Assembly (NCBI GenBank): GCA_030068145.1 | Contig: JAPJBO010000767.1 | Span: forward strand, 45,412-109,411 | DNA length: 64,000 bases | From: Diplonema papillatum | Taxonomy: Eukaryota > Euglenozoa > Diplonemea > Diplonemida > Diplonemidae | Direction: 5' to 3' | Shown: piece after piece, positions 1 through 64,000 of the stretch | Numbering within the stretch: the first letter of the stretch is position 1 | Layout of the letters: every line of letters starts with the position of its first letter | Notes under the pieces: generated by a model | What the model saw: only the letters and a program-made list of their open reading frames with translations | Told to the model about the DNA's origin: nothing | The model's database searches: none | Program-made: the position numbers and the translations under genes

Positions 1-621
1 CACCTGGCCGAGACGGAAAGGATCCGACTTCGAGCCCACCCAGTTCACCGCCCAGAAACCAGCACTTTCGGTGACGTGCTCTGCCTTTCTCGTCAGCACG
101 TCGTCCACGCGGGCGGCACCCTGCCAGGCCAAAGCCAGCGCAACACGCACCCTGGGGTCCGCTTCCAGGGCAACGGCAAGATGCAGCTCGTCCTTCGTCA
201 CCGGTACAGCCTGCTTCGACGGCTTCATCGCGCCGGCCCGTTTCAGAGACCTGACAAAGTCCCTGACGAGCTGGCTGTCGACAGGCCGCCCCAACCGCTT
301 CTCGGCCGACTGTACGTTGACGACGTACTGTACTGCCGAGGCCGCGCAGATGTCTCCACGAGAGAGCAAACGGGTCACGAACAAGACCAGCGCCGTCGGG
401 ACATCGAGCTGCGAATCTGCCTCTGCATCCCAGTGACGTCGGAACTCCAGAAAGCGCCGGTACACGGAGTGGATCCCGCGTCGTGTGGACAGCGCCAGTG
501 CATCCGCCACGTACGCGTTCGCAGTCCGGACAAGACGGTTCCGTTCGCCGGGTGAGAGAGGGGGCTCCGAGAGGAGGGGACGTCCGCATCGCCCCGAGAC
601 CGGAGGAGGGAAGCGGTTCAC
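1..621 (-). CDS. Tyrosine recombinase (DIRS/Crypton-like), 3' part beyond window
   Basis: Reading leftward from 621, this frame is open to base 1 and gives about 207 residues. The N-terminal half is a helical SAM-like core-binding region (TANAYVADALALSTRRGIHS, then VYRRFLEFRRHW). The second half enters the catalytic domain: ALAWQGAARVDDVL matches the box I arginine region of phage-integrase-type recombinases (Arg codon at 109-111). A lysine in VGSKSDPFR (codon at 28-30) sits where the beta-hairpin lysine is expected. The HxxR and Tyr boxes would lie left of base 1. Such enzymes cut and rejoin DNA to integrate circular intermediates of DIRS-type retrotransposons or Cryptons. It lies directly downstream of a gag-like region, the order seen in DIRS-1-like elements. 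The frame stays open upstream into that region, so the true start is unknown. It could also be a Crypton or a domesticated copy. Confidence 0.72.
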   Translation of the reverse strand, partial: MNRFPPPVSGRCGRPLLSEPPLSPGERNRLVRTANAYVADALALSTRRGIHSVYRRFLEFRRHWDAEADSQLDVPTALVLFVTRLLSRGDICAASAVQYVVNVQSAEKRLGRPVDSQLVRDFVRSLKRAGAMKPSKQAVPVTKDELHLAVALEADPRVRVALALAWQGAARVDDVLTRKAEHVTESAGFWAVNWVGSKSDPFRLGQV

Positions 622-626
622 GGCGT

Positions 627-2556
627 CTACTGCTTGGCCTTGCTCCTGGTTGCGTTCGTCCGCTGAGGGGCCTGGGGAGCGTCGGGGGGAAGAGCTTCGC
701 CCGAGTGTCGGGTGCGGGGCCTCGGGCTGCGCTTCCTGGGCGGCTTCGAGGCGGGCTGCTCCTCGGCTTTCTGTAGAGCCTGGAAGACGCTCCGTAGAAA
801 CGGAGGAAACCCGGCCTCGTGCTGATGCCGGTGCTGGAGGCTGCCTGCAAGAGACCACCCGGCTTTCAGAGCTGTCTTCAGGACCATCATCCGGTGAACG
901 GTGTCCCTTCCCAGCTGGACGAGGGCATCGGGGTCGGTGGTGTCGTCCATTAGCCGCACGATGGTTGTGACGTGGTTGGTGAGATGTTGGGCGTCGTTGG
1001 CGACGCTCGGGATGGCATCGAGGATGTCGGCGAAAAAGTCGCGGATGTGCACCAGGGCCAGCGACTTCTCGATGGGGCTGAGGCCGACCCAGAGCTGGGG
1101 GTCGAGGAGCTCTGGCCCGGGGGAGAGGAGCGTGCGGGAGCCTTGGACCGACCCGCCCTCCCCCAGCGAAGGCGGGCCCTCCGGAAAATCCGGAAGGGGT
1201 TGGGAAGGCCCCGTCAGGGGCCGCTCGCAGGCCAGCTCCCGCCACCACCGCCTCTTATCGACGTCTCTCGGGTACCCCAGGCTGTCCTGCTGCCGGGCTC
1301 CTCCCGCGGCCTCTTGCGGGCCGTCGAGGACGCCGCGCCGCCAGTGTACCGACACCATCCGTACGCTGAGCCCTACCAGCCCCGCGCCGAGCCCCCCCAG
1401 CCCTACGCCGGGTCAGCGGCGCGGCCGCGGCGGCGGGGAAGGACCCAACGGGCATCGCTACCGGCGGAGGCGCGGGGCAACCAGGAGGCGCGTCGCGTGC
1501 GGGGTGAGTCGTCGCCGCGGGGACAGGCTCAGGCCGCGGCGAGTCGCGCGTCGGGAGAGCCGCCATCACCAATTCGGTGAGGCGCTCGACCTGCCGCTGC
1601 AGGCGGTCCATGCGGTCTGAGACGCCGCCTCGGCGGGTTCGCGCCGCCTGCCGTGTCGTCCGTCGTACGTGATGGTCGACGGGTTGTTGTTGCGCCGGTT
1701 TCAGCCTGCTCTGCAGGGAGCGCCCGCGTATGGGAGTGGCTCGCCGATCCACGTCTCCTGCCGCTTTCGACGCTGCACAGCGACCGTTCGGACGGCTCGG
1801 TTACTTCGCCCGGCAGGCTCCGCTTGCTGGCGGCCTCGTCTGTCCGGTCCTTCGTGTCCGTGCGACGCGCTCGTCCGGCGCACGCCGCCGCTCTCCGCGT
1901 CACTCAACGACCGCGCGTCGTGGCCCGGCAGGCTTCTCTTCTTATATCCCCGCCGAAAGCTCCCGCGGCTCGTCGCTGCCCGCTCTGCTTGGTCGGGAGC
2001 TGCCCTCGGTGGAGCCGCAGTACGCGTGGTCGTCCCGGCTGCCCCCGGCGGAGTTGCATTCCCTCAGATCGTTGTCATCTGGGCTGAGGGGATCGTCGCT
2101 CTCGGCGAAGGAGACGCGTCGCGCGGCTGGGGGAGATGGGCCGAACAATGCAGCGGTGGCCGAGTCGTCAGCGGGAGAAACGGTCGCGGGGAGCGGCATG
2201 TGCCCCGGCGTCTGCGGCGGGGGCGTGGCCTTCGGAGACGAGCGGAGCAGGTCAGCGACCTCATCCGCGGTGGCGGACGGAGCCGACGCGACCGCCAGCC
2301 ACGCGAGGACCCACTGGGCCACGCCTTCGGGGGGCGCCTCCTCGTCCGTGTACCCCAAGGCGCCTAGAAGGCGCCTCAGCCCCGCCTCCGCGGTCCCCTC
2401 GACGTCGCGTGCGACCTTGAGTACCGCCGCGAGTCGGCGGTTGTTTGCGGTGAATGAAAGAAGGGACGGGACATCAGTCCCGACCACCCTCTTCACCCAA
2501 CTCACCGCGCCCGACCTGTCGAGTTGCTTCGGCAGTTTTGTTGAACGCTTACGCAC
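627..2556 (-). pseudogene. Gag-like ORF region upstream of the tyrosine recombinase
   Basis: Three high-GC open stretches follow each other leftward: 2556-1942, 1752-1255 and 1358-627. The first two and the recombinase share one reading frame; the third is in another, so the region has frameshifts and stops, or an intron. The first holds helical sequence (NNRRLAAVLKVARDVEGTAE) and a Pro/Ser-rich tail. The second has a short coiled coil (DRMDRLQRQVERLTELVMA). The third contains ILDAIPSVANDAQHLTNHV and ends in a basic tail (PRKRSPRPRTRHSG). Length, coiled coil, basic tail and position before a tyrosine recombinase all fit a DIRS-type Gag. No zinc knuckle is visible, so the assignment rests on context. 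Opposite-strand frames here are open only because of the high GC content. Confidence 0.5.
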
Positions 2557-2668
2557 CCAGATTTACCTGTGTTTCGTGTGGGCTACAGCACATTTACCTC
2601 CTTTGATCTATCGCAACTGGCAGTCTCCTCAAGCATTTCCTACAAAGCAGGTGCTTATACAACAAAAA
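2525..2668 (+). mobile_element. MITE family 1, right half
   Basis: This runs from GTTGAACGCTTACG to the family end GGCAGTCTCCTCAAGCATTT followed by CCTACAAAGCAGGTGCTTAT. The left terminal repeat is missing; it joins the gag-like ORF start directly. Longer copies lie at 35489-35716 and 53327-53545. Confidence 0.7.
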
Positions 2669-2724
2669 TTGTTGTCCCATTGGGATATAAGGGAACAAAA
2701 GCTGTTGACCACAGAACCTGACCA

Positions 2725-2822
2725 GACCAGTCAGTCCGACCAGCCCAGCCTGACCAGACAGCTTGGATAGACCAGACAGCCTGGACAGCCTGGACAGCCT
2801 GACCAGACCGGTCTAGTCCGGA
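2725..2822 (+). repeat. Short degenerate minisatellite (CCAGACAGCCTGGACAG-type)
   Basis: Loose tandem copies of CCAGACAGCCTGGA and CTGACCAGAC alternate through this stretch. There is no coding potential. The sequence is locally palindromic (AGACAGCCTGGACAGCCTGG). Confidence 0.6.
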
Positions 2823-3006
2823 ACAAAATTAGTTACTCAATGAACAGATGCAGAACCTGTCCTGTACAAGGTTGCTAAAAGTCCACACGAATCACAGGAG
2901 GTAGAACATGATTCATGGCACTATGGCACTAAGTTTGAAACTACGAATCACAGAACGTGGAACATGATTCGTTGGACCGCTGAGCACAAAGTTACCAGGT
3001 TTTCTA

Positions 3007-3412
3007 AACACCGCAACGGAACAGCCGCCCGGCAGGCATTAGGCTCGGTCAGGACTGATCCCTCACACCGAAGTGATCACGGGTTGCCTTGTGAGCGTAG
3101 ATGCGCGGGGCTGAACTCAGGCTGCATGAGTGGGTTTTGTCAGGTAACGATGGCCCTGCACCGGATCTCAAGAGTAAGCTTCGTTTCCAAAAGTCGTGAT
3201 CAAGTCTGTATACCCACAGAAGGCGCGAACTACACGCAAGGACCCTTCAGACGTGGAACGCATTGGTCAGAAAAGCAAACACCGCAACGGAGCAGGCGCC
3301 GGCAGGCATTAGGCTCGGTCAGGACTGATCCCTCTCACACCGAAGTGATCATGGGTTGCCTTGTGAGCGTAGATGGGCGGGGCTGAACTCGGGCTGCATT
3401 AGTGGGTTTGCG
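3007..3412 (+). repeat. Direct repeat pair, about 135 bp each
   Basis: 3007-3140 and 3278-3412 are near-identical, sharing GCAGGCATTAGGCTCGGTCA and CCGAAGTGATCA. The start-to-start distance is about 271 bp. A more diverged third copy lies inverted at about 10990-11125. No protein features were recognised. Confidence 0.8.
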
Positions 3413-3583
3413 GAACTGCTGTAGCATCGATCAGCGAGTACACGTATCCATCCCTGGCCGTGGCGCTCGATGGCTTCGGTAAACCGCATCGCTTGACTCC
3501 GTACTTAGAGAGCGAATTCTGTCAATCATGGTACAGATGACTTTACGCAGGATGATGCAATATTACCCCCCCCCTAAAAAAAA

Positions 3584-3585
<2 letters not shown>

Positions 3586-3627
<42 letters not shown>
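3586..3627 (+). repeat. (GA)n microsatellite
   Basis: An uninterrupted GA dinucleotide run of about 21 units, next to short C and A homopolymers. Confidence 0.95.
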
Positions 3628-3628
<1 letters not shown>

Positions 3629-3639
3629 GAGTTAGAGTG

Positions 3640-5260
3640 CAGGGACAAAAGGATACGGGTGCACGAGCACGCGGGGCTCATGCAGATGGGAAAAAATCGG
3701 CCAATTTATCCGTAACGTGAACACGCAACCATGCAAGAAGCTACAGCGCAACCGGATGCGAAGTAGGGCTGTGCTGAACATGTGCTGACAGCTTCCAGAA
3801 TTGAAATTGCTGTACTGATCCTGCTTCAGCGGAGTTCGGGCGCTCCAACAAAGGCCCGTACCGCTGTCTGACTCTTTTTTTTAAGAAGTTCGATGACGCG
3901 GTCAGGTGATCCCATATATGGGATCCATTCGGAAACCCTTCGGATATCAAGATCAACCGGAACTCGGAGGTCTCGACAACCGAGGGCCATCAGGGCCGCC
4001 CGTGCTGTTGGGCAAGGGCTGCCAACTGGGCTACCCCCGGATCGTTGCGGTTGAGCAATTCAAACGGGACCGGCGCGATCACCGAAGCTTGGGAACCCGT
4101 GCCGAGGACCGACTCGGCATCCCGCTCAGGCGGCAGGACCTCCTGGACTTCCTCGGACTCCGGTTCAACCGGAATCAACGGACTGCCGTTGTGCACGAGC
4201 CAGCAGCAGGTGGAACTTACCCACGTGTTGTTGAGCAAGGCGAATCTGTCGCGATTGTCCTTGACCCTGAGCCGGGACCGCAGGCATGAGGCGATGCAAA
4301 AACCGCCACAACGTGAACAGTGTCGATTGTTGGCGACATCATGGGCGGTGTCGCATGATGGGGCAAAAACGCATTGTCTTCGTCCCACAGCAGACGGGCT
4401 ACTCGCGGATATAGTACGACTGGGATGGTATCCCAATCTACGTTCGGTAGGTCCATTTACTCTAGGGTAGGCACAGCCGGCATCTTTGTGTGCGTACGTG
4501 TGAAACCCCTGTTTTAAGTAGTTTAGCACAGCACGCTGCCACGACGCTTATTGATAAACAACCGAACTTTCACTCTTAAAAAAAGCTGAAGTGTCAAACA
4601 TGGGTTCTCTGCGGCGTTGCCGCACAATGCCCTTCGCGATGACCAGCTGCAGTACGACAATACGAACCCCCCACTCAAAGCCGACAGGTAAGCGGCCTTT
4701 GAGAGGTATCCCTCAAGGTACCGATGGTAACAGGAGTCTGTGACGGTGACAAAAGCTGCGAAGAGGCGCAAGATTGACGACCCATCTCAGGCATGACGGC
4801 AACTCACTCACTTCTGGTACATTCGCTCTTGCCCTGATATTCTTTCTCAGCCAAGTAGGTTCTTTCTCCCCACGCAGATTCAAGCAAATGCCCGGAGAGG
4901 CACCGCGATGAACTTATGCCACTGAGAGGACGACGTAACTGGACAGATTGGTGAACAGCGCCAAAACAAGTTTTCGCTGCACGAACACTCTTTTCCTCCG
5001 GCAGACCTCAGGTTAGGAAAACCCCTTCTGCAAGTGCGTGTACAAAAGACCGCACACCGGGAGGAAAACTCGAGTTTTTAATGACCGCGCTGATATCGAA
5101 TCCTGGACGCGCCTTCAGGTGACAAATTAGTAAATCGTGATCAGAGAGAAGGTTCGACGCGGGCGGCTCAGTTTTTCCACACCTTGCGCGTGGCTAAAAT
5201 GAACCCGATACTCTGTCAACCGTCTCTTTTTAATCGAATTCCGTCTTCGGACCGGAAGTT
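3640..5260. other. No convincing gene; weak ORF remnants
   Basis: Minus-strand open stretches at 4529-3990 and 4456-4217 give plausible protein text (LVHNGSPLIPVEPESEEVQE; MDLPNVDWDTIPVVLYPRVA). They are short, overlap each other and match no family I recognise. They may be retroelement debris. The rest shows no repeat or gene signature that I can support. Confidence 0.4.
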
Positions 5261-5717
5261 CGGTATAAGAAAACATGAGATACCTGTAATGAGGCGCTTG
5301 AACTTCGATAGCCGACCTTCTCCGGCTGTCCTGAGATAGTGCGGCATCGACGTCAGAAGACTGACATCCTGCTGAAGCGTTCGAGGCTATTGTATTCCTT
5401 TGACGGTCCGTCATTCATCCGCCCCGACATTAGGGGCTGCGCACAAGGCTTGACGATGTCAATGGTCCCATTCCGCAAGATCTGGCCCGTAGGATTTGTG
5501 GTGACCTCTCAGGGATAGGGATCGTGCCGCGGAATTAAACCAAATACCGGGTAGGAGAAATAATGATCCACAATGCGCAAATGCTTTTTGGACAGCCTAG
5601 TAGCGAAACAGCAGGAACGGAGCCACATCCTTGCTCTCGACTTCCCAGGAATAGCGAAGAAACAGAAGGGATTCAAACAGACACACACATACACACGCAC
5701 GCACACCCTACACACCC

Positions 5718-6090
5718 CTAAACGCCGTAGAGGAGGGGGGTTACCATTGCCGCCTGTTACCCTGATTCGCAGTGGTACACAGACAAGCGTCGCTCCAGAC
5801 GAATCTGGAGCGACGCTTGTGCAGTATGATTGGACGTTGGGAGAAAAGTGTGGCCGCCTCTGTAACTCCACGAGCCGCTTCCACGACTGCATGGCCAGGG
5901 GCCTGCCCACTGTGAATCTAAGCACTGTGCATCTAGGACCGCAGGATGGGTATCCACCCACGCAGTGTGAGTATCCACTCACCTCCTGATGCATGTGGTA
6001 CCACATAACTACCCGCGCGGCAATGTGGCAACCCCCCTCCCCCATCCCGAACTTTCCGAGCAGGTATTGAGGCTGCCATCGTGAGGCGCC
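5718..6090 (+). mobile_element. Inverted-repeat element, copy in unit A
   Basis: The left part GGAGGGGGGTTACCATTGCC and the right part, read in reverse complement as GGAGGGGGGTTGCCACATTG, form imperfect terminal inverted repeats. The same element, longer, occurs at 25963-26492. There is no coding sequence. A perfect internal hairpin lies at 5783-5820. Exact ends and target duplications are not resolved. Confidence 0.6.
5783..5820 (+). repeat. Perfect 17-bp hairpin inside the element
   Basis: The arms ACAAGCGTCGCTCCAGA (5783-5799) and their exact complement (5804-5820) flank a CGAA loop. The homologous stretch in copy B (about 26079-26105) keeps CCAGACGAATCTGGAGCGA, the loop and the inner part of the stem. 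Confidence 0.9.
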
Positions 6091-6094
6091 GAAA

Positions 6095-6480
6095 GAATGT
6101 CACTTATTGGGGGTTATTGTAACGGTATATTAGTATTAACGGGGCATTCTTGCAAACATGAAGCGCCGCAAGAACAGTACCATGAGCCGCAGAAGGACAT
6201 GGACTTCCTTGTTGCAATCGTTGCAAAGCAAAGGAAAGCTTCAAGAACTCGGCACTGTGGAGTTAAACGTAGTCGTAAACGGGATCAAAAGTACCGCGCC
6301 AGATAAAAAAACAGCATTTTACGTTTGAACAAATAAGGTGCGTGTCCGTCAAAACAAGCTTTTCTCCCTCGATTGCGTTTTCTCCCTCGCCTTCGAAACC
6401 CCAACCTGGGAGAAAGACTTGTTTTCGGGACGTTTCCCCTCATAGGCTCACACGAAAGATTTTGCGTGGCGTGTCCGTAT
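6095..6480. other. No gene seen
   Basis: There are short open frames only. A duplicated phrase, TTTTCTCCCTCG(A/C), sits near 6361-6392. Nothing else can be supported. Confidence 0.4.
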
Positions 6481-6489
6481 ATTTGTATT

Positions 6490-7190
6490 ATTAAGCCGGT
6501 CCATCCCTATCTCCTGGAACTGCATCGAATCGCCTGCCGCTGTTCATTGTAGCGAATCGAGGTCCGCCACAGAATGACGCGACGCGCCTCGTGCGGGACG
6601 ACGACCGAATGCTGAAACAACTACCACCACCGATGCCTCGACCACGAAATGCCCACGTGCGAGCACTGCAGGAGGCACGCGGACTTGCGGAGTCGGAGGC
6701 CCGGATAGTGCTGTCGGAAAGGGCACCATCGAGCGGCGGTAGCGAGAGGGGTCGGGTCGACGGAGAAGCGGAAGGCGGAGCTGATAAGCCCCGCGGCGGC
6801 AGTGCCTCCGCCGAAGCAAACGAAGCGCGCCAACGTGGTACTGGTGCTTCCGAAAGCAGCTGAGGAGGAAGTGCGAACCCCAATCTCGAGAGCGTAAGAC
6901 GAAGAAGCGACCATCAACCTCGGCAACACCACGGAAGACGACACGGTATCGCCCAAGCGCCGCCGTAAGGAAGCAACCATCGACGCGCAACCGATGCACC
7001 TGGACGAGCAATTGAAGGGGAAGTGCGGCACCAAACGCGCGCCTGAGCGCGACGATCAAGACGAGCTTAAGAGGCGAAAGCATGACACGAAGAGATACCC
7101 ACGCCATCGGCGATGCAGATTATCGCCACAGATTCTTTGCATTCTAACCCAAACAATCACAGTCTAACAGGAGGGGATGGACTGGCTTGT
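6490..7190 (+). pseudogene. Retroelement C-terminal remnant with Cys/His motif and 3' tail
   Basis: At about 6600-6690 one frame reads TTEC, a stop, then NNYHHRCLDHEMPTCEHCRR. This matches TTTECCRNHHHRCLDHEMPT in the minus-strand sequence at 14601-15248. Further on, 6890-7095 encodes SPKRRRKEATIDAQPMHLDE and a C-terminal LKRRKHDT, matched by pieces at 13589-13850 and 17950-18165. The tail GCAGATTATCGCCACAGATT (from 7112), followed by CTTTGCATTCTAACCC, recurs at the ends of other copies. It is therefore a dead 3' fragment of a retroelement family whose longest member is at 60055-61730. Stops and frameshifts make it a pseudogene. The basic end looks like a nuclear signal. Confidence 0.6.
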
Positions 7191-8078
7191 ATTATATACC
7201 CGTTAACACTAATTAAAGCCCACAGTAGAACTTCCCGATGTCTTTTGATTTGCCTTTCGCGTGCTTACTAGAGAGCTCGAGAAAAGACACTCAAACCCCT
7301 CTTTCTAAGTTTTTCCAGCGCCTGCACCGACGCCTCGACAATACCTGCCCCAGCTGACCTGAAACCTGTGTGACAAAAACACTATTTCGCTAAACACCGT
7401 TTTTTTCTTCTTGTTACGTTAGACTCCCCACTAACGCAACAAGAAGACGGAGAAAAGTGAGAACTCGTACCTTCAGCTCACAGCTAACCAGCAATCGAGT
7501 ATTTCGCATTTAACCCCGCATTGTAAGCAAAGGAGCGATTCTCTGCGAGAGAACCCGCAGCAAACGTTGTTCCTCCACTACATTGATCTTCGAAGGGCTG
7601 GTTTCGGTGGCCGTGTCAAAGCTACGAGTATTAATCAAGTGAAAGACTCCCAACCCCACGTTGAGCACAGGAAGTAGTCCTGATCTTATTACTGCCACAC
7701 AAGATTCCAGGCCTGCTGACCATCCACCCGTGCAACGTCAACGAGATACGCATTTAATCTGTTCGTATTCAGTAACAAATAGAAGCCTTGGCTGTTTTTC
7801 TTAGGACTTCCGGTACGCCTGTCGCTTTTCTGATTGAAACAATAAAATGTAAAGGAACAACAACGAGAAGATTGGAAATAACTCCAATTCATCTTGGTCG
7901 TTCGGAGGAATGGAACGGGAGGAAGCAACATGAAAAGGGAGGGATGTTGAGAGGCGTAGGCGACCGCCCGTTTTCGCAAGCCCGAGCAGTCTCGAGCTTG
8001 GAAGGGCGGTCTGAAACAGCCTCCAACATGGTTCGTTTAACCGGGAACTTTCGAGATCGTTCCCCGGTTAAGGGGTTC

Positions 8079-8303
8079 TTAACGAAGCAGCGGGCCGTCA
8101 GCCTCAGTATTAAGGTAGCCATTTTGCTCCTCTGTCTTTTTAGACAGGGTGAAAGATACTTCCATTCTAAATATCCAAGTATGGGACCCAATATGACCGC
8201 AGACACGATCGAAAACGAGTGGGAAACAAAAATGTGCCAAGCAATAGTGACAGGCCGGGCAGTACTCGTTTCCTGCCGAATTGTCGGCGGCATTGGTTAG
8301 CAC
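8079..8303 (-). pseudogene. C-terminal module of family member A, out of frame
   Basis: This stretch encodes ADNSAGNEYCPACHYCLAHF followed by CFPLVFDRVCGH. In copy B the equivalent text, ADHSAGNECRPTCDACVAAC then RFPLVFDRVCSH, is in frame with the rest of the gene. Here it lies in a different frame from 8297-9019. Copy A therefore has a frameshift, a lost exon join or a real earlier stop. The paired cysteines could bind metal, but that is inference. Confidence 0.55.
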
Positions 8304-9019
8304 TGCCTGGCGCTGGTCGTGAACGAGTATGGGTCGTGCACGTATCTTCCAGCGGCGTTGCTTTGCTGCACAGAGCTTGCACTCAGCAGCAGTACAGGTA
8401 CTGCGGTAGAAGTAGGGTTCGTCGGTATCGTCACGTTGAACCTCCCGCTGTTGTCACGTTGAACCTTCCGCGTGTGCTTACTCGAATAGATATGTGGCTT
8501 TAACCCAACCTGCAAGCTGTGCGCGTAGACCTTCGTTCCGCACGGCAGCTGCACTTTTAGACCATCTATAAAAGGGCGTGCGTTGTTGCACAACATTGCG
8601 GCCGGGAGACCGTTGCAACTGATGTCGATACCGGTGCCGGTGCACACACAAGCGAAAGTGGGTCCCCACTGGCCAAGGTAAGTGCACAGGTTGTAAGCAA
8701 CTTGCTTCATTTCTGGCGCCAAAAGACTTCTGTTGCACTCCAGGCTTACGTGCACCGTCGTGGTGCCTTTTCGCTGCTCGTCACTGGTCCAGGTGACCTG
8801 CTGCTTGAACTGCAGGCCGTGCTTCTTTAGTAGTTTTTTTGAAGCGGCTGGCACCTGGTTGTCGGGGTATTGGACGAACACGTTTGATCTTCCCCTCTCG
8901 CCCATCTGATGGCGATGGATAACCGTCGCCCCAAACTGCGATAAAGCACGTGATACCGGGCCGATCGGTCGGTGCCTCGGCAAGCCCCGATACTCGAATA
9001 AAACGGCGGGTTGGTTCAT
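8297..9019 (-). CDS. Unrecognised protein, family member A
   Basis: A 240-residue frame of no family I know, clearly related to the minus-strand genes at 28664-30172 and 44658-45566. The shared order is: an N-terminal region; a strand-helix unit (NVFVQYPDNQVPAASKKLLK) that recalls RNP1 of an RRM fold; a strand (TTVHVSLE); a helix (EMKQVAYNLCTYL); then the most conserved block, GIDISCNGLPAAMLCNNARP through GTKVYAHSLQVG. Near the end, VHDPYSF matches RHDPYSF of member B. There is no signal peptide or membrane segment. The start is chosen because upstream DNA aligns with that of B just beyond this ATG. Relative to B the protein stops early and its last module is out of frame. An RNA-binding role is only suggested by the strand-helix pattern. 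Confidence 0.6.
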   Translation of the reverse strand: MNQPAVLFEYRGLPRHRPIGPVSRALSQFGATVIHRHQMGERGRSNVFVQYPDNQVPAASKKLLKKHGLQFKQQVTWTSDEQRKGTTTVHVSLECNRSLLAPEMKQVAYNLCTYLGQWGPTFACVCTGTGIDISCNGLPAAMLCNNARPFIDGLKVQLPCGTKVYAHSLQVGLKPHIYSSKHTRKVQRDNSGRFNVTIPTNPTSTAVPVLLLSASSVQQSNAAGRYVHDPYSFTTSARQC

Positions 9020-9429
9020 TCTCTTTCAATATACTTTTCTTTTCTGGAACCTGCAAGGAGTTTCGTAGCTGCTACTTTTAAAGCGTTTCGATGTTCAAGA
9101 AGGCCGGCATTCCGGAGTCTCTGGTTGACAGCAGACCCTGGAGGTGGAGGGGTAGTTTACAGCTTATTTTCATGGATGCTAAAACAGCGAGAATTACGAC
9201 AGCCGGACGCTTCTGCTTTTGAGAAGCCAACCTCTCGGCGACGAGGAAAGAGCTGAGCGGGGTGAAGGGGATTTGTAGCGTTATTTGTAGCGTAATTTTA
9301 CGGATTAGAAGGTCGGTGTTTGGTCATGGGAGCGAAACAGGCAGCACGAGCTTTGCCACGTTTCATGCGCCTTCTGTACATGGTGCGGCCAAGCTCACAT
9401 TCATTCCCCTGGAAACCCCATCTTGCTTT

Positions 9430-10010
9430 GTTCCTGCAGAGTTTGCACGTTGAAACCCTCCCAACGGTGTCAACGCATATTGAACGTACCGTGTCCCAAA
9501 CGCTTTTGTGAACGCAACTGGTCATTCCGCCATTTTGTAAGCGTCTGCATACCGGTGGAATCGAAGGCCGTATTTGGACAACAGGCGGGGGCAAACAGGG
9601 GGCAACGTCGTATAGTTCGGCCTCAGAAGCTGGAGTTGCGGGTGTCCCACACGCTCTTCGGGTATGGATTTACACGTGCAGATTGTGGCCACAGATTCTT
9701 TGCATTCTGATCCAAACTAATCCAAATGCCGGATGGATGCGGGCAACTGCACCTTTGTACCACACACTGGGTGCTTCCAGATTACGCGCAATCGGGGGTT
9801 TGAAACATGATGATAAATATAAAAAGTCCGCACCCACGCGGCGTTGACTGTGGCTGGTCTTGAGGGCTGTCTTGATGTTACATTGATCAAACTCACTAAG
9901 CTGAAACTAATCCAAACTATCACGGTCTATCAGGAGGGATGGATTAGCGATTGGCCTACACAAATTTTCCAGATTTTCACCATTTGTGTGTGATTTTTAC
10001 AATTTTTGTG
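9430..10010. other. No gene; stray retroelement 3' tail copies
   Basis: GCAGATTGTGGCCACAGATT at about 9678 is a variant of the retroelement tail seen at 7112. AATCCAAACTATCACGGTCT at about 9908 resembles the sequence after that tail. CGGCCTCAGAAGCTGGAGTT (about 9619) is one end of the MITE found at 24985. No coding region can be supported. Confidence 0.5.
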
Positions 10011-10014
10011 TAAG

Positions 10015-10286
10015 GTACGCATACCCGAACCCCCCCCGCATACCCAAACCCCGCAAACCCCGCAAACCCGCATACCCACCCTAACCCGCAAACCCGCATA
10101 CCCTAACCTCGCAAACCCGCATACCCGAACCCGCAAACCCGCGTACCCTAACCCGCAAACCCGCAAACCCGCAACCCGCATACCCAAACCCGCGTACCCT
10201 AACCCGCGCGTACCCTAACCCCGCATACCCTAACCCGCAAACCCCGCAAACCCCGCAAACCCTAACCCGCAAACCCCGCTTACCCG
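10015..10286 (+). repeat. Interstitial telomere-like tract
   Basis: About 270 bp made almost only of C/A-rich heptamer-like words: CCCTAAC, CCCGCAAA, CCCGCATA and CCCGCGTA. CCCTAA matches common telomere repeats; the CCCGCAAA and CCCGCATA variants are interspersed. The one-strand bias is strong. It could be an old chromosome end, a repaired break, or an unrelated C-rich satellite. Confidence 0.8.
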
Positions 10287-10299
10287 CACGCGATAACGT

Positions 10300-10740
10300 T
10301 TTTCAAATACACACAGCAGATCAAAGAAAGGGGGGAAAGGTGGAAAATGCAGATCAAACGGGAGTAGAATGTGCACACTCGCTTATCCGACTCTTGACTT
10401 ACTATGCCGTGTTCTGAAAGCTGTCGAGGGGCCCCTCCATAGGTTCTCGCATGATTCGTTCGCCTATGTAACACTATCCGTTTGTAGTACGCTTCGCAAT
10501 TGTGTTCTTGCACTCTAGCCGAATGGCGGGTGGCGGATTTCCGCGCTCGGGCGCAAGACACAATTATGCTGCTTTTGCAGTGCAAGCCGAACCCGGTTCG
10601 CGACTTCGGTTGCGGTAAAGTGTTACAAAGTCTTCGGCTTTCAGATCCGGATACGCGTATGCAACAGATAGTTAGAGGTCACTTGAAGGATACCCGTGTG
10701 CAGCGTTCGAAAGAGTTTGCGTATCTGGAGTCTTTTTTTT
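10300..10740 (+). repeat. Dispersed repeat, inverted copy of 54600-55040
   Basis: Read in reverse complement this aligns over about 430 bp with the interior of the fold-back element at 54351-56027. Shared phrases include GAACGAATCATGCGAGAACC (in the 54.9-kb orientation), GGATAGTGTTACA and TATCCGGATCTGAAAG. No convincing protein is encoded by either copy. Here the block stands without the fold-back arms. Confidence 0.75.
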
Positions 10741-10744
10741 TTTT

Positions 10745-11320
10745 CGGGGGGGTGCCCTTTTGACCCTATGTATTTTAATATTTTTTGAGAAGAGAATTTA
10801 CGACAGCCTCGAGGATATTCGTCATTTCCTGCGTTCGTCCAGTGTAATTGTCGTCCAAGTTACTGACCGTGGGAAGGGGTTCCAAGTACATGCTGTTAAG
10901 TCTGTCTGAGTGCGCGATGCAGTTTACCGATAGCCACCGCGTGCCTTCTGTGCCAGGGGTCGGATACGTTTACTTGCTGACCGGTGCTAACGTTGTAGAA
11001 GGCCCACCTATCAGCCTGAGTTCAGCTCCACAAGGTTCGTTTCGTTAAGGCAACTCATGATCACTTCGGTGTGAGGGATTAGTCCTGTTAGAAACTACTT
11101 GTGGGCGCCTGCTCCGTTGCGTGGTCTTCTCTCCGTACAGTGTTCCACATCTGGAAGGTCCTTGCGTTCAGTTCGCGCTTCCTGTGGGCACAAAGACAGT
11201 CGATGACTTCAGGAAGGAATCAGCCATTCTTGCGTGATGTAATGTGGAGTGCAGATTCCGTTTGTTGCCACCTTGGGTTGTCAGCCCAGTCCTCCCCAGT
11301 TCTGGGTTCGGTCCGGGTCC
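10745..11320. other. No gene; inverted third copy of the 3.0-kb repeat
   Basis: 10990-11125 in reverse complement resembles the repeat at 3007-3140 (shared CACACCGAAGTGATCA and GGAGCTGAACTCAGGCTG). The remainder shows nothing that I can support. Confidence 0.5.
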
Positions 11321-11323
11321 CGT

Positions 11324-11690
11324 GAAATTAGGTGAAATTTGTTCCGAAACTGAAAATTTGTTCCGGGAAGTGAAAATTTGTTCCGGAACTGAAAATTTGT
11401 TCCGGGAAGCGAAAATTTGTTCCGGGAAGTGAAAATTTGTTCCGGGGTGAGTTTTTTTTCTGGGATGCTCACTGATCGTGTCAGCCATTCTTAGCCCAGA
11501 AATGAAAAAAAACTCACCCAGGAACAAATTAGTCAGAAAAAAAGCCCACCCCGGAACAAATTTTCACTTCCCGGAACAAATTTTCACTTCCCGGAACAAA
11601 TTTTCACCTCCCGGAACAAATTTTCACCTCCCGGAATAAAAAAGTCGGAAAAAAAGTCGGAAAAAAAGCCACCCCGGAATAAATTAGCCC
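11324..11690 (+). mobile_element. Fold-back element with opposed arrays of a 20-bp unit
   Basis: On the left, about six copies of GAAAATTTGTTCCGGGAAGT run rightward (11328-11448) and end in GGGTGAGTTTTTTTTC. On the right (11502-11690) the reverse-complement units (GGAACAAATTTTCACTTCCC) run back, beginning with the complement of the same inner end, GAAAAAAAACTCACCC. The centre (11455-11500) is only about 45 bp. The arms could fold into a long stem. There is no coding capacity; open frames here merely translate the repeats. The plan matches the larger element at 54351-56027. Confidence 0.8.
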
Positions 11691-11736
11691 CACACCCCCC
11701 CCCCCCTGCAGGGCCTGTGTGCAGCAGGGTGGTGAC

Positions 11737-12545
11737 CGCTCCAAGGTGGTTTCCTCAGCAGCGACCAAGAAAAAAAAATTTTTTTTTGGCCCAAATCCTC
11801 CCAAAAAAGCACTCGAAAAAAAATTGTTTTGACCCACTTTTTCCACCATTTCACCTTAGAGAAACTGGCTACGGTGGATCCCGCAGTGGGTTCCACAACA
11901 GGAGTGCCATTCTTAGACCGTCTTTGTCTTGGCCCCTTCACATATCAACCGCATGGTCATCCCACATCAGAGAAAACAAACTAGAAGAAGAGCAAGCAAT
12001 GTCGGGTCAAGGTCAACCTGTGCCAGCTTCACAGTTGTTCGAAACGTGGGATGCGTTCGTGTTGGCGGCGAAAGAGGCGGTACCACATGTTGTCTGGTGC
12101 GGCGCCAACAACAAGAAGCTTGCGAAGGTGTGGAAGGCAGAGTGGCCTACAAAGGAGGCTGTTGTAGAAGGCCTTGTTGTTGCCTTCCCAGATATGGCAC
12201 TCGACACGAACCCGGCAGCCTCGCAGCTGTTTGCGACAAGTCAGCTCAGTCGGGCAGCTCAGTAGGCCAAACTAGTCCGGCCAAGCCAACCCAGGGAATC
12301 AACCAACCAGCCCGCGAAACCGCAAACCCAAACCCCAAACCCCCAACTGCCCAGCCAACTAGCAGGTCCACAGTCCAAAGTGGCCTATCTATTAAGGTGG
12401 TTTCCACAGCAGCGACCAAGAAAAAAAAATTTTTTTTTTTTGGCCGAAATCCTCCCGAAAAAGCACTCAAAAAAAAAGATTTGACCCACTTTTTCCACCA
12501 TTTCACCTTAGAGAATTTAGCTAAGGTGGGTCCCACAGTACACGG
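11737..12545 (+). repeat. Direct repeats (about 155 bp) flanking a short ORF
   Basis: 11737-11890 and 12390-12545 are direct copies sharing AAGGTGGTTTCC, CAGCAGCGACCAAG, an A/T homopolymer switch, GACCCACTTTTTCCACCATT and TCACCTTAGAGAA. The outer ends carry AAGGTGG or CACCTT, suggesting a small inverted-repeat element present twice. The arrangement also mimics LTRs, but no TG..CA ends or retroelement genes lie between. Confidence 0.7.
11999..12265 (+). CDS. Hypothetical 88-residue ORF between direct repeats
   Basis: Starting at the ATG of MSGQGQPVPASQLFETWDAF, the frame gives a compact, compositionally normal peptide with a predicted helix (AWDAF/VLAAKEAV-type) and KLAKVWKAEWPTKEAVVEGL. It ends within a Gln/Ser-rich tail. 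The frame is open further upstream to 11717, but that part translates the flanking repeat, so the inner ATG is preferred. No family was recognised. It could be an element-encoded peptide or chance. Confidence 0.3.
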   Translation: MSGQGQPVPASQLFETWDAFVLAAKEAVPHVVWCGANNKKLAKVWKAEWPTKEAVVEGLVVAFPDMALDTNPAASQLFATSQLSRAAQ

Positions 12546-12564
12546 TGGACCGGTCAAGGGCTGG

Positions 12565-12720
12565 TGCGGTCAATGACCGCACCACGCTGACCGCAATAAT
12601 GTTGACCGGTACCTTGCGGTCATTGACCGGTAGGGTACTGGTCATTGGCCGCACCCATGCGGTCATTGACCGCACCCATGCGGTCATTGACCGCAACATT
12701 GCGGTCAATAACCAGTATTT
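12565..12720 (+). repeat. Palindrome array, left
   Basis: About six copies of GCGGTCAATGACCGCA or its GCGGTCATTGACCGC form, separated by 5-9 bp. Each unit is itself an inverted repeat, so single strands could form serial cruciforms. Confidence 0.85.
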
Positions 12721-13588
12721 ATGACAGTTTGCAAGGTAAAATAGGCAGCAAAGTATACCCATGCAAGGCCTAATTCTCGAAGTACGCACTTACAACTATA
12801 CGTACCCCCCCCGTGTAAGTGGCTCACCCTTTTTACCCGTGAAAGCGTCTCAAACCGACCTCGCAGAGGAGTGAGACACTTTCACGGGCAGCTGACAGTT
12901 TTTTGATTGGCAACGAGCCTGGTGGTGAAGCTCTCTCAAACGATGCGACGGTGAGCCCGTGCGAAGAAAGACACGGGACGCCACGCACCTTTCCATCGTA
13001 ACAGACGATGTAAAACCCAAGGTTGACTGTCGACCTTTGCAAACTCTTCGATGCAACGAGTGCCTCCAGTCTCGCAAACAGTTGTGTCCGGCGTACACAA
13101 AAATTAGTGTGGCATCCGCTACTATGAGAACAGATGATTTCAACAGGAAGGCAGCCTTTGCAAATAGCACAATATCTCTTCAACGAGAGAAAGTGCGAAC
13201 AAAGGCTGCGAGCGCACAAACGAAGGCAAGTTGTCGACAAAGATTCTACTTGTCGACAGCGGAGTCGCAAACTTTGCCGTCGTCAGCTCGGCAAAGAAGA
13301 TGTGCTGCAGGACATCTCCGCCATGGAGTTTCTTCTGCTCTTCGTATTGTCTGACGAGAACTGCCCAGAAGAAAGGGAAAAGTAAGAACACGTCTTTGTA
13401 ACTGATATCACTAGCGCAAGGGAATGTTGAGTGACTGCCTTAACCCGGGAAACGAGCTTGGGCGAGGTCACCTTCCATCCACCACAACGCCAGTGAGAAA
13501 ATCCCTCACCGTAAGTACAATCGAATCGAGCATCAGCGCCAATCATGGTCAGCGGATTGAGGGAACCGATTACTGACTCGGTTTCCAC

Positions 13589-13910
13589 ATGAGGGAAAAA
13601 CGTTGCTCGCCACGTATCGTCAAAGCGACAAAGAGCACACCCGGAATGCTACCTGAAGCAGCAGAAGACAAGCAACATCAGAGACCCGCAACATCAACAT
13701 TAAAGCCAGCGGCGAGGGTCAAGAAGACGGCACTGACGCGAGCGAAGAAGCGGACGAACTCTGCGTCGGAGCCGACAACAAAACGGCGTAGAAGAGCGCC
13801 CATCGAAGCGCGGCCATCGCCCGAGGGGGCTAAAGAGGCGAAAACATGACACATCACGTGCGAACCGGCGATGCAGATTATCGCTACAGATTCTTGCATG
13901 CTATCCCAAA
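13589..13910 (+). pseudogene. Retroelement C-terminal fragment with 3' tail
   Basis: One frame gives a Lys/Arg-rich stretch (KRTNSASEPTTKRRRRAPIE), and the shifted frame ends in KRRKHDT as in the 7.0-kb copy. The tail GCAGATTATCGCTACAGATT follows at 13871. No Cys/His motif remains. This is the same family as 6490-7190 and 60055-61730, keeping only its end. Confidence 0.55.
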
Positions 13911-13929
13911 TCTCTTTTCGACTTTCGTG

Positions 13930-14600
13930 GTGCATCAACTCCCTGAGTGCAACTGTGAGAGCCCACCAGTCCCGCCCGTCCCTGCGTGCCGGCATCGGAC
14001 CACGCCTCCACGAGGGTGCAGCTTCGAGTCGAAGCCGACCCACCGGTTGTCCGATAGACGCCGGCTCACCCCCGCAGGAACGGAACGATATCGTCCCCCA
14101 CGCGGACTAGCGACTCCCAGCCCAGGGAACCGGTCAGGACCTGGTGCGCCAGGGTCACCATCCGCAAGCACTGGGCTCACCCTGCAGTGCAGTGTGCCCC
14201 ATACCGTCCACGCTCAAATGGCGGTCTCGACGACTTCCAGACGCCGCGCAGAGTCATTTGCGTCAAATCGACCGAGCAAAAGAGGAGGTGCGGCTTCTGC
14301 ACCCACCCTTGCTTCAGCCGGTACCTCTTCGCTGCGAAGTCAAACTCGACTCCCAGGACAACCGGCGTCGAGTTGGGCTCGAAGACTTCTCGTCCTTGCT
14401 CGAGGACAGACTACTCGTCCTTGACCATCATGCGCACCATACGGGCACTGCAGGACCCGGTTGCGCACAGCGCGAAGCGCGCCCGGACAGGCACCGACAA
14501 GGGCCCAGTCGTCGTACCAGACTATCCTGTCGTCAAGCTCCGAGATGACAAAATCAGAGTCCTGCGCAATCATAGAAAACGACCTGCCCAGGCGCCACCG
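13930..14600 (-). pseudogene. Reverse transcriptase-RNase H fragment
   Basis: Reading leftward, RIVWYDDWALVG carries an aromatic-x-Asp-Asp motif like the RT active site (codons at 14505-14519). In the next frame VVLGVEFDFAAKRYRLKQGW fits the RT segment after the active site. Further left, LTGSLGWESLVRVGDDIVPF resembles the RT-RNase H connection of DIRS and LTR elements, and EAWSDAGTQGRAGLVG resembles the first RNase H aspartate motif (Asp codon near 13994). Frameshifts separate these parts, so it is dead. The order and wording suggest a DIRS-like element more than a LINE, which would link it to the tyrosine recombinase at 1-621. That link is inference. Confidence 0.55.
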
Positions 14601-15248
14601 TTACAGAGCTACGCCCCCGTCGGGTCTCCTGGTCCGAATCCCGAAGAAAGCGCCGTCTTCCCGACCTTCGCTGCTGAAGTCGATGTCGATGTTGCGGGTC
14701 CTCGCTCCGCCTTCCTCTTCTTCGTCGTTGATTCTTCTCCTCTCGCCACGGCCGCCCGGTGGTGCCCTTTCCTGCAGCAGCGCGTCACCTACTGCGTGTT
14801 TCTTGCAGCTGTCGCACGTCGGCATCTCATGGTCGAGACATCGGTGGTGATGGTTGCGACAGCATTCCGTTGTCGTCTTACATGTGGTGCACTGCGTCAT
14901 CCGGTGCTCGGCACACATTTTCCGCTCACCCCACTTTTCGTGTCGGGGAATCCCTTCCGGTACGAGCCACGGGTCTCCTCCGACAACGGCCGACTTCTTG
15001 CCCTTCTTCTTCTGCGTGGTGTCGTCGAAGGCCGTCCATCTCGCTGCACGCTCCGCCCTCTCTCTTCCGTACGTCGGGAAAAGGTCCATCCCCCACGCCT
15101 CGCCTTCAGCTGCGTCTCCAAGACTCATGCCTCGACACTTGGGCTGTTGTCCGTGGCTCTCGGAGCAGGGAGCCCCGGGGCTGGTCGGTGCCCGGGGCTC
15201 AGCCCCGGAGCGCTCCAGGAGCCCGACAGGGACGGGCATAGAACACAC
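14601..15248 (-). CDS. Retroelement C-terminal domain with Cys/His clusters
   Basis: A 215-residue frame. Its middle, GEAWGMDLFPTYGRERAERA then ARWTAFDDTTQKKKGKK, matches the minus strand at 60988-60707 (GEAWGMDVFPTYGEERNGRA). It then gives CAEHRMTQCTTCKTTTECCR and HHHRCLDHEMPTCDSCKKHA, three closely spaced CxxH/CxxC groups that probably bind zinc. The end is acidic (INDEEEEGGARTRNIDIDFS). In the 60-kb copy this module follows an RT-type zinc finger, so it is the C-terminal part of a retroelement protein, perhaps for nucleic-acid binding. Here it ends next to an unrelated RT fragment. The fully open complementary frame (14187-15269) is a high-GC shadow. Confidence 0.5.
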   Translation of the reverse strand: MCSMPVPVGLLERSGAEPRAPTSPGAPCSESHGQQPKCRGMSLGDAAEGEAWGMDLFPTYGRERAERAARWTAFDDTTQKKKGKKSAVVGGDPWLVPEGIPRHEKWGERKMCAEHRMTQCTTCKTTTECCRNHHHRCLDHEMPTCDSCKKHAVGDALLQERAPPGGRGERRRINDEEEEGGARTRNIDIDFSSEGREDGAFFGIRTRRPDGGVAL

Positions 15249-15439
15249 TTTCTACTGTTTTCCAGGTAGATCCGTTCCCAGCCGCGAGCGAGGCGACTCC
15301 TCGACTCGTCTGGCAGAAGAGGATAAAGGCCTCCCAGAGCTTGTATTTCCCAGCACCTTTCTTTCTTGTCCTGCTCATCCGCACCCAGTTCACTTTGGTC
15401 GTCAACGCAAACCCGTCAACGCTCTCGTCCTCCGAATCT

Positions 15440-16265
15440 TCATCGACGGGTGAAGATCAGAGCCAAAGGGGACAGCTTTATCGGTCTCAGGGGTGAACAC
15501 CGACGACCCCCTGCAGATGGCGCAGTACATGGCGCAGCTTGGGTGCGGCGGCCATCACTCAGCTGCCACCCGGACCGTGTTAACGAGTTTTCAGATTTTT
15601 CTGGACTCGGTGCCGTCGCCGCCGAAGAACCTGGCAGACCAGATCACTGCCTGGGGAGCTTGGCCGACGGCCGCCGCCCAGGCTTTGATGTGGGCAAGGG
15701 GCGGTCCATCGTCTCCTCGCCGCCGCGGAAAATTGGCCTCATCTCGTAGCCCGTTGGGCTCCCCGGCGTCGGCCGTCCTACTGGGAATTGGAAGAAATAG
15801 GACTTCAGGTCCCGAGCAGTTGTTGGTACTCGTGGCCCGGGAAAAGCAGGAGGTTCGGGCCCGAGATCCCATCGAGGTGCCGCAGCACGATGCGGACAGA
15901 GGAGCGGCAACGAGTCCGCAGGCGTCGGGCCCTACGGTGGCGGTGGTCGCCTGTTGCTGATGGGCGACAATGGGCCTATGGGGTGCCCCTAAACATCATG
16001 GCGTCCGTGCTGGCGGAGAACAAAGCGGCGGCGTGTGTCCTCGACGACCCGCTCAATGAAAGAGCGTGAGTAGGATGATGGCTGTCCTCAGGAGGAGTCG
16101 CCGGACCCACGGCGGACGAAGCCGCCGGGCGTGAAGGAGTTCAGGACGATCTTCGATGCCGTCCATGACCACGGCGCTGCTCCGCAGATTCTGGGCGAGT
16201 TTCTGGCGCTGCTTAGAACCTCGAGTATGCGGGCGTCCAGGGCGCACAAGGTTCTTGACGTATGA
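15440..16265 (+). pseudogene. Gag-like fragment
   Basis: 15496-15710 reads VNTDDPLQMAQYMAQLGCGG and, further on, FQIFLDSVPSPPKNLADQIT then AWGAWPTAAAQALMWARG, a helical text with normal composition. Upstream in another frame is a Ser-rich acidic stretch (TLSSSESSSTGEDQSQRG). 16115-16262 in a third frame reads PPGVKEFRTIFDAVHDHGAA then PQILGEFLALLRTSSMRASR. IFDAVHDHGAAPQ loosely recalls ILDAIPSVANDAQ in the region at 627-2556. I infer an N-terminal gag remnant of the same kind of element, broken by frameshifts. Confidence 0.35.
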
Positions 16266-16635
16266 GGCCATAAATTTGGTGCCTCCGCTCGCGCCCCGAC
16301 TACTTGGCACAGATCGGAGCGCGAGCGGCCAGGCGAGTCCTGGTCAAGACCGCGGCACTCCAACGTCTACAACTTCGAAGCCATCTAAACTTTACACAGG
16401 TGCAGGTGTGACACCCGCAAAATGGACTGCACAGTTCACCCGGTGCTGGAGCACACCGTGTGATTGTGACCGCAGAAATCCTACCAAAAAGCCCTGTATG
16501 TGACACCCAACAGACCTTTTCTCCAACCAGCGTTTCTGACCCCGGAAACGCAGAAGCACGTTTACCAGAAAAGAGAGAGACCGAGACCGGGTGATTTTCA
16601 ACCCAAAAAGGCAGGAATCCTTGTGGCTTACCACA

Positions 16636-16830
16636 GGATGCGTTCAATGACCGCAACATTGCGGTCATTGACCGCAATGTTGCGGTCAATGACCGCAAGG
16701 GTGCGGTCAATGACCGCAAGGGTGCGGTCATTGACCGCAAGGTATGCGGTCAATGACCGCATAACTTTCTCAGCTGACCGGTCAAAAACTGACCGGTCAA
16801 ACATGCGGTCATGACCATGACCGGTCCACC
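16636..16830 (+). repeat. Palindrome array, right
   Basis: About six copies of TGCGGTCAATGACCGCA or TGCGGTCATTGACCGCA with roughly 24-bp spacing and spacers such as AGGG or ACAT, then ACCGGTCAAAAACTGACCGG (an 8-bp inverted repeat) and the element edge. The regular spacing differs from the left array. Confidence 0.85.
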
Positions 16831-16859
16831 GTGTAGGTCCACAGTGGGTTGCACCAGGG

Positions 16860-17940
16860 GGGGGGGGGGGTAGGCTAAGCGATTAGCTGATACAACGTGC
16901 CTATTATCGAGCCTCTTCCGGGGCTAAAGATGCTGATAGCAGGATGATCAAATATCGAACGAAAAGAAGCATATTTGTCTGAAAAAAAGATGTAGCCAGG
17001 CAGTGCAGCAGGGGACGAGGAAGCTCGGACTGACTTGTGGAAGCAGGTTGTCGAGTGCATAGGGGCTCGGGTACCATTCTCCCGTATTAGCTACCTTTGC
17101 AATTTAGCGCAGCTAATACTCGAGCCTTTAGGCATTCCCTCCGGGACAGTTGCAGGCGATAGGGCTGTTCGACAAGCGCTTGGCAGACACCCTGTCCTCG
17201 ATGATGTCGTCGTTGAAGACGGAGGCTAGTCACGTTTAGGCACTGCAATGCCATGCATGCCATTGTCAGACGCTACCGTCTGGCATTGCGCATCCGTGCC
17301 ATAGTCGTTGGGGGTATTGACAAGGGGGTTCATTGGACACTCATCTGTTGGCTCCTCGTTACTGCCCCCGTAGGTTCCGGGAGGTCTGCTTGGCTGCACA
17401 CGGCTTAGCGTTGCTTCGTTCTTGAACTTTTTCTTCGGCTTCGTGCGGTTCCATCGTCCCGGTGGTACACGACTCGTCTCGTCTCCGTAGCTCGTCTACC
17501 CTGCTTCACTTCGTGCTTTCATCGAGCCTACTTGCGCTGCCACATTCCGATGGGCATGGCGTCTGCGGGAGGAACCTGCCGTTAGGGTGGCTAAGTCACC
17601 CTCCCTCTTTCCCTGCGGCCTTCCTCGCTGTCTGCTCTCGTGCGGCCACTGTGGGGCATGATTCCGCCTCGGATCCTCGTTGTGCTCCTTAGCTGGATTG
17701 TTAGCTCGATAAGAAGAGCTGGTGTGGGCACGAGCGAATGGGGTTGCGGTGGGGACCCGCTGGCGCGACCTGGCTGCATGCGCGTGGGCCCAATCGGGCC
17801 GGGCCGGCACCTACAGATTGCGGCCGGGCCAGCGTCGCACCTCGGTCTCGTGCCTTGCAGCCGGAGCTCGTGGCTCTCCCCAAGCCTCTGGAAAGGGGGG
17901 GGGGGGAGCTGGGAAGACGCGAGAGAACCCCAAAGAAACG
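16860..17940. other. No gene recognised
   Basis: Begins with a G run (16859-16870). A palindrome CAATGCCATGCATGCCATTG sits at about 17246. Short frames such as 17035-17229 and several GC-rich overlapping frames at 17460-17860 have no recognisable content. Confidence 0.4.
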
Positions 17941-17949
17941 GCGGCCAAC

Positions 17950-18165
17950 CTCTGTCTGCAAGCAGGTCTCTGTCGGCACCAAACGGAGCACAGAACCTCT
18001 TCCGAAGTCGGCCGAAGCGGAGCACAGTCATCGCCCAAGCAGGCAACTATCGATGCGCAACCAATAAACTTGGGCGAGTGGTCGAAAGAAAAGCGAAGTT
18101 CCAAAGCGCGCGCCTGAGCGCGACGATCAAGTGCTGCAGAGGCGAAAACACGACATCACGTAGGC
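17950..18165 (+). pseudogene. Retroelement C-terminal fragment
   Basis: SPKQATIDAQPINLGEWSKE matches the 7.0-kb text ATIDAQPMHLDEQLKG. GCGCGCCTGAGCGCGACGAT is shared at DNA level, followed by GAGGCGAAAACACGACATCA. The 3' tail itself is absent. It is another dead end-fragment of the 60-kb element family. Confidence 0.5.
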
Positions 18166-18193
18166 ATTTTTTTAAAAAAGGAAAGTAGAAAGG

Positions 18194-18622
18194 ATGACGA
18201 TGAAGTTAAGGATCTCTGTCGGTTTCTTGTTTTCTTTCGTCTCAAATGCAATTTGTCAATTTCAAACCCCGATCGATGGCAGCGTACTATCTTCACATCA
18301 CGTCTTCTTCGAATCATGTGTTGTAATAGATGGCAAGCGAACTTCACATCCCGGACAAAAGCGAAGCTCGTTCGCTTTTCTTCCCTTTAATTCGGGCTCT
18401 TGTTGCGAGCCGTGTGGAGCCCCCACAGTGGTCCTCAAGGCTGAAGAAACCAAGCACACATACTTGGCAATGATATTAGATTGGAGGAGCAAAAGACAGA
18501 TGCCATTGAAAATCGAAGATTTACGCTTTAAAACGCGAGGATCATGCGACCGCCAGCACAGAGACATCTCTTCGGTGTATCGAAACAAGAGTTCCCGTGC
18601 CGGGGGTCTTTTCTTTTTTTGA
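18194..18622 (+). CDS. Putative small secreted Cys-containing protein
   Basis: The frame starts MTMKLRISVGFLFSFVSNAI followed by CQ. A basic start, an 11-12 residue hydrophobic core and a plausible cleavage site after Ala/Cys near residue 19-22 resemble a signal peptide. The mature part has cysteines at about residues 42, 70, 71, 74 and 118, including SCCEPC. There is no membrane segment except a Phe-rich end that may be read-through. No family was recognised. Context is repetitive and there are no neighbours to support a function. It could be a chance frame or the first exon of a gene. Confidence 0.35.
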   Translation: MTMKLRISVGFLFSFVSNAICQFQTPIDGSVLSSHHVFFESCVVIDGKRTSHPGQKRSSFAFLPFNSGSCCEPCGAPTVVLKAEETKHTYLAMILDWRSKRQMPLKIEDLRFKTRGSCDRQHRDISSVYRNKSSRAGGLFFF

Positions 18623-18689
18623 GTGGAAGTATGTAAGTTGAGGGTAAATGGGAGGAAGAGGGTTGTGTTAAAGCTGCGGGATTTTGGGG

Positions 18690-18930
18690 AGGGATCCGAG
18701 GGGGGGGGGGCTGCAAGAACGGGCTTGGGATGGATGCGCGACAACACCGCACTGGTCCCGCCGGCGCCGTGTTTTCGGTCCTTCGAGCCACGGACAGTAA
18801 GGCGGACCATCATCATCGCGGGACCTTCGTGTCTGCAGACAGGACATCGGTGTGAGTCTGTTTGTCAGCGGTTGTTCGTAGCTCGTCACAGCCAGGACCA
18901 CCCGTGCTACTAGAGCACAGGCGAATCCGT
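18690..18930 (+). repeat. Dispersed repeat (copies at 57180 and 58960)
   Basis: Shared phrases are CAACACCGCACTGGTCC, GCGCCGTGTTTC, GCCAGGACCACCCG and ACTAGAGCACACGCGAATCC (or close variants). The copies at 57180-57265 (partial) and 58960-59150 are in the same orientation. Non-coding; type unknown. Confidence 0.75.
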
Positions 18931-19389
18931 CACGGGGAGAAGGCCCCTACAACCGTGTCTGAGCAATCAGTTAAAAACACAGGGCACTCGCCCTCATTGT
19001 GACTGCGACTCGCTAGGCAGCACTGACTTGTCTTCTTTTTACGGTGGCAATCTGCAAAGTAAACTCCGCAGAGGGTTGCCGTATGCAGCACCAATGGTTG
19101 AAGTACAAAAACTTTAAAACCCCGGAGTTCCAAGCGAACTTTCACTCTAAAAAGGAAGAAGAGTGCGAGGAAGTGGGGGGCGGCGAAGTCGGGAAAGAGA
19201 CGGGCTTGTTCTCGTTCACGGCAAAGCCAGTCAGGCGGTTTCTTTCAAGGTGCAAAAACTGGAGAGGGAGAAAAAGCGTCTGTTCGGGTGTCACGCCGAA
19301 AGGGCCGGGTCGACTTATAACACCTTCTGTTCTGATCGAATACTAAAAAGCGTTCTAGAACGAGTTCCGGGCAGGCTGCCGTAGGCATG

Positions 19390-19612
19390 ACACGGTCGAT
19401 GTGGTAGCGATGTGCGCCCCGCGTAGTCCGCCAGGTCCTGGACGACGCCGAGGTTGCCGACATCGCAAGCCTCGATGAGCGCCGACCTACCGTTGCTGTC
19501 CTGCAAGTCGACAGCCGACGCAGGTACTCATCGCGGCGAACGCTTCCCTCGACCTACAGGATAACTACGGCCAGACTGCACTCGTGCACGCTGCATTTTG
19601 GGGTCCCCCCCG
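19390..19612. pseudogene. Broken ankyrin repeats in opposite orientations
   Basis: On the minus strand at 19506-19400 the text LQDSNGRSALIEACDVGNLG then VVQDLADYAG is an ankyrin-type repeat (loop-helix-helix). Immediately to the right, on the plus strand at 19519-19600, TQVLIAANASLDLQDNYGQT then ALVHAAFWG is a second ankyrin repeat with the canonical DxxGxTAL core. The two point away from each other around about 19510, so a small inversion has split an ankyrin array. Neither half extends far. Ankyrin arrays mediate protein binding. This is a remnant, not a working gene. Confidence 0.6.
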
Positions 19613-19649
19613 CCGTTCACCAATGTGCCGAACAGTAGCAGGCTCAAAT

Positions 19650-21270
19650 AGTGGTCGTGTTTTTTTTGGCTACCAGACGTCCAATAACTGTTATTAGTCG
19701 ATCCTCCTCCCTTTACAAACGAGACCGAAAGAAAAAAACGGAGCGTATTTCTCTTTTTCGCCGATTTAAAAAAAGAAAGGGGGGGGGGGATCGGGTTTCG
19801 GGTGGGGCTAGGGGAGGAGTTCTCAGGGTGACCTCAAGTCTTCAGGATCTTCGTCCTTGTTCTTCGCAGAGGCGTAGCCGACAAAGGTTGCAAGCGATTT
19901 GAGTTTTGTGCTGAAGAAGGTTGCGAGTGAGCTGAATGATCGACTAAAGAAAAGCCGAAACGTGTGGCCCTTCTGATGATCTTTTGTCAGACTACGCACC
20001 TGAGGACAAAGAAACGTATCACGGAGCGGTGGGTCCGAACTCAAGCGTTAGTAAAAAAACAGAACGGTTTCGTTCTCTGTGCAAACAAAACGAAGTGAAT
20101 AAAAAGATGAAGAGCCGAATAAATGTGAAAAGCTCAAAAACGGGCAAAAAAGAAATGCAGAAAATAAAATAAAAGAGGCCGCCCTCACCGTGAGATAGTG
20201 AACTGTGCACTTCTCCGTTTTCTTGGACGCGGCTTTTCCTCGTTCATTTCCTCCGTTTTTTTCTCGTCTCGCAACTCTTTTTGGTTTTACTTTCGAAACA
20301 CTCTTGACTGGCGTACCTTATCTAGACTTTCTTCTCTCGTCGACGGAGCACAAAATTGATGGCAGATAGTATCCACATCAAACACACAAAGGCACAAACA
20401 CACACAAAACGGGTCAACTGATCAATTGGTTGGAAGAAATGTGAAAACGGGTTGAAACTTGTATTGCTTTTTTCTTGTTGCATTATTTTACCATCAATAT
20501 ATACTTTCACGAGTTCAAGTTCAGAGAGTGAAGAAGCGGAAACATTCCATTGGCTTGATATCAAGTTACTGTGCGGCGTCCCCGATTCGTTTCTCTTGGG
20601 GTTTGCGGGCTTTCGTTGACACGGGCCAGGGTCCTCGGTAGTAAGCCAGACCGCCCGGTGACGGACCCGCGATCACTCTGCAGTGTACTGGTGCACAACA
20701 GAGGTCGAGGGGCGGTTCACCGGGGCAGCCGGTTGGCTCGACTGCCGAGGCCGCACCGTAGTTGGCAAGCATCGCAGTCTAAAGCAAAGTCCAAGGTTAA
20801 CCAGCTACAATCCCACCAAACGGGTGACAGTATGGGTCCGGGCAAAAAAAGATTTTGGGGGGAGTATCAGGGGGGGTTTCGGGGTATCCTCCCTTGGCTG
20901 CACCACCGTGACCTTTTTTGACAGTGCTTTATCTGGCTGTCGTATGCCTGCCTTTGAAAAAGGGTGTGTGCGACAACTTCACCCTGTGCGACAACGCGAC
21001 GGACTTGCGGATCGACTTCAGGTCGCGGCCGGAATTAGGTCGCCGCTGGGAGGAGAACAGGGGGGCCGGTGGAATGGGCGAGCGAGCTCCGTGGTCGTGG
21101 TAATAATGCCGGCGGAACTGGAATCAACTCCATTCAGTTGGAGGGATTTAAATCGGAGTTGCCAACCTCCTCGCGGTGGTCCCCGTCCACGTGCACAAGC
21201 CCGGCAAATAGCAACACGTGCACAGTGCGCTGCTCAGGGTAGTTGAAGGCCTGTCAGTAGTCCCGAGGGA
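19650..21270. other. No gene recognised
   Basis: Low-complexity and A-rich stretches (around 19730-19790 and 20050-20170), a G run at 19782-19790, and overlapping short frames without recognisable content. I see nothing that I can support. Confidence 0.4.
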
Positions 21271-21289
21271 CGATAGTACTAATGCAATC

Positions 21290-21610
21290 CCTTACTAGAC
21301 TCCAGCTGTGCAACAAAACCCCGTCAACGACCACGAGATCGAGCAAACCTACAACCTGCTCACTCAGCGACACTGGCACCAGACCAACGCCACCTTCGCC
21401 CTCAACAGACCCGGCACACCGGACCGCTGCCTCACCACCGAATGGACGTCCATCTGGCAATCACTCATCCTCGGCCAACCAGACCAAGCCGCCGGCCCTG
21501 AGCACTTCGAAAACTCGAACGTCGTAGTCGGAGTCGCCCACACCAACAACCACCACAGCAGCATCGCCATCGACAACCACGCCCCCGTCGAGGTTAACAG
21601 GTCGTGGTGC
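21290..21610 (+). pseudogene. Possible Ulp1-like (C48) cysteine protease fragment
   Basis: The frame from 21308 reads VQQNPVNDHEIEQTYNLLTQ, similar to the LNDExINxYxxLL entry motif of Ulp1/SENP-type proteases. After about 55 residues comes NVVVGVAHTNNHHSSIAIDN, resembling the strand carrying catalytic His (HWxLxxID). The expected downstream DCG motif is not seen in frame; beyond 21610 text quality drops. Such proteases occur in cells (SUMO removal) and inside several transposon classes. In this context a transposon origin is likelier. Confidence is limited because only half the domain is present and the match was judged by eye. Confidence 0.35.
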
Positions 21611-21611
21611 G

Positions 21612-22430
21612 TTAGAGCCTCCGGCAACGGGCAGGGCGTTGAAGGCGTTGGGCACGGTACAGGTAGCGGAGGGTATGGGGTGGAGTGCCTTGCATGCCCC
21701 AGCCGATGCCGAACGACTTGAACGTGTCGTTGCCGTAAACGATGTCGATGTAGCAGGATGGCCAAACAGTGGACCAGCCTAGTGCATCGACCAGACAATC
21801 GTAGGACGTTAAGTCCTGGGTGGTGGCAAAAGGGTGGGGATTCGCCACTTTGCGAGTCGCACGGCTCCTCGCAGGCTGGAAGGGCGCACACTCCGTTATG
21901 TCCTCCATCAATCGCTGTACCACCCGAAACTACGAACAGACCTCTTGCGAAACCGGTCTACGCCTCGTGCTTCTGATGTCCTTCGGACAACGTGTCGGGC
22001 ACAACGCACCGCTGACTACAACGGCCTCGTCGCAGGCACCGGCGTCAACATGCACAACACGACTTGGATCCACTGCACACTGGCTCACCTTACTAGCCTA
22101 AACAACGCCCTTCCCTTCTGCCCAACCTCCGGTCCCAGCTCGAAGTCCCAAACACGGTGTTCAGCGCCGTCCTCGGCTACTGCCACGTCATGGCCTACTC
22201 CATGGCCACCGCCTGCGCCATAACGCAACCACCACCGCCATGCATGCTCTCGCCCAAACAATCAACAGGTCCGTCTTCACCAGCACCGTCAACCCTGGTC
22301 ACACCGACGCGATCACCGCGCTAGCCCACTGCTGCGCACACGCCTTGTTCGGGGTATGCACCGCTGGCCTACCAACACGAACTACCCGAGCGGGCGCAAG
22401 GGGGGTAGCCCAATTTGGGGGTTTAGAGTG
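21612..22430. other. Protein-like fragments without assignment
   Basis: Minus 21830-21640 reads DLTSYDCLVDALGWSTVWPS. Plus 22013-22135 reads DYNGLVAGTGVNMHNTTWIH then CTLAHLTSLNNALPF. Both look like real protein text but are short and lie on opposite strands. I recognise neither. Confidence 0.3.
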
Positions 22431-22520
22431 AAAGTTCGCTTGAAACTCCCGGGTTTAAAAGTCTCCGGATGATCTTCGTCAATACGGGAAGTATCCTTGT
22501 GCTCTGAGTGTCGTAAGGGT
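22425..22520 (+). repeat. Dispersed short module (TTTAGAGTG family)
   Basis: TTTAGAGTGAAAGTTCGCTT followed by a CCCGGGTTTAAAAGTCTCCGG phrase. Related modules are at 23390-23480, 41475-41578, 42022-42122, 44265-44320, 59735-59795, and inverted at 19105-19150. It is probably the end of an element family. Confidence 0.6.
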
Positions 22521-22619
22521 GGTGGTTACACGAGGTAAGAGAGTCGGGGGGTACCTTTTGTTGTTGGTCACCAGTGACCCCCTGCCCGGATCGTCAACAG
22601 TCCCCGAGAAATAATAATC

Positions 22620-24380
22620 CCCCCTTTGGGCAAATCATTTGTGCCGATAAAAAAAAAAAACATTTTTTAGAGTTATAGTTTTTTTTTTTTTTTTTTTTGC
22701 CAAATGCTTCCTTCCATTGGACCCAGTATCGTGGGGGGGTGGCACCGACTTTGCTTTGCTTTGCTTGCCAACAATGGTGATAACTGGGAGGCACGGAGCT
22801 GGTCGACGGGGCAAAGACCCGCGACCAAGACCGTCGCCTCTACCGCACCGGTCTGCCAACAACCCAAAACAAACAAGCTGGAATTCATAAAGCACGTCTG
22901 ATGCATGGTGTATCCGGCGAACGCGTGGAGCTGCTTGTCGCAACGAAGACCGGTAAAAAAAGACCGTCACTTCTACAACACGTCACCGACCCTCCGTCGC
23001 CGCACCTGGTGGGTCTGGCACAGGGTGGGACGCTTCGCGTGCCTAATACCGGAAACAGCAGGGCACCTGACGTCGGCTTGAGAACTCTGCTCTCCCACTG
23101 TCGGGGGGTAGGTAGCGCAGCGCACCTGGAGGGTTGGGATATTATTCGTGGTCTTATGACGAATCGCGAAGACGGAAGTTGTCGTTCCGACTGGCATGGG
23201 AAAACGAACGCGTGATTCGCGTTCCATAAACTGGCGGCTACCTTCGACGAAGCAGCTGTACAACAAAAAGTAAAGGTAAAGGGAAGAGTACCGGAGAAAC
23301 TGCAACGCCGATTTTGACGCTGGAGAACTCGGCCCTCCTAACTTCCCGAGAGGCCGATAGCACAGCGCACCTGCAGAATTGGGTAATTTTTTAGAGTGCA
23401 AATTCGCTTAGGGATCCGGGGTTTTATAGTCTCCGGGTGGCCGTAGTCGTAAAGGTTCCTTTAAGGCATAGTATTTTTGTGTGTGTGTCTTTGCCGCTTA
23501 TTGCCGACTAATCAACTTATTTTAGCGCGCGCTCTTTTTCCTATGTGCATTGCCAAGTCCATGGCTCTTGTGACCGACACCGAGTTCACGTTCGCGAGGA
23601 AAGCGATCTCGGGCCCCCCACGTGCATACATGTTTTTGTATCCTCCTCCCCCTTTATAAGCACCTCTTTGTAGGAAATGCTTGAGGAGACTGCCAGTTGC
23701 GATAGACCAAAGGAGGTAAATGTGCTGTAGCCCACACGAAACACAGGTAAATCTGGGTTTAGTGGCGGGCGTAAGCGTTCAACAAAAAAGACCCACTTCC
23801 TTCCGAAAGTGATCGTAGAACGATGACTATCGAAAGAACCAATGTCTTCGTTGTCTTTCCGTCTTGTTTGACGCGTTTGAAGGCTTGTTTTTGACAGTAA
23901 CTGCTGGGTTGCTTTTGTAGTGAAACCCCCAAATCGGATATCTGACACAAACACCTCTAGAACAAGTTTCAAAGCGCTAAAAAGAGGTGGTGGCAGCAAA
24001 AACATGCTGCGAAACTTCCCCCTGCCCTGCTCACTCTGTCACTTCAGTTCAGTTTAAGCACTCGCTCACAAACTTGAGACGATGAAACTGAACAGGCTGG
24101 TGTTGCGTCAGCAACAGCGCCTAAACAGGGTTTCGCTCGCACAAGTTCCCTTCTTCCCCGGCAACACCCAGATTCTCGGTTATGAAAATCCCCTGCTGGC
24201 AGGTGCGTTGACGAAGCGCGGAGTCGTTGAACAGATGCTAGCGGGCCACCACAGCTGGTAATCCTCTTTGCACTGTTTTTTTTCTTTTTTCGGTCGATCA
24301 GAAAGAGGATTCTACCCCTTCGGACGCTCAAAAACACCACGGTTTGCGTTGAAGAGCTTCCCTTGTTTGAATTTCATGTT
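22620..24380. other. No gene; homopolymers and one MITE copy
   Basis: A and T runs at 22649-22697. The TTTAGAGTG module lies at 23390-23480 and MITE family 1 at 23653-23797 (listed separately). Overlapping short frames at 22900-23400 have no recognisable content. Confidence 0.4.
23653..23797 (-). mobile_element. MITE family 1, partial, minus orientation
   Basis: Starts ATAAGCACCTCTTTGTAGGA then AATGCTTGAGGAGACTGCC and runs to AAAAAAGACCCACTT. It is truncated before the other terminal repeat. Confidence 0.75.
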
Positions 24381-24984
24381 CGGTTAAAGAAAGAATGAGA
24401 TACCTGCAATGAGGCGCTTGAACTTCGATGGCCGACCTTCTCCGGCTGTCCCGATTGCGCGGGCATCGACGACAGAAGACGGTCGTCCTGCTGTAGCGTT
24501 CGAGGCTATGAATTTTCCTTCCACGCAGTCCGGCATTCATCCGCCCCACATTAGTGGGTGTGCTTATCCAAAGCACAAGGCGTGACTCGCCAGCACAGAT
24601 GAGTTTCGCTTCGTGCGCTCCTGTGCCAAAAGAAAGTGCAGAAGCTGTGGCTTTGGGATCGACAATTGGCTGATGCGTTCAATGGTCTCGTTTTACAAGA
24701 TCTGGCCCGTAGCATTGTGGTGACCTAACCGGATAGAGACCGTGCCTCGGAATTATACCGAGGACTCAGACAGAGAAACCATGACACACACTGCGCAATG
24801 CTTCCCGGACAGCCCAGTCAGGCTCAAAGGTTATGTCCTCTGGTACAGAACGCGCCTCGTGCGGATCTCTTTGTTTTGGTCTTGGACTGATAAGGGGGTT
24901 CCTTCCCTTTCATGGCACATGGAAGCAGTACGGTTTTGTTGATTGTTGAAGAATTGTTTGATGCCAGCGGCTACACGGGTGGGT

Positions 24985-25087
24985 CCAGCCTCAGATGCTG
25001 GAGTTAAAGAGGGTACTCGAGTCACACCCGAAAAGCGGGTGTGACACCCGCTTTTGAACTCGAGCTTTACCTCCAGCTTCGGGCTGG
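24985..25087 (+). mobile_element. MITE family 2 (CCAGCCTCAGAAGCTGG ends)
   Basis: The ends CCAGCCTCAGATGCTGGAGT and, inverted, CCAGCCCGAAGCTGGAGGTA. Inside is a near-palindrome built on CACACCCGAAAAGCGGGTGT flanked by CTCGAG sites. Relatives are at 43902-44020 and 59335-59505. Confidence 0.8.
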
Positions 25088-25962
25088 ACTGCACCGTGTA
25101 GAAGGCTGCAAGGTTAGGGGGTCGGTGTATCTTGATCTGGATTCCAGTGGAAGGTTAAGGGGAGGGGTGGGGGAAGGGAGAAGTTTAAGGCTCGCTTGAC
25201 GTCATGTCAGCGGGCTTCACTTCATCCAGCAGCACTGCATGCTTGGTCCAGGGAACATTTCCGGAGTCAGGGGGTTGCTCACAAACGAAACAGCGGGGGG
25301 TCAGCATAGACTGATCCGCAGGGTAATCTCAGCAATCACTGGACAGCTCTCTATTCATTGATTAGGAAGTCCCTCTTCCGTAGCGAGCTTCCTCCTGCTG
25401 CCTTCTGGAGTTGGTTTGGGCTTTCTGTCTCAGTGTGTTGCCCTGTTGCTCCGGAAATGTTGCCTTCAGCCAGCAAGGGTGCCACTTATCAAGACAACAT
25501 TACTGCAGAGGCATCCCCATGGTTCGCGGGGATGCCCCCAAAATACACACAAATACTCACACACACACATACACATGAGAGGGTGTGCGCACGGAGTGGA
25601 TGGGTGCGACATATCTGGATACCATCAGGAACCGTTGCCGATCCATAGTAGTGGTAGCAGCAGGCCCCACACAACAACAGGCAGGACGGGACGACGAATC
25701 CAGCAAAAGAGAAGGGCGCAACGCAGCGCCAGCAATCTCGACCTGCAGCGAGGCGAGCAGGGAATGCAACACCGACATGTGCAAACCATGATGACATGTG
25801 AAAGGAGGCCGTTCTCCCCAAATACATGCTGCCACCAGCAGCACAAGCCTGATAGTAACCGAAGCTGCAGTCGGTCACTGCGAGCACTCCGCAGGGACTA
25901 CGGGTTACCCTCAACTGAGTTCCAACACACACCCACAACGCACGCACACCCTACAAACCCTA

Positions 25963-26492
25963 CAAACGCCTTAGGGGAGGGGGGGGGTAACCATTGCCGC
26001 TCGTTCTACAACCCCGGGTCGCAGTGGTAAACTCGCCTTCCGACGAGCACGGTTCGGCAGATTCTGTCGCGTGACACCAGACGAATCTGGAGCGATGCTG
26101 TGTGTAGCACCGCTGTTTGGGCGTTGGGCGAAAGGTGCGGCGCTTCTGTACCCCACGAAGCACCTCCCCGACTGCATGGCCGGGGCCTGCCCACTGTACC
26201 GTATACGAGGTGTGGTATCTACCACATACCACTACGTTGTACCTGTGGTACAGGTACTACAGTGCACTCTGTAGGCAGTATGCATGGTAGTATGTATGGT
26301 ACACCCTCACGCAGTGTGTGTGTATACTACGCAGATACCGTGCATATAGGACCGCAGGACGGGTATCCACCCACGCGGTGTGAGTATGCTGTGGTACCAC
26401 ATAACGTCTACCCGCGCGGCAATGTGACAACCCCCCTCCCCCATCCCGACTTTCCGAGCAGGTATTGAGGCTGCCATCGTGAGGCGCCGAAA
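25963..26492 (+). mobile_element. Inverted-repeat element, copy in unit B
   Basis: Same family as 5718-6090 with GGAGGGGGGGGGTAACCATT on the left and the shared right end CCCCATCCCGACTTTCCGAG, running to GAGGCGCCGAAAG. It is about 150 bp longer, including a stretch rich in GGTAC/GTACC and TGCATGGTAGTATG words at 26215-26310. Confidence 0.6.
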
Positions 26493-26869
26493 GACTGACG
26501 AGAACCTCTCGTTGTCTTTTGATTTTGATCGCCTTTCTGCACTTCTTGTCAAGTCCAAGTTGAGACCCATTCGCGCACGATCTTATGTCAACCGCAGAGC
26601 TCGAGAAAGGACACTCGAACCCCTCTTCCTGAGTTCTTCCAACGCCCGCACCGACGCCTCGACAATACCTGCCCCAGCAGACCTGAAACCTGTGTGGCCG
26701 AAACGCCAGGAAAAAAGTGAAAACTCGTACCTTTCAGCTCACGGCTTACCAGCATGCAAGTATTCGCAACCCCACATTGTAAGCGAGGTCTGCGCGGGAA
26801 AGAACCCGCAGCAAAAATTGTCATTCCGTACAATGCTCTTCGAAGAACAAGCTTTGCGCAAAATGGAAA

Positions 26870-27920
26870 ACTGAGGGAGCAAGTGACCACGTTGCCTTAC
26901 GACGAGGTAGGTCCATGTGAAAGGGCTGTTTTTTTGCTGGCCACGCCGAAGTGTACGAGTAATGTTGTTCAAGACACCGAATCGTCCTGACCGCATCGGA
27001 AAGCGCGATGCGGAGGCATACCGTAATTGGAATAGTGTTGGACTGGACTAAAGCTGGAACGGGTTAATGGCAGACCGGGTAGAACCTGGGACACCTGGGT
27101 ATGTAGGACTAGCTAGCAGCAGATCCTGCACTACAGCCCGTGCCGCTGTCATAGGATGCAGAACCCCCACTCGTAGATACGATAGCACATCTTGCCTTGG
27201 GGTGATTTGAGCAGGCGAACGTCCCCCGGGTCGATATTCTGCAAAGTACGGAGTGCTTATACAAAAGAAAAGCCGAGCCGGGTAAAACCTGGGACACCCA
27301 GGCCCATTTTTAGCGTTTATTGTGGTTTAGAGGTTCGGTGTTTTAGGATCTTCGGTCGGCCATTGAGGCTGGGAGTCGGATGGTGTGAGGGATGGAGGCA
27401 TAATTACACACTTTAATTACGGCCAGCCAAGTTTGTAACTGTTGCGACCGACACTTTTTTGGGGGGTGTCCCAGGGTTTATCCGGTCCAACATTAATCCA
27501 ATTACGGTATCATGCAGGGTCAAAACCTTGTGTCTCTTTGGTAAACGCTGCCGCGGGGCCGACGGCCCCCAAGAAAAAATTTTGGATTTTTTTTTTGTCT
27601 TCAATTTCATCAAAAATCACCGCAGTATTTGTTGCAGAAAAAATGGGTGGCCATTTTTTTTTGGGTCTAAACCCCCAGGAAACCACACCTGATTCGGATC
27701 CAGATGTCAAATCTGGACTCATCTGGTATGTGATCTTCTGTGTATAGCCCAAGGAATGCGTGTGGGTTCTTCCAAAGAAGGTGCAAGACCCAGAATCACT
27801 GTGAACTGTGCTTTGGGACATTTGAATCACGATACGAGCCATAGACTGTCCAAAACCAGAAACCCTGTTACCAAAAAGACACAAGGTTTTGACGCTGCAT
27901 GGTATCTTTTTTTGTGGTGT
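26870..27920. other. Insertion in unit B without recognised gene
   Basis: Absent from copy A. Contains the TTTAGAGGTTCGGTGTTTTAG module (27325), a direct repeat around GTGTCTCTTTGGTAA and its complement (27530; 27870), and T runs at 27583 and 27650. No protein can be supported. Confidence 0.4.
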
Positions 27921-28663
27921 AAGCGAAAGAACTCCCAACCCCTCGTCGAGCTCAGGAAGTGGTCCTGAGCTCATTACTGCCACACAGAATTCCAGGCCTG
28001 CTGACCATCCATTCGTGCTCGACGAGATACTGATTTAATCGGTTCGATTCATGTATTGAAGAAGCCTGGCTGTTTTTCATCGGACTTCCGGTACGCCTGT
28101 CGTTTTCTGATTGAAAAAGGAACCAAAAAAAAAGAACAGAGAGAGAGAGAGAGGAGTGGATAGAACCCCGACAAGATGGTCCGTAAAACCGGGCAACTTC
28201 TCGAGATCGTTTCCGGAGTGAGGTTCTTACTGAACGAAGCAGCAGGCCGTCAGCCTCAGCTGATTAAGGTAGCGGTTTTGCTTGCTTACCTTTGTAGACT
28301 GCTTTTCTACTTTCCTGAAATCGTGACAAATACTTTCACTCTGATATCCAAGTATGGCACCGCACCGGACACGATTGAAAACAAGTGTGAAACGAGAAGC
28401 CGCCAAACTTGCGTCGCAGGTCCGGCGGTACTCGTTTCCTGCCGAATGGTCGGCAGCTCTAGTTGTGTGGTGTGGGGTGCATTTGCCGCCAAAGGAATGC
28501 GGATTCTGGTGTGAAGCGATTTGGGCTTTTTACGCAATTGCATTCCAAGGCACGCACGCCAATCCCTGCTTGCGAACTGGCAACGTCACAGTTGAACTTG
28601 AACGCGTGCACACTTGAATTCAAAGGCAACTGCAACCAGTAATCCTATTCAACTGGAGAGACT

Positions 28664-30172
28664 CTAAAACTGGCAAAGAAAAAAGACGATTGTAACTAAA
28701 GGGCACAATTCTATTCCGAAACAATTGTATTCAGCCCCTTCCAGTGACTCTTCGGGGCTCTCGGTGGCCGCTTCAACCTCCCATTCGGACAGCACCCTCG
28801 TGGCGGCTTGTGGCAGGTTGTCCACCTCAACCTCCCGTTCGGGCAACACCCTGGGACTTTCGGTGGCGGCTCGCGGCAGGTTGTTCGCTTCAACCTCCCA
28901 TCCGGACGGCACTCTCGGGCTTTCGGTGGCGGCTTGTGGCAGGTTGTCCACCTCAACCTCCCGTTCGGGCAACACCCTGGGACTTTCGGTGGCGGCTCGC
29001 GGCAGGTTGTTCGCTTCAACCTCCCATTCGGACAGCACTCTCGGGCTTTCGGTGGCGGCTTGTGACAAGTTGTCCACCTCAACTTCCCGTTCGGACGATA
29101 TCCTCAGGCTATCGGTGGCTTGTGACACGTTGTCCACCTCAGCTTCCCGTTCGAGCGACCCCCTCAGGCTATCGGCGGCGGCTTGTGGCAGGTTGTTTGC
29201 TTCAACCGCCCATTTGGACGACACCCTCCTACCTCCCGGGCTTTCGGTGGCAGCTCGCGGCAGGTTGTCCGCTTCAATCGCACATGCAGGCGCACATCTA
29301 GGATGAGAACAGACACGATCGAAAACAAGTGGGAAACGACAAGCCGCCACACAAGCGTCACAGGTCGGGCGGCACTCGTTTCCTGCCGAATGGTCGGCGT
29401 CATTGGTTTGCAATGCCAACGAACGGCTAGCGGCATCGGTGTCCGCCGCAAATCTACATCCGGACAAAGTCCCGAACGAGTATGGGTCATGCCGAAAACT
29501 CAGGCACTTGGTTCCTCCGGTGACGTTGCTTTGCAATGCCGATGGAGGTACGTACACGCACGGGCTGTATACCGGTATCCGCCCCACCTGCACCGAGCTT
29601 GCATACAGCTGCAGTCCAGGTACGAGTAGGAACGTTTTGTCGAATGCCGGGCTGTCGATGCTGCAAAGGGCGGCGGCGAGGTTGCGGTCACCGACATCGA
29701 TCTGCAAAGCGTTTGGAGCAGCGACGTACTTATACTCTTTCGGCTCATCGAACTGATGTTTCTTGGCGAACGCAATAATTTTAGGTACCGCCGCTTGCAT
29801 AATTATTTTGCAGGCTGCAACCGAGTCCCACTTCTTCTTCGGTACCGACCCTTCCACGAGGTGGAGTTGAATGACTTCTGATGGCCCCCTGGGGGTTCTC
29901 GTGTAGACTTGGGCCGGGGTTCCCAGGCTGCCTGCGCTCGTTACCCATTCCATGGCTCCCAGCACCCCCAGCAGGATCTTCTGCATGGCCATTTCTTCGC
30001 CTACGACAACAAATCTCGTTGCTGGTATGTCGCCTCCTCGCTTCTTCTTCGGTAGATAGCTCAGGTGGATATCAACCACGCGCGCGCCATGAAAAAAATA
30101 GCTTTCGAAGAAACGCCGCAACTGGGAACTCGGCACCAACGTGTCGGTCACGACGCCCAGTGTGAACGGCAT
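28664..30172 (-). CDS. Unrecognised protein, family member B, with repeat tail
   Basis: A 502-residue frame, the longest intact gene in the window. Residues 1-220 hold the family core: ATRFVVVGEEMAMQKILLGV (strand-helix, RNP1-like), a strand IQLHLVEG, helix CKIIMQAAVPKIIAFAKKHQ, then the signature ALQIDVGDRNLAAALCSIDS with PAFDKTF and GLQLYASSVQVG. LSFRHDPYSFGTLSG and the paired-Cys end module (CRPTCDACVAAC, FPLVFDRVCSH) follow at about residues 230-295. The remaining 200 residues are a 21-residue tandem repeat. There is no signal peptide or membrane segment. The start matches the edge of DNA conserved with copy A. Function unknown; the fold hint favours nucleic-acid binding. The plus-strand open frame over the repeats is a shadow. 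Confidence 0.65.
   Translation of the reverse strand: MPFTLGVVTDTLVPSSQLRRFFESYFFHGARVVDIHLSYLPKKKRGGDIPATRFVVVGEEMAMQKILLGVLGAMEWVTSAGSLGTPAQVYTRTPRGPSEVIQLHLVEGSVPKKKWDSVAACKIIMQAAVPKIIAFAKKHQFDEPKEYKYVAAPNALQIDVGDRNLAAALCSIDSPAFDKTFLLVPGLQLYASSVQVGRIPVYSPCVYVPPSALQSNVTGGTKCLSFRHDPYSFGTLSGCRFAADTDAASRSLALQTNDADHSAGNECRPTCDACVAACRFPLVFDRVCSHPRCAPACAIEADNLPRAATESPGGRRVSSKWAVEANNLPQAAADSLRGSLEREAEVDNVSQATDSLRISSEREVEVDNLSQAATESPRVLSEWEVEANNLPRAATESPRVLPEREVEVDNLPQAATESPRVPSGWEVEANNLPRAATESPRVLPEREVEVDNLPQAATRVLSEWEVEAATESPEESLEGAEYNCFGIELCPLVTIVFFLCQF
28740..29230 (-). repeat. 63-bp coding minisatellite in member B
   Basis: Roughly eight units of 63 bp (start-to-start 28857 to 28920, for example), so the frame is kept. 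Each unit encodes 21 residues close to EVEVDNLPQAATESPRVLPE plus one more. Units alternate between EVEVDNLPQ and EVEANNLPR types, implying pairwise amplification. Confidence 0.85.
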
Positions 30173-30719
30173 TATCTTTCGGCAGACGTTCCCGTTTGAT
30201 TGTTTGGACCTGCGAGGGGGGTTTCGTAGCTACTGCTTCTGCAAGGTTTCGATTCAGAAGGCCGGCAGAAGGCCGGACCGGAGAGGTTGTTTACAGCGTC
30301 GTTTTCGAGGATCTTGTGAGCGACGCTGAAAAGACAGCGAGACTTTCGATAGCCTGACGCTGAGCCGGTCCATCCCGTCTTGATAGACCGTGATAGACCG
30401 AAGAATACAGCACCGGGTAATTTGATGCAGCTCTAGGGACTAGAGATGGACCCGATAGACCGTGGTGGACCGTGATTCACTGTGATAAACAGCGGCAGGC
30501 ACTTCGATGCAGTTTCAAGAGACAGGGACGGACCAGCTCACTGCCGCGTTGGCTTCTGAGATGCCTTTCAGCGACTTTTGTGAAGGGCTAACAACAGTAG
30601 AGCTGAGCGGGGTGAAGGAGATTGATCGAGGTTTCGCCACGTTTCACGCACTTCCTGTGGTGCGACCAATCTCACGTTCGCTAGCGTATCGAGGATTCAC
30701 TATTCTAGCACCAGCAGGC

Positions 30720-31150
30720 CCCGATGACTAACAGCGGTCAAAAGCGTCGGAGTGATCGCTCATCAGATTCGCAAAGGGCATAGGAACTCCGTGACAGCAG
30801 GACGGCGGCCAACGAAGTCGGCATTCCAAAAAACGGGTGTGCAACAACTCCCCTTCCCACCTTGCCGATTGCACCGGCCTCGAAACAGCAATCCGCCAAT
30901 GGCTGCCGGCGGTTGAGCCGAATGTCTCAAGCAATCCTCTGCCAATGGCTGTCGGCGGTTGAGCCGAATGCCTCAAGCAATCCTCTGCCAATGGCTGTCG
31001 GCGTTTGAGCCGAATGCCTCTAACAATCCTCCGCCAGTGGCTGTCGGCGGTTGAGCCGAATGCTGTTCTTTTCTCTGCTGGCCTGCGATCAGATGTTCGC
31101 AGAAAACAGAGCAGGTGGTGTCTGTAAGTCGAACTCTGAGTGTGTGAGGG
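30720..31150 (+). repeat. Short tandem repeat CAATCCTCTGCCAATGGCTG
   Basis: About four copies of CAATGGCTGTCGGCGGTTGA then GCCGAATGCCTCAAGCAATC with a 63-64 bp period at 30890-31065. No gene was seen. Confidence 0.8.
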
Positions 31151-31268
31151 CCATTTAGTCTAGTGACTAGTTTTGCGGTGAGAGATCACGTGGAAACCCC
31201 ACAGGGTTCCCACGTGATGGGGTTCCCACGTGATCTCTCGCCGCAAAACTAGTCACTAGACTAAATGG
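31151..31268 (+). mobile_element. 118-bp hairpin MITE
   Basis: The 50-bp arms 31151-31200 and 31219-31268 are inverted copies with two mismatches, beginning CCATTTAGTCTAGTGACTAG. The 18-bp centre also contains a direct repeat GGGTTCCCACGTGAT. No clear target duplication was found. The near-perfect arms imply recent movement or active conversion. Confidence 0.85.
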
Positions 31269-31274
31269 TCAGAG

Positions 31275-32300
31275 AAACGGATCCGTTGGAAATCGGATTG
31301 GTCGGATCGAAAAAGTCGGACCAGTCCGATTCCGTCCGATTTTCCGATTTTTCCGGTCTGGAGAACTGACTGGTTTAATCCGGGCGTCCGCTGTGCCACC
31401 TGAACCTCCGCGCCTTCCTTCCTTGTCTTGTGGTGCTTTCGCCTTGTTTTCGCATTCTGCGGCCATTATTCCAGCCTAACCGGGCATCCGACCAGTTTTT
31501 TCCGGATTTTCCGGAGCGTTTCGGGGCCGCCGGAGAGGGGGTTGGCTTTCAGTTTTGACCTCCGTTTTTTCGGCCAAGGTGGGTCATCTATGGGTCTTTT
31601 ACCTGGTTAAAGCACAGTGTTCGCATTTCCGACGCGACGGAAAGCAAACGGCGTTCGATCTACATACATAAGTGACACCTTAACAGGATGTTGTCGACAA
31701 CGAACAAGCATTTTAAGAAAATGTTAAAGATAAAGCCCAAACTGCGCGCTTAACCACGGGTAAGACGTACGACTTAGACCCTTATAAAGCTGAACGCACC
31801 TGCAGAATAACACGAAACGCCTCTGTATAAACCCCCGTTTAAGCCACATCGCTATGCTGGCAGTACGGTTGAGCATTGAGGTCTTTAAAGTGCAAGTGCC
31901 ATCAAGGCAGGCGAGCACTGTTCACGGGCTAGTGCTACTTTATGACGTCGTCCGTCGGGAGAGTCGACGATGATGAGGATGAGGGCAAACTGGTCATTTC
32001 CGCGTTGGCTGTTTCCGGGTCGGTGGCGGGGAAGATGTCAGACATGCCCTTTCCTGGGCGTGCGTCGTGGTGTTCGCGGCCTGCCGCGATCGCTTCGTTC
32101 TTCGTGTCATCCCTGATGCTGGCTTCGAGGACTCCTGCAGGAGGTGGCTTCAGGGGTTGAGCATAGAAGGGGAAACAGAACGGGGAGATCTTGTTTTAGG
32201 AGATGTCTGTGGGTAGATGCTTGAAGAAGGGTCAAAAAAAGGAGGCCATCAAACGCAAGCAGGGACGTGTTTTGGCAACCGACCCGAGAGAGAGAGAAGG
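31275..32300. other. No gene recognised
   Basis: Begins with short CCGATT/TCGGA words (31285-31350), which form small inverted repeats. Otherwise only short overlapping frames. Confidence 0.4.
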
Positions 32301-32307
32301 AGAGGGA

Positions 32308-33250
32308 TCAAGAAGCTCCAGACGAGCTTGTCCACGGTGGTCCTGGCGTGTGGGGGGTGGACCTCCGCTCCCGAAAACCCGTATTGTTCGGGCGGATTCA
32401 TTTTGCAGGCTCATGTCCTTTGACGGCACGGGGTGGTATCGGGATTTGTATCCTTCATGGCACAAGGAGTGTCTAGTGGTCTCGCTCGTGTTTGCCGTTT
32501 AACTTATCTTGTGTGAGGGCAGCAACGCGGCCGGTCCAAATAAGCCCGAGGTAAGAAGTTGTAGACTAACTTGTACCGAGATGGCCCTGGCGTGCGGGGT
32601 GGACCTCCCCTCCCGAAAAACCGTAGGATTCATGTTGCAGGCTCATGTCCTTTACGGCACGGGGTACAAGGAGTGTTTAGTGGTCCAGCTCGTGTTTGCC
32701 GTTTTACTTTTCTTCTTTTTCAGGGTACAAACGCGGCCGGTCCAAATAAGCCCGAGGCAAGAAGTTGTAGACTAACTTGTACCGAGGTGGCCCTGGCGTG
32801 CGGGGGTGGACCTCCTCTCCCGAAAACCCGTAGGATTCATGTTGCAGGCTCATGTCCTTACGGCACGGGGTGGTATCGGGATTTGTATCTTTCATGGCAC
32901 AGGGAGTGTTTAGTGGTCTAGCTCGTGTTTGCCGTTTTACTTATCTTGTTTTTGAGGGCAGCAACGCGGCCGGTCCAAATAAGCCCGAGGTAAGAAGTTG
33001 TAGACTAACTTGTACCGAGGTGGCCCTGGCGTGCGGGGGTGGACCTCCCCTCCCGAAAAACCGTAGGATTCATGTTGCGGGCTCACGTCCTTTTACGGCA
33101 TGGAGTGATATCGGGATTTGTATCTTCCATGGCCCAAAATAGTGGCCGGTCCAGCTCGGATTGCCGTTTCTACCATCTTGTTAAGCACACGAGCGTGGTA
33201 GGTTTGAGGGCAGCAACGCGGCCGGTCTTAATAAGCCTGAGGTTAGACGG
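32308..33250 (+). repeat. Satellite of about 200-240 bp units, four to five copies
   Basis: Units contain CTTGTACCGAGGTGGCCCTG, TGGACCTCC(C/G)CTCCCGAAAA, GGATTCATGTTGCAGGCTCA and GCAACGCGGCCGGTCC, starting near 32312, 32553, 32757, 32993 and 33233. Units differ by indels around TTTACTTATCTTG. Frames across them are repeat translations. Confidence 0.85.
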
Positions 33251-33328
33251 ACTTGTACCGATGTGGCCGTGGGGTGGACCTGTTGGTGAGGTACAAAACA
33301 CTACACCCCGTCCTCAAGTGGTTCCTGT

Positions 33329-33690
33329 CTTGCCAGCAAGCACAGCGAGCGCAGTAGAGTCTGAGGACCGCAGCGCGGCTGGTGTACAGCTGCCACGCTG
33401 TCTTGCCAGCAAGCACAGCGATCGCAGCAGAGTCTGGGAACCGCAGCGCGGCTGGTGTACAGCTGCCACGCTGTCTTGCCAGCAAGCACAGCAAGCGCAG
33501 CAGAGTCTGAGGACCGCAGCGCGGCTGGTGTACAGCTGCCACGCTGTCTTGCCAGCAAGCACAGCAAGCGCAGCAGAGTCTGAGGACCGCAGCGCGGCTG
33601 GTGTACAGCTGCCACGCTGTCTTGCCAGCATGCACAGCGAACGCAGCAGAGTCTGAGCACCGCAGCGCGGCTGGTGTACAGCTGCCACTT
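33329..33690 (+). repeat. 73-bp satellite, five copies
   Basis: Unit starts at 33329, 33402, 33475, 33548 and 33621 (CTTGCCAGCAAGCACAGC...). The period is not a multiple of three, yet the minus strand stays open in several frames because the unit lacks stops. Units are over 90% alike by eye. Confidence 0.9.
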
Positions 33691-33943
33691 TTTACCGTAC
33701 TGGATGAGGTATCGTATCCTCGAGCTTATCAGGCGAACCTCACCAGCGTGAAGTGAACGGTACACTGAAAAACAGCGACTGCTGGGGTACCGTAATTAGG
33801 TGCTTGTCTCGATATCAGACTAGTAGTGTCAATCCTGATGCCGCAGGGGGGTCAGAACAACGTTCGCAAGTCGCGGTGGCTGCCCCTCCCCTTGGTTATC
33901 AAGGGGCCATTGTGACGCCTGCCCGCCAGCCAACTCCGTAGGC

Positions 33944-34342
33944 TTACCCCCCTAGGTTCCCCTCAGGGCACGCAGTTTTTTGAAGAGCTTCGAGGCGCGG
34001 CCCGCGACGTCGGCCGGGGTTCCCGTCCCCACTGTCCTCTTCGTCGTCGGACGGCTCCCTCGAGGCCTTGCGAGGTGGTGCTTGCACACGCGCCAGCACG
34101 TCTGCATTGGTCGTCACCCCGTGGCTCTGGCGCAACGACTCCACCCAGTCGTCAACCGACTCAGGCAACACAGCAGCAGCAGGAGGAAGGTCACGGCGAG
34201 GCGGCTCGTCTCCCGCAGTAGAAGAGTCCCGGCAGATCGTGAGCCGATGCAGATTTATTTGGTGTCGCCACTCTCGGTCCTGCTCGAGGGGCTTGCCGGT
34301 GCTGGTGCGCGGCTCAAACCGACACGTTCCCCAATGTAACAA
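33944..34342 (-). pseudogene. Gag-like fragment
   Basis: A 132-residue frame with PESVDDWVESLRQSHGVTTN then ADVLARVQAPPRKASREPSD and an acidic/basic tail (DEEDSGDGNPGRRRGPRLEA). Composition and GC resemble the gag-like region at 627-2556, and like that region its start abuts a MITE family 1 copy. No direct sequence match to it is evident. Low confidence that this is the same element type. Confidence 0.3.
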
Positions 34343-34345
34343 AAT

Positions 34346-34640
34346 ACTCGAGGGACTGCCTTGGGCTCACTTCGGCGAAGGCTAGAGGAGGGAGAACCCA
34401 ACACAACTACACAAATTGGGTCTTTTTTGTTGAACGCTTACGTCCGTCACGAAACCCAGATTTACCTGTGTTTTCATGTGGGCTACATGTACCTCCTTAA
34501 GATTTGGAATACTGTTGCGATAGTGGGGAGTCACCGGCATGCCGATGAGTACCACAGCCTTTGAGATTTCGCAACTGGCAATCTCCTCAAGTATCCTCTA
34601 CAAAGCAGGTGCTTATACGAAAAAAGAAAACGTCACGTCT
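34346..34640 (+). mobile_element. MITE family 1 with internal insertion
   Basis: Left end AAAATACTCGAGGGACTGCC and right end GGCAATCTCCTCAAGTATCC followed by CTCTACAAAGCAGGTGCTTA. The middle contains GATAGTGGGGAGTCACCGGC, not found in the 35.5-kb copy. The same insertion is at 42570-42620, so these two copies form a subfamily. Confidence 0.75.
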
Positions 34641-34644
34641 GATA

Positions 34645-35480
34645 TAGGCAATTGTTGAGGGCGTGAATGCGTTCGACTTTCGCTCTCCAAAGGCAGGAGG
34701 TGAATTGCCCCGATTAGCCCCGTGTAAGCCTACACTGGGTATATTTTCGCAGACCAACCACAACGGTGCCACAACAAATGTGGCTGCAGTGCACCCGCAG
34801 GCAGAACAGCGTTCCAGTGAGCCCGTGGTACGGGAGACCAGGATTTTCCTGAGGTTACCTGATCTTGTTGGCACCAAGATTTCGCAGGCTACGCCTGGAA
34901 TCAGCCTCTGCGCAATCAATGAACCGTCGGATTGCGTGCGATCAAGAGTCCGTGACACTGCACCAGCATCGCGAACACCGCTGCCTGAAGCACGCGAAGA
35001 TGGATACAACATCCTGCAGAAACACCGGTTGTGGTGATCAGCCTAGTTTATAGCACAAATCTCAAATCAATTCGGGCTCTTGTTGCGTTAGGCTAACTTA
35101 GGGGGGTGTATCTATGAAACAATTCACAACCGGCACAAACCGCCGTGGCCAATGCGGAGGACTGCAACAAAACGTGGCAGCTCGCCGCAAAGGTGACGGA
35201 ACGGTCTCCATTCATACTGGGAGGCGAGGATGTCTTCGTAAGGATGCAGAATCGTGGTCAACTTGCCCCGGTTGGGGAGGTTGGCAGCACGTCAGGGTGG
35301 TCTGTGATTTCGGCCATTTTCCACATACCTTACTTTAACGGCAGGCCCTCCTCAGTATGGTGCCGTAGTAGGTGACTGTCTGTCTTAGTACCGTATGACC
35401 GTCTCTTTTCGTGTAATTATGGGTGCTGCTTATGGTTTGCGCAAGTTCTTGTAGAATCGGCGATACGTTGGCAGGGGGGT
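34645..35480. other. No gene recognised
   Basis: Frames at 34663-35037 and 35114-35375 have ordinary composition but no recognisable domain and overlap other frames. No repeat was identified. Confidence 0.35.
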
Positions 35481-35488
35481 GTTCGCAC

Positions 35489-35716
35489 AAAATACTCGAG
35501 GGACTGCCTTGTGCTCATTTCGAAGGAGGCTAGAGGGGGGAAAACAATACAACTACAAAAGTGGGTCTTTTTTGTTGAACGCTTACGCCCGCCACTAAAC
35601 CCAGAATGGCCTGTGTGTGGCCTGTGTTTCGTGTGGGCTACAGCACATTTACCTCCTTTGATCTATCGCAACTGGCAGTCTCCTCAAGCATTTCCTACAA
35701 AGCAGGTGCTTATACA
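35489..35716 (+). mobile_element. MITE family 1, most complete copy
   Basis: Ends AAATACTCGAGGGACTGCC and GGCAGTCTCCTCAAGCATTT are imperfect inverted repeats of about 19-20 bp. Inside are GTTGAACGCTTACGCCCGCC, TTTCGTGTGGGCTACAGCAC and TTTACCTCCTTTGATCTATC. About 200 bp, non-coding. CCTACAAAGCAGGTGCTTAT outside the right end travels with every copy, so the true right boundary may lie beyond the inverted repeat. Confidence 0.8.
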
Positions 35717-35983
35717 AAAAAGAACCAAAAGACGAGACGGTACGGCTAAGTGGTGGCGGCGGCGAAAGACGGCGGGATATACGGGCGAACGAGAGGGAGC
35801 AACACAAACAAACATTACCGGAACTGACCTACTGCCGATATCGCAAATGTAAATCGCACCCCGAAGTGGAAAATGGCAGAGGTGCGGGCTGTGTCTACGC
35901 GCGGATGCTTAGACGTCGAGAGTGACAAAGCGAGGTTGAAGCGTGCGGGCATTGAACCACACGCCGGGCGCAAACGTCGCAAA

Positions 35984-36195
35984 TAATACTCGGGGGGCTG
36001 CCTTGCGCTTATTGAGACGGGGATCAAACAACGCAACTACAAAAAGTGGGTCTTTTTTTTTGTTGAATGCTTACGCCCGCCACTGAACCCAGATTTACCT
36101 GTGTTTCGTGGGGGCTGCTGCACATTTTACTTCTCTTCGAGATTTCGCAACGGGCAGTCTCCTCAAGTATTTCCGACAAAGCAGGTGCCTGTATA
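35984..36195 (+). mobile_element. MITE family 1, interrupted by hAT insertion
   Basis: Left end AATAATACTCGGGGGGCTGC and right end GGCAGTCTCCTCAAGTATTT. The usual downstream phrase GCAGGTGCTTATAC is cut after GCAGGTGCC by the hAT-like element that starts at 36196. Confidence 0.75.
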
Positions 36196-36767
36196 CAGGG
36201 TTTTTTCTGGGGTGGGCTGGAGTGGGGATTTTCCCCACTCCAGATTCTTGGCGAAAATCTGAGTGGGCTGGAGTGGGTTTTGTTTTTCTGTTCATTGCAG
36301 CATCGCCAGAAAAGCTGCGACCCCACATCGCAACGCAATCGCTCCAGAAGTGCGAAAAAAGGGGCAGAAAAAAGAAGAGAAAGGAAGAAAGAAAAAAAGA
36401 CGAGACAGGCAGGAAATGCAGCACGTGTTGACAACCAACGACGAGACCCACCTGAGAGAGTACAGAACGAGCCCCTGTGCGGCGCCGACGAAAACGAGAT
36501 GACACTGGAGGAGGTTCTCAACGGCTTCGTAATAGGTACCAGGAACCGGGATGACAAGGCGGCAGAACGGGCATCGTGGCAACCAACAAAGACCTGCAAA
36601 TCGGTACCCGACGACTACGCAAAATCGCCATCCCACCACACCTTGTCAAAAGGGTGGGCATCAGCCGAAACTACCAACATAAAGGAAAAGAAATGGTGCG
36701 GGTGTGAAGACAAACAATAACAACATAAAAAACGACGGACTGACGTTCATCGTCGGAAACACAAACA

Positions 36768-37574
36768 ATGTCGCGGCAGGGAACACTTGCAGGGTTTTTT
36801 ACGCCACTCAAACGTAAGCGCGAGGACTCGACAGGCGATGAGGCCACAGAGACACCACCAACCCAACAAGGTGATCCACCTTCTCAGCCGACACCTGAAG
36901 TACAGCCACCGACACAACCCCCTCCTGGACCACTTCAAGCTCAGCCACCTGCCTCTGAACGCCAAGTCCCAGCAAACCAGCAGATCCTCCATAACTACAT
37001 GGCTTGGTCGGCAGTGTTGTTGGAAGAGCAAGGAAAACTGCGGGGTTTGACGTGGAAGAGAACAGGGATCGGGTACCTCAAGAAAGCTGATTTCATGGCT
37101 CGAGTCCAGGAACACGACAAAGGACCGAAACGTCAGCAGCAGGCCACGCAGCAAGCACCACTGCCCGACGCCGACAAAGCATCCGAGGGCTACGACTCCG
37201 CCGCCTCGCAGGCTTCGAGAACGTCGCAGAGCTCAAAGAAGTGGCACACGAAGGTGAGCAAAAAGCAGCTGCGGTGTCAGTTTCCAGGGGTCACTGACGA
37301 CGTTCTTTGGGCGGGAAAAGCAGAAGGAGAGGAGGGTTTTGAGTGGAGTGCAGAACCGAAGACATTCATACCGGTGTCGGAACGAACTGTGCCTCCGCAC
37401 GAAAGAGCGGCAGCAAGAAAGAAGAAAGAGACGAAGGACCCTGTTCAACCTATCGCTTCGTATGAGCAGTGGGATCTTGAGGTCTCGCGGTTATTGGATC
37501 AGAGCGTTGTTGTTGAAGACTCTTTGACCCAAAGTACGCGTTCGGACACGACTGCGATAGTGATGCAGCATTGA
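36768..37574 (+). CDS. hAT element N-terminal protein with PIP-box
   Basis: 268 residues starting MSRQGTLAGFFTPLKRKRED. Residues 4-11 (QGTLAGFF) fit the PCNA-interacting consensus QxxLxxFF exactly and are followed by a basic KRKR stretch, the layout of PIP-boxes in replication and repair proteins. Residues 30-70 are Pro/Gln-rich. A helical part (QQILHNYMAWSAVLLEEQGK) and KKQLRCQFPGVTDDVLWAG come later. No complete BED finger or DDE core is present, so the catalytic middle of a hAT transposase appears deleted. The last 20 residues overlap the next coding block in a different frame, implying a frameshift or intron. Binding to the sliding clamp is inferred from the motif. Confidence 0.6.
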   Translation: MSRQGTLAGFFTPLKRKREDSTGDEATETPPTQQGDPPSQPTPEVQPPTQPPPGPLQAQPPASERQVPANQQILHNYMAWSAVLLEEQGKLRGLTWKRTGIGYLKKADFMARVQEHDKGPKRQQQATQQAPLPDADKASEGYDSAASQASRTSQSSKKWHTKVSKKQLRCQFPGVTDDVLWAGKAEGEEGFEWSAEPKTFIPVSERTVPPHERAAARKKKETKDPVQPIASYEQWDLEVSRLLDQSVVVEDSLTQSTRSDTTAIVMQH

Positions 37575-38071
37575 TCGACACTTTCGTTGAACACTTCACA
37601 ACGTGCAAAACGGTCCAAGTGACAGGAAAAGAGGACAGACATTTCCAGCCGATGTGGAGTGCTGCCCAGGGTCGGGGTGTGAAGCACGAGCTACCCCAAT
37701 TGCTCAAGACCATTCAGATGACCAAGGAAAGGTGCACAGATCCCGAGGCTTTCAGCTTTCAGGATGCCTTGCTTTATGCCATGAAGCACGAGGCGCAAGC
37801 ACTCCCACGTGCAGTCTCCGCCATGCGGTTGGTCGCCACTTATCCCTCAGGGACGAGTGCTGTTGAGCGATCATTCAGTGTTCTCAAAGACACCCTGGAT
37901 CTTTTAAGGAACCGGCTCACGAGCGGACATTTGGATATGATCCTGCGCATCCGTATCGAGGGTCCACCAGAGCTTTCGATGGTCTTTTTGGAGAAGGTTG
38001 TTGACCGTTTTGTCGAGATGGTCCCGAGCCGTCGCCTAAACTTTGTGCAGGCGAAGGCCAATTCTGCATAG
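37517..38071 (+). CDS. hAT transposase C-terminal dimerisation domain
   Basis: Open from 37517 with no ATG at its start. It reads LFDPKYAFGHDCDSDAALID and continues to the hallmark hAT C-terminal block: LPRAVSAMRLVATYPSGTSA, then VERSFSVLKDTLDLLRNRLT and SGHLDMILRIR. VERSFS followed by a helix and RNRL is diagnostic of hAT dimerisation regions. It lies one frame away from the preceding ORF and overlaps it by about 57 bases; the two probably form one protein by splicing or were one gene before a frameshift. The DDE catalytic core and BED zinc finger are missing, so the element likely depends on a transposase elsewhere. The reading frame is intact, hinting at recent loss or retained use. Confidence 0.75.
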   Translation, partial: RLFDPKYAFGHDCDSDAALIDTFVEHFTTCKTVQVTGKEDRHFQPMWSAAQGRGVKHELPQLLKTIQMTKERCTDPEAFSFQDALLYAMKHEAQALPRAVSAMRLVATYPSGTSAVERSFSVLKDTLDLLRNRLTSGHLDMILRIRIEGPPELSMVFLEKVVDRFVEMVPSRRLNFVQAKANSA

Positions 38072-38371
38072 TGGGATCTGTCCCAGGTTGTTCCACGACT
38101 ATCATTCCTAAATGCAGCACCCGTTTTTTTGTGGCACAACCCTCGTTCACTCCCTTCCTGCTGTGGCAACTGAACCCATGTGAAGACAACGAACTAACCG
38201 GCCTAATAGGCACCAGGAGAACGTCGAACTAAGCTGCCTTGGGGGAAAAGCCCGCAGCCAGCACCACAAAGCGCAATTTGCGTGGATTGCTTGGCAATTC
38301 GGCTCTGAAAACGCGTCGAAAAGTTTCCCCACTCCAGCTCGAAAATTTGAAATCCTAGAAAAAACCCTGTG

Positions 38372-40200
38372 TACACAAAAAATAAGACGCGTCACCGGCT
38401 AACCACGGTTGAAACCGAATATGATGAGGGTAGCGGATTGTTTTTCGTTGAACGCCTGGACTCTTGGTACAGGGAGCAAGGAAACGCCGTGGATGGCCTG
38501 TGACGCGTTCATATTTCCTCCAACGTTGCATGTTTGGTAAAAAGAAAAAGTTGCTGTAGTTTTTCCGACGCCAAAGGGAGTGTAGACCTGGAACCGGGCT
38601 ACAAAACCACAGAGACAACACTGCGGGTTTGCGACGTTTTTCTCGTTACGAGCGCTATTCGTAAATTAAAAGGTCTACACGGGTTGCAGGTCAACCATAG
38701 CTGATATTTTTCGCAAGCATTTGCTGCGGTAGAGAAGCGTTGGCAGACTACGGTTCGGTCGGCCCTTCCCGACCAGCTCCATTTTGCTGCGTCGCCACAC
38801 TTGCTACCCAGGTGTTGGACTGCGGAACGTGTGCCACTGCGTTCGGGGGTTAACTCGTCCTCAGGCGCCGTCGGTGCACATGCCCTGAACACGTGCGTTT
38901 TTCATCCACTTCGAGGGGGGGTACAAATACATGGCGTGACTGATCTTCCAAAAGAAAACGGAGGCTGTATCTGGCTAAAAAAGCAATCAAGAATATCGAT
39001 CGCACTCCGCTCAGCCGGACGTACGTGTCCGGACTAGTCAAGAATGTGAAGCTGAACAATTTGGGGGGTTGCTCTCAAGTATTTCCTACATAGCAGGTGC
39101 TTACCACCTGCAACGCAGCAAGCAGCGCCTTGGTCGTTCGCCGCCTACCCGAACAATTCGTCCCAGGCTATCACCCTACCAAGCACACCAGATCACCACA
39201 ACCAAAGTCTTCACGCTCCCAGGCTACCACCCTGCCAAGCACACCAGATCACCACAACCAAAGCCTTCACGCTTTGGCTGGTGCCGCCAACCGATGGGAC
39301 GCCCAAGTTTCGCTGGATTACAACGTAATTCAACGACTCCGCCGCCCTCCGTTCTCGTTGCTTCCCCGCCCAGTTTCTTACCGACTCTCGCATGCCGCTG
39401 AACGTTCTTCCGCTTGGTGGCTGTACCCCAGTAGCTTAACCAAGCCTTCTTGTCCTCAGAGACCCTATAGTTACTTGACAATGTGGCGTACCACATCTTC
39501 AGAGGTGACCACGGGCTGCTGTGGATACCAACCACGACTTCGGACATTGACTTGAATAGCGGATGTCAAAATGTGTAGAGCCTTGTTTTTCCGTGAAGAT
39601 CCTTGTCAAACCACGCAGAACGTTGTGGGGGGAAGAGGATGCACGGAAAGAACCGGATCACGGAAAGTAACATTACCGTAGAGCTGAGAGTAGAGACGTT
39701 TCTTATATTATTTTGCTCGCGATTGACCTGTTTTCTTTGGGTCTCATCTGCATCGTGAAGGCGTGTCGAAAGTGGACAAGCATGTTTGTGGTCATAAGTT
39801 TCTGATTCTTTCAGTCTCGGGTGCCCCGCGTATTTGCTCTCCAATATCGACCAATGCCAGTGGGTACGTTTGCTGCTGCCATCCTGAGTGTGCAAGCCGT
39901 TTCTCGTTGGCAAAACGAAGGCAACCTGCAACCAGTCTCGAAATCGAGCACCCGGTGGCAGCCACGATGCGGATGGATGCGCTTCTTTGTTTCCAACGGA
40001 GTTGTCAATCCTCTGTTTGTCTGTAAGTAGGAAGCGGTGTCTTGACGCAACTTTCTTCCACGGCGGTGCGTGTGTTAGAGATTGAGTCGTTGCGATAAAT
40101 TGGCATACAGTTCTCATCTACAGCAGAATACGTGAGAGAAGCAAGGGGAGTCACGGGGGACAACCACGCAAGAAGCACCCGGGGTTTCTGAGGCGTTCCC
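38372..40200. other. No gene; short tandem duplication
   Basis: 39162-39273 holds two copies of a 56-bp unit (CCCAGGCTA(T/C)CACCCT then CCAAGCACACCAGATCACCA). The right part of MITE family 1 (CTCTCAAGTATTTCCTACAT and AGCAGGTGCTTA) is at 39070-39105. No supported coding region. Confidence 0.45.
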
Positions 40201-40226
40201 GGGCAAGGGAACTCCTTCTACTTGGC

Positions 40227-40930
40227 CTAACAAAAAGCAGCTGGGTTGCGCGAAGAAGAGGGGGCAAAAGTAGATCTGAACGAAGTTGGAGCTCGAGAAT
40301 CTCGAGCGATTCATTCCGCACGTTACGTCCTATTACAGTTTCTGGACCGTTTCTTCATCTTTTTGACTTTGGGTTTCGTCGTTCTTTGAAGCTTCGTGCC
40401 GCTCCATCCTGCAATAAGGTCTAACAAAAAAGCAGCTGGGTTGCGCGAAGAAGAGGGGGCAAAAGTAGATCTGAACGAAGTTGGAGCTCGAGAATCTCGA
40501 GCGATTCATTCCGCACGTTAGGTCCTATTACAGTTTCTGGACCGTTTCTTCATCTTTTTGACTTTGGGTTTCGTCGTTCTTTGAAGCTTCGTGCCGCTCC
40601 ATCCTGCAATAAGGTCTAACAAAAAAGCAGCTGGGTTGCGCGAAGAAGAGGGGGCAAAAGTAGATCTGAACGAAGTTGGAGCTCGAGAATCTCGAGCGAT
40701 TCATTCCGCACGTTAGGTCCTATTACAGTTTCTGGACCGTTTCTTCATCTTTTTGACTTTGGGTTTCGTCGTTCTTTGAAGCTTCGTGCCGCTCCATCCT
40801 GCAATAAGGTCTAACAAAAAAGCAGCTGGGTTGCGCGAAGAAGAGGGGGCAAAAGTAGATCTGAACGAAGTTGGAGCTCGAGAATCTCGAGCGATTCATT
40901 CCGCACGTTAGGTCCTATTACAGTTTTCTG
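40227..40930 (+). repeat. 195-bp satellite, nearly four identical copies
   Basis: Units start at 40227, 40421, 40616 and 40811. Differences between complete units are few, so amplification is recent. Each unit has a palindrome CTCGAGAATCTCGAG. The last unit decays after 40920 into A/T-rich sequence, with a 26-bp direct repeat ATTTTCCACGTCCACTGACT near 41030-41065. Confidence 0.92.
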
Positions 40931-41069
40931 GCCCGTTTCTTTTTTTTTTCTCCATCTTTTTGAATTTGGGTTTCGCCGTTTCTTTGAAACTTCGTGCTCC
41001 ATTCATTTCAATAACAATATTTTCCACGTCCACTGACTTTTCTAGTATTTTCCACGTCCACTGACTTTC

Positions 41070-41470
41070 TACTCTGCTGGCGGCCACTTTTTTCACGCTG
41101 CAGGAACTTTTTTGAAACCCCGTACTAGTGCACGAGAAACCTTCCAAATTGCCACAACGATCGACCTTGCAACAACTTTCTCTCAGGCAGTGCAGCAGCT
41201 ATTTCGCTGTGCTTCTGGGTTCGCGTTGTTTGCAGCCCCATTCCCTTCAATTTTCAACCCGAACACATTCTGACACTTAGAAGGTCGGAGGAGGGCTGCA
41301 GTTTCTCCTCAGCATTCCACTTCCTCTTCAGGTCATAGCTTCCCCACAAGTTGAAGAGCGCATCTCTTTCCTCCCCCCCAACCGACGGCTTCGGCGGGCC
41401 AAAGCCGTCGCTTGAACGAGCCCACCCAGGGGTGGTTTGCTCGTTCGTGGCAGGGTTTTTAGCGTTTATT
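41070..41470. other. No gene seen
   Basis: AT-rich to mixed sequence between the satellite and the 41.5-kb repeat. A minus-strand frame (41254 upward) has no recognisable content. Confidence 0.35.
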
Positions 41471-41474
41471 CGTT

Positions 41475-42122
41475 TTTTAGAGTGCAAGTTCACTCCGAGA
41501 TCCGGGATTTGATAGTCCATGGGTGACCATTGTCGTAAAGGTTCCTTTAAGGTATCGTATATTAGTGTGCGTATCGTCACTGGGGGGGGTGTGGGATCTT
41601 TTTCAGGTGAACGCGAGACCTGACTCTGGAAACATCCAATGGAATCCAAACCACGGGTCGGACCAGGGCTTACGCTCCACGTGTGGAACGTGTGGATTTC
41701 CACACGTTCCACACGTGTGGAGATTCCCCCACGTGTGGATCCACAGGTACCACATGTGGATTTTGATTTACTGGTCCTTGGTCCACATGCAGGGGAGTCT
41801 AGGCCCACTAGTGGTCAAAGCCGCACAGCCAGGTGTCGCCAAATCCAGTAGCTACCTAGCGACGCTATTTTTTTTTTTGCCGTCGCACATGAGGGGAAAG
41901 GTTTTTTCCCCCTCGAACCTTAAGCGCCCACATGTGGACCACACGTATTTTCTCTGAGACCGAAAACGGAGCGTAAGCCCTGGGTCGGACCCAACATGGG
42001 TTTGGACGCGCTTCGCCTTTCTAGAGTGCAAGTTCACTTAGGGATCCGGGTTTTTATAGTCTCGGGGTGATTGTCGTAAAGGGTTCCTTTACGGTATCGT
42101 ATGTTGGTGTGCGTATCGTATG
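41475..42122 (+). repeat. Direct repeat pair flanking an inverted-repeat element
   Basis: 41475-41578 and 42022-42122 are direct copies (TAGAGTGCAAGTTCACT, GTCGTAAAGG, TTCCTTTAAGGTATCGTAT, GTGTGCGTATCGT). Between them sits the element at 41645-42006. A third copy is at 23390-23480. Confidence 0.75.
41645..42006 (+). mobile_element. MITE with 40-bp perfect hairpin
   Basis: Ends TCCAAACCACGGGTCGGACC then AGGGCTTACGCTCC, and the inverted right end TCCAAACCCATGTTGGGTCC then GACCCAGGGCTTACGCTCC. At 41678-41717 the arms CACGTGTGGAACGTGTGG and their exact complement flank ATTT. CCACGTGTGG or CCACATGTGG words recur to 41760 and at 41930. Confidence 0.8.
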
Positions 42123-42183
42123 TGTTTCTCAAAGAAGCCGTGCCAAGTCTAAGACTAGCCCAGCCTCCTTGAGTTCTAAACAA

Positions 42184-42915
42184 AAATACTCGAGGGGCTG
42201 CCTGTGCTAACATGCTTTGTAGAAAATACTCAAGAGGCCTACACCGCCGACCCTAAGCGTGGTTGTTGATGAAAAATTGCGACACGTCCACCCGGCGGAA
42301 GTGCATTGCAACAGGAAGCGTGTGCTTGCGGGTTAGACGAAGAAATTGCCCCAGCGACATTGACGCGGACTTTTGGCGCAGTCGGTGGGTTGACGGCAAT
42401 GTCTCTTCGGGAAACCGCGTGTTTTTTGTGCAAGCCCGGCCTCAGAAGTTCCAGAATACCCGAGGGGCCGCGGCACTTGTTTCGACGGAGAGACACAACC
42501 CACCTCCAAAGTGGGGATCTCTTTAGTTGAACGCGTACGCCCTGCACTCTTACTTGTCGTTTTTGATGTACTGTTGCGATAGTGGGGAGTCACCGGCATG
42601 CCGATGAGTACCACAGCCTTTGAGATTTCGCAACTGGCAATCTCCTCAAGTATCCTCTACAAAGCAGGTGCTTATACGAAAAAGAAAACGTCACGTCTGA
42701 TATAGGCAATTTTTGAGGGCGTGAGAGCTCGTCCAAGACTGGCACGACTTTGTGCCCCTTGGGCCTGTTCAACCAGCAACAGCTTCGTCCAAACACTAAC
42801 TTCGCAGTCGAATCTCCTTGGCACAGAAGCGATCGTGTGGGCCACAGCACGCGACCTCCTTCGGGAATGTTGCAAGTGGCGGCCTCCTCGAGTATTTCCT
42901 ACAAAGCGGCTTGTA
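42184..42915 (+). mobile_element. MITE family 1 copies, tandem and rearranged
   Basis: AAAATACTCGAGGGGCTGCC at 42184. The right part with the GATAGTGGGGAGTCACCGGC insertion lies at 42570-42676. A second, diverged right end GGCGGCCTCCTCGAGTATTT then CCTACAAAGCGGCTTGTACA lies at 42880-42920. The block between (42240-42530) has protein-like text (GNVSSGNRVFFVQARPQ) that I cannot assign. Confidence 0.6.
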
Positions 42916-43249
42916 CAAAAAGAAATTCGGGTAGGCTAGTCTGACACTAGTTGTCGTCGGGAAAGAAAAGCGTAGTTTTGTTTTATTCTTTTACTTGTTT
43001 GTTGTCGAAAAAAAAGAAAGGGCTCCGCGTGAGTACCCGAGCTCACTTCATCGAATCTCACAAATCAAATTAAAGCCAAGCCGTGGTGACGTACTTCATT
43101 GGTGCGAAAGCTCTCGAAGAAGAGCGGCGCCGGAACCTGCCTGGGTGTTAGGGACCTGCCGAGAAAGTACGCGGAAGGAAGTGCGGAGTTTGATTTGCTC
43201 CTTTGCTGAACTGAGCTGGGGTCGCCCGCTGGGAAGAGGGTGCCGTGCG

Positions 43250-43473
<224 letters not shown>

Positions 43474-43685
43474 CTGTTGCTGTTGTTGTTGATGGTGTTG
43501 TTGTTGCCGTTGCCCGCTGCCTTGCAAAAAGCTAACCCGCGCCGTCGGTACGTATTTAAACGAAACGCACAGAGGGGGAGAGCCAGCCTTTTGCAAAGGC
43601 TTCGGGCGAGTCCGCGAAACTCTTGTAAATCCTTTTACGCTGAGTGGCATTGTACTTTGCTTGCTTACACCCCTTCACCATGTGC

Positions 43686-43831
43686 ACAGTGGACCGGTCA
43701 TAACCCCACAACCTTCGCCGCAGTCTGAGATCCATTGCCGGTATAAAAGCGCTGTTTGTTTCCCCGCAAAACCTTGTTGTTGGTGCGGTCACTGACCGCA
43801 ACCAACCTGCGACCTGTCCACTGTGCCTGGC
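43686..43831 (+). mobile_element. Short MITE with GCGGTCACTGACCGC palindrome
   Basis: Left end CACAGTGGACCGGTCATAAC; inverted right end GCACAGTGGACAGGTCGCAG. One internal palindrome GTGCGGTCACTGACCGCA. Same design as the edges of the 12.5-16.8 kb block. Confidence 0.7.
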
Positions 43832-43861
43832 AAGGGGATACCAATAGGGGTCGTCATAACC

Positions 43862-44020
43862 GGTTCTGAATCTGGGGATTCAGAACCCGACACGGTAGAT
43901 TCAAGCCTCAGAAGCCATGCCACGCCCCAAAAGCGGGCGCGCTACAAACAAAATGCGTGTAAATGTACATCCAAAAAGCGGGGGTGACACCCGCTTTGTA
44001 ACTCCAGCTTCTGAGGCTGG
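43862..44020 (+). mobile_element. Hairpin followed by MITE family 2
   Basis: 43862-43887 is a perfect 11-bp hairpin (GGTTCTGAATC, loop TGGG). The MITE starts at TCAAGCCTCAGAAGCC (43901) and ends AGCTTCTGAGGCTGG (44020), with internal AAAAGCGGGGGTGACACCCG. Confidence 0.75.
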
Positions 44021-44024
44021 ACGC

Positions 44025-44650
44025 CACCCTTGTATGAAGGGGAGGTCGTCGATTTTCAACCGACGGGTGCTGTTTTCACCGACTCACTATACAGTGGTGC
44101 TACCTCTCTTTTACTTGTGTGGGAGAAGTGGTGGAAAACTTGTGTGTACTTTGAAGACCGCGTGGTGCTTGCACCACTGGCAGCCATATTCTGTTTTTAA
44201 GCCGCGGTTTGTGGAAGAATGTTCTTTGAGTGAGGGGGGGGGCCGCATCATATGTGCCTTTTCTAGCGTTTATTGTGGTTTTAGAGGTTCGGTGTTTTAG
44301 GGTCTCCGGTTGACCATGTTCCGTTCGTTTTCGGGGTGTAACATTTTACATGTTGGACCGGCCTTTTTCTCGTTTTCCCAAGGAGAATCCTTCTCCCCCC
44401 TCCCCGCTCCTTTTTTTTCGCAAAAGAAACGCGCGATGTTGCATCGTTCATTAGTTTGGTTGTTCTCGACACAACAAAGACGAGAGTCACACGGGTAGCG
44501 TTGAGGGAGTGAGGCCGACCGCACAAACGGCGGCAAAACCACTCCCGCAATCCGGAGTGGGAGTCCGGGGTGTCGTTTAATGTTCAGGCAGAACACTGCC
44601 TCTGATGCATTGGTGGCACCAAGTGTTCTTCGAAGAAGATGTTGTGTAGG
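44025..44650. other. No gene; TTTAGAGGTTCGG module
   Basis: TAGCGTTTATTGTGGTTTTA followed by GAGGTTCGGTGTTTTAGG at 44262-44305 is shared with 27310 and 59735. The remainder is unassigned. Confidence 0.45.
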
Positions 44651-44657
44651 ATCCTGC

Positions 44658-45566
44658 CTACAGTACCTCCTCCTCTCTCTCCTCCAGTGAGCCCGGGGTC
44701 ACTTCGGCTTGATTATTCAGGTGCGAAACCTGGAGGGGCTGCCTCTCTGTATTACCGCACCGCGTTCTTCGTCTTGGGCTTCGCTCGCGAGCGGCCCCCT
44801 GGCCCCCCTCCTCTCTCCCCTCTCGGTGGATCTGGGGACGGGGTCCTTTTCTGAGCCAGTCGACCCACTCCTTGTGCTTATACACAGAGTCGTCGAAAAG
44901 AGATAGTACGAATCCACCCCGCACTTTTTTTATCCCCCGCTGGAGCGAGTATGCGAAGACGGTGCCTTGGTCGCCGAATTCACACAGGTACCCGTCGAAT
45001 GCGGGGCTGTCGAGTGAGCAAATCTCGCGGGCTACAAGAGGATCCGCAACGTCTAGCTCGATGCCGGTGGCGGAGAAGACGTATCGGTAGCAACAATGGG
45101 GCGTCTGCGTTAAGCCTCGCTCCGCAATGAAGCGAACGACGCGGTTGCATAGCTGTGCCGCTACTTGGCAGTGGAATTTTTGCCAGTCCGTTCCGGGGCA
45201 ACTCGTTGCAGGGACCATGCGGAAGTGTACCGTGCTTTCCGCAGTCGGCCTCGTTTGCGTCGGCTTGAAGCCCGACTCTTCCACCCGCAGGACCCCTGGT
45301 AATTCCGTCAGAACGGCCCTCGCAGCGTCCCGCTCCTTCTTTGTGCCGAACCCCACGAAAACACGGCTTTCCCCGCACCGGCACTGGCCGGGGAGCTCCG
45401 CGCAGCACGTCTTCGCCGGGCGCTTCTCCAGCACGGTACCCCCGAATGGCTGGGCCTCGCCGCTTATGGTGCGCAGCCTGACGCCGCAGTCCGTGGCGCA
45501 CGCCACGAGGAACGACGGCCCCCTCGCCGGGCGCTCAGGCCTTTCTCCGCGCCCCAAAGCGCGCAT
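44658..45566 (-). CDS. Unrecognised protein, family member C
   Basis: A 302-residue frame related to the genes at 8297-9019 and 28664-30172. Order: N-terminal Arg/Gly-rich part; RVFVGFGTKKERDAARAVLT (RNP1-like strand plus helix); strand STVHFRMVP; helix FHCQVAAQLCNRVVRFIAER; signature GIELDVADPLVAREICSLDS, PAFDGY, then TVFAYSLQRG. The C-terminus is highly basic (KGPRPQIHREGREEGGQGAA, RERSPRRRTRC), unlike the other members, and suits nuclear or nucleic-acid binding. The DPYSF and paired-Cys end module are absent. Flanking DNA shows no match to the 5.3/24.4-kb duplication. Upstream minus-strand text to 45774 may include earlier exons (LRNLGVAVSFLVPQQKGN). GC is higher than in A and B. Function unknown. 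Confidence 0.6.
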   Translation of the reverse strand: MRALGRGERPERPARGPSFLVACATDCGVRLRTISGEAQPFGGTVLEKRPAKTCCAELPGQCRCGESRVFVGFGTKKERDAARAVLTELPGVLRVEESGFKPTQTRPTAESTVHFRMVPATSCPGTDWQKFHCQVAAQLCNRVVRFIAERGLTQTPHCCYRYVFSATGIELDVADPLVAREICSLDSPAFDGYLCEFGDQGTVFAYSLQRGIKKVRGGFVLSLFDDSVYKHKEWVDWLRKGPRPQIHREGREEGGQGAARERSPRRRTRCGNTERQPLQVSHLNNQAEVTPGSLEEREEEVL

Positions 45567-45860
45567 CGGGCTAAAGCTGCGGCCTGGAACTGCCCCCTGG
45601 CGCGCACGACCGGCCCTCGCACAGTCCGTTGCCCTTTTGCTGCGGCACCAAAAAGGAGACGGCGACCCCGAGATTCCGAAGCCAGCTGCTTGGCCGAGTC
45701 GTAGCGCGCCGAGGACGAACGCCCAAGGACAAACTCTGCCACTTGCTCGCCTGTAGAGGTATTGAATCGATCATTTGTTGGCTTCGGCGGCTTCCAAGAT
45801 GCTGTACTTACGGGTGCCCCCCCCCGCATGGCGATGGGTTTATACAGCCTTCAGGACCCC

Positions 45861-46345
45861 TACAGAAGAGGGGGAAGTTGGGGATTGGGGGGGTCTCCGA
45901 ATCAGTTACAGGCTAAAGCGGAATCTGATTCTGCGACCGTCGCGACAGAAGCCCGCGCACTGGTACGAGAAGGATGGCTGGCAAGCTAATCCCCGAAGTA
46001 AGTACCTACAGAAGAGGGGAAAATTGGGGATTGGGGGGGTCTCCGAATCAGTTACAGGCTAAAGCGGAATCTGATTCTGCTACCGTCGCGACAGAAGCCC
46101 GCGCACTGGTACGAGAAGGATGGCTGGCAAGCTAATCCCCGAAGTAAGTACCTGCAGAAGAGGGGGGCAAATTGGGGATGACAATCATTTTTGAAAAGTT
46201 CGCTTGACAACTCCAACGTTTTCCAATCTCCGAATCAGATCGGTTTCAGGCTGAAGCGGAATCTGATTCTACGACCGCGCGACAGAAGCTCGCGCACCGG
46301 TATGAGAAAGATGGCTGACAAGCTAATCCTCAAAGTAAGTAATCT
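45861..46345 (+). repeat. 146-bp tandem repeat, three copies
   Basis: Starts at 45861, 46007 and 46153. Units hold GGGGATTGGGGGGGTCTCCG, GGCTAAAGCGGAATCTGATT and GAGAAGGATGGCTGGCAAGC. The third unit is diverged and carries an insertion with AAGTTCGCTTGACAACTCCA. Confidence 0.85.
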
Positions 46346-46721
46346 CGATTCGATGGAGGAACGCAATTGAGGATGATGGGAATTCCTGACGAGCTCTTGA
46401 ACGAGTCCCTCAAGCTGGTCTTGAAACAAGCTCTATCCCCCAATGTTGGCAAAACAAACTCTGATGCGCCGCTTCTGATCGAGTGTTGTCGAGCGTCGTC
46501 GCTTGGGTATAATGCGTCGTCGGGTGTTGTGTGTTCGCACCTTTCTTTTTCCTGCGTACCTCCCCCAGCCCTATCCGTTTCCTTCCGTGTGCAATGCTAC
46601 ATGGAGCCAAAATAAGATGAGGGACTTATACACGCCGTTGCATAGTAGAGATGACAAGCCACGACAAACTGACAACATGAGAAACACACGCTAGGTATAT
46701 ATGATTAGCGAAAACAAGTAA

Positions 46722-48054
46722 GGGTAGGCGGTTTTTTTTTTTTGGCCCATGTCCGCGCGCGCGTAAATTTTTGGAACCCCCCGGAAAAAAGAAACTTTTG
46801 CAAAAAAAAAACTTTTGGGATCTGTGCATTGGAACCGGTCGTGAGAGCGACTGCAGGCGTAGTCACGAGCGTGTCCGGCTCGGGAAAAGTCGAAAACCTG
46901 TTCCTCACACCGATACTTCACGGCGATGCAAATCGCGTAGACGTTGTTTACCTCAGTGTGTATTGACTTTGAAGCCGACTATGCCCGGTGCTGGGTTGGT
47001 GCGCTGGGCAAGCAATATCGTGATACTTTGACGTTGGTGCCAATCTAAACAGCAAGATTTGCGTAGCTTTAGCCAGCTCCTGCTGGACGCAGTCGAAGCA
47101 CGCGGGATACAAGCACAGCCTCAGCCTCGAAACCGTGCGCGGTTTTACCGGCAAGGCATGTCGGGGGGTTTTTTTGCCGCTGTGGTGCGATTATCACACA
47201 GAACCAGTCCGCGGGCAGTGCACGCGTCTATGCCTTCCGACGCCTGGAGCAGCTACTAGTAGGGACGTATCTGAGACTCGACTGAGGAGGCATTAAAAGG
47301 ACGCAGGGCAAGCGATGCGTTCGCGGTGCTTGCGACATAGTGCTTTGCACTTGACCGGCGGCAATGCTTGTGCCGAGGTATATTTGCGAAGAAAACGGCA
47401 CTCGGACCGTGACATCGCAATGGGGCATGTCAGAAGAGAGATACAAGATTGACGGACACCCGCACAATCGACAGTCCTCTGGTTCACTGCTTTATCGTTC
47501 GCGGCGTACCCGGCGAACCGCGATCTCGAGTTTAAACCCGAGTGTTTTTTCTCCTGTGGCATCGTCTATCCTCTGCAGCCTTCGACTATGGAACTGTTGA
47601 ACTCTAGACTGCCACCGCAACCCCTCGGACACATCAAGCTCACCACATTCATCTTTGAGCTCATCGTCCAGGAATTCCACCAACAACGGGCACAAAAGTG
47701 CCAACTGCGGACCGGCCAGTAGTATAGCCGGTACATACGGTGTGAAGCGGTAGGTAGAGCCGGTACATACGGTGTGAAGCGGTAGGTAGAGCCGGTACAT
47801 ACGGTGTGAAGCGGTGTGTAGCCGGTACATACGGTGTGAAGCGGTGTGTAGCCGGTACATACGGTATGAAGCGGTGTGTAGCCGGTACATACGGTATGAA
47901 GCGGTGTGTAGCCGGTACATACGGTGTGACATCCAGTAGCAGAAAGTCTTGTGGCAAAAGTTTTTTTTTTTCTGAAAAGTTTTTTTTTTGCGCGCGCGCG
48001 CGTAAATTTCTGTGGGCCGACGGACATGGGCCAAAAAAAAAAAACCGCCTACCC
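46722..48054 (+). mobile_element. Non-autonomous DNA element with TAA target duplication
   Basis: The terminal repeats GGGTAGGCGGTTTTTTTT then GGCCCATGTCC are mirrored at the right end (GGACATGGGCC, A run, CCGCCTACCC). The element is flanked by TAA on both sides (46719-46721 and 48055-48057), as expected for PIF/Harbinger-type elements. Further in, CGCGCGCGCGTAAATTT and an AAACTTTT block are also inverted copies. Length 1333 bp. No transposase was found; inner frames (46920-47600) are short and unassigned. A seven-copy 30-32 bp minisatellite lies inside at 47727-47935. Confidence 0.75.
47727..47935 (+). repeat. 30-32 bp minisatellite, seven copies
   Basis: Unit GCCGGTACATACGGTGTGAA then GCGGTGTGTA; starts at 47727, 47759, 47791, 47821, 47851, 47881 and 47911. 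The first two units are 32 bp, later ones 30 bp. Confidence 0.92.
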
Positions 48055-48069
48055 TAAGGGTGCTCTGAC

Positions 48070-48575
48070 CTTTTTTTGTTTCTGGTCCCGCGTGCGTACA
48101 GATTTCTGAGAATTGCCGGAAAAAAAGATAATCCAAGAAAAAGATAATATGCACAAGAACTGACCACAACGTTACAAACTGGTCGGTTCGCCTTTGTCTC
48201 GTCGCGCTGTGGTAGGTTTCTAAAGCACGCGCTCTCAGTGTGTTCAGAACAGCACCAGGCCACAGCTACACAGAGAGCTGTGAACGCTGTATGAACGCTC
48301 TGGAGGCTATCAAAGCCCGTCTTGGGACCGCACCATACAGCAGACAACCGGTAATTGTATAAATGAGGATACCGCAACCGAGCAGGCATCTCTTCTTGCG
48401 TACGTCCAGGAGAAGTTTGGTATCAGCAGTCTTGCCCCAGTTGCCGCGTGACTTCTGATAAACTTAGTGTGTTATCGGTTACCTGCCTTCCCGCCTTCTC
48501 TATGCTTCCGGGTTTGAGTGGCCTCTAATGGCCAGAAGGTGTGACCTCTAATGGCCAGAAGGTGGTTGACTAGCT
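48070..48575. other. No gene seen
   Basis: Two copies of GACCTCTAATGGCCAGAAGG are near 48523-48565. Nothing else is supported. Confidence 0.4.
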
Positions 48576-48576
48576 T

Positions 48577-48880
48577 GAGTAGTGGCGAGGCTTTGAAAAT
48601 GACCCCATTTTGGGGGCACACCCCCTCGCACTGAGTGTCCGCTCCGGGGCCCACCTGGGCCCACCTGGGCCCATTCGTGTGCCTTCGGAGACCCCTTTAC
48701 CTCGACCCAGCCCGTCAAAAACCGTTTGGGACCCGTTTTGGGCCACACAGATGGGGGTTCGGGGCCAGTATGGGGTGACATCAAAAATTTTATTAGTGCA
48801 AAGGGTGGGGCCCCTGGCAGGTGTTCACATAAGTAGGGGATCGGGCCCCTGGTTTTCAGCCTCAGTTTTCCCCCTGTACA
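48577..48880 (+). repeat. Dispersed repeat, inverted copy at 56235-56470
   Basis: Shares GCACTGAGTG(C/T)CCGCTCCGGG, GCCCACCTGGGCCCA, CCCCTTTACCTCGACCCAGC and GGCCAGTATGGGGTGACATC in opposite orientation with the 56-kb copy. Non-coding. Confidence 0.8.
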
Positions 48881-49087
48881 ATTTCAGGTGAAAAATCTCT
48901 CATCAAGGGGTTGGCATTTTTTTTGCATTGTTGGCCGGGGCCGCACTTGGGGTCTGGGTCCAAACCTACTCGATTTTTCCAAATACGTTGTTCTCGGAGA
49001 GAATAAAAATAGGGTAATCCTGCAGTTCGATGTGCGCCGCGGACTACATGGTCCCTGGTCACCTGGTCTATTGTTGTGCAGTGTTGA

Positions 49088-49660
49088 CTCTACCCGCAAC
49101 CTCAAAAGGAATACAAGACCGCCACATATCATACAAAAATGGACTTCGCGTACTTTGTCGTGGACTTCGCTTGGAATTACCTACCAAAGCGCAAGCTGGC
49201 CTGTGAGGAGCACCTGCGGAAGTATGCGGACAAAGATGAAGCTCGCACCTGCATGAAAGACACACAGACTGGTGCACTTTGTGGATACATTGCTCTGATT
49301 GCAGCAAGAGATTGGGAGCAAGGACGGATACTCCGCAAGTGCCCAACAGAAGCTGAGGTGCAATCATGGTGGGTGACAACAACAGCCTCGGACTTTTGCA
49401 TGACTGAGTCACGATGGGCGAACATCCATGCGAAAGGACACCGTCGAGACGAACTGCCGGCACTGTCCAACCTGGAAGTCGATGCTTTTGCGAAACGCTT
49501 CCGTAGCTGCCAGGTTGTCACGCCCCCTGAATTCAGAAGCCGCCCCCCTGCAGCCAAAAGCTACATTCTGTACCTCCCTCCAGCAGGACGACAGACTATA
49601 GGTCACTTCAGTGTGTTCTTTGTGTATGCCACTCAGCAGCGGGCGCCAAAAATGCAACTC
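49088..49660 (+). CDS. Cys-His protease-like domain of a retroelement
   Basis: The frame is open from 49088; the first ATG at 49139 gives MDFAYFVVDFAWNYLPKRKL. Residue Cys48 lies in DTQTGALCGYIALIAARDWE, a helix-starting Cys-Gly-Tyr as in papain-fold (OTU/Ulp1-like) proteases. His156 lies in QTIGHFSVFFVYATQQ, the expected His-aromatic strand about 108 residues later. Spacing and order (Cys then His) suit OTU- or viral/transposon-type proteases rather than Ulp1, where His comes first. Trp-rich QSWWVTTTASDFCMTESRWA lies between. The text ends just before the RT-type zinc motif, so I read it as a domain of the retroelement polyprotein. Activity is not shown and the family was not recognised outright. 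Confidence 0.5.
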
Positions 49661-49689
49661 GTGTTACGCGGGGGGATATTCGTCCGTGT

Positions 49690-50655
49690 GTCGATGACAG
49701 CCCGTATTGTAACGACGAAGAGGGGGAAACGGTGGCGCACCTATGGTGGATGTGTGAGGCATGGAAGGATGTGCGGGAAGAGCACGGCATGGTCACCACA
49801 GACAGGACAACGTGGCCAACCTGCCTTAGCATGTGCGGAATAGCGCCTCTCTACAGGCATGGGGTCGATGCGGCTGCGCAGCCGATCCCCCTGGATCATG
49901 TACGAGCGTGTGCTTTCGTCGGAAACCTGCAGCGTTTCTTCCTTGCAGTACTGCGTGCTCGTCAAATACGCGACGACAGAGCACAAGAGACGTCACGCCA
50001 CCACCGCTTAGCCCAATATCCATGGGGATGGACGACACCGTGCCCGAGAAGGATATCCATGCCGACAATCGAAGTGGGGACGGTTTCGCAGCAATGGAAG
50101 CAGACTGAGGCGCTCTGGAAGGCGCTACACTGGTGGATCGGCAAGTTGTGCTGGGCACATATCGGATCCGAACACACGGTGACGTTCTTAGAGCTAGCCG
50201 TCGACTTTGAGCTCACGACGGGAGAACGGCTGCCGGACGTGTCGGATCGGCGAATCCAGCCACCCACAATGCGGAAGACCAAAACAACAACAGCCCGGGA
50301 GATCCTCCCACCAAGCGAAGCGCAGTCGGGCTTGTGTCTGTACTTCGATGGCGGGTCGAGGCAAAACGGCACCGCGTTGGCTGTGGCAGGTGCTGGCGCG
50401 GTTGTATACGAAGATGGGAAGAAGATCGCGGAGGTCATCGTCCCCCTAGGCCGAACGACCAACAACGTGGCAGAGTTTAGCGCTCTGGTCGGGGGCTTGC
50501 ACTTGCTCGGGGAGCAGCCCCCGAGCGTGCAAGGACCCGTAACGGTCCGAGGTGATTCGAAGGTAGTGATCAGCACGATGAAGAAGACAGCGCAGTGCAA
50601 GCCGATCCTGCGGCCGTACCTCCACCACGCCCCTCAACATCCTCATCGTCAGTGA
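49690..50655 (+). CDS. Retroelement zinc motif plus RNase H type I
   Basis: Begins with CVDDSPYCNDEEGETVAHLW then WMC, the Cys/His cluster that follows RT in many non-LTR elements. Next is DRTTWPTCLSMCGIAPLYRH, matched at 61600 by DRSEWPPCLRNRGILPKGFK, then WKQTEALWKALHWWIGKLCW. From about 50335 comes a cellular-type RNase H: LYFDGGSRQNGTA (Asp codon 50347), TTNNVAEFSALVGGL (Glu codon 50473) and VRGDSKVVI (Asp codon 50554). These three acidic residues are the RNase H catalytic set. The last part (with the fourth acidic residue) is cut off at about 50615-50640, where a second element begins in another frame. RNase H removes the RNA strand during reverse transcription. The RT itself is not in the window. 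Confidence 0.7.
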   Translation, partial: VDDSPYCNDEEGETVAHLWWMCEAWKDVREEHGMVTTDRTTWPTCLSMCGIAPLYRHGVDAAAQPIPLDHVRACAFVGNLQRFFLAVLRARQIRDDRAQETSRHHRLAQYPWGWTTPCPRRISMPTIEVGTVSQQWKQTEALWKALHWWIGKLCWAHIGSEHTVTFLELAVDFELTTGERLPDVSDRRIQPPTMRKTKTTTAREILPPSEAQSGLCLYFDGGSRQNGTALAVAGAGAVVYEDGKKIAEVIVPLGRTTNNVAEFSALVGGLHLLGEQPPSVQGPVTVRGDSKVVISTMKKTAQCKPILRPYLHHAPQHPHRQ

Positions 50656-51544
50656 CTCTCAGTCACTCCTGCAAACGCTGAGCCACGGCCCGCTCTGCCA
50701 GACGCAACCCGGCCGAATCCACATCTGGCAGTCGCTGGCCGAACTCGAAGCGCGGGGCTATACCATCACCCTGCAGTTCGTTTTTGGCCATTGCGGCCTT
50801 TCCGGCAACGAGAGGGCTGACGGTATCGCCAGACGGGCCGCCGAGAAGTACATGCGAGAAGCGGTTGCGGCTACGGCGAGGAACCTCCCCCTCCCTTATG
50901 CGCCGAGAGTCTGCACCACGACCGTTAACGCCCGCCACCGTGCCGTCCTGTGGATGGAGAGCAGCGAAGCGGGAGCTCGGGAAGCCGTGAGTAGAGCCGC
51001 CCGCCTACAAAACCCGTCGTCTTTCTCGAGGTTGGTTTTCGGCCGCCGCATCCCTCGACCCAAGCACCTCACACCGCGGGCCGAAAGGGAAGTGCGGCAG
51101 ATTCGCACCGGCCACCACCACCTCGTGATGACGATGTATGCTACCAACTGGCCAACCCTCACGAGAGCAGACCGCAGGGAACCGCACCTCCCCTGCCCCA
51201 TGTGCGGCACGAGGTCGCTGGCCCCGCTCGTTCACCTCTTTATCGGCTGTGATGCCCCCGTGGTTCAGACCCCTCGGCTAGAGATGAAGAACGGCCTCGA
51301 GGTCAGGAATCGTCTCGGCAGGAGGTCGCCGCCCGTGGACGCCATGGAGTTCCTCTGGGCCGTCCTGTTCGTGTTCCCGGAGCTCGCTCTCGCGTACCTG
51401 CAGGGGAGCGGCGCCCTCCCGAGGTACACCATCCTCGCCGAAGAGGCGACCAGTTCGCATCCCCCCGCTGCAGCCGTCGACCACCCACACACCTCTGAAG
51501 TCTCCTCGCGGTCCGCCGACTCAGAGGATGCCGTGCCCATTTAA
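50612..51544 (+). CDS. 5'-truncated LINE: RNase H and C-terminal CCHC
   Basis: A different frame takes over at 50612. LNILIVSDSQSLLQTLSHGP holds the third RNase H aspartate motif (Asp codon 50654), and QFVFGHCGLSGNERADGIAR has the His...Asn-Glu-x-Ala-Asp end motif (His codon 50789). This wording is typical of I/Ingi-type LINE RNase H, unlike the cellular-type domain just before. Then HHHLVMTMYATNWPTLTRAD and LPCPMCGTRSLAPLVHLFIG with a final Cys form the C-terminal CxxC...H...C zinc motif. The frame stops at 51544 after a Ser/Ala-rich tail. The N-terminus, endonuclease and RT are missing, as expected for incomplete reverse transcription. The domain is intact from the break onward. Confidence 0.75.
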   Translation, partial: GRTSTTPLNILIVSDSQSLLQTLSHGPLCQTQPGRIHIWQSLAELEARGYTITLQFVFGHCGLSGNERADGIARRAAEKYMREAVAATARNLPLPYAPRVCTTTVNARHRAVLWMESSEAGAREAVSRAARLQNPSSFSRLVFGRRIPRPKHLTPRAEREVRQIRTGHHHLVMTMYATNWPTLTRADRREPHLPCPMCGTRSLAPLVHLFIGCDAPVVQTPRLEMKNGLEVRNRLGRRSPPVDAMEFLWAVLFVFPELALAYLQGSGALPRYTILAEEATSSHPPAAAVDHPHTSEVSSRSADSEDAVPI

Positions 51545-52217
51545 GCGATCGTACGGAGATTCGAAGCAAGGGTCGCCCCCCTTCCCTGAAGTCCTCGATG
51601 CTCTTTGATCTGTATTTGACACATTTTGACTGACGAGGCCCGCGAAACTGCGGCCTCGCAGCAAACTTCTGGTCTCCATCTGAACTCGACCACCACCTGG
51701 CTGGTCGATTGGAAAGGCTCAACAGGCTACACGCTGTTATCCCCCTTGGCGCCGTCAGTGACGGTTCAGGAAACTGGGCCCGCGATTCATTGCTCCTCTG
51801 CCGCCTCCCTACGGGGTGCTCCGACGGAGTCCACACCCAAGTCCAACCCTCACGGAGTTGGACTCATCTTCCCTGGTCAGTTTCGTATTCGAGGAACGTC
51901 GTGATGCTTCGTCACCCGGCCGACTAAGGCCAGAAGGGGAGAAGCCACGCTTTTGTCCCCAACGTCTCGAGGCCCTGCGCCTCACAATTCCACCAGACCT
52001 CACTTGACCGCCACCCGGCCGGTCGAGTGAAAGGCTCAAGCTGGACCCACACACGTATCCTTGTTCCATAGTCCATCCTATCTCTCTCACCTGTGTCTTG
52101 TGTCTCTGTGGCCTGCCTTCCGGCGCGAATAGGCCTGTACCGCCTAACCCGAAAACTGGACGTGCTCTCCCCAGCGCGTAAAGAATGTGGTGCCTCTTGC
52201 AAAAAAAAAAAAAAAAA
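50612..52217 (+). mobile_element. 5'-truncated LINE insertion with poly(A)
   Basis: Coding end at 51544, then about 650 bp of 3' UTR with two related blocks (TGGCTGGTCGATTGGAAAGG at 51699 and CGGCCGGTCGAGTGAAAGGC at 52017), ending in 17 A residues (52201-52217). The left junction is placed where the preceding RNase H breaks off. I could not see target-site duplications. Confidence 0.65.
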
Positions 52218-52225
52218 TCGCAACA

Positions 52226-52485
52226 AGGGGGGCTCCTGGTCTAGTGGTTAGGACGTCGGACTATTATCCCATTTATCCCATTCGTCCACGGTTCGATTCC
52301 TCCTCAACCACTATTTCAGGTGTTCAGGGATTGGCTCCTGAATGCAACTCCTAGCCCAGTCTCTGTAAAAAACGGCTGCACAGGTTGACCGTGCGGGTGC
52401 CAAAGTGGCCCGAATACGATCCAGGGAGAGGCGACTACCATAGAAAATGGGGTACCCTGAGACGTTTACCCAAAAAAAAAAAAAA
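52226..52485 (+). mobile_element. tRNA-derived SINE
   Basis: The head has a polymerase III A box TGGTCTAGTGGTTAGG (from 52237) and a perfect B box GGTTCGATTCC (52290-52300). The anticodon region is enlarged: GGAC and GTCC flank TATTATCCCATTTATCCCAT, a duplicated TATCCCATT. Acceptor and T stems pair poorly, so it is not a working tRNA. The 170-bp body ends in a 14-A tail (52472-52485). It sits right behind the LINE poly(A). Confidence 0.7.
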
Positions 52486-52499
52486 GCAAACCCTTTTTG

Positions 52500-52990
52500 G
52501 GGCAGCATGTCAGGAGACAGGGTGAGTAGCGACACCCCCTCTATGCCAGCACAGTGCGAACCTTGGAGTCACGGCGTCGTGCCTGACGTAGCAGACTCAA
52601 GAAGATTAGAAAGGAGCCCCTTCAGCCAAACACAACACTCACCAAACCCCTGGGCCAGAGTCCTCCCCCAGGCTCCCAGAGCGCAGGCACTCTCTTTTGC
52701 TCAGAGAAGTAAAACACCCCAGACCCAGGGCGAGACATGTTGTCCCCTTCGAAAGGATAGCCCCCACACCACACACTTTTCCTCTCTGTCACGCACACAA
52801 CGGCACCGCGTTCCAGGCGCAGCATTTTCAGGGCAGCATGTCAGATGACAGGGTGAGTAGCGACACCCCCCTAAGCCAGCACAGTGTACCACGGGATTTG
52901 GATTCGACGAAAAAGGACGCTTTTTCTCTCCCCCCAGCCCCTGACACACCAAAGCAAGGGCTTTCAGCCCTCGGAGACCCTGCCTGACAC
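52500..52990 (+). repeat. Tandem duplication, about 330 bp
   Basis: GGGCAGCATGTCAGGAGACA with GGGTGAGTAGCGACACCCCC at 52501 recurs at 52831, each followed by GCCAGCACAGTG and a different spacer ending near ACACTCACCAAAC or ACACACCAAAGC. The first lies next to the SINE tail. Confidence 0.6.
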
Positions 52991-53326
52991 GAAGGACGCG
53001 CAACCGACATTACATTGTCGGTCCCGAGTGTCAGGTCAATCTGCACCTACACAAGGTCAGAACCCCCTGCACGTAGCTCGTCTGACGAGTGCCCGGCGTG
53101 TGGGGGGATGCGTAACTTGCCTAACGGGCCGAAACGGGGGTCTCCGCGTGATGCCTATACCAAAGCACTTTCTACACCCACCCTCCAGGGAAAGCAACCC
53201 GCCCTCTTCCAACACACCTCGACCCCTGCGACACAAAAGGAAAACAAGCGCGTGGCGTGCCTTCCGGCACAAAGCGGGCCCAGTAACGCCCCTACCTGCG
53301 AGGACACTTGCGGGTGCCTCATGCAA

Positions 53327-53543
53327 AAAAAATACTCGAGGGACTGCCTTGTGCTCATTTCGAAGGAGGCTAGAGGGGGAGAAAACAATACAACTACAAA
53401 GTGGGTCTTTTTTGTTGAACGCTTACGCCCGCCACTAAACCCAGGGTTACCTGTGTTTCGTGTGGGCTACAGCACATTTACCTCCTTTGATCTATCGCAT
53501 CTGGCAGTCTCCTCAAGCATTTCCTACAAAGCAGGTGCTTATA

Positions 53544-53585
<42 letters not shown>
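53327..53585 (+). mobile_element. MITE family 1 with long A run
   Basis: Full copy from AAAATACTCGAGGGACTGCC to GGCAGTCTCCTCAAGCATTT and GCAGGTGCTTATAC, then an uninterrupted A run of about 40 (53546-53585). Other copies have only a few A residues here. Confidence 0.8.
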
Positions 53586-53586
<1 letters not shown>

Positions 53587-54240
53587 CGTGTTCTCGGCAA
53601 GAACACACGTGTGCTGCCACAATTTGGACGGAGACGTCAAAGTTCTGTCACTTTGAGAGGTGCACACGCGTGATCTCGGCCAGAACACGCTTGTGCCTCC
53701 ACCTGACTAAAATGGAAAAACGTCCAGCTGCCGGGATTGAACCCGCGTCTGCAGCACCAAATTGCATCCAACAAAATTGCGACCGGCCAGAATACGCTTG
53801 TGCGACCAGCTCGCACCCGGCGGCACAAGCGTGTTCTCGGCAAGAACACACGTGTGCTGCCACAATTTGGACGGAGACGTCAAAGTTCTGTCACTTTGAG
53901 AGGTGCACACGCGTGATCTCGGCCAGAACACGCTTGTGCATCCACCTGACTAAAATGGAAAAACCGTCCAGCTGCCGGGATTGAACCCGGGTCTCTGGCA
54001 TGTCATCCAGCAAAATTGCGAGCGGACCGACCAGAATACGCTTGTGCAACCAGTTCTCACCCGGCGGCACAAGCGTGTTGTCGGCAAGAACACGCGTGTG
54101 CAGCCACAATTTGGACGGAGGCGTCAAAGTTCTGTTACTCTGAGAGGTGCACACGCGTGATCTCGGCCAGAACACGCTTGTGCATCCACCTGAGTAAAAT
54201 GGAAAAAAATGCTCGGAGCAGGAATCGAACCGTCGGATTT
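53586..54240 (-). repeat. 243-bp tandem repeat carrying tRNA-like sequences
   Basis: Units start at 53586, 53829 and 54073 (GCGTGTT(C/G)TCGGCAAGAACA). On the minus strand each unit has a T-arm/B box: GGGTTCAATCCCGGCAGC in units 1 and 2. In unit 2, CCCGGGTTCAATCCCGG is a good T arm and CTGG...CCAG an anticodon-like stem. The third has GGTTCGATTCCTGCTCC with weak pairing. None folds into a clean cloverleaf by eye, so I call them tRNA pseudogenes or SINE heads. Each unit also carries AAGCGTGTT/AACACGCTT inverted words. Confidence 0.7.
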
Positions 54241-54290
54241 TGCAAAAAAAAGCGAAGAGCGGGAATCGACTCCGAAAGATCTCAGAAATT

Positions 54291-54317
54291 GGGGGGGGGG
54301 GGGGGGGGGGGGGGGGG
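54291..54317 (+). repeat. Poly(G) run of 27
   Basis: Uninterrupted G27. A similar G21 run lies at 58813-58833. Both are able to form quadruplexes. Confidence 0.95.
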
Positions 54318-54599
54318 TCAGGTTTTCGTGGAAAATGTCTACCAAAATGTTAACGGAGAAAACCATAAGGGAAGCACTTAAGTCGGGAAAATATTTATCG
54401 GAACTGTTTCCGATAAATATTTTTTTTGTTTCCGATAAATATTTTTTTAGTTTCCGATAAATATTTTTTTTGTTTCCGATAAATATTTTTCTGTTTCCGA
54501 TAAGTATTGATCACTTTGACAGTAGGTTCACCTACTTCGTCCCGTGGACGACCGCGACGAAGCCAAATACGATCGTTTTTCTATCTAGTTTCGGGTCGA

Positions 54600-55040
54600 A
54601 AGCCTCCCAGCAAAGGCTGTTCAATTTTCAACACCAGATACGCAAACCTTTTCGAATGCAGCACACGGGTATCCATCAAGTGACATCTAACTATCTGGTT
54701 GCATTGAGCAGTATCCGGATCTGAAAGCTGAAGACTTTGTACCACTTCACCGCGACAAAGGTCACGAAAGGGTTCGGCTTACACTGCAGTTGCAGTAAAA
54801 CTGCGTCTTGCGCACGAGCGCGGAAATCCGCCACCCACCATTCGGCTAGATATTGCAAGAACACAACTGCAAAGCTTACTACAAACGGATAGTGTTACAA
54901 AGGCGAACGAATCATGCGAGAACCTACGTAGGGGCCCCTCAACAGCTTTCAGAACGGCAAGTCAAGAAAAGGATAAGTTTGCACATTCTACTTCCGTCTG
55001 ATCTGCATGTTCCCCAGTTCTACCCTTCGTTGATCTGTTG
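54600..55040 (-). repeat. Dispersed repeat, inverted copy of 10300-10740
   Basis: Forms the centre of the fold-back element. See the 10.3-kb copy for shared phrases. Its presence outside the fold-back at 10.3 kb shows it was captured, or that the 10.3-kb copy lost its arms. Confidence 0.75.
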
Positions 55041-55369
55041 TGTGTATTCGCAACGACTTTGTCCGGGTCCTACGCGGCCCCAATACGACAAAACTGCATG
55101 CGGTCCTGACCAGGTAACATCCTCCTACCTGAAAATGTCTAACCACGACTACGGATTTGGTGCCATCGAGGCAGCCATGGAGTGTAAGTATGCCAACGGG
55201 GCTTAGTAGTATCGGGGCTGCCGTGCATACTAGTTCCCGTAAAATATTTGTTTCCCTTGACTTGTGCCATGTCGGACGGTAGGATTTTCCGCGTCAGCCT
55301 CATTTCAATCCTGGAGACAAAAGCACTCACACAATAAAGACTAGCCCATTTCACGGGCCAAAACTGCCT

Positions 55370-55785
55370 TTGTTGCAGAAATCAGCAACACAGGCAAGCG
55401 ATGACAGAACAGCGCACACGAAGACGACCGGCTCTGAAGAGACCCGCGCCGCAAACTGCGCGAGCAGAGGGTGCCAAGCAAACCAGGAAGGAAGGCGAGG
55501 AGATTCAGATGGCACAGCAGGACGCCCGCGAGGGATCACCGAGGTCGAAAGACAGAAAAGGGAAAGCAGGCGTGGCCGGCTTGAAAAGCTGCAAGCGCGG
55601 AGAAGGCACAGGTACAGAGCAGTCCACATGCAGACGAGCAGTGAAGCGGCCCACATCACAGAGGTCTATCACACTGGCTCCGGATTACTTAGGGTCCTCG
55701 CAAAATCCAATGAAACTGCTTGCCCAATGGGACTCCCCTTGGGCACATTTTGCTCTGGGGACTAGTCCCCAGGAACCCGTATCAA
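55370..55785 (+). CDS. Hypothetical basic protein inside the fold-back element
   Basis: Two overlapping frames are open. One starts at 55401 (MTEQRTRRRPALKRPAPQTA) and runs into the repeat array. The other, from 55370, has a charged helix (EVERQKRESRRGRLEKLQAR then RRHRYRAVHMQTSSEAAHIT). Neither matches a family I know. The charged helix looks the more protein-like. If real, it would be the only candidate protein of this element. Confidence 0.25.
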
Positions 55786-56039
55786 AAATATTTATCGGAA
55801 ACAAAAAATATTTATCGGAAACAAAAAATATTTATCGGAAACAGAAAAATATTTATCGGAAACAAAAAATATTTATCGGAAACAAAAAAAATATTGATCG
55901 GAAACAAAAAAAAATATTTATCGGAAACAAAAAGTATTTATCGGAAACAAAAAAATATTTATCGGAAACGTTCCGATAAATATTTTCCCCACTTAAGTGC
56001 TTCCGATATGGTTTTGTCTCAAATGTTAATTGTGGCTCC

Positions 56040-56600
56040 CCTTTGACTTAGCTTCGCCGAACTTTGCTCCACCCGAACTTTGCTTCGCCAGAGCTTAGCT
56101 TGACCAGAACTTTGCTTGACCAGAACTTTGCATCGCCCGAACTTGCTTCGCCAGAACTTCGCTTTGCCCGAACTTTACTGTTTCCCGACTTTAACTCCTG
56201 CCTCTAGTCTCGCTGCGCGCCGGTCTTTACCGGCGCAAGTGTACTTTTTGATGTCACCCTATACTGGCCCTGAAACCCCACCTGCGTGGCCCAAAACGGT
56301 TTCCAAACGATTTTTGGCGGGCTGAGTCGAGGTAAAGGGGTCTCTGAAGGCCCACGAATAGGCCAAGGTGGGCCCAGGTGGGCCCCGGAGCGGGCACTCA
56401 GTGCGGGGGGGTGCCCCCAAAATGGGGGCATTTTGGGGGCACCCCCCCGCACGGCAATTTTGGACCCAAATTTTGGACCCAAAATTTTGACCCAAATTTC
56501 AGACCCAAATTGTGGACCTGCCCTAAAAACCCGGTTCAAAACAAATTTGGTGCCCTTATATCCCGAACCGGGATATAAGGGCACAAATTTGTTTTGACCG
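56040..56600 (+). repeat. Dispersed repeat with two perfect hairpins
   Basis: 56040-56180 is a loose tandem of GAACTTTGCTTCGCC-type words. 56235-56470 is the inverted partner of 48577-48880. 56401-56452 is a perfect 24-bp-arm hairpin (GTGCGGGGGGGTGCCCCCAA..., loop GGGG). 56455-56520 repeats GACCCAAATTTTG. 56537-56596 is a second hairpin with about 27-bp arms (CAAAACAAATTTG...GGGATATAAGG), absent from the 48.6-kb copy. Confidence 0.8.
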
Positions 56601-56604
56601 GGAA

Positions 56605-57475
56605 TATAAGGGCATTACGCCTTACTTGTTTCTCTTCGGGGACTCTTCGTTGGCCCTTTAGCCACGACCGGCGCTGACAGGCCCTCCCTTCTCTCCCGCT
56701 CCTCTTCCAAAGAAGGTATCCACCGTCACTTCACTCGCACGCCTAACAAAAGGTGCCACAGCCGCTGCTCACCGGGTCGACAATGCCAGCGACGTCAAGT
56801 CCAATGAGTGTGTGAGCCCAATTGGAAAGGCGACTCCGAGCGGGCTTTTTATAGGGTTCGCAATCTATTTCTGGGTTGTCTTGACGAACATAGCGCACAC
56901 CTGTTTTCGCAAGCAAACAGCGCCCCGCCATTTCGCGAGTGTGCTGCCAGGCAGTTGAAACAAAATGCTGCAGACCAACGGACGAGGAGCAAGTAAAGAA
57001 ATTCGAAGGGGAGTTCAATGCTTGCGAAAACAAAAGGCGAGAGCGGAGACGGGATGGGACGGGGAGAGAGGGGGATATTTCTGAAGTGGGAATGCTGCAG
57101 GCTAATCACTGCCTCAGGAATGCTCGGACAAGTCACTGCCTCATTTATTTTTATGTTTGATGCTGGCATCAAGTCTTCGAGCGGGTTTGCAAGAACGTGC
57201 TTGGACTGGTAATGTGCTCAACACCGCACTGGTCCTACCAGCGCCGTGTTTCTGTCCTTTCCCACATGGTTGATGTAGGGTTAAGTGGTACCCCCGAAAC
57301 CCCCGTATTGCGTAGTTCCTGCGTAGAAGTCGATCTTTGAGTGCGTGAGCCCCTCCGAAGAAAGAACAAAAAACATCTAGCAGCCTGTGTGTGCTTCACG
57401 ATTCATAAGCCACAAAGACTTCTTCCCCTTTTATGTTCTTCGCTTTACACCACCGTGTTTGGGTCTTTTTTCACT
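56605..57475. other. No gene recognised
   Basis: 57180-57265 is a partial copy of the repeat at 18690. Frames at 56743-57160 have no recognisable content. Confidence 0.4.
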
Positions 57476-57479
57476 CAGG

Positions 57480-57645
57480 ACTTTATTCCCTGTTGTGTTT
57501 GTGAGTCTTGTCGTGTAGGGGTAAACCCGCACCCCACGTCCGTTCAACACGTGTTCGGTAGCTACAGACTTGGGATGCCTTCGGTTCTTCGTCTGGCAGC
57601 TTCGTCGAGCATTTCCTTCCAAACTGGCGCTTGTGTTCAAAAAGT
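57480..57645 (+). repeat. Repeat with MITE-1-like end, inverted at 62680-62830
   Basis: Shares TTGTCGTGTAGGGGTAAACC, CCACGTCCGTTCAACACGTG and TTCGGTAGCTACAG with the minus strand at 62.7-62.8 kb. It ends GGCAGCTTCGTCGAGCATTT then CCTTCCAAACTGGCGCTTGT, an evident relative of the MITE family 1 right end. Confidence 0.7.
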
Positions 57646-57649
57646 TAGT

Positions 57650-58950
57650 ATGGCGCTTCTTTTGTTTGTGCGCACTAGCGGAACTCACCTGCTTTGGTAA
57701 GTTGCATGTAGTACGCTGCCAACTACAAATTTTTAGTACCAACAATGCATTGCTAACACAAAAAAGGATTGCCGCCCGACGCAGGTCCGCACGTCCACAT
57801 GAAGGATACCCGGGCCGACGGACCGCAAGCCGATACTGCAGACGTCTGCACACCTACTGACAAAACTGCCCGAGCATGATGACAAGTAAACACGTTTCCA
57901 TCCGTTCCTTCCAAAACACGGAAACGGAAAGTCTCCTGGTTCCGCTCTTCCAGGTGCACCCTGCTTACTAAGAAAACGTTGTTTCCTTGGAAATATGAAA
58001 CCGGAAACGGAAACCGCTTACTTGCCATCTTCGCCCTAGCCTCGCTAGGCTAGGGGGGGAGTTGAAAGTTTCGGGGAATAAAGGGGAGGTCGAGGAGGTC
58101 TTTAGTTCGCTTATGTTTTTTTCTTCCCCCTCTTGTGGGCCCCATTTCCCCCCCTCTTCGCACACTGTAGGGTACTAGCTCTGACCGCGACTCCTGAGCG
58201 GAAAACTGTCTGGGTTTGTAGGTGCCAAGCCGGTCCATCTGTTCTCCTGGAACTGCACTGCCATCACAGTGAACATCGGCTAGCAGGACCATCCCTATCC
58301 CCTAGAGATGCGTGGGTTTTCCTGGAGCTGGATTCGTCATCGCTGAGCTGAGCTAGTACCCTGACACACTTGTACAATCACTTTGGCTAGCTCGGAAGAA
58401 GGGAAAACACGCGGTGAGGCAACAAGCAGGCGGGTTGGTGCTTGTCAAGAAGCACAACCACAACAAAAAAAAAATTGGACATCTGCCAGCGGGTCGCCCG
58501 CAGGCTCAGCATGCGAACGACGATGCTGCAGCGCGTCCTCTGCAAAACGGGTGTCGGGGGGTGTCTGGGATTCCGGCGTTGCAGACGTCCTAACCCCAAG
58601 GCGTTTCGTGAGCATACAGCATGCAGGTCTCTGTAGTCGTGAAACAAACGCCCGTCCACGGTGAGTGCAATGGAGCTTACGGCGGGGGAAAATCTTAGTT
58701 TCGTGTTCAGCCGGGGGGAAAATCTTAGTTTCGTGTTCAGGGGGGTCGTTGTTGTTGGTGATGGTTTTTGTGGGATGAAGTAGGGGAAAGAAAATTTCTT
58801 TTTTCGTGTTCAGGGGGGGGGGGGGGGGGGGGGATCTTAGTTGCATGCTTGGGCGGAATCTTGTCTTTCATAAATGTAGGATGCCAGCATCAATTGTCTT
58901 CGGGAGGAACAAGAGAGAGAGAGAGAAGGGGGGACGGGGATTGCATCGGA
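57650..58950. other. No gene; short repeats
   Basis: AAGCCGGTCCATCTGTTCTC then CTGGAACTGCA at 58228 also occurs at 6493 (AAGCCGGTCCATCCCTATCT). 58680-58740 has two copies of GGGGGAAAATCTTAGTTTCG then TGTTCAG. G21 at 58813. A (GA)n tract near 58912-58926. Confidence 0.5.
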
Positions 58951-58959
58951 GATAGGGGA

Positions 58960-59150
58960 GGGGGATCCGCAAGAACGTGCCCGGAATGGATGCGTGCTCA
59001 ACACCGCACTGGTCCCGTCTGCGCCGTGTTTCGCTCCTTTAAGCCCATCAATCAGCGCGGAACCTGAGTGTGAGTCTGGTTTGCCAGGCGGCTGGTCGTA
59101 GCTCGTCCCAGCCAGGACCACCCGCGCTACTAGAGCACACGCGAATCCGT
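58960..59150 (+). repeat. Dispersed repeat, copy of 18690-18930
   Basis: Same phrases and order as the 18.7-kb copy but about 40 bp shorter in the middle. Confidence 0.75.
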
Positions 59151-59334
59151 CACGGGGAGGAAAGGGGAAAGAGAGTTTGGTTGGAACGAGAGGAAATGGA
59201 TACTATCTCAGAGTTAAAAAGTATTCGCTTTGAACCTCTGAAGTTTCGAGGCTGACTCACGGAAACTTAGACTCGTGACGCATTAGTGGAGGTGGTTTGG
59301 TTGCAAAAGGGTTTCGGCCAGCACCGCACGGTGA

Positions 59335-59505
59335 GATCCAGCCCCAGAAGCCGGAGTTAAAGAAGGTGTGCCCGCGTCACACCCGAAAAGCGGAAAAGCG
59401 GGTGTGCTACAAGCAAAACGCGTGTACACCCGAAATGCGTGGTGTGACACTGCTTTTTTTACTCCGGCTTAACTTCAGCTTTAACTCCAGCTTCTGAGGC
59501 TGGAT
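59335..59505 (+). mobile_element. MITE family 2, longest copy
   Basis: Ends GATCCAGCCCCAGAAGCCGG then AGTTAAAG, and inverted AATCCAGCCTCAGAAGCTGG then AGTTAAAG. Internal CACACCCGAAAAGCGG units are partly duplicated. No coding sequence. Confidence 0.85.
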
Positions 59506-59509
59506 TCAG

Positions 59510-60050
59510 CATGGTTGCCGTCGTGTGACGGCGTATCGACTTCGTGCCGTTTGACCGATAGTTCTCCGGTTCTGTGTACCGTGTGCGAACCTCGTGCTAG
59601 GATGGATAGAGCATTCTGCAGCGCGCGTCTTTGTACCGGCGAACTAGCCATAGAAGATGAACAGCACGGGACACGGTACACAGCTTTTAACACAGTATGA
59701 GCACAACCCGCTAATTGTGGCGGTGGTGGGTGTTTCCAGCGTTTATTGTGGCTAAGAGGTTTGGTGTTTTTAGGGTCTCCGGTTGACCATTGAGGCTGGG
59801 AGGACTTTTCCTTTCGTCTAGCTGTATATTTGTATGTGTGCAATATAGAGAAAAAGCCAATTCAATGTCTTGCAGGAGCCAATTCACCCTCTGCCCGATC
59901 GAACGTTGCCGAGCCTCGTGGTTTAGGATTAGAATGCCTAGAAACTGTGGCAACAATCTGCAGCCTTGTAGAACGCAATCGAGTTTCGAAGAGCGTATTC
60001 CGAGCCCCAAATCGAGAGGCATCGAGTGCCTCTCCCTGCGTAATCATTTG
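59510..60050. other. No gene; retroelement tail fragments
   Basis: TTTAGGGTCTCCGGTTGACC module at 59735-59795. GGTTTAGGATTAGAATGCCT then AGAAACTGTGGCAACAATCT at 59920-59970 is a diverged inverted copy of the retroelement tail. No supported gene. Confidence 0.5.
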
Positions 60051-60054
60051 GGTT

Positions 60055-61730
60055 AGAATGCAAAGAATCTGTGGCGATAATCTGCATCTGCTCTTCTCCG
60101 TGATTACGTGAGCACCGTGTCATGTTTCCGGCGTTTGTTACCTTCTGGCTCGTCGGTCTCGGGCGGTCGTTTCGTGCCACCTCTCTTCGTCGCTGGTACC
60201 TCAACTTGCACCCGCCTCGGAATGCACATCTCTATCTTCGATTATGGCGAGTCCTTCTGCGGCCGCTTCGTTGCCAGCGGCCGTCCTGGTGTTGTCGCCT
60301 TCTGCGGCGTTCTCGATGGCGGTGTCGGTGCCGGCATCCACCGCTTCCTTTGCGGCACCTCGGGGGTCGATGGCGGCGTCGGCTGCTTCTTCACCGGCGC
60401 TCGCTGCTTGCGTCTTGACTTCGGCGTCATTTCGGGCGTCCCCGGGGGTGAAGGTCCACGCTTCCGTCTCTTCTGCTGGTCGTGCTCGGGTTTTTGCTGT
60501 AGCACCCGGCGGTGGTGGTGCCCCGCTTGCAGCACTGTCCTGGTCGCCGACTCCGCAGCTCCCTTACACATCCCTTACAGATCCCTTACAGGTTCCGCAC
60601 TGCGTCAACCTGTGCCTCTCGCAGTATTTCACGGCGAGTCGCCTCCCGCGTGGTGCGCCTCGCAGCAGCGTGCCACCGTCGCCTTCCGCCGCTCACTTTT
60701 CGCATTTCACCTTGTGGTGTTCCGTGCACACCCTCTCGTCCTTGGTGGTGTGCGCTGCGGGTCTCCGCCGCCCACTACCTTCTGCTCCTTCTTGCCGGTG
60801 GTGCCGTCTTCGAAGGTGTCCCACCGCTCAGCGCGTCCGTTCCTTTCCTCCCCATACGTGGGGAACACGTCCATCCCCCAGGCCTCACCATTGAAGGCGT
60901 GCCTGTTCGCCCCTAGCTGCGACTCGAGCACGAGCATCGTCTCTGTACCCGCACGAAAGACAGACACCGGGGTACGCCGACGGAGCACAACAATCCGACT
61001 TTATCGAGCCGCCGACCGGGAAGCAGCTGTCCAGCTCCGGCCTCTTCGACCGCCTCACTGACGATCTTCATCATCATCGCCAAGGTTCTCGCCCTTGTAC
61101 ACAGAGGTACTGCGCTCGACTTCGTCACGAGATTCCCCGGCAGATTCAGACCAGAAAAAAGCTCGAAGTCTACCGCCAGTCGACACTTCTCCTCCGGTAG
61201 ACCACAGCACCCCGTCCAGCCATTCCCGCAAGGCCCGGAACCACTTTTCCCCGCCGATCTACACGCGCGGCTGTGCCGCCGCTCCTATCTGCACGACTCG
61301 CCGTGCACACTCGGCGGCGTTCAGCTGCTGCCAGGGGTGGCACGGTTCGTCGGTTGCCTCTCGGTGTGTAAGTCGGCGTCTCTCCCGACGGATCTCCGCC
61401 GTCAGCATCTGCACCCCTACGATGTCAACCCCTTTGAATCCCTTCGGTAGAATCCCGCGGTTCCGGAGGCACGGCGGCCACTCAGATCGATCCACCCTCA
61501 TCAGCGCTGCATACTGAGGCAACTCCCGTATACGCCCGAATGCAGGGCACTTCCACCACAGATGCTCGACGGTCTCCTCGGCGCCTTCTTCACAAAGGGT
61601 ACAGGCGCTGTCTTCTCCCCATAGTTTTGCTGCGTGCACACTTGTCATTGCAGCCCCGTGTGCCATCTCCGGCGTCGTTGTTGTCCTCATCCTCGATCCT
61701 CGTAGAATTCGTCGCCTCGCGGTCAACACC
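60055..61730 (-). pseudogene. Non-LTR retroelement, 3' coding part
   Basis: Reading leftward from 61729: LTARRRILRGSRMRTTTTPE, then the RT C-terminal zinc motif CTLCEEGAEETVEHLWWKC, then DRSEWPPCLRNRGILPKGFK. A frame at 61270-61050 gives WFRALREWLDGVLWSTGGEV, related to the 50.1-kb element. After stops comes GEAWGMDVFPTYGEERNGRA (60890-60760) with CTEHHKVKCEK and CERHRLTQCGTCKGS Cys/His groups (60740-60590), then a Pro/Lys-rich frame and KRRKHDT near 60115. The tail GCAGATTATCGCCACAGATT with CTTTGCATTCTAACC ends it (60094-60055). Several stops and frame changes mark it as dead. RT and endonuclease are absent. It is the best guide to the order of the family's C-terminal parts. Confidence 0.6.
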
Positions 61731-61808
61731 TCCTCCCACCCCTCGGAAGTCTGGCCGTCTCGAGCTGGGTAAGTCGCGACCCTCTTATCACCGTCCTGAG
61801 AACGTGCC

Positions 61809-62107
61809 TCAGGTCACCCTTGTTGCTGCCGAGCGGTTCGAGCCTCTTGCCCCTCGGTCTTGCAGGTCTCCGAAGTCGGCGTTCCACACCAGCCCGAGCT
61901 TTCCCGCCTGCTCCGCCGCAATGCCCACCGGCCCCCAGGACCTGACCTCAGCTCCGTACATCTCACGAATCAACGCCACGCGATCCTTCCAGTCCGGCCT
62001 CCGCTTACAGGCCCCGGCGACTGTCAACAGCGATCGGTGGGTCGAGGACGTGGGCCTGCGTAGTCCGTTTAAGTTAGAATGCAGAGAATCTGTGACGATA
62101 AACTGCA
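61809..62107 (-). pseudogene. Retroelement tail copy fused to a short ORF
   Basis: Read leftward, GCAGTTTATCGTCACAGATT with CTCTGCATTCTAAC at 62104-62070 is a family tail. It is followed by an open frame (RRPTSSTHRSLLTVAGACKR then RPDWKDRVALIREMYGAEVR) that is protein-like but unassigned. A tail in front of the element at 61730 suggests head-to-tail insertion. Confidence 0.4.
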
Positions 62108-62109
62108 TC

Positions 62110-63175
62110 TAGCGTAATCGAGTTCAGGTCGCTTTCATGGGGGGTAGGTGAATTGGCTCATATGAGACATTCCTCAAGGTACAGCCGAAGTAGTGTCGCG
62201 AACTAGAAATCTTCAAAACCGCGTTTAAAACACCTTTGAAGCCAAAGGCGGGGGAAGAAAACAAACACACGACCCGCTTGTTTCAGGAAGTAGCTTCGCG
62301 TGTTATGTTGACATGATGGGACAATACATGTGATCCACACGTTGGTGACCTGTACGTGTGATCACGTCGCACTGCAATTGGGTCGTCGTGTTTGGGTCGG
62401 TTTTTGTGTGTAGATCTTAGATCGAATCTTGTTGAGTTGTATGTTCTTTCAAAACGCTCCCAAGAGCAACGACTAGGCACGCTCGAGTGATCTGCGCGTG
62501 TAGTGAACTTTGGAGAGGGAGGGGGAGGCAGTGCTGATACTAAGCCTGAGACTCAAAACGAAGTTGCTACCCCTGGGTGGGGCCGGAGTACTGTGCCCCC
62601 ACATCTTTCCCACAATGGGGTCAAAGCAGCCCCGGCATTTACCCACAGTGTGTTGGCTATTGTGGCTAGACTATTTGTACATAAGCGCAAGCTTGGAAGG
62701 AAATGCTCGACAATAGCTGCCAGACAAGGGACCGAAGGGATCCCAAGAGCTGTAACTACCGAACCACGTGTTGAACGGACGTGAGGTCATGCGGGTCTAC
62801 CCGAACACGACAAATCACACAAACACAACAGGTTAAAGGTCCTGAGTGAGAAAACAACACGTGGTGGTGCAAGCGAAGAACAAATCAGATTGTGTTTGTA
62901 TTGTATTTTTCCCTCTACCTCTATATTCCTTCCTTCCATTCGGAGTCAGAGCAGCTACGTCGAGTATTTTTCCTTCGTGGCTTTGTAAATGGGCAAAAAT
63001 AACCAATGCCAGGGTTGAAATCAGTTCCGGCGACACGAACTTTTTTGCGATAACCACTTAAACCGGTAGCTACCTCCAGAGAAGTTGATTCCGCCTCCTC
63101 CCACCCACAGACAACGATGCCGAGTTTTGGGGCCTTAGCATCAGCACTGGGGGAGGGATGAGGGAGGATGTTGAG
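62110..63175. other. No gene; repeats
   Basis: 62580-62670 resembles 63190-63280 (CCACAATG, TTTACCCAC, GGCTATTGTGGCTAG). 62680-62830 is the inverted copy of 57480-57645. No supported gene. Confidence 0.45.
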
Positions 63176-63178
63176 AGT

Positions 63179-63216
63179 GTGGGGGAAGTTGTGGGCGCGC
63201 CCACAACTTCCCCCAC
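63179..63216 (+). repeat. 38-bp perfect palindrome
   Basis: GTGGGGGAAGTTGTGGGCG followed by its exact complement, with no loop. It begins a repeat block whose relative is at 62590. Confidence 0.92.
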
Positions 63217-63219
63217 AAT

Positions 63220-63735
63220 GTGGTCAGAACAGCCACAACATTTACCCACGATACATTGCGGCTATTGTGGCTAGTGTACTTTTCCCCCATGACCCAGGGA
63301 ACCTGGGGTCCTTTGTTGCATGATTTCGGCACAGTATTTTTTGTTCGTGCGATTTGACCTGCGTTCAGGTTAAGCTGCCAGGTGCCAGGGTAAACCGCTG
63401 CCAGGTTAAACCACTTCCTTTTTCGCCGTAACGAGTATAAAACAATCCGCTTGTTCTCCCTTCCCCTTTGAGGGGCCACGGGAGGGAATCTCGCCGCTGG
63501 CAGTGTTGTGAGGTTGCCGATCGCCCTCTCAAACTGACTGGGCCCACGCAGCACTACATTTCCCCCCCGTGGCCTCTCTACTACTGCCGGCTGACTTCCA
63601 CAGGGTCCGCCGGAAGGTACAGCAACTCGACAAAGCTTACTGCTTAGCCACAGAGCTCTGCTCCCTTGATTCGAAGGCACACGCTTGCCCTTGATCGACC
63701 GCACTCCGCGCAAGCTGCCCCTGATGAAAACCCAA
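63220..63735. other. No gene recognised
   Basis: A minus-strand frame of 227 residues (63824-63141) crosses the palindrome and the next MITE, so it is not credible as a gene. TAAGCTGCCAGGTGCCAGG and TAAACCGCTGCCAGG at 63371-63410 are small direct repeats. Confidence 0.4.
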
Positions 63736-63736
63736 T

Positions 63737-63958
63737 TACCTACCCCCCCCGTGCATAAGATGGATAGACAAACCCCCTTGATTAACATGGATAACGGGCG
63801 AGAGTGCCGATCCATCTTAAACACGGGGGTGAAGTACCCTCGTGTAAGGCGACTACACTAGTCTCCAGTGCGTGTTTTAGATGGATACCCCCCTTGATTA
63901 AGAAGGATACCGCCAAAACCCGAATTATTCATCCATCTTATGCACGGGGGGTAGGTAG
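63737..63958 (+). mobile_element. MITE with TACCTACCCCCC ends
   Basis: Left end TACCTACCCCCCCCGTGCAT then AAGATGGAT; inverted right end TACCTACCCCCCGTGCATAA then GATGGAT. The subterminal CCCCTTGATTAA occurs twice (63774 and 63890) together with ATGGATA, and an inner end TTTAAACACGGGGG mirrors the outer one. About 222 bp. The window ends soon after. Confidence 0.8.
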
Positions 63959-64000
63959 TCAGAATATATTCAAAACACGCGCGGATCGACGTCGTGTTTC

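Follow-up and report, generated by a model that had tools for sequence, protein, structure and literature searches.

Restorer-of-fertility-like PPR genes, in common with other clustered and fast-evolving families, are known for clusters, recombination, broken copies and diversifying selection. The protein family we describe here from Diplonema papillatum shares all of these with the restorer-like genes but differs from them in that no PPR or other known repeat was found in it. A second comparison is with the repeat-bounded genes of D. papillatum itself (PMC10161547). One of our members, B, is like them in being adjoined by repeated gene-end sequence, and differs in having a 3' segment inside its open reading frame. 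Our main reading, to which we give a probability of roughly one in three, is that the family encodes small, basic proteins that bind RNA and are diversified by positive selection within clusters that recombine, as happens in genetic conflict.

The window is a 64,000-nucleotide stretch of contig JAPJBO010000767.1 (assembly GCA_030068145.1), and its minus strand carries three open reading frames of the family, A, B (28664-30172, 502 aa) and C.

8297 to 9019, minus strand: member A, 240 aa, A-type, with the core and the C-terminal HDPYSF motif
8750 to 9019, minus strand: N-terminal half of A, suggestively RRM-like by the profile comparison of the A/C345 branch
29453 to 30172, minus strand: core of member B (residues 1-240), B-type
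44658 to 45566, minus strand: member C (302 aa), which forms a long branch by itself and has no HxPY motif

That the three form one family, as the preliminary description proposed, is confirmed by BLASTP (E-values of 4e-5 for A-B, 4e-5 for A-C and 2e-8 for B-C, over alignments of 93-149 columns) and by the same core being present elsewhere in the organism's own genome. The signature given for them holds in part: [VL][YF]AxS[LV]QxG is found in A, B and C, and G-I-[DE]-[IL] in A and C but not in B, which reads LQIDV. Given that the window holds 155 open reading frames of at least 100 aa and that the B tail at 234-297 has a non-coding score, one might suppose that A, B and C arose by chance in a repeat-rich region. 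This is hardly credible, since homologues are present elsewhere in the genome, the cores of all three have in-frame codon scores and the substitutions are codon-structured (15, 18 and 4 by position in the pair C1602b/C2337b, and 17, 10 and 8 in C1786b/C1716b).

A genome-wide count of members places the core at 16 sites, which is a lower bound, on 9 contigs of the genome, with 10 copies open and 6 broken. Six-frame searches returned 7 matches with C, 12 with A and 34 with B; the last comprise 8 to the core, 2 to residues 252-292 and 24 that touch residues 436-502 only. More than one member is found on 5 of the 9 contigs, where the members share one strand, and recombination junctions were found in C1786 and C2337. 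All 12 of the cores examined are basic, with a pI of 8.4-9.8; this set covers 12 of the 16 places, with the C2349 duplicates (two) and a further two broken copies excluded. The core has no match in IMG/VR or in the GTDB genomes.

The comparison of close copies carries most of the argument for selection. According to PMC10161547 the D. papillatum strain used in the laboratory is haploid, so close pairs would be paralogues and not alleles. In the pair C1602b/C2337b we count 2.5 synonymous (Sd) and 34.5 replacement (Nd) differences against 2 differences in 295 upstream positions, and in C1786b/C1716b the values are Sd 3.5 and Nd 31.5 against 9 in 1640 flanking positions; the flanks of both pairs are 99.3-99.5% identical. 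Combined, this amounts to 66 replacement and 6 synonymous differences (pN/pS 3.43, binomial p 6e-4). Taken alone, C1786b/C1716b gives a p of 0.067 over the whole frame and 0.025 up to the premature stop, and one partner is broken in each of the two pairs. An excess of replacement over both synonymous and flanking change, the mark of diversifying selection, is present in these two B-type pairs. It is seen neither in the A-type pair C263a/C1602a (Sd 3, Nd 4), which has no acceleration, nor in C263b with its B2 relatives, where the next closest pairs (C263b with C1716b and with C1786b) have dN/dS of 0.79 and 0.87. For comparison, the MIF4G pair C200/C345 is near neutral (Sd 6, Nd 19), and the deeper pairs lie at 0.26-0.87 where dN/dS is computable, many of them near saturation. 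The match between C263b and C1716b covers the coding stretch only; their flanks do not align, and the coding part is thus the better kept. Mutation hot spots common to the two fast pairs were considered and rejected, with 3 shared among 205 columns (p 0.75). Earlier values for C1602b/C2337b (Sd 12.2, Nd 37.8, ratio 0.98) were discarded because the protein alignment had crossed a frameshift.

Non-LTR retrotransposons can have a first open reading frame that bears an RRM, and the family could consist of such mobile-element proteins or of copies moved by an element. The window is repeat-rich and has an RNase H open reading frame at 49732-50655, and the coding-only match of C263b and C1716b would also agree with this. 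However, the RNase H frame lies on the opposite strand from the members, the members sit in same-strand clusters, and no repeats lie close on both sides of them among those listed (20 of 27 direct families and 15 inverted pairs, all of 60 nt or more). The 16 places, even as a lower bound, also compare poorly with the about 2500 retroelement gene models of the genome (PMC10161547). We consider a mobile-element origin, or travel with mobile elements, improbable.

The 3' sides of A and B are related to each other and to those of other members.

7725 to 8017, minus strand: block in the 3' flank of A, with counterparts of 90% identity on the downstream side of C2337b, C1786b and C1716b
8193 to 8307, minus strand: last codons of A and the start of its 3' flank
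27925 to 28116, minus strand: partial counterpart of the A 3' flank, downstream of B, 85% identical, without the inverted-repeat part
28359 to 28473, minus strand: copy of the 3'-flank segment, downstream of B
28664 to 29452, minus strand: B tail beyond HDPYSF, with the 3'-flank homologue in another frame, 63-bp repeats and a dispersed repeat at the end; translation uncertain
28800 to 29228, minus strand: 63-bp tandem repeats in the B tail, equal to 21-residue repeats
29303 to 29417, minus strand: copy of the 3'-flank segment within the B open reading frame, in a frame different from that of A

The segment at 8193-8307 is homologous to both copies, matching the one downstream of B at 77 of 115 nt and the one inside B at 94 of 115. 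By eye, the block at 7725-8017 contains a 50-nt inverted repeat. When the 668-base 3' flank of A is used as a query, all nine places returned are family loci, the query itself included. Rfam gave no match in the window at its gathering cut-offs.

Post-transcriptional regulators are expected in a lineage with polycistronic transcription. The family could consist of such regulators, binding the 3'-UTRs of mRNAs of the organism itself and drifting by birth and death without conflict. A has the flank block in common with three paralogues of B or B2 type; this, the restriction of the A flank to family loci and the dN/dS of the deeper pairs all point this way, as does the genome paper, which reports a median 3'-UTR of about 800 bp and postulates RNA-binding proteins yet to be found (PMC10161547). 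The B-type pairs that are closest, however, have a pN/pS of 3.4, which is not what drift would lead us to expect, and we hold this account to be somewhat unlikely.

The tails turned out differently from what had been described. Member A had been called truncated, yet it is full length, with HDPYSF at residues 228-233 of 240 and similar motifs (HNPYPDA, HSPYAF, HNPYAS) near the end of several relatives. The tail of C, said to be very basic, has 18 K/R against 15 D/E in 91 residues and is only mildly basic, with a basic patch. For B the 21-residue repeats are real in that a 63-bp tandem array exists, but the tail opens in the homologue of the last codons and 3' flank of A, read in another frame, and a tail like this one, of 269 residues, was found in no other family member. 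Substitutions between the repeat copies have no clear codon-position bias, but in-frame codon usage scores as coding (+0.22), and the repeats may be non-coding, though not plainly so.

As in the preliminary description, no known domain is recognised in the core. The best Pfam matches (DUF2505, E 0.007; DUF1330, E 0.015) fall below the cut-offs, the best in NCBIfam (E 0.014) and PHROGs (E 0.025) are not significant, and the PDB sequences gave nothing significant. The RRM-like fold it proposed fares less evenly. RRM_1 (PF00076) has no match above its cut-off in A, B, C or the 12 family cores scanned, while the same model has 150 matches in this genome among 262 candidates scored. Against a profile of 20 RRMs from the same genome, the N-terminal half of the A/C345 branch gives an E-value of 0.0037, the best among several subsets tried, with a score reached by none of 300 column shuffles; the alignment is in register through helix 1, strand 2, the RNP1-like strand 3 and helix 2. 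The score is reached by 0 of 100 shuffles for C345 with C101 alone, by 7 of 100 for the A-type alone, and by 1 of 60 and 5 of 150 for all members. No similarity to the RRM profile was found for the B branch (31 of 150) or the second half of the core (38 of 60 and 63 of 100), and the whole core gives an E-value of 0.13. The order of secondary-structure elements fits a beta-alpha-beta-beta-alpha-beta fold in part. AlphaFold2 models, built from the three window sequences only, had mean pLDDT of 34.4 and 36.4, too low to decide the fold. Since neither the B branch nor the second half matches, 'RRM-like' is only a lead: the sequence comparisons weakly suggest an RRM-like N-terminal half and, with it, RNA binding. 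An internal duplication of the core was rejected, the score between its halves being reached by 24 of 60 shuffles with all members and by 5 of 100 in the A/C345 subset.

Member C345 carries in frame at its C-terminus a MIF4G domain (PF02854), known from eIF4G and its relatives, with an E-value of 3.2e-7 and a score of 30.7 bits, where the curated cut-off is 30.8. The Pfam scan found no MIF4G in A, B and C of the window, nor in C101, C263a, C263b and C1602b. This half of C345 is 95.5% identical in DNA to the end of another gene, C200, and is a recent copy of it, or the reverse. It thus says little on function, and we set it aside as a clue to the family.

A further alternative is that the proteins process RNA in the diplonemid mitochondrion, where genes are fragmented and many factors yet to be named are required. 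PMC12699882 describes a large number of steps of RNA ligation and editing there and puts a third of the candidate mitochondrial proteins in the class without known function. Nothing in the present data indicates the mitochondrion, and 6 broken copies out of 16 together with positive selection would be unexpected for dedicated factors, which makes a mitochondrial role quite improbable.

On our main reading of diversification under conflict, this diplonemid family would be one of small basic proteins, each with an RRM-like N-terminal half and a second alpha/beta half. Copies would spread through duplication and unequal recombination within the same-strand clusters, with duplicates serving as variants, and the B-type members would be driven to alter their amino acids. 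We infer a conflict with a changing target: the proteins may bind the RNA of an ever-changing partner, be it a transposable element, a virus or another rival genome. The more specific proposal, a lineage-specific arms-race family of RRM origin that recognises mobile-element or viral RNA in a free-living marine protist and is renewed by cluster recombination and positive selection, we regard as unlikely. The titles and opening lines of abstracts in the literature searched name no RNA-based defence of this kind. The family hints that diplonemids may harbour a genetic conflict, and as a plausibly RNA-binding family with positive selection it offers a short list of genes for testing.

The preliminary description proposed a family of three proteins with no recognised function, and all three open reading frames are present:
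8297-9019, minus strand: member A, 240 aa
28664-30172, minus strand: member B, 502 aa
44658-45566, minus strand: member C, 302 aa
These are homologous, with pairwise alignments giving E-values of 4e-5, 4e-5 and 2e-8 over 93-149 columns. The signature claimed for them stands in its [VL][YF]AxS[LV]QxG part and is only partial in its GI[DE][IL] part (LQIDV in B). The proposed tails fared less well. A had been called truncated and is full length, with HDPYSF at residues 228-233 of 240 and a motif of this type near the C-terminal end of several relatives as well. The tail of C, described as very basic, carries 18 K/R versus 15 D/E. The frame of B extends 269 residues beyond its HDPYSF motif. Early in this tail lies a segment homologous to the last codons and 3' flank of A (94/115 nt) in a different frame, and residues 234-297 have a non-coding score (-0.20). 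The 21-residue repeats reported further on do exist as 63-bp repeats, with mixed evidence of coding: the in-frame score is that of coding sequence (+0.22), versus copy-to-copy substitutions that have no clear codon-position bias. The final stretch of B recurs at dispersed sites, with 24 of the 34 genome matches of B confined to residues 436-502.

Other features of the window were recorded alongside these genes:
10035-10288: degenerate CCCTAA/CCCGCAAA repeats, by eye resembling internal telomere-like sequence
40227-40941: 195-bp unit repeated 3.7 times in tandem (99% alike), a recent expansion
43250-43506: TGT triplet array, some 86 units, 97% matches
49732-50655, plus strand: RNase H domain frame (E 4.6e-7), probably a retroelement remnant
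Single matches to ankyrin, hAT dimerisation and zf-RVT models were found among 85 further open reading frames scanned.

The suggested genome-wide count was run on the 271-Mb assembly (2910 contigs) using six members as queries (A, B, C and three more), and places the core at 16 sites at least, a lower bound because the search scores only the best candidates. A 37-nt query that we take to be the Diplonema spliced-leader exon had 517 exact occurrences in the same assembly (275 and 242 by strand), and its reversed control had none.

Places with the family core, by contig (a and b mark individual members in the text)
C767, whose bases 45412-109411 form the window: four, three within it; the fourth broken, split across two frames, or may instead hold an intron
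C263: two
C1602: two
C1716: two, both broken (A-type, internal stops; B2-type, premature stop shortly beyond the core)
C2349: two, both broken duplicates of the C1716 copies, identical across the compared stretches
C1786: one
C2337: one, broken by a frameshift
C345: one
C101: one

Ten of the 16 copies are open through to the usual end and six are broken; shorter fragments occur on C263 (three) and C627 (one). Five contigs carry several members each, and in every case these share a strand. A tree of 12 members groups A, C263a and C1602a as A-type (bootstrap 76), B, C1602b and C2337b as B-type (99), and C263b, C1716b and C1786b as B2-type (92), pairs C345 with C101 (100) and leaves C alone. The gene family is real and small.

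As had been claimed, the core matches no known domain: with the queries used, no relatives were found in Pfam, NCBIfam, PHROGs, PDB sequences, IMG/VR or GTDB genomes, and across these collections and the assembly the family has so far been seen in this one genome. Titles and abstract openings of the papers listed in the literature searches do not name such a family. Judged by eye, both halves of the core appear to run strand, helix, strand, strand, helix, strand. The hint of an RRM-like fold has suggestive support in one part only. Against 20 RRMs of the same genome, the N-terminal halves of the A/C345 branch gave E 0.0037 (score 18.75, the best among the subsets tried), exceeding 300/300 and 150/150 shuffles in two runs, and C345 with C101 alone beat 100/100. 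The score was reached by 7/100 shuffles for the A-type alone, by 1/60 and 5/150 for all members and by 31/150 for the B branch, and the second half of the core had no comparable signal against shuffles. AlphaFold2 models from three sequences had pLDDT values (34, 36) too low for use. Of the cores, 12 were examined for charge and all proved basic, with pI values of 8.4-9.8. RNA binding is the likeliest candidate role for the family.

Recombinant copies were seen as well. On C1786 the upstream part of an A-type copy, as on C1716 (99.8%, 1218 bp), is joined to the 5' region of a B2 gene, and on C2337 a B-type coding sequence is joined near its stop codon to a B2-type 3' flank (99.4%, 624 bp); these junctions therefore point to reshuffling at gene edges. 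In contrast, the alignment of C263b with C1716b is confined to the coding stretch (84.6% over 628 bp). A 293-bp block starting 280 nt beyond the stop of A has counterparts at 90% identity downstream of C2337b, C1786b and C1716b, although the A and C1716b proteins have only 28% of residues in common; B has a partial counterpart (85%). In a search that skips very common words, 668 bases of the A 3' flank matched nine places including the query, all nine at family loci. The block, which in A contains by eye a 50-nt inverted repeat, located in a part that is absent from B, could be either a kept regulatory element or a product of exchange between copies.

Besides the core, the C345 member (665 aa) has a MIF4G domain (E 3.2e-7, its 30.7 bits just short of the 30.8 cut-off) and, by eye, a CxxC...CxxC stretch. 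At 95.5% identity over 1119 bp, the end of this member matches that of a different gene on C200 (stretches L035 and L061), and no similarity to the C345 member was found in the first part of that gene. This is a recent gene fusion, and the MIF4G comparison pair is near neutral (Sd 6, Nd 19); the fusion is therefore a curiosity and a poor guide to function. The regions upstream of members C345 and C101 share 203 bp at 95.6% identity (L035 2452-2654, L036 1155-1355), versus 41% of residues in common between the cores, and this likeness may reflect either a shared promoter or a dispersed repeat. In stretch L042, a piece of the cysteine-rich tail of the C101 member adjoins stretches that by eye resemble 18S rRNA gene fragments.

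A codon-by-codon comparison covered two pairs of recent copies. C1602b and C2337b (207 codons) have 2.5 synonymous and 34.5 replacement differences (p 0.003), with 2/295 differences in a 5' flank made up mostly of tandem repeats and possibly homogenised. Long tandem repeats lie immediately upstream of both (stretches L009 and L010), with one frame open for about 150-500 codons. C1786b and C1716b (209 codons) have 3.5 and 31.5 (p 0.067 over the whole frame, 0.025 up to the premature stop), with 9/1640 differences in the flanks, where the 3' count takes in the last C1786b coding stretch and most of its 8 differences fall there, versus 28/537 in coding sequence up to the stop. Combined, 66 replacement versus 6 synonymous changes give pN/pS 3.43 (binomial p 6e-4, rounded counts). 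In two comparisons the synonymous rates did not differ from the flank rates (p 0.61 and 0.18), whereas the replacement rates did (p 5e-6 and 4e-12). Each of these pairs includes one broken partner, but loss of constraint alone is insufficient, because it would bring the ratio near 1 and the observed value is 3.4. Counted against diversifying selection are the dN/dS values of C263b compared with its B2 relatives (0.79 and 0.87), the near-neutral MIF4G pair and the A-type pair C263a and C1602a, which was not accelerated (Sd 3, Nd 4). The two fast pairs have no hot spots in common: of 205 columns, 3 are shared (p 0.75). Positive selection on the B-type copies is the aspect of this family most worth following up.
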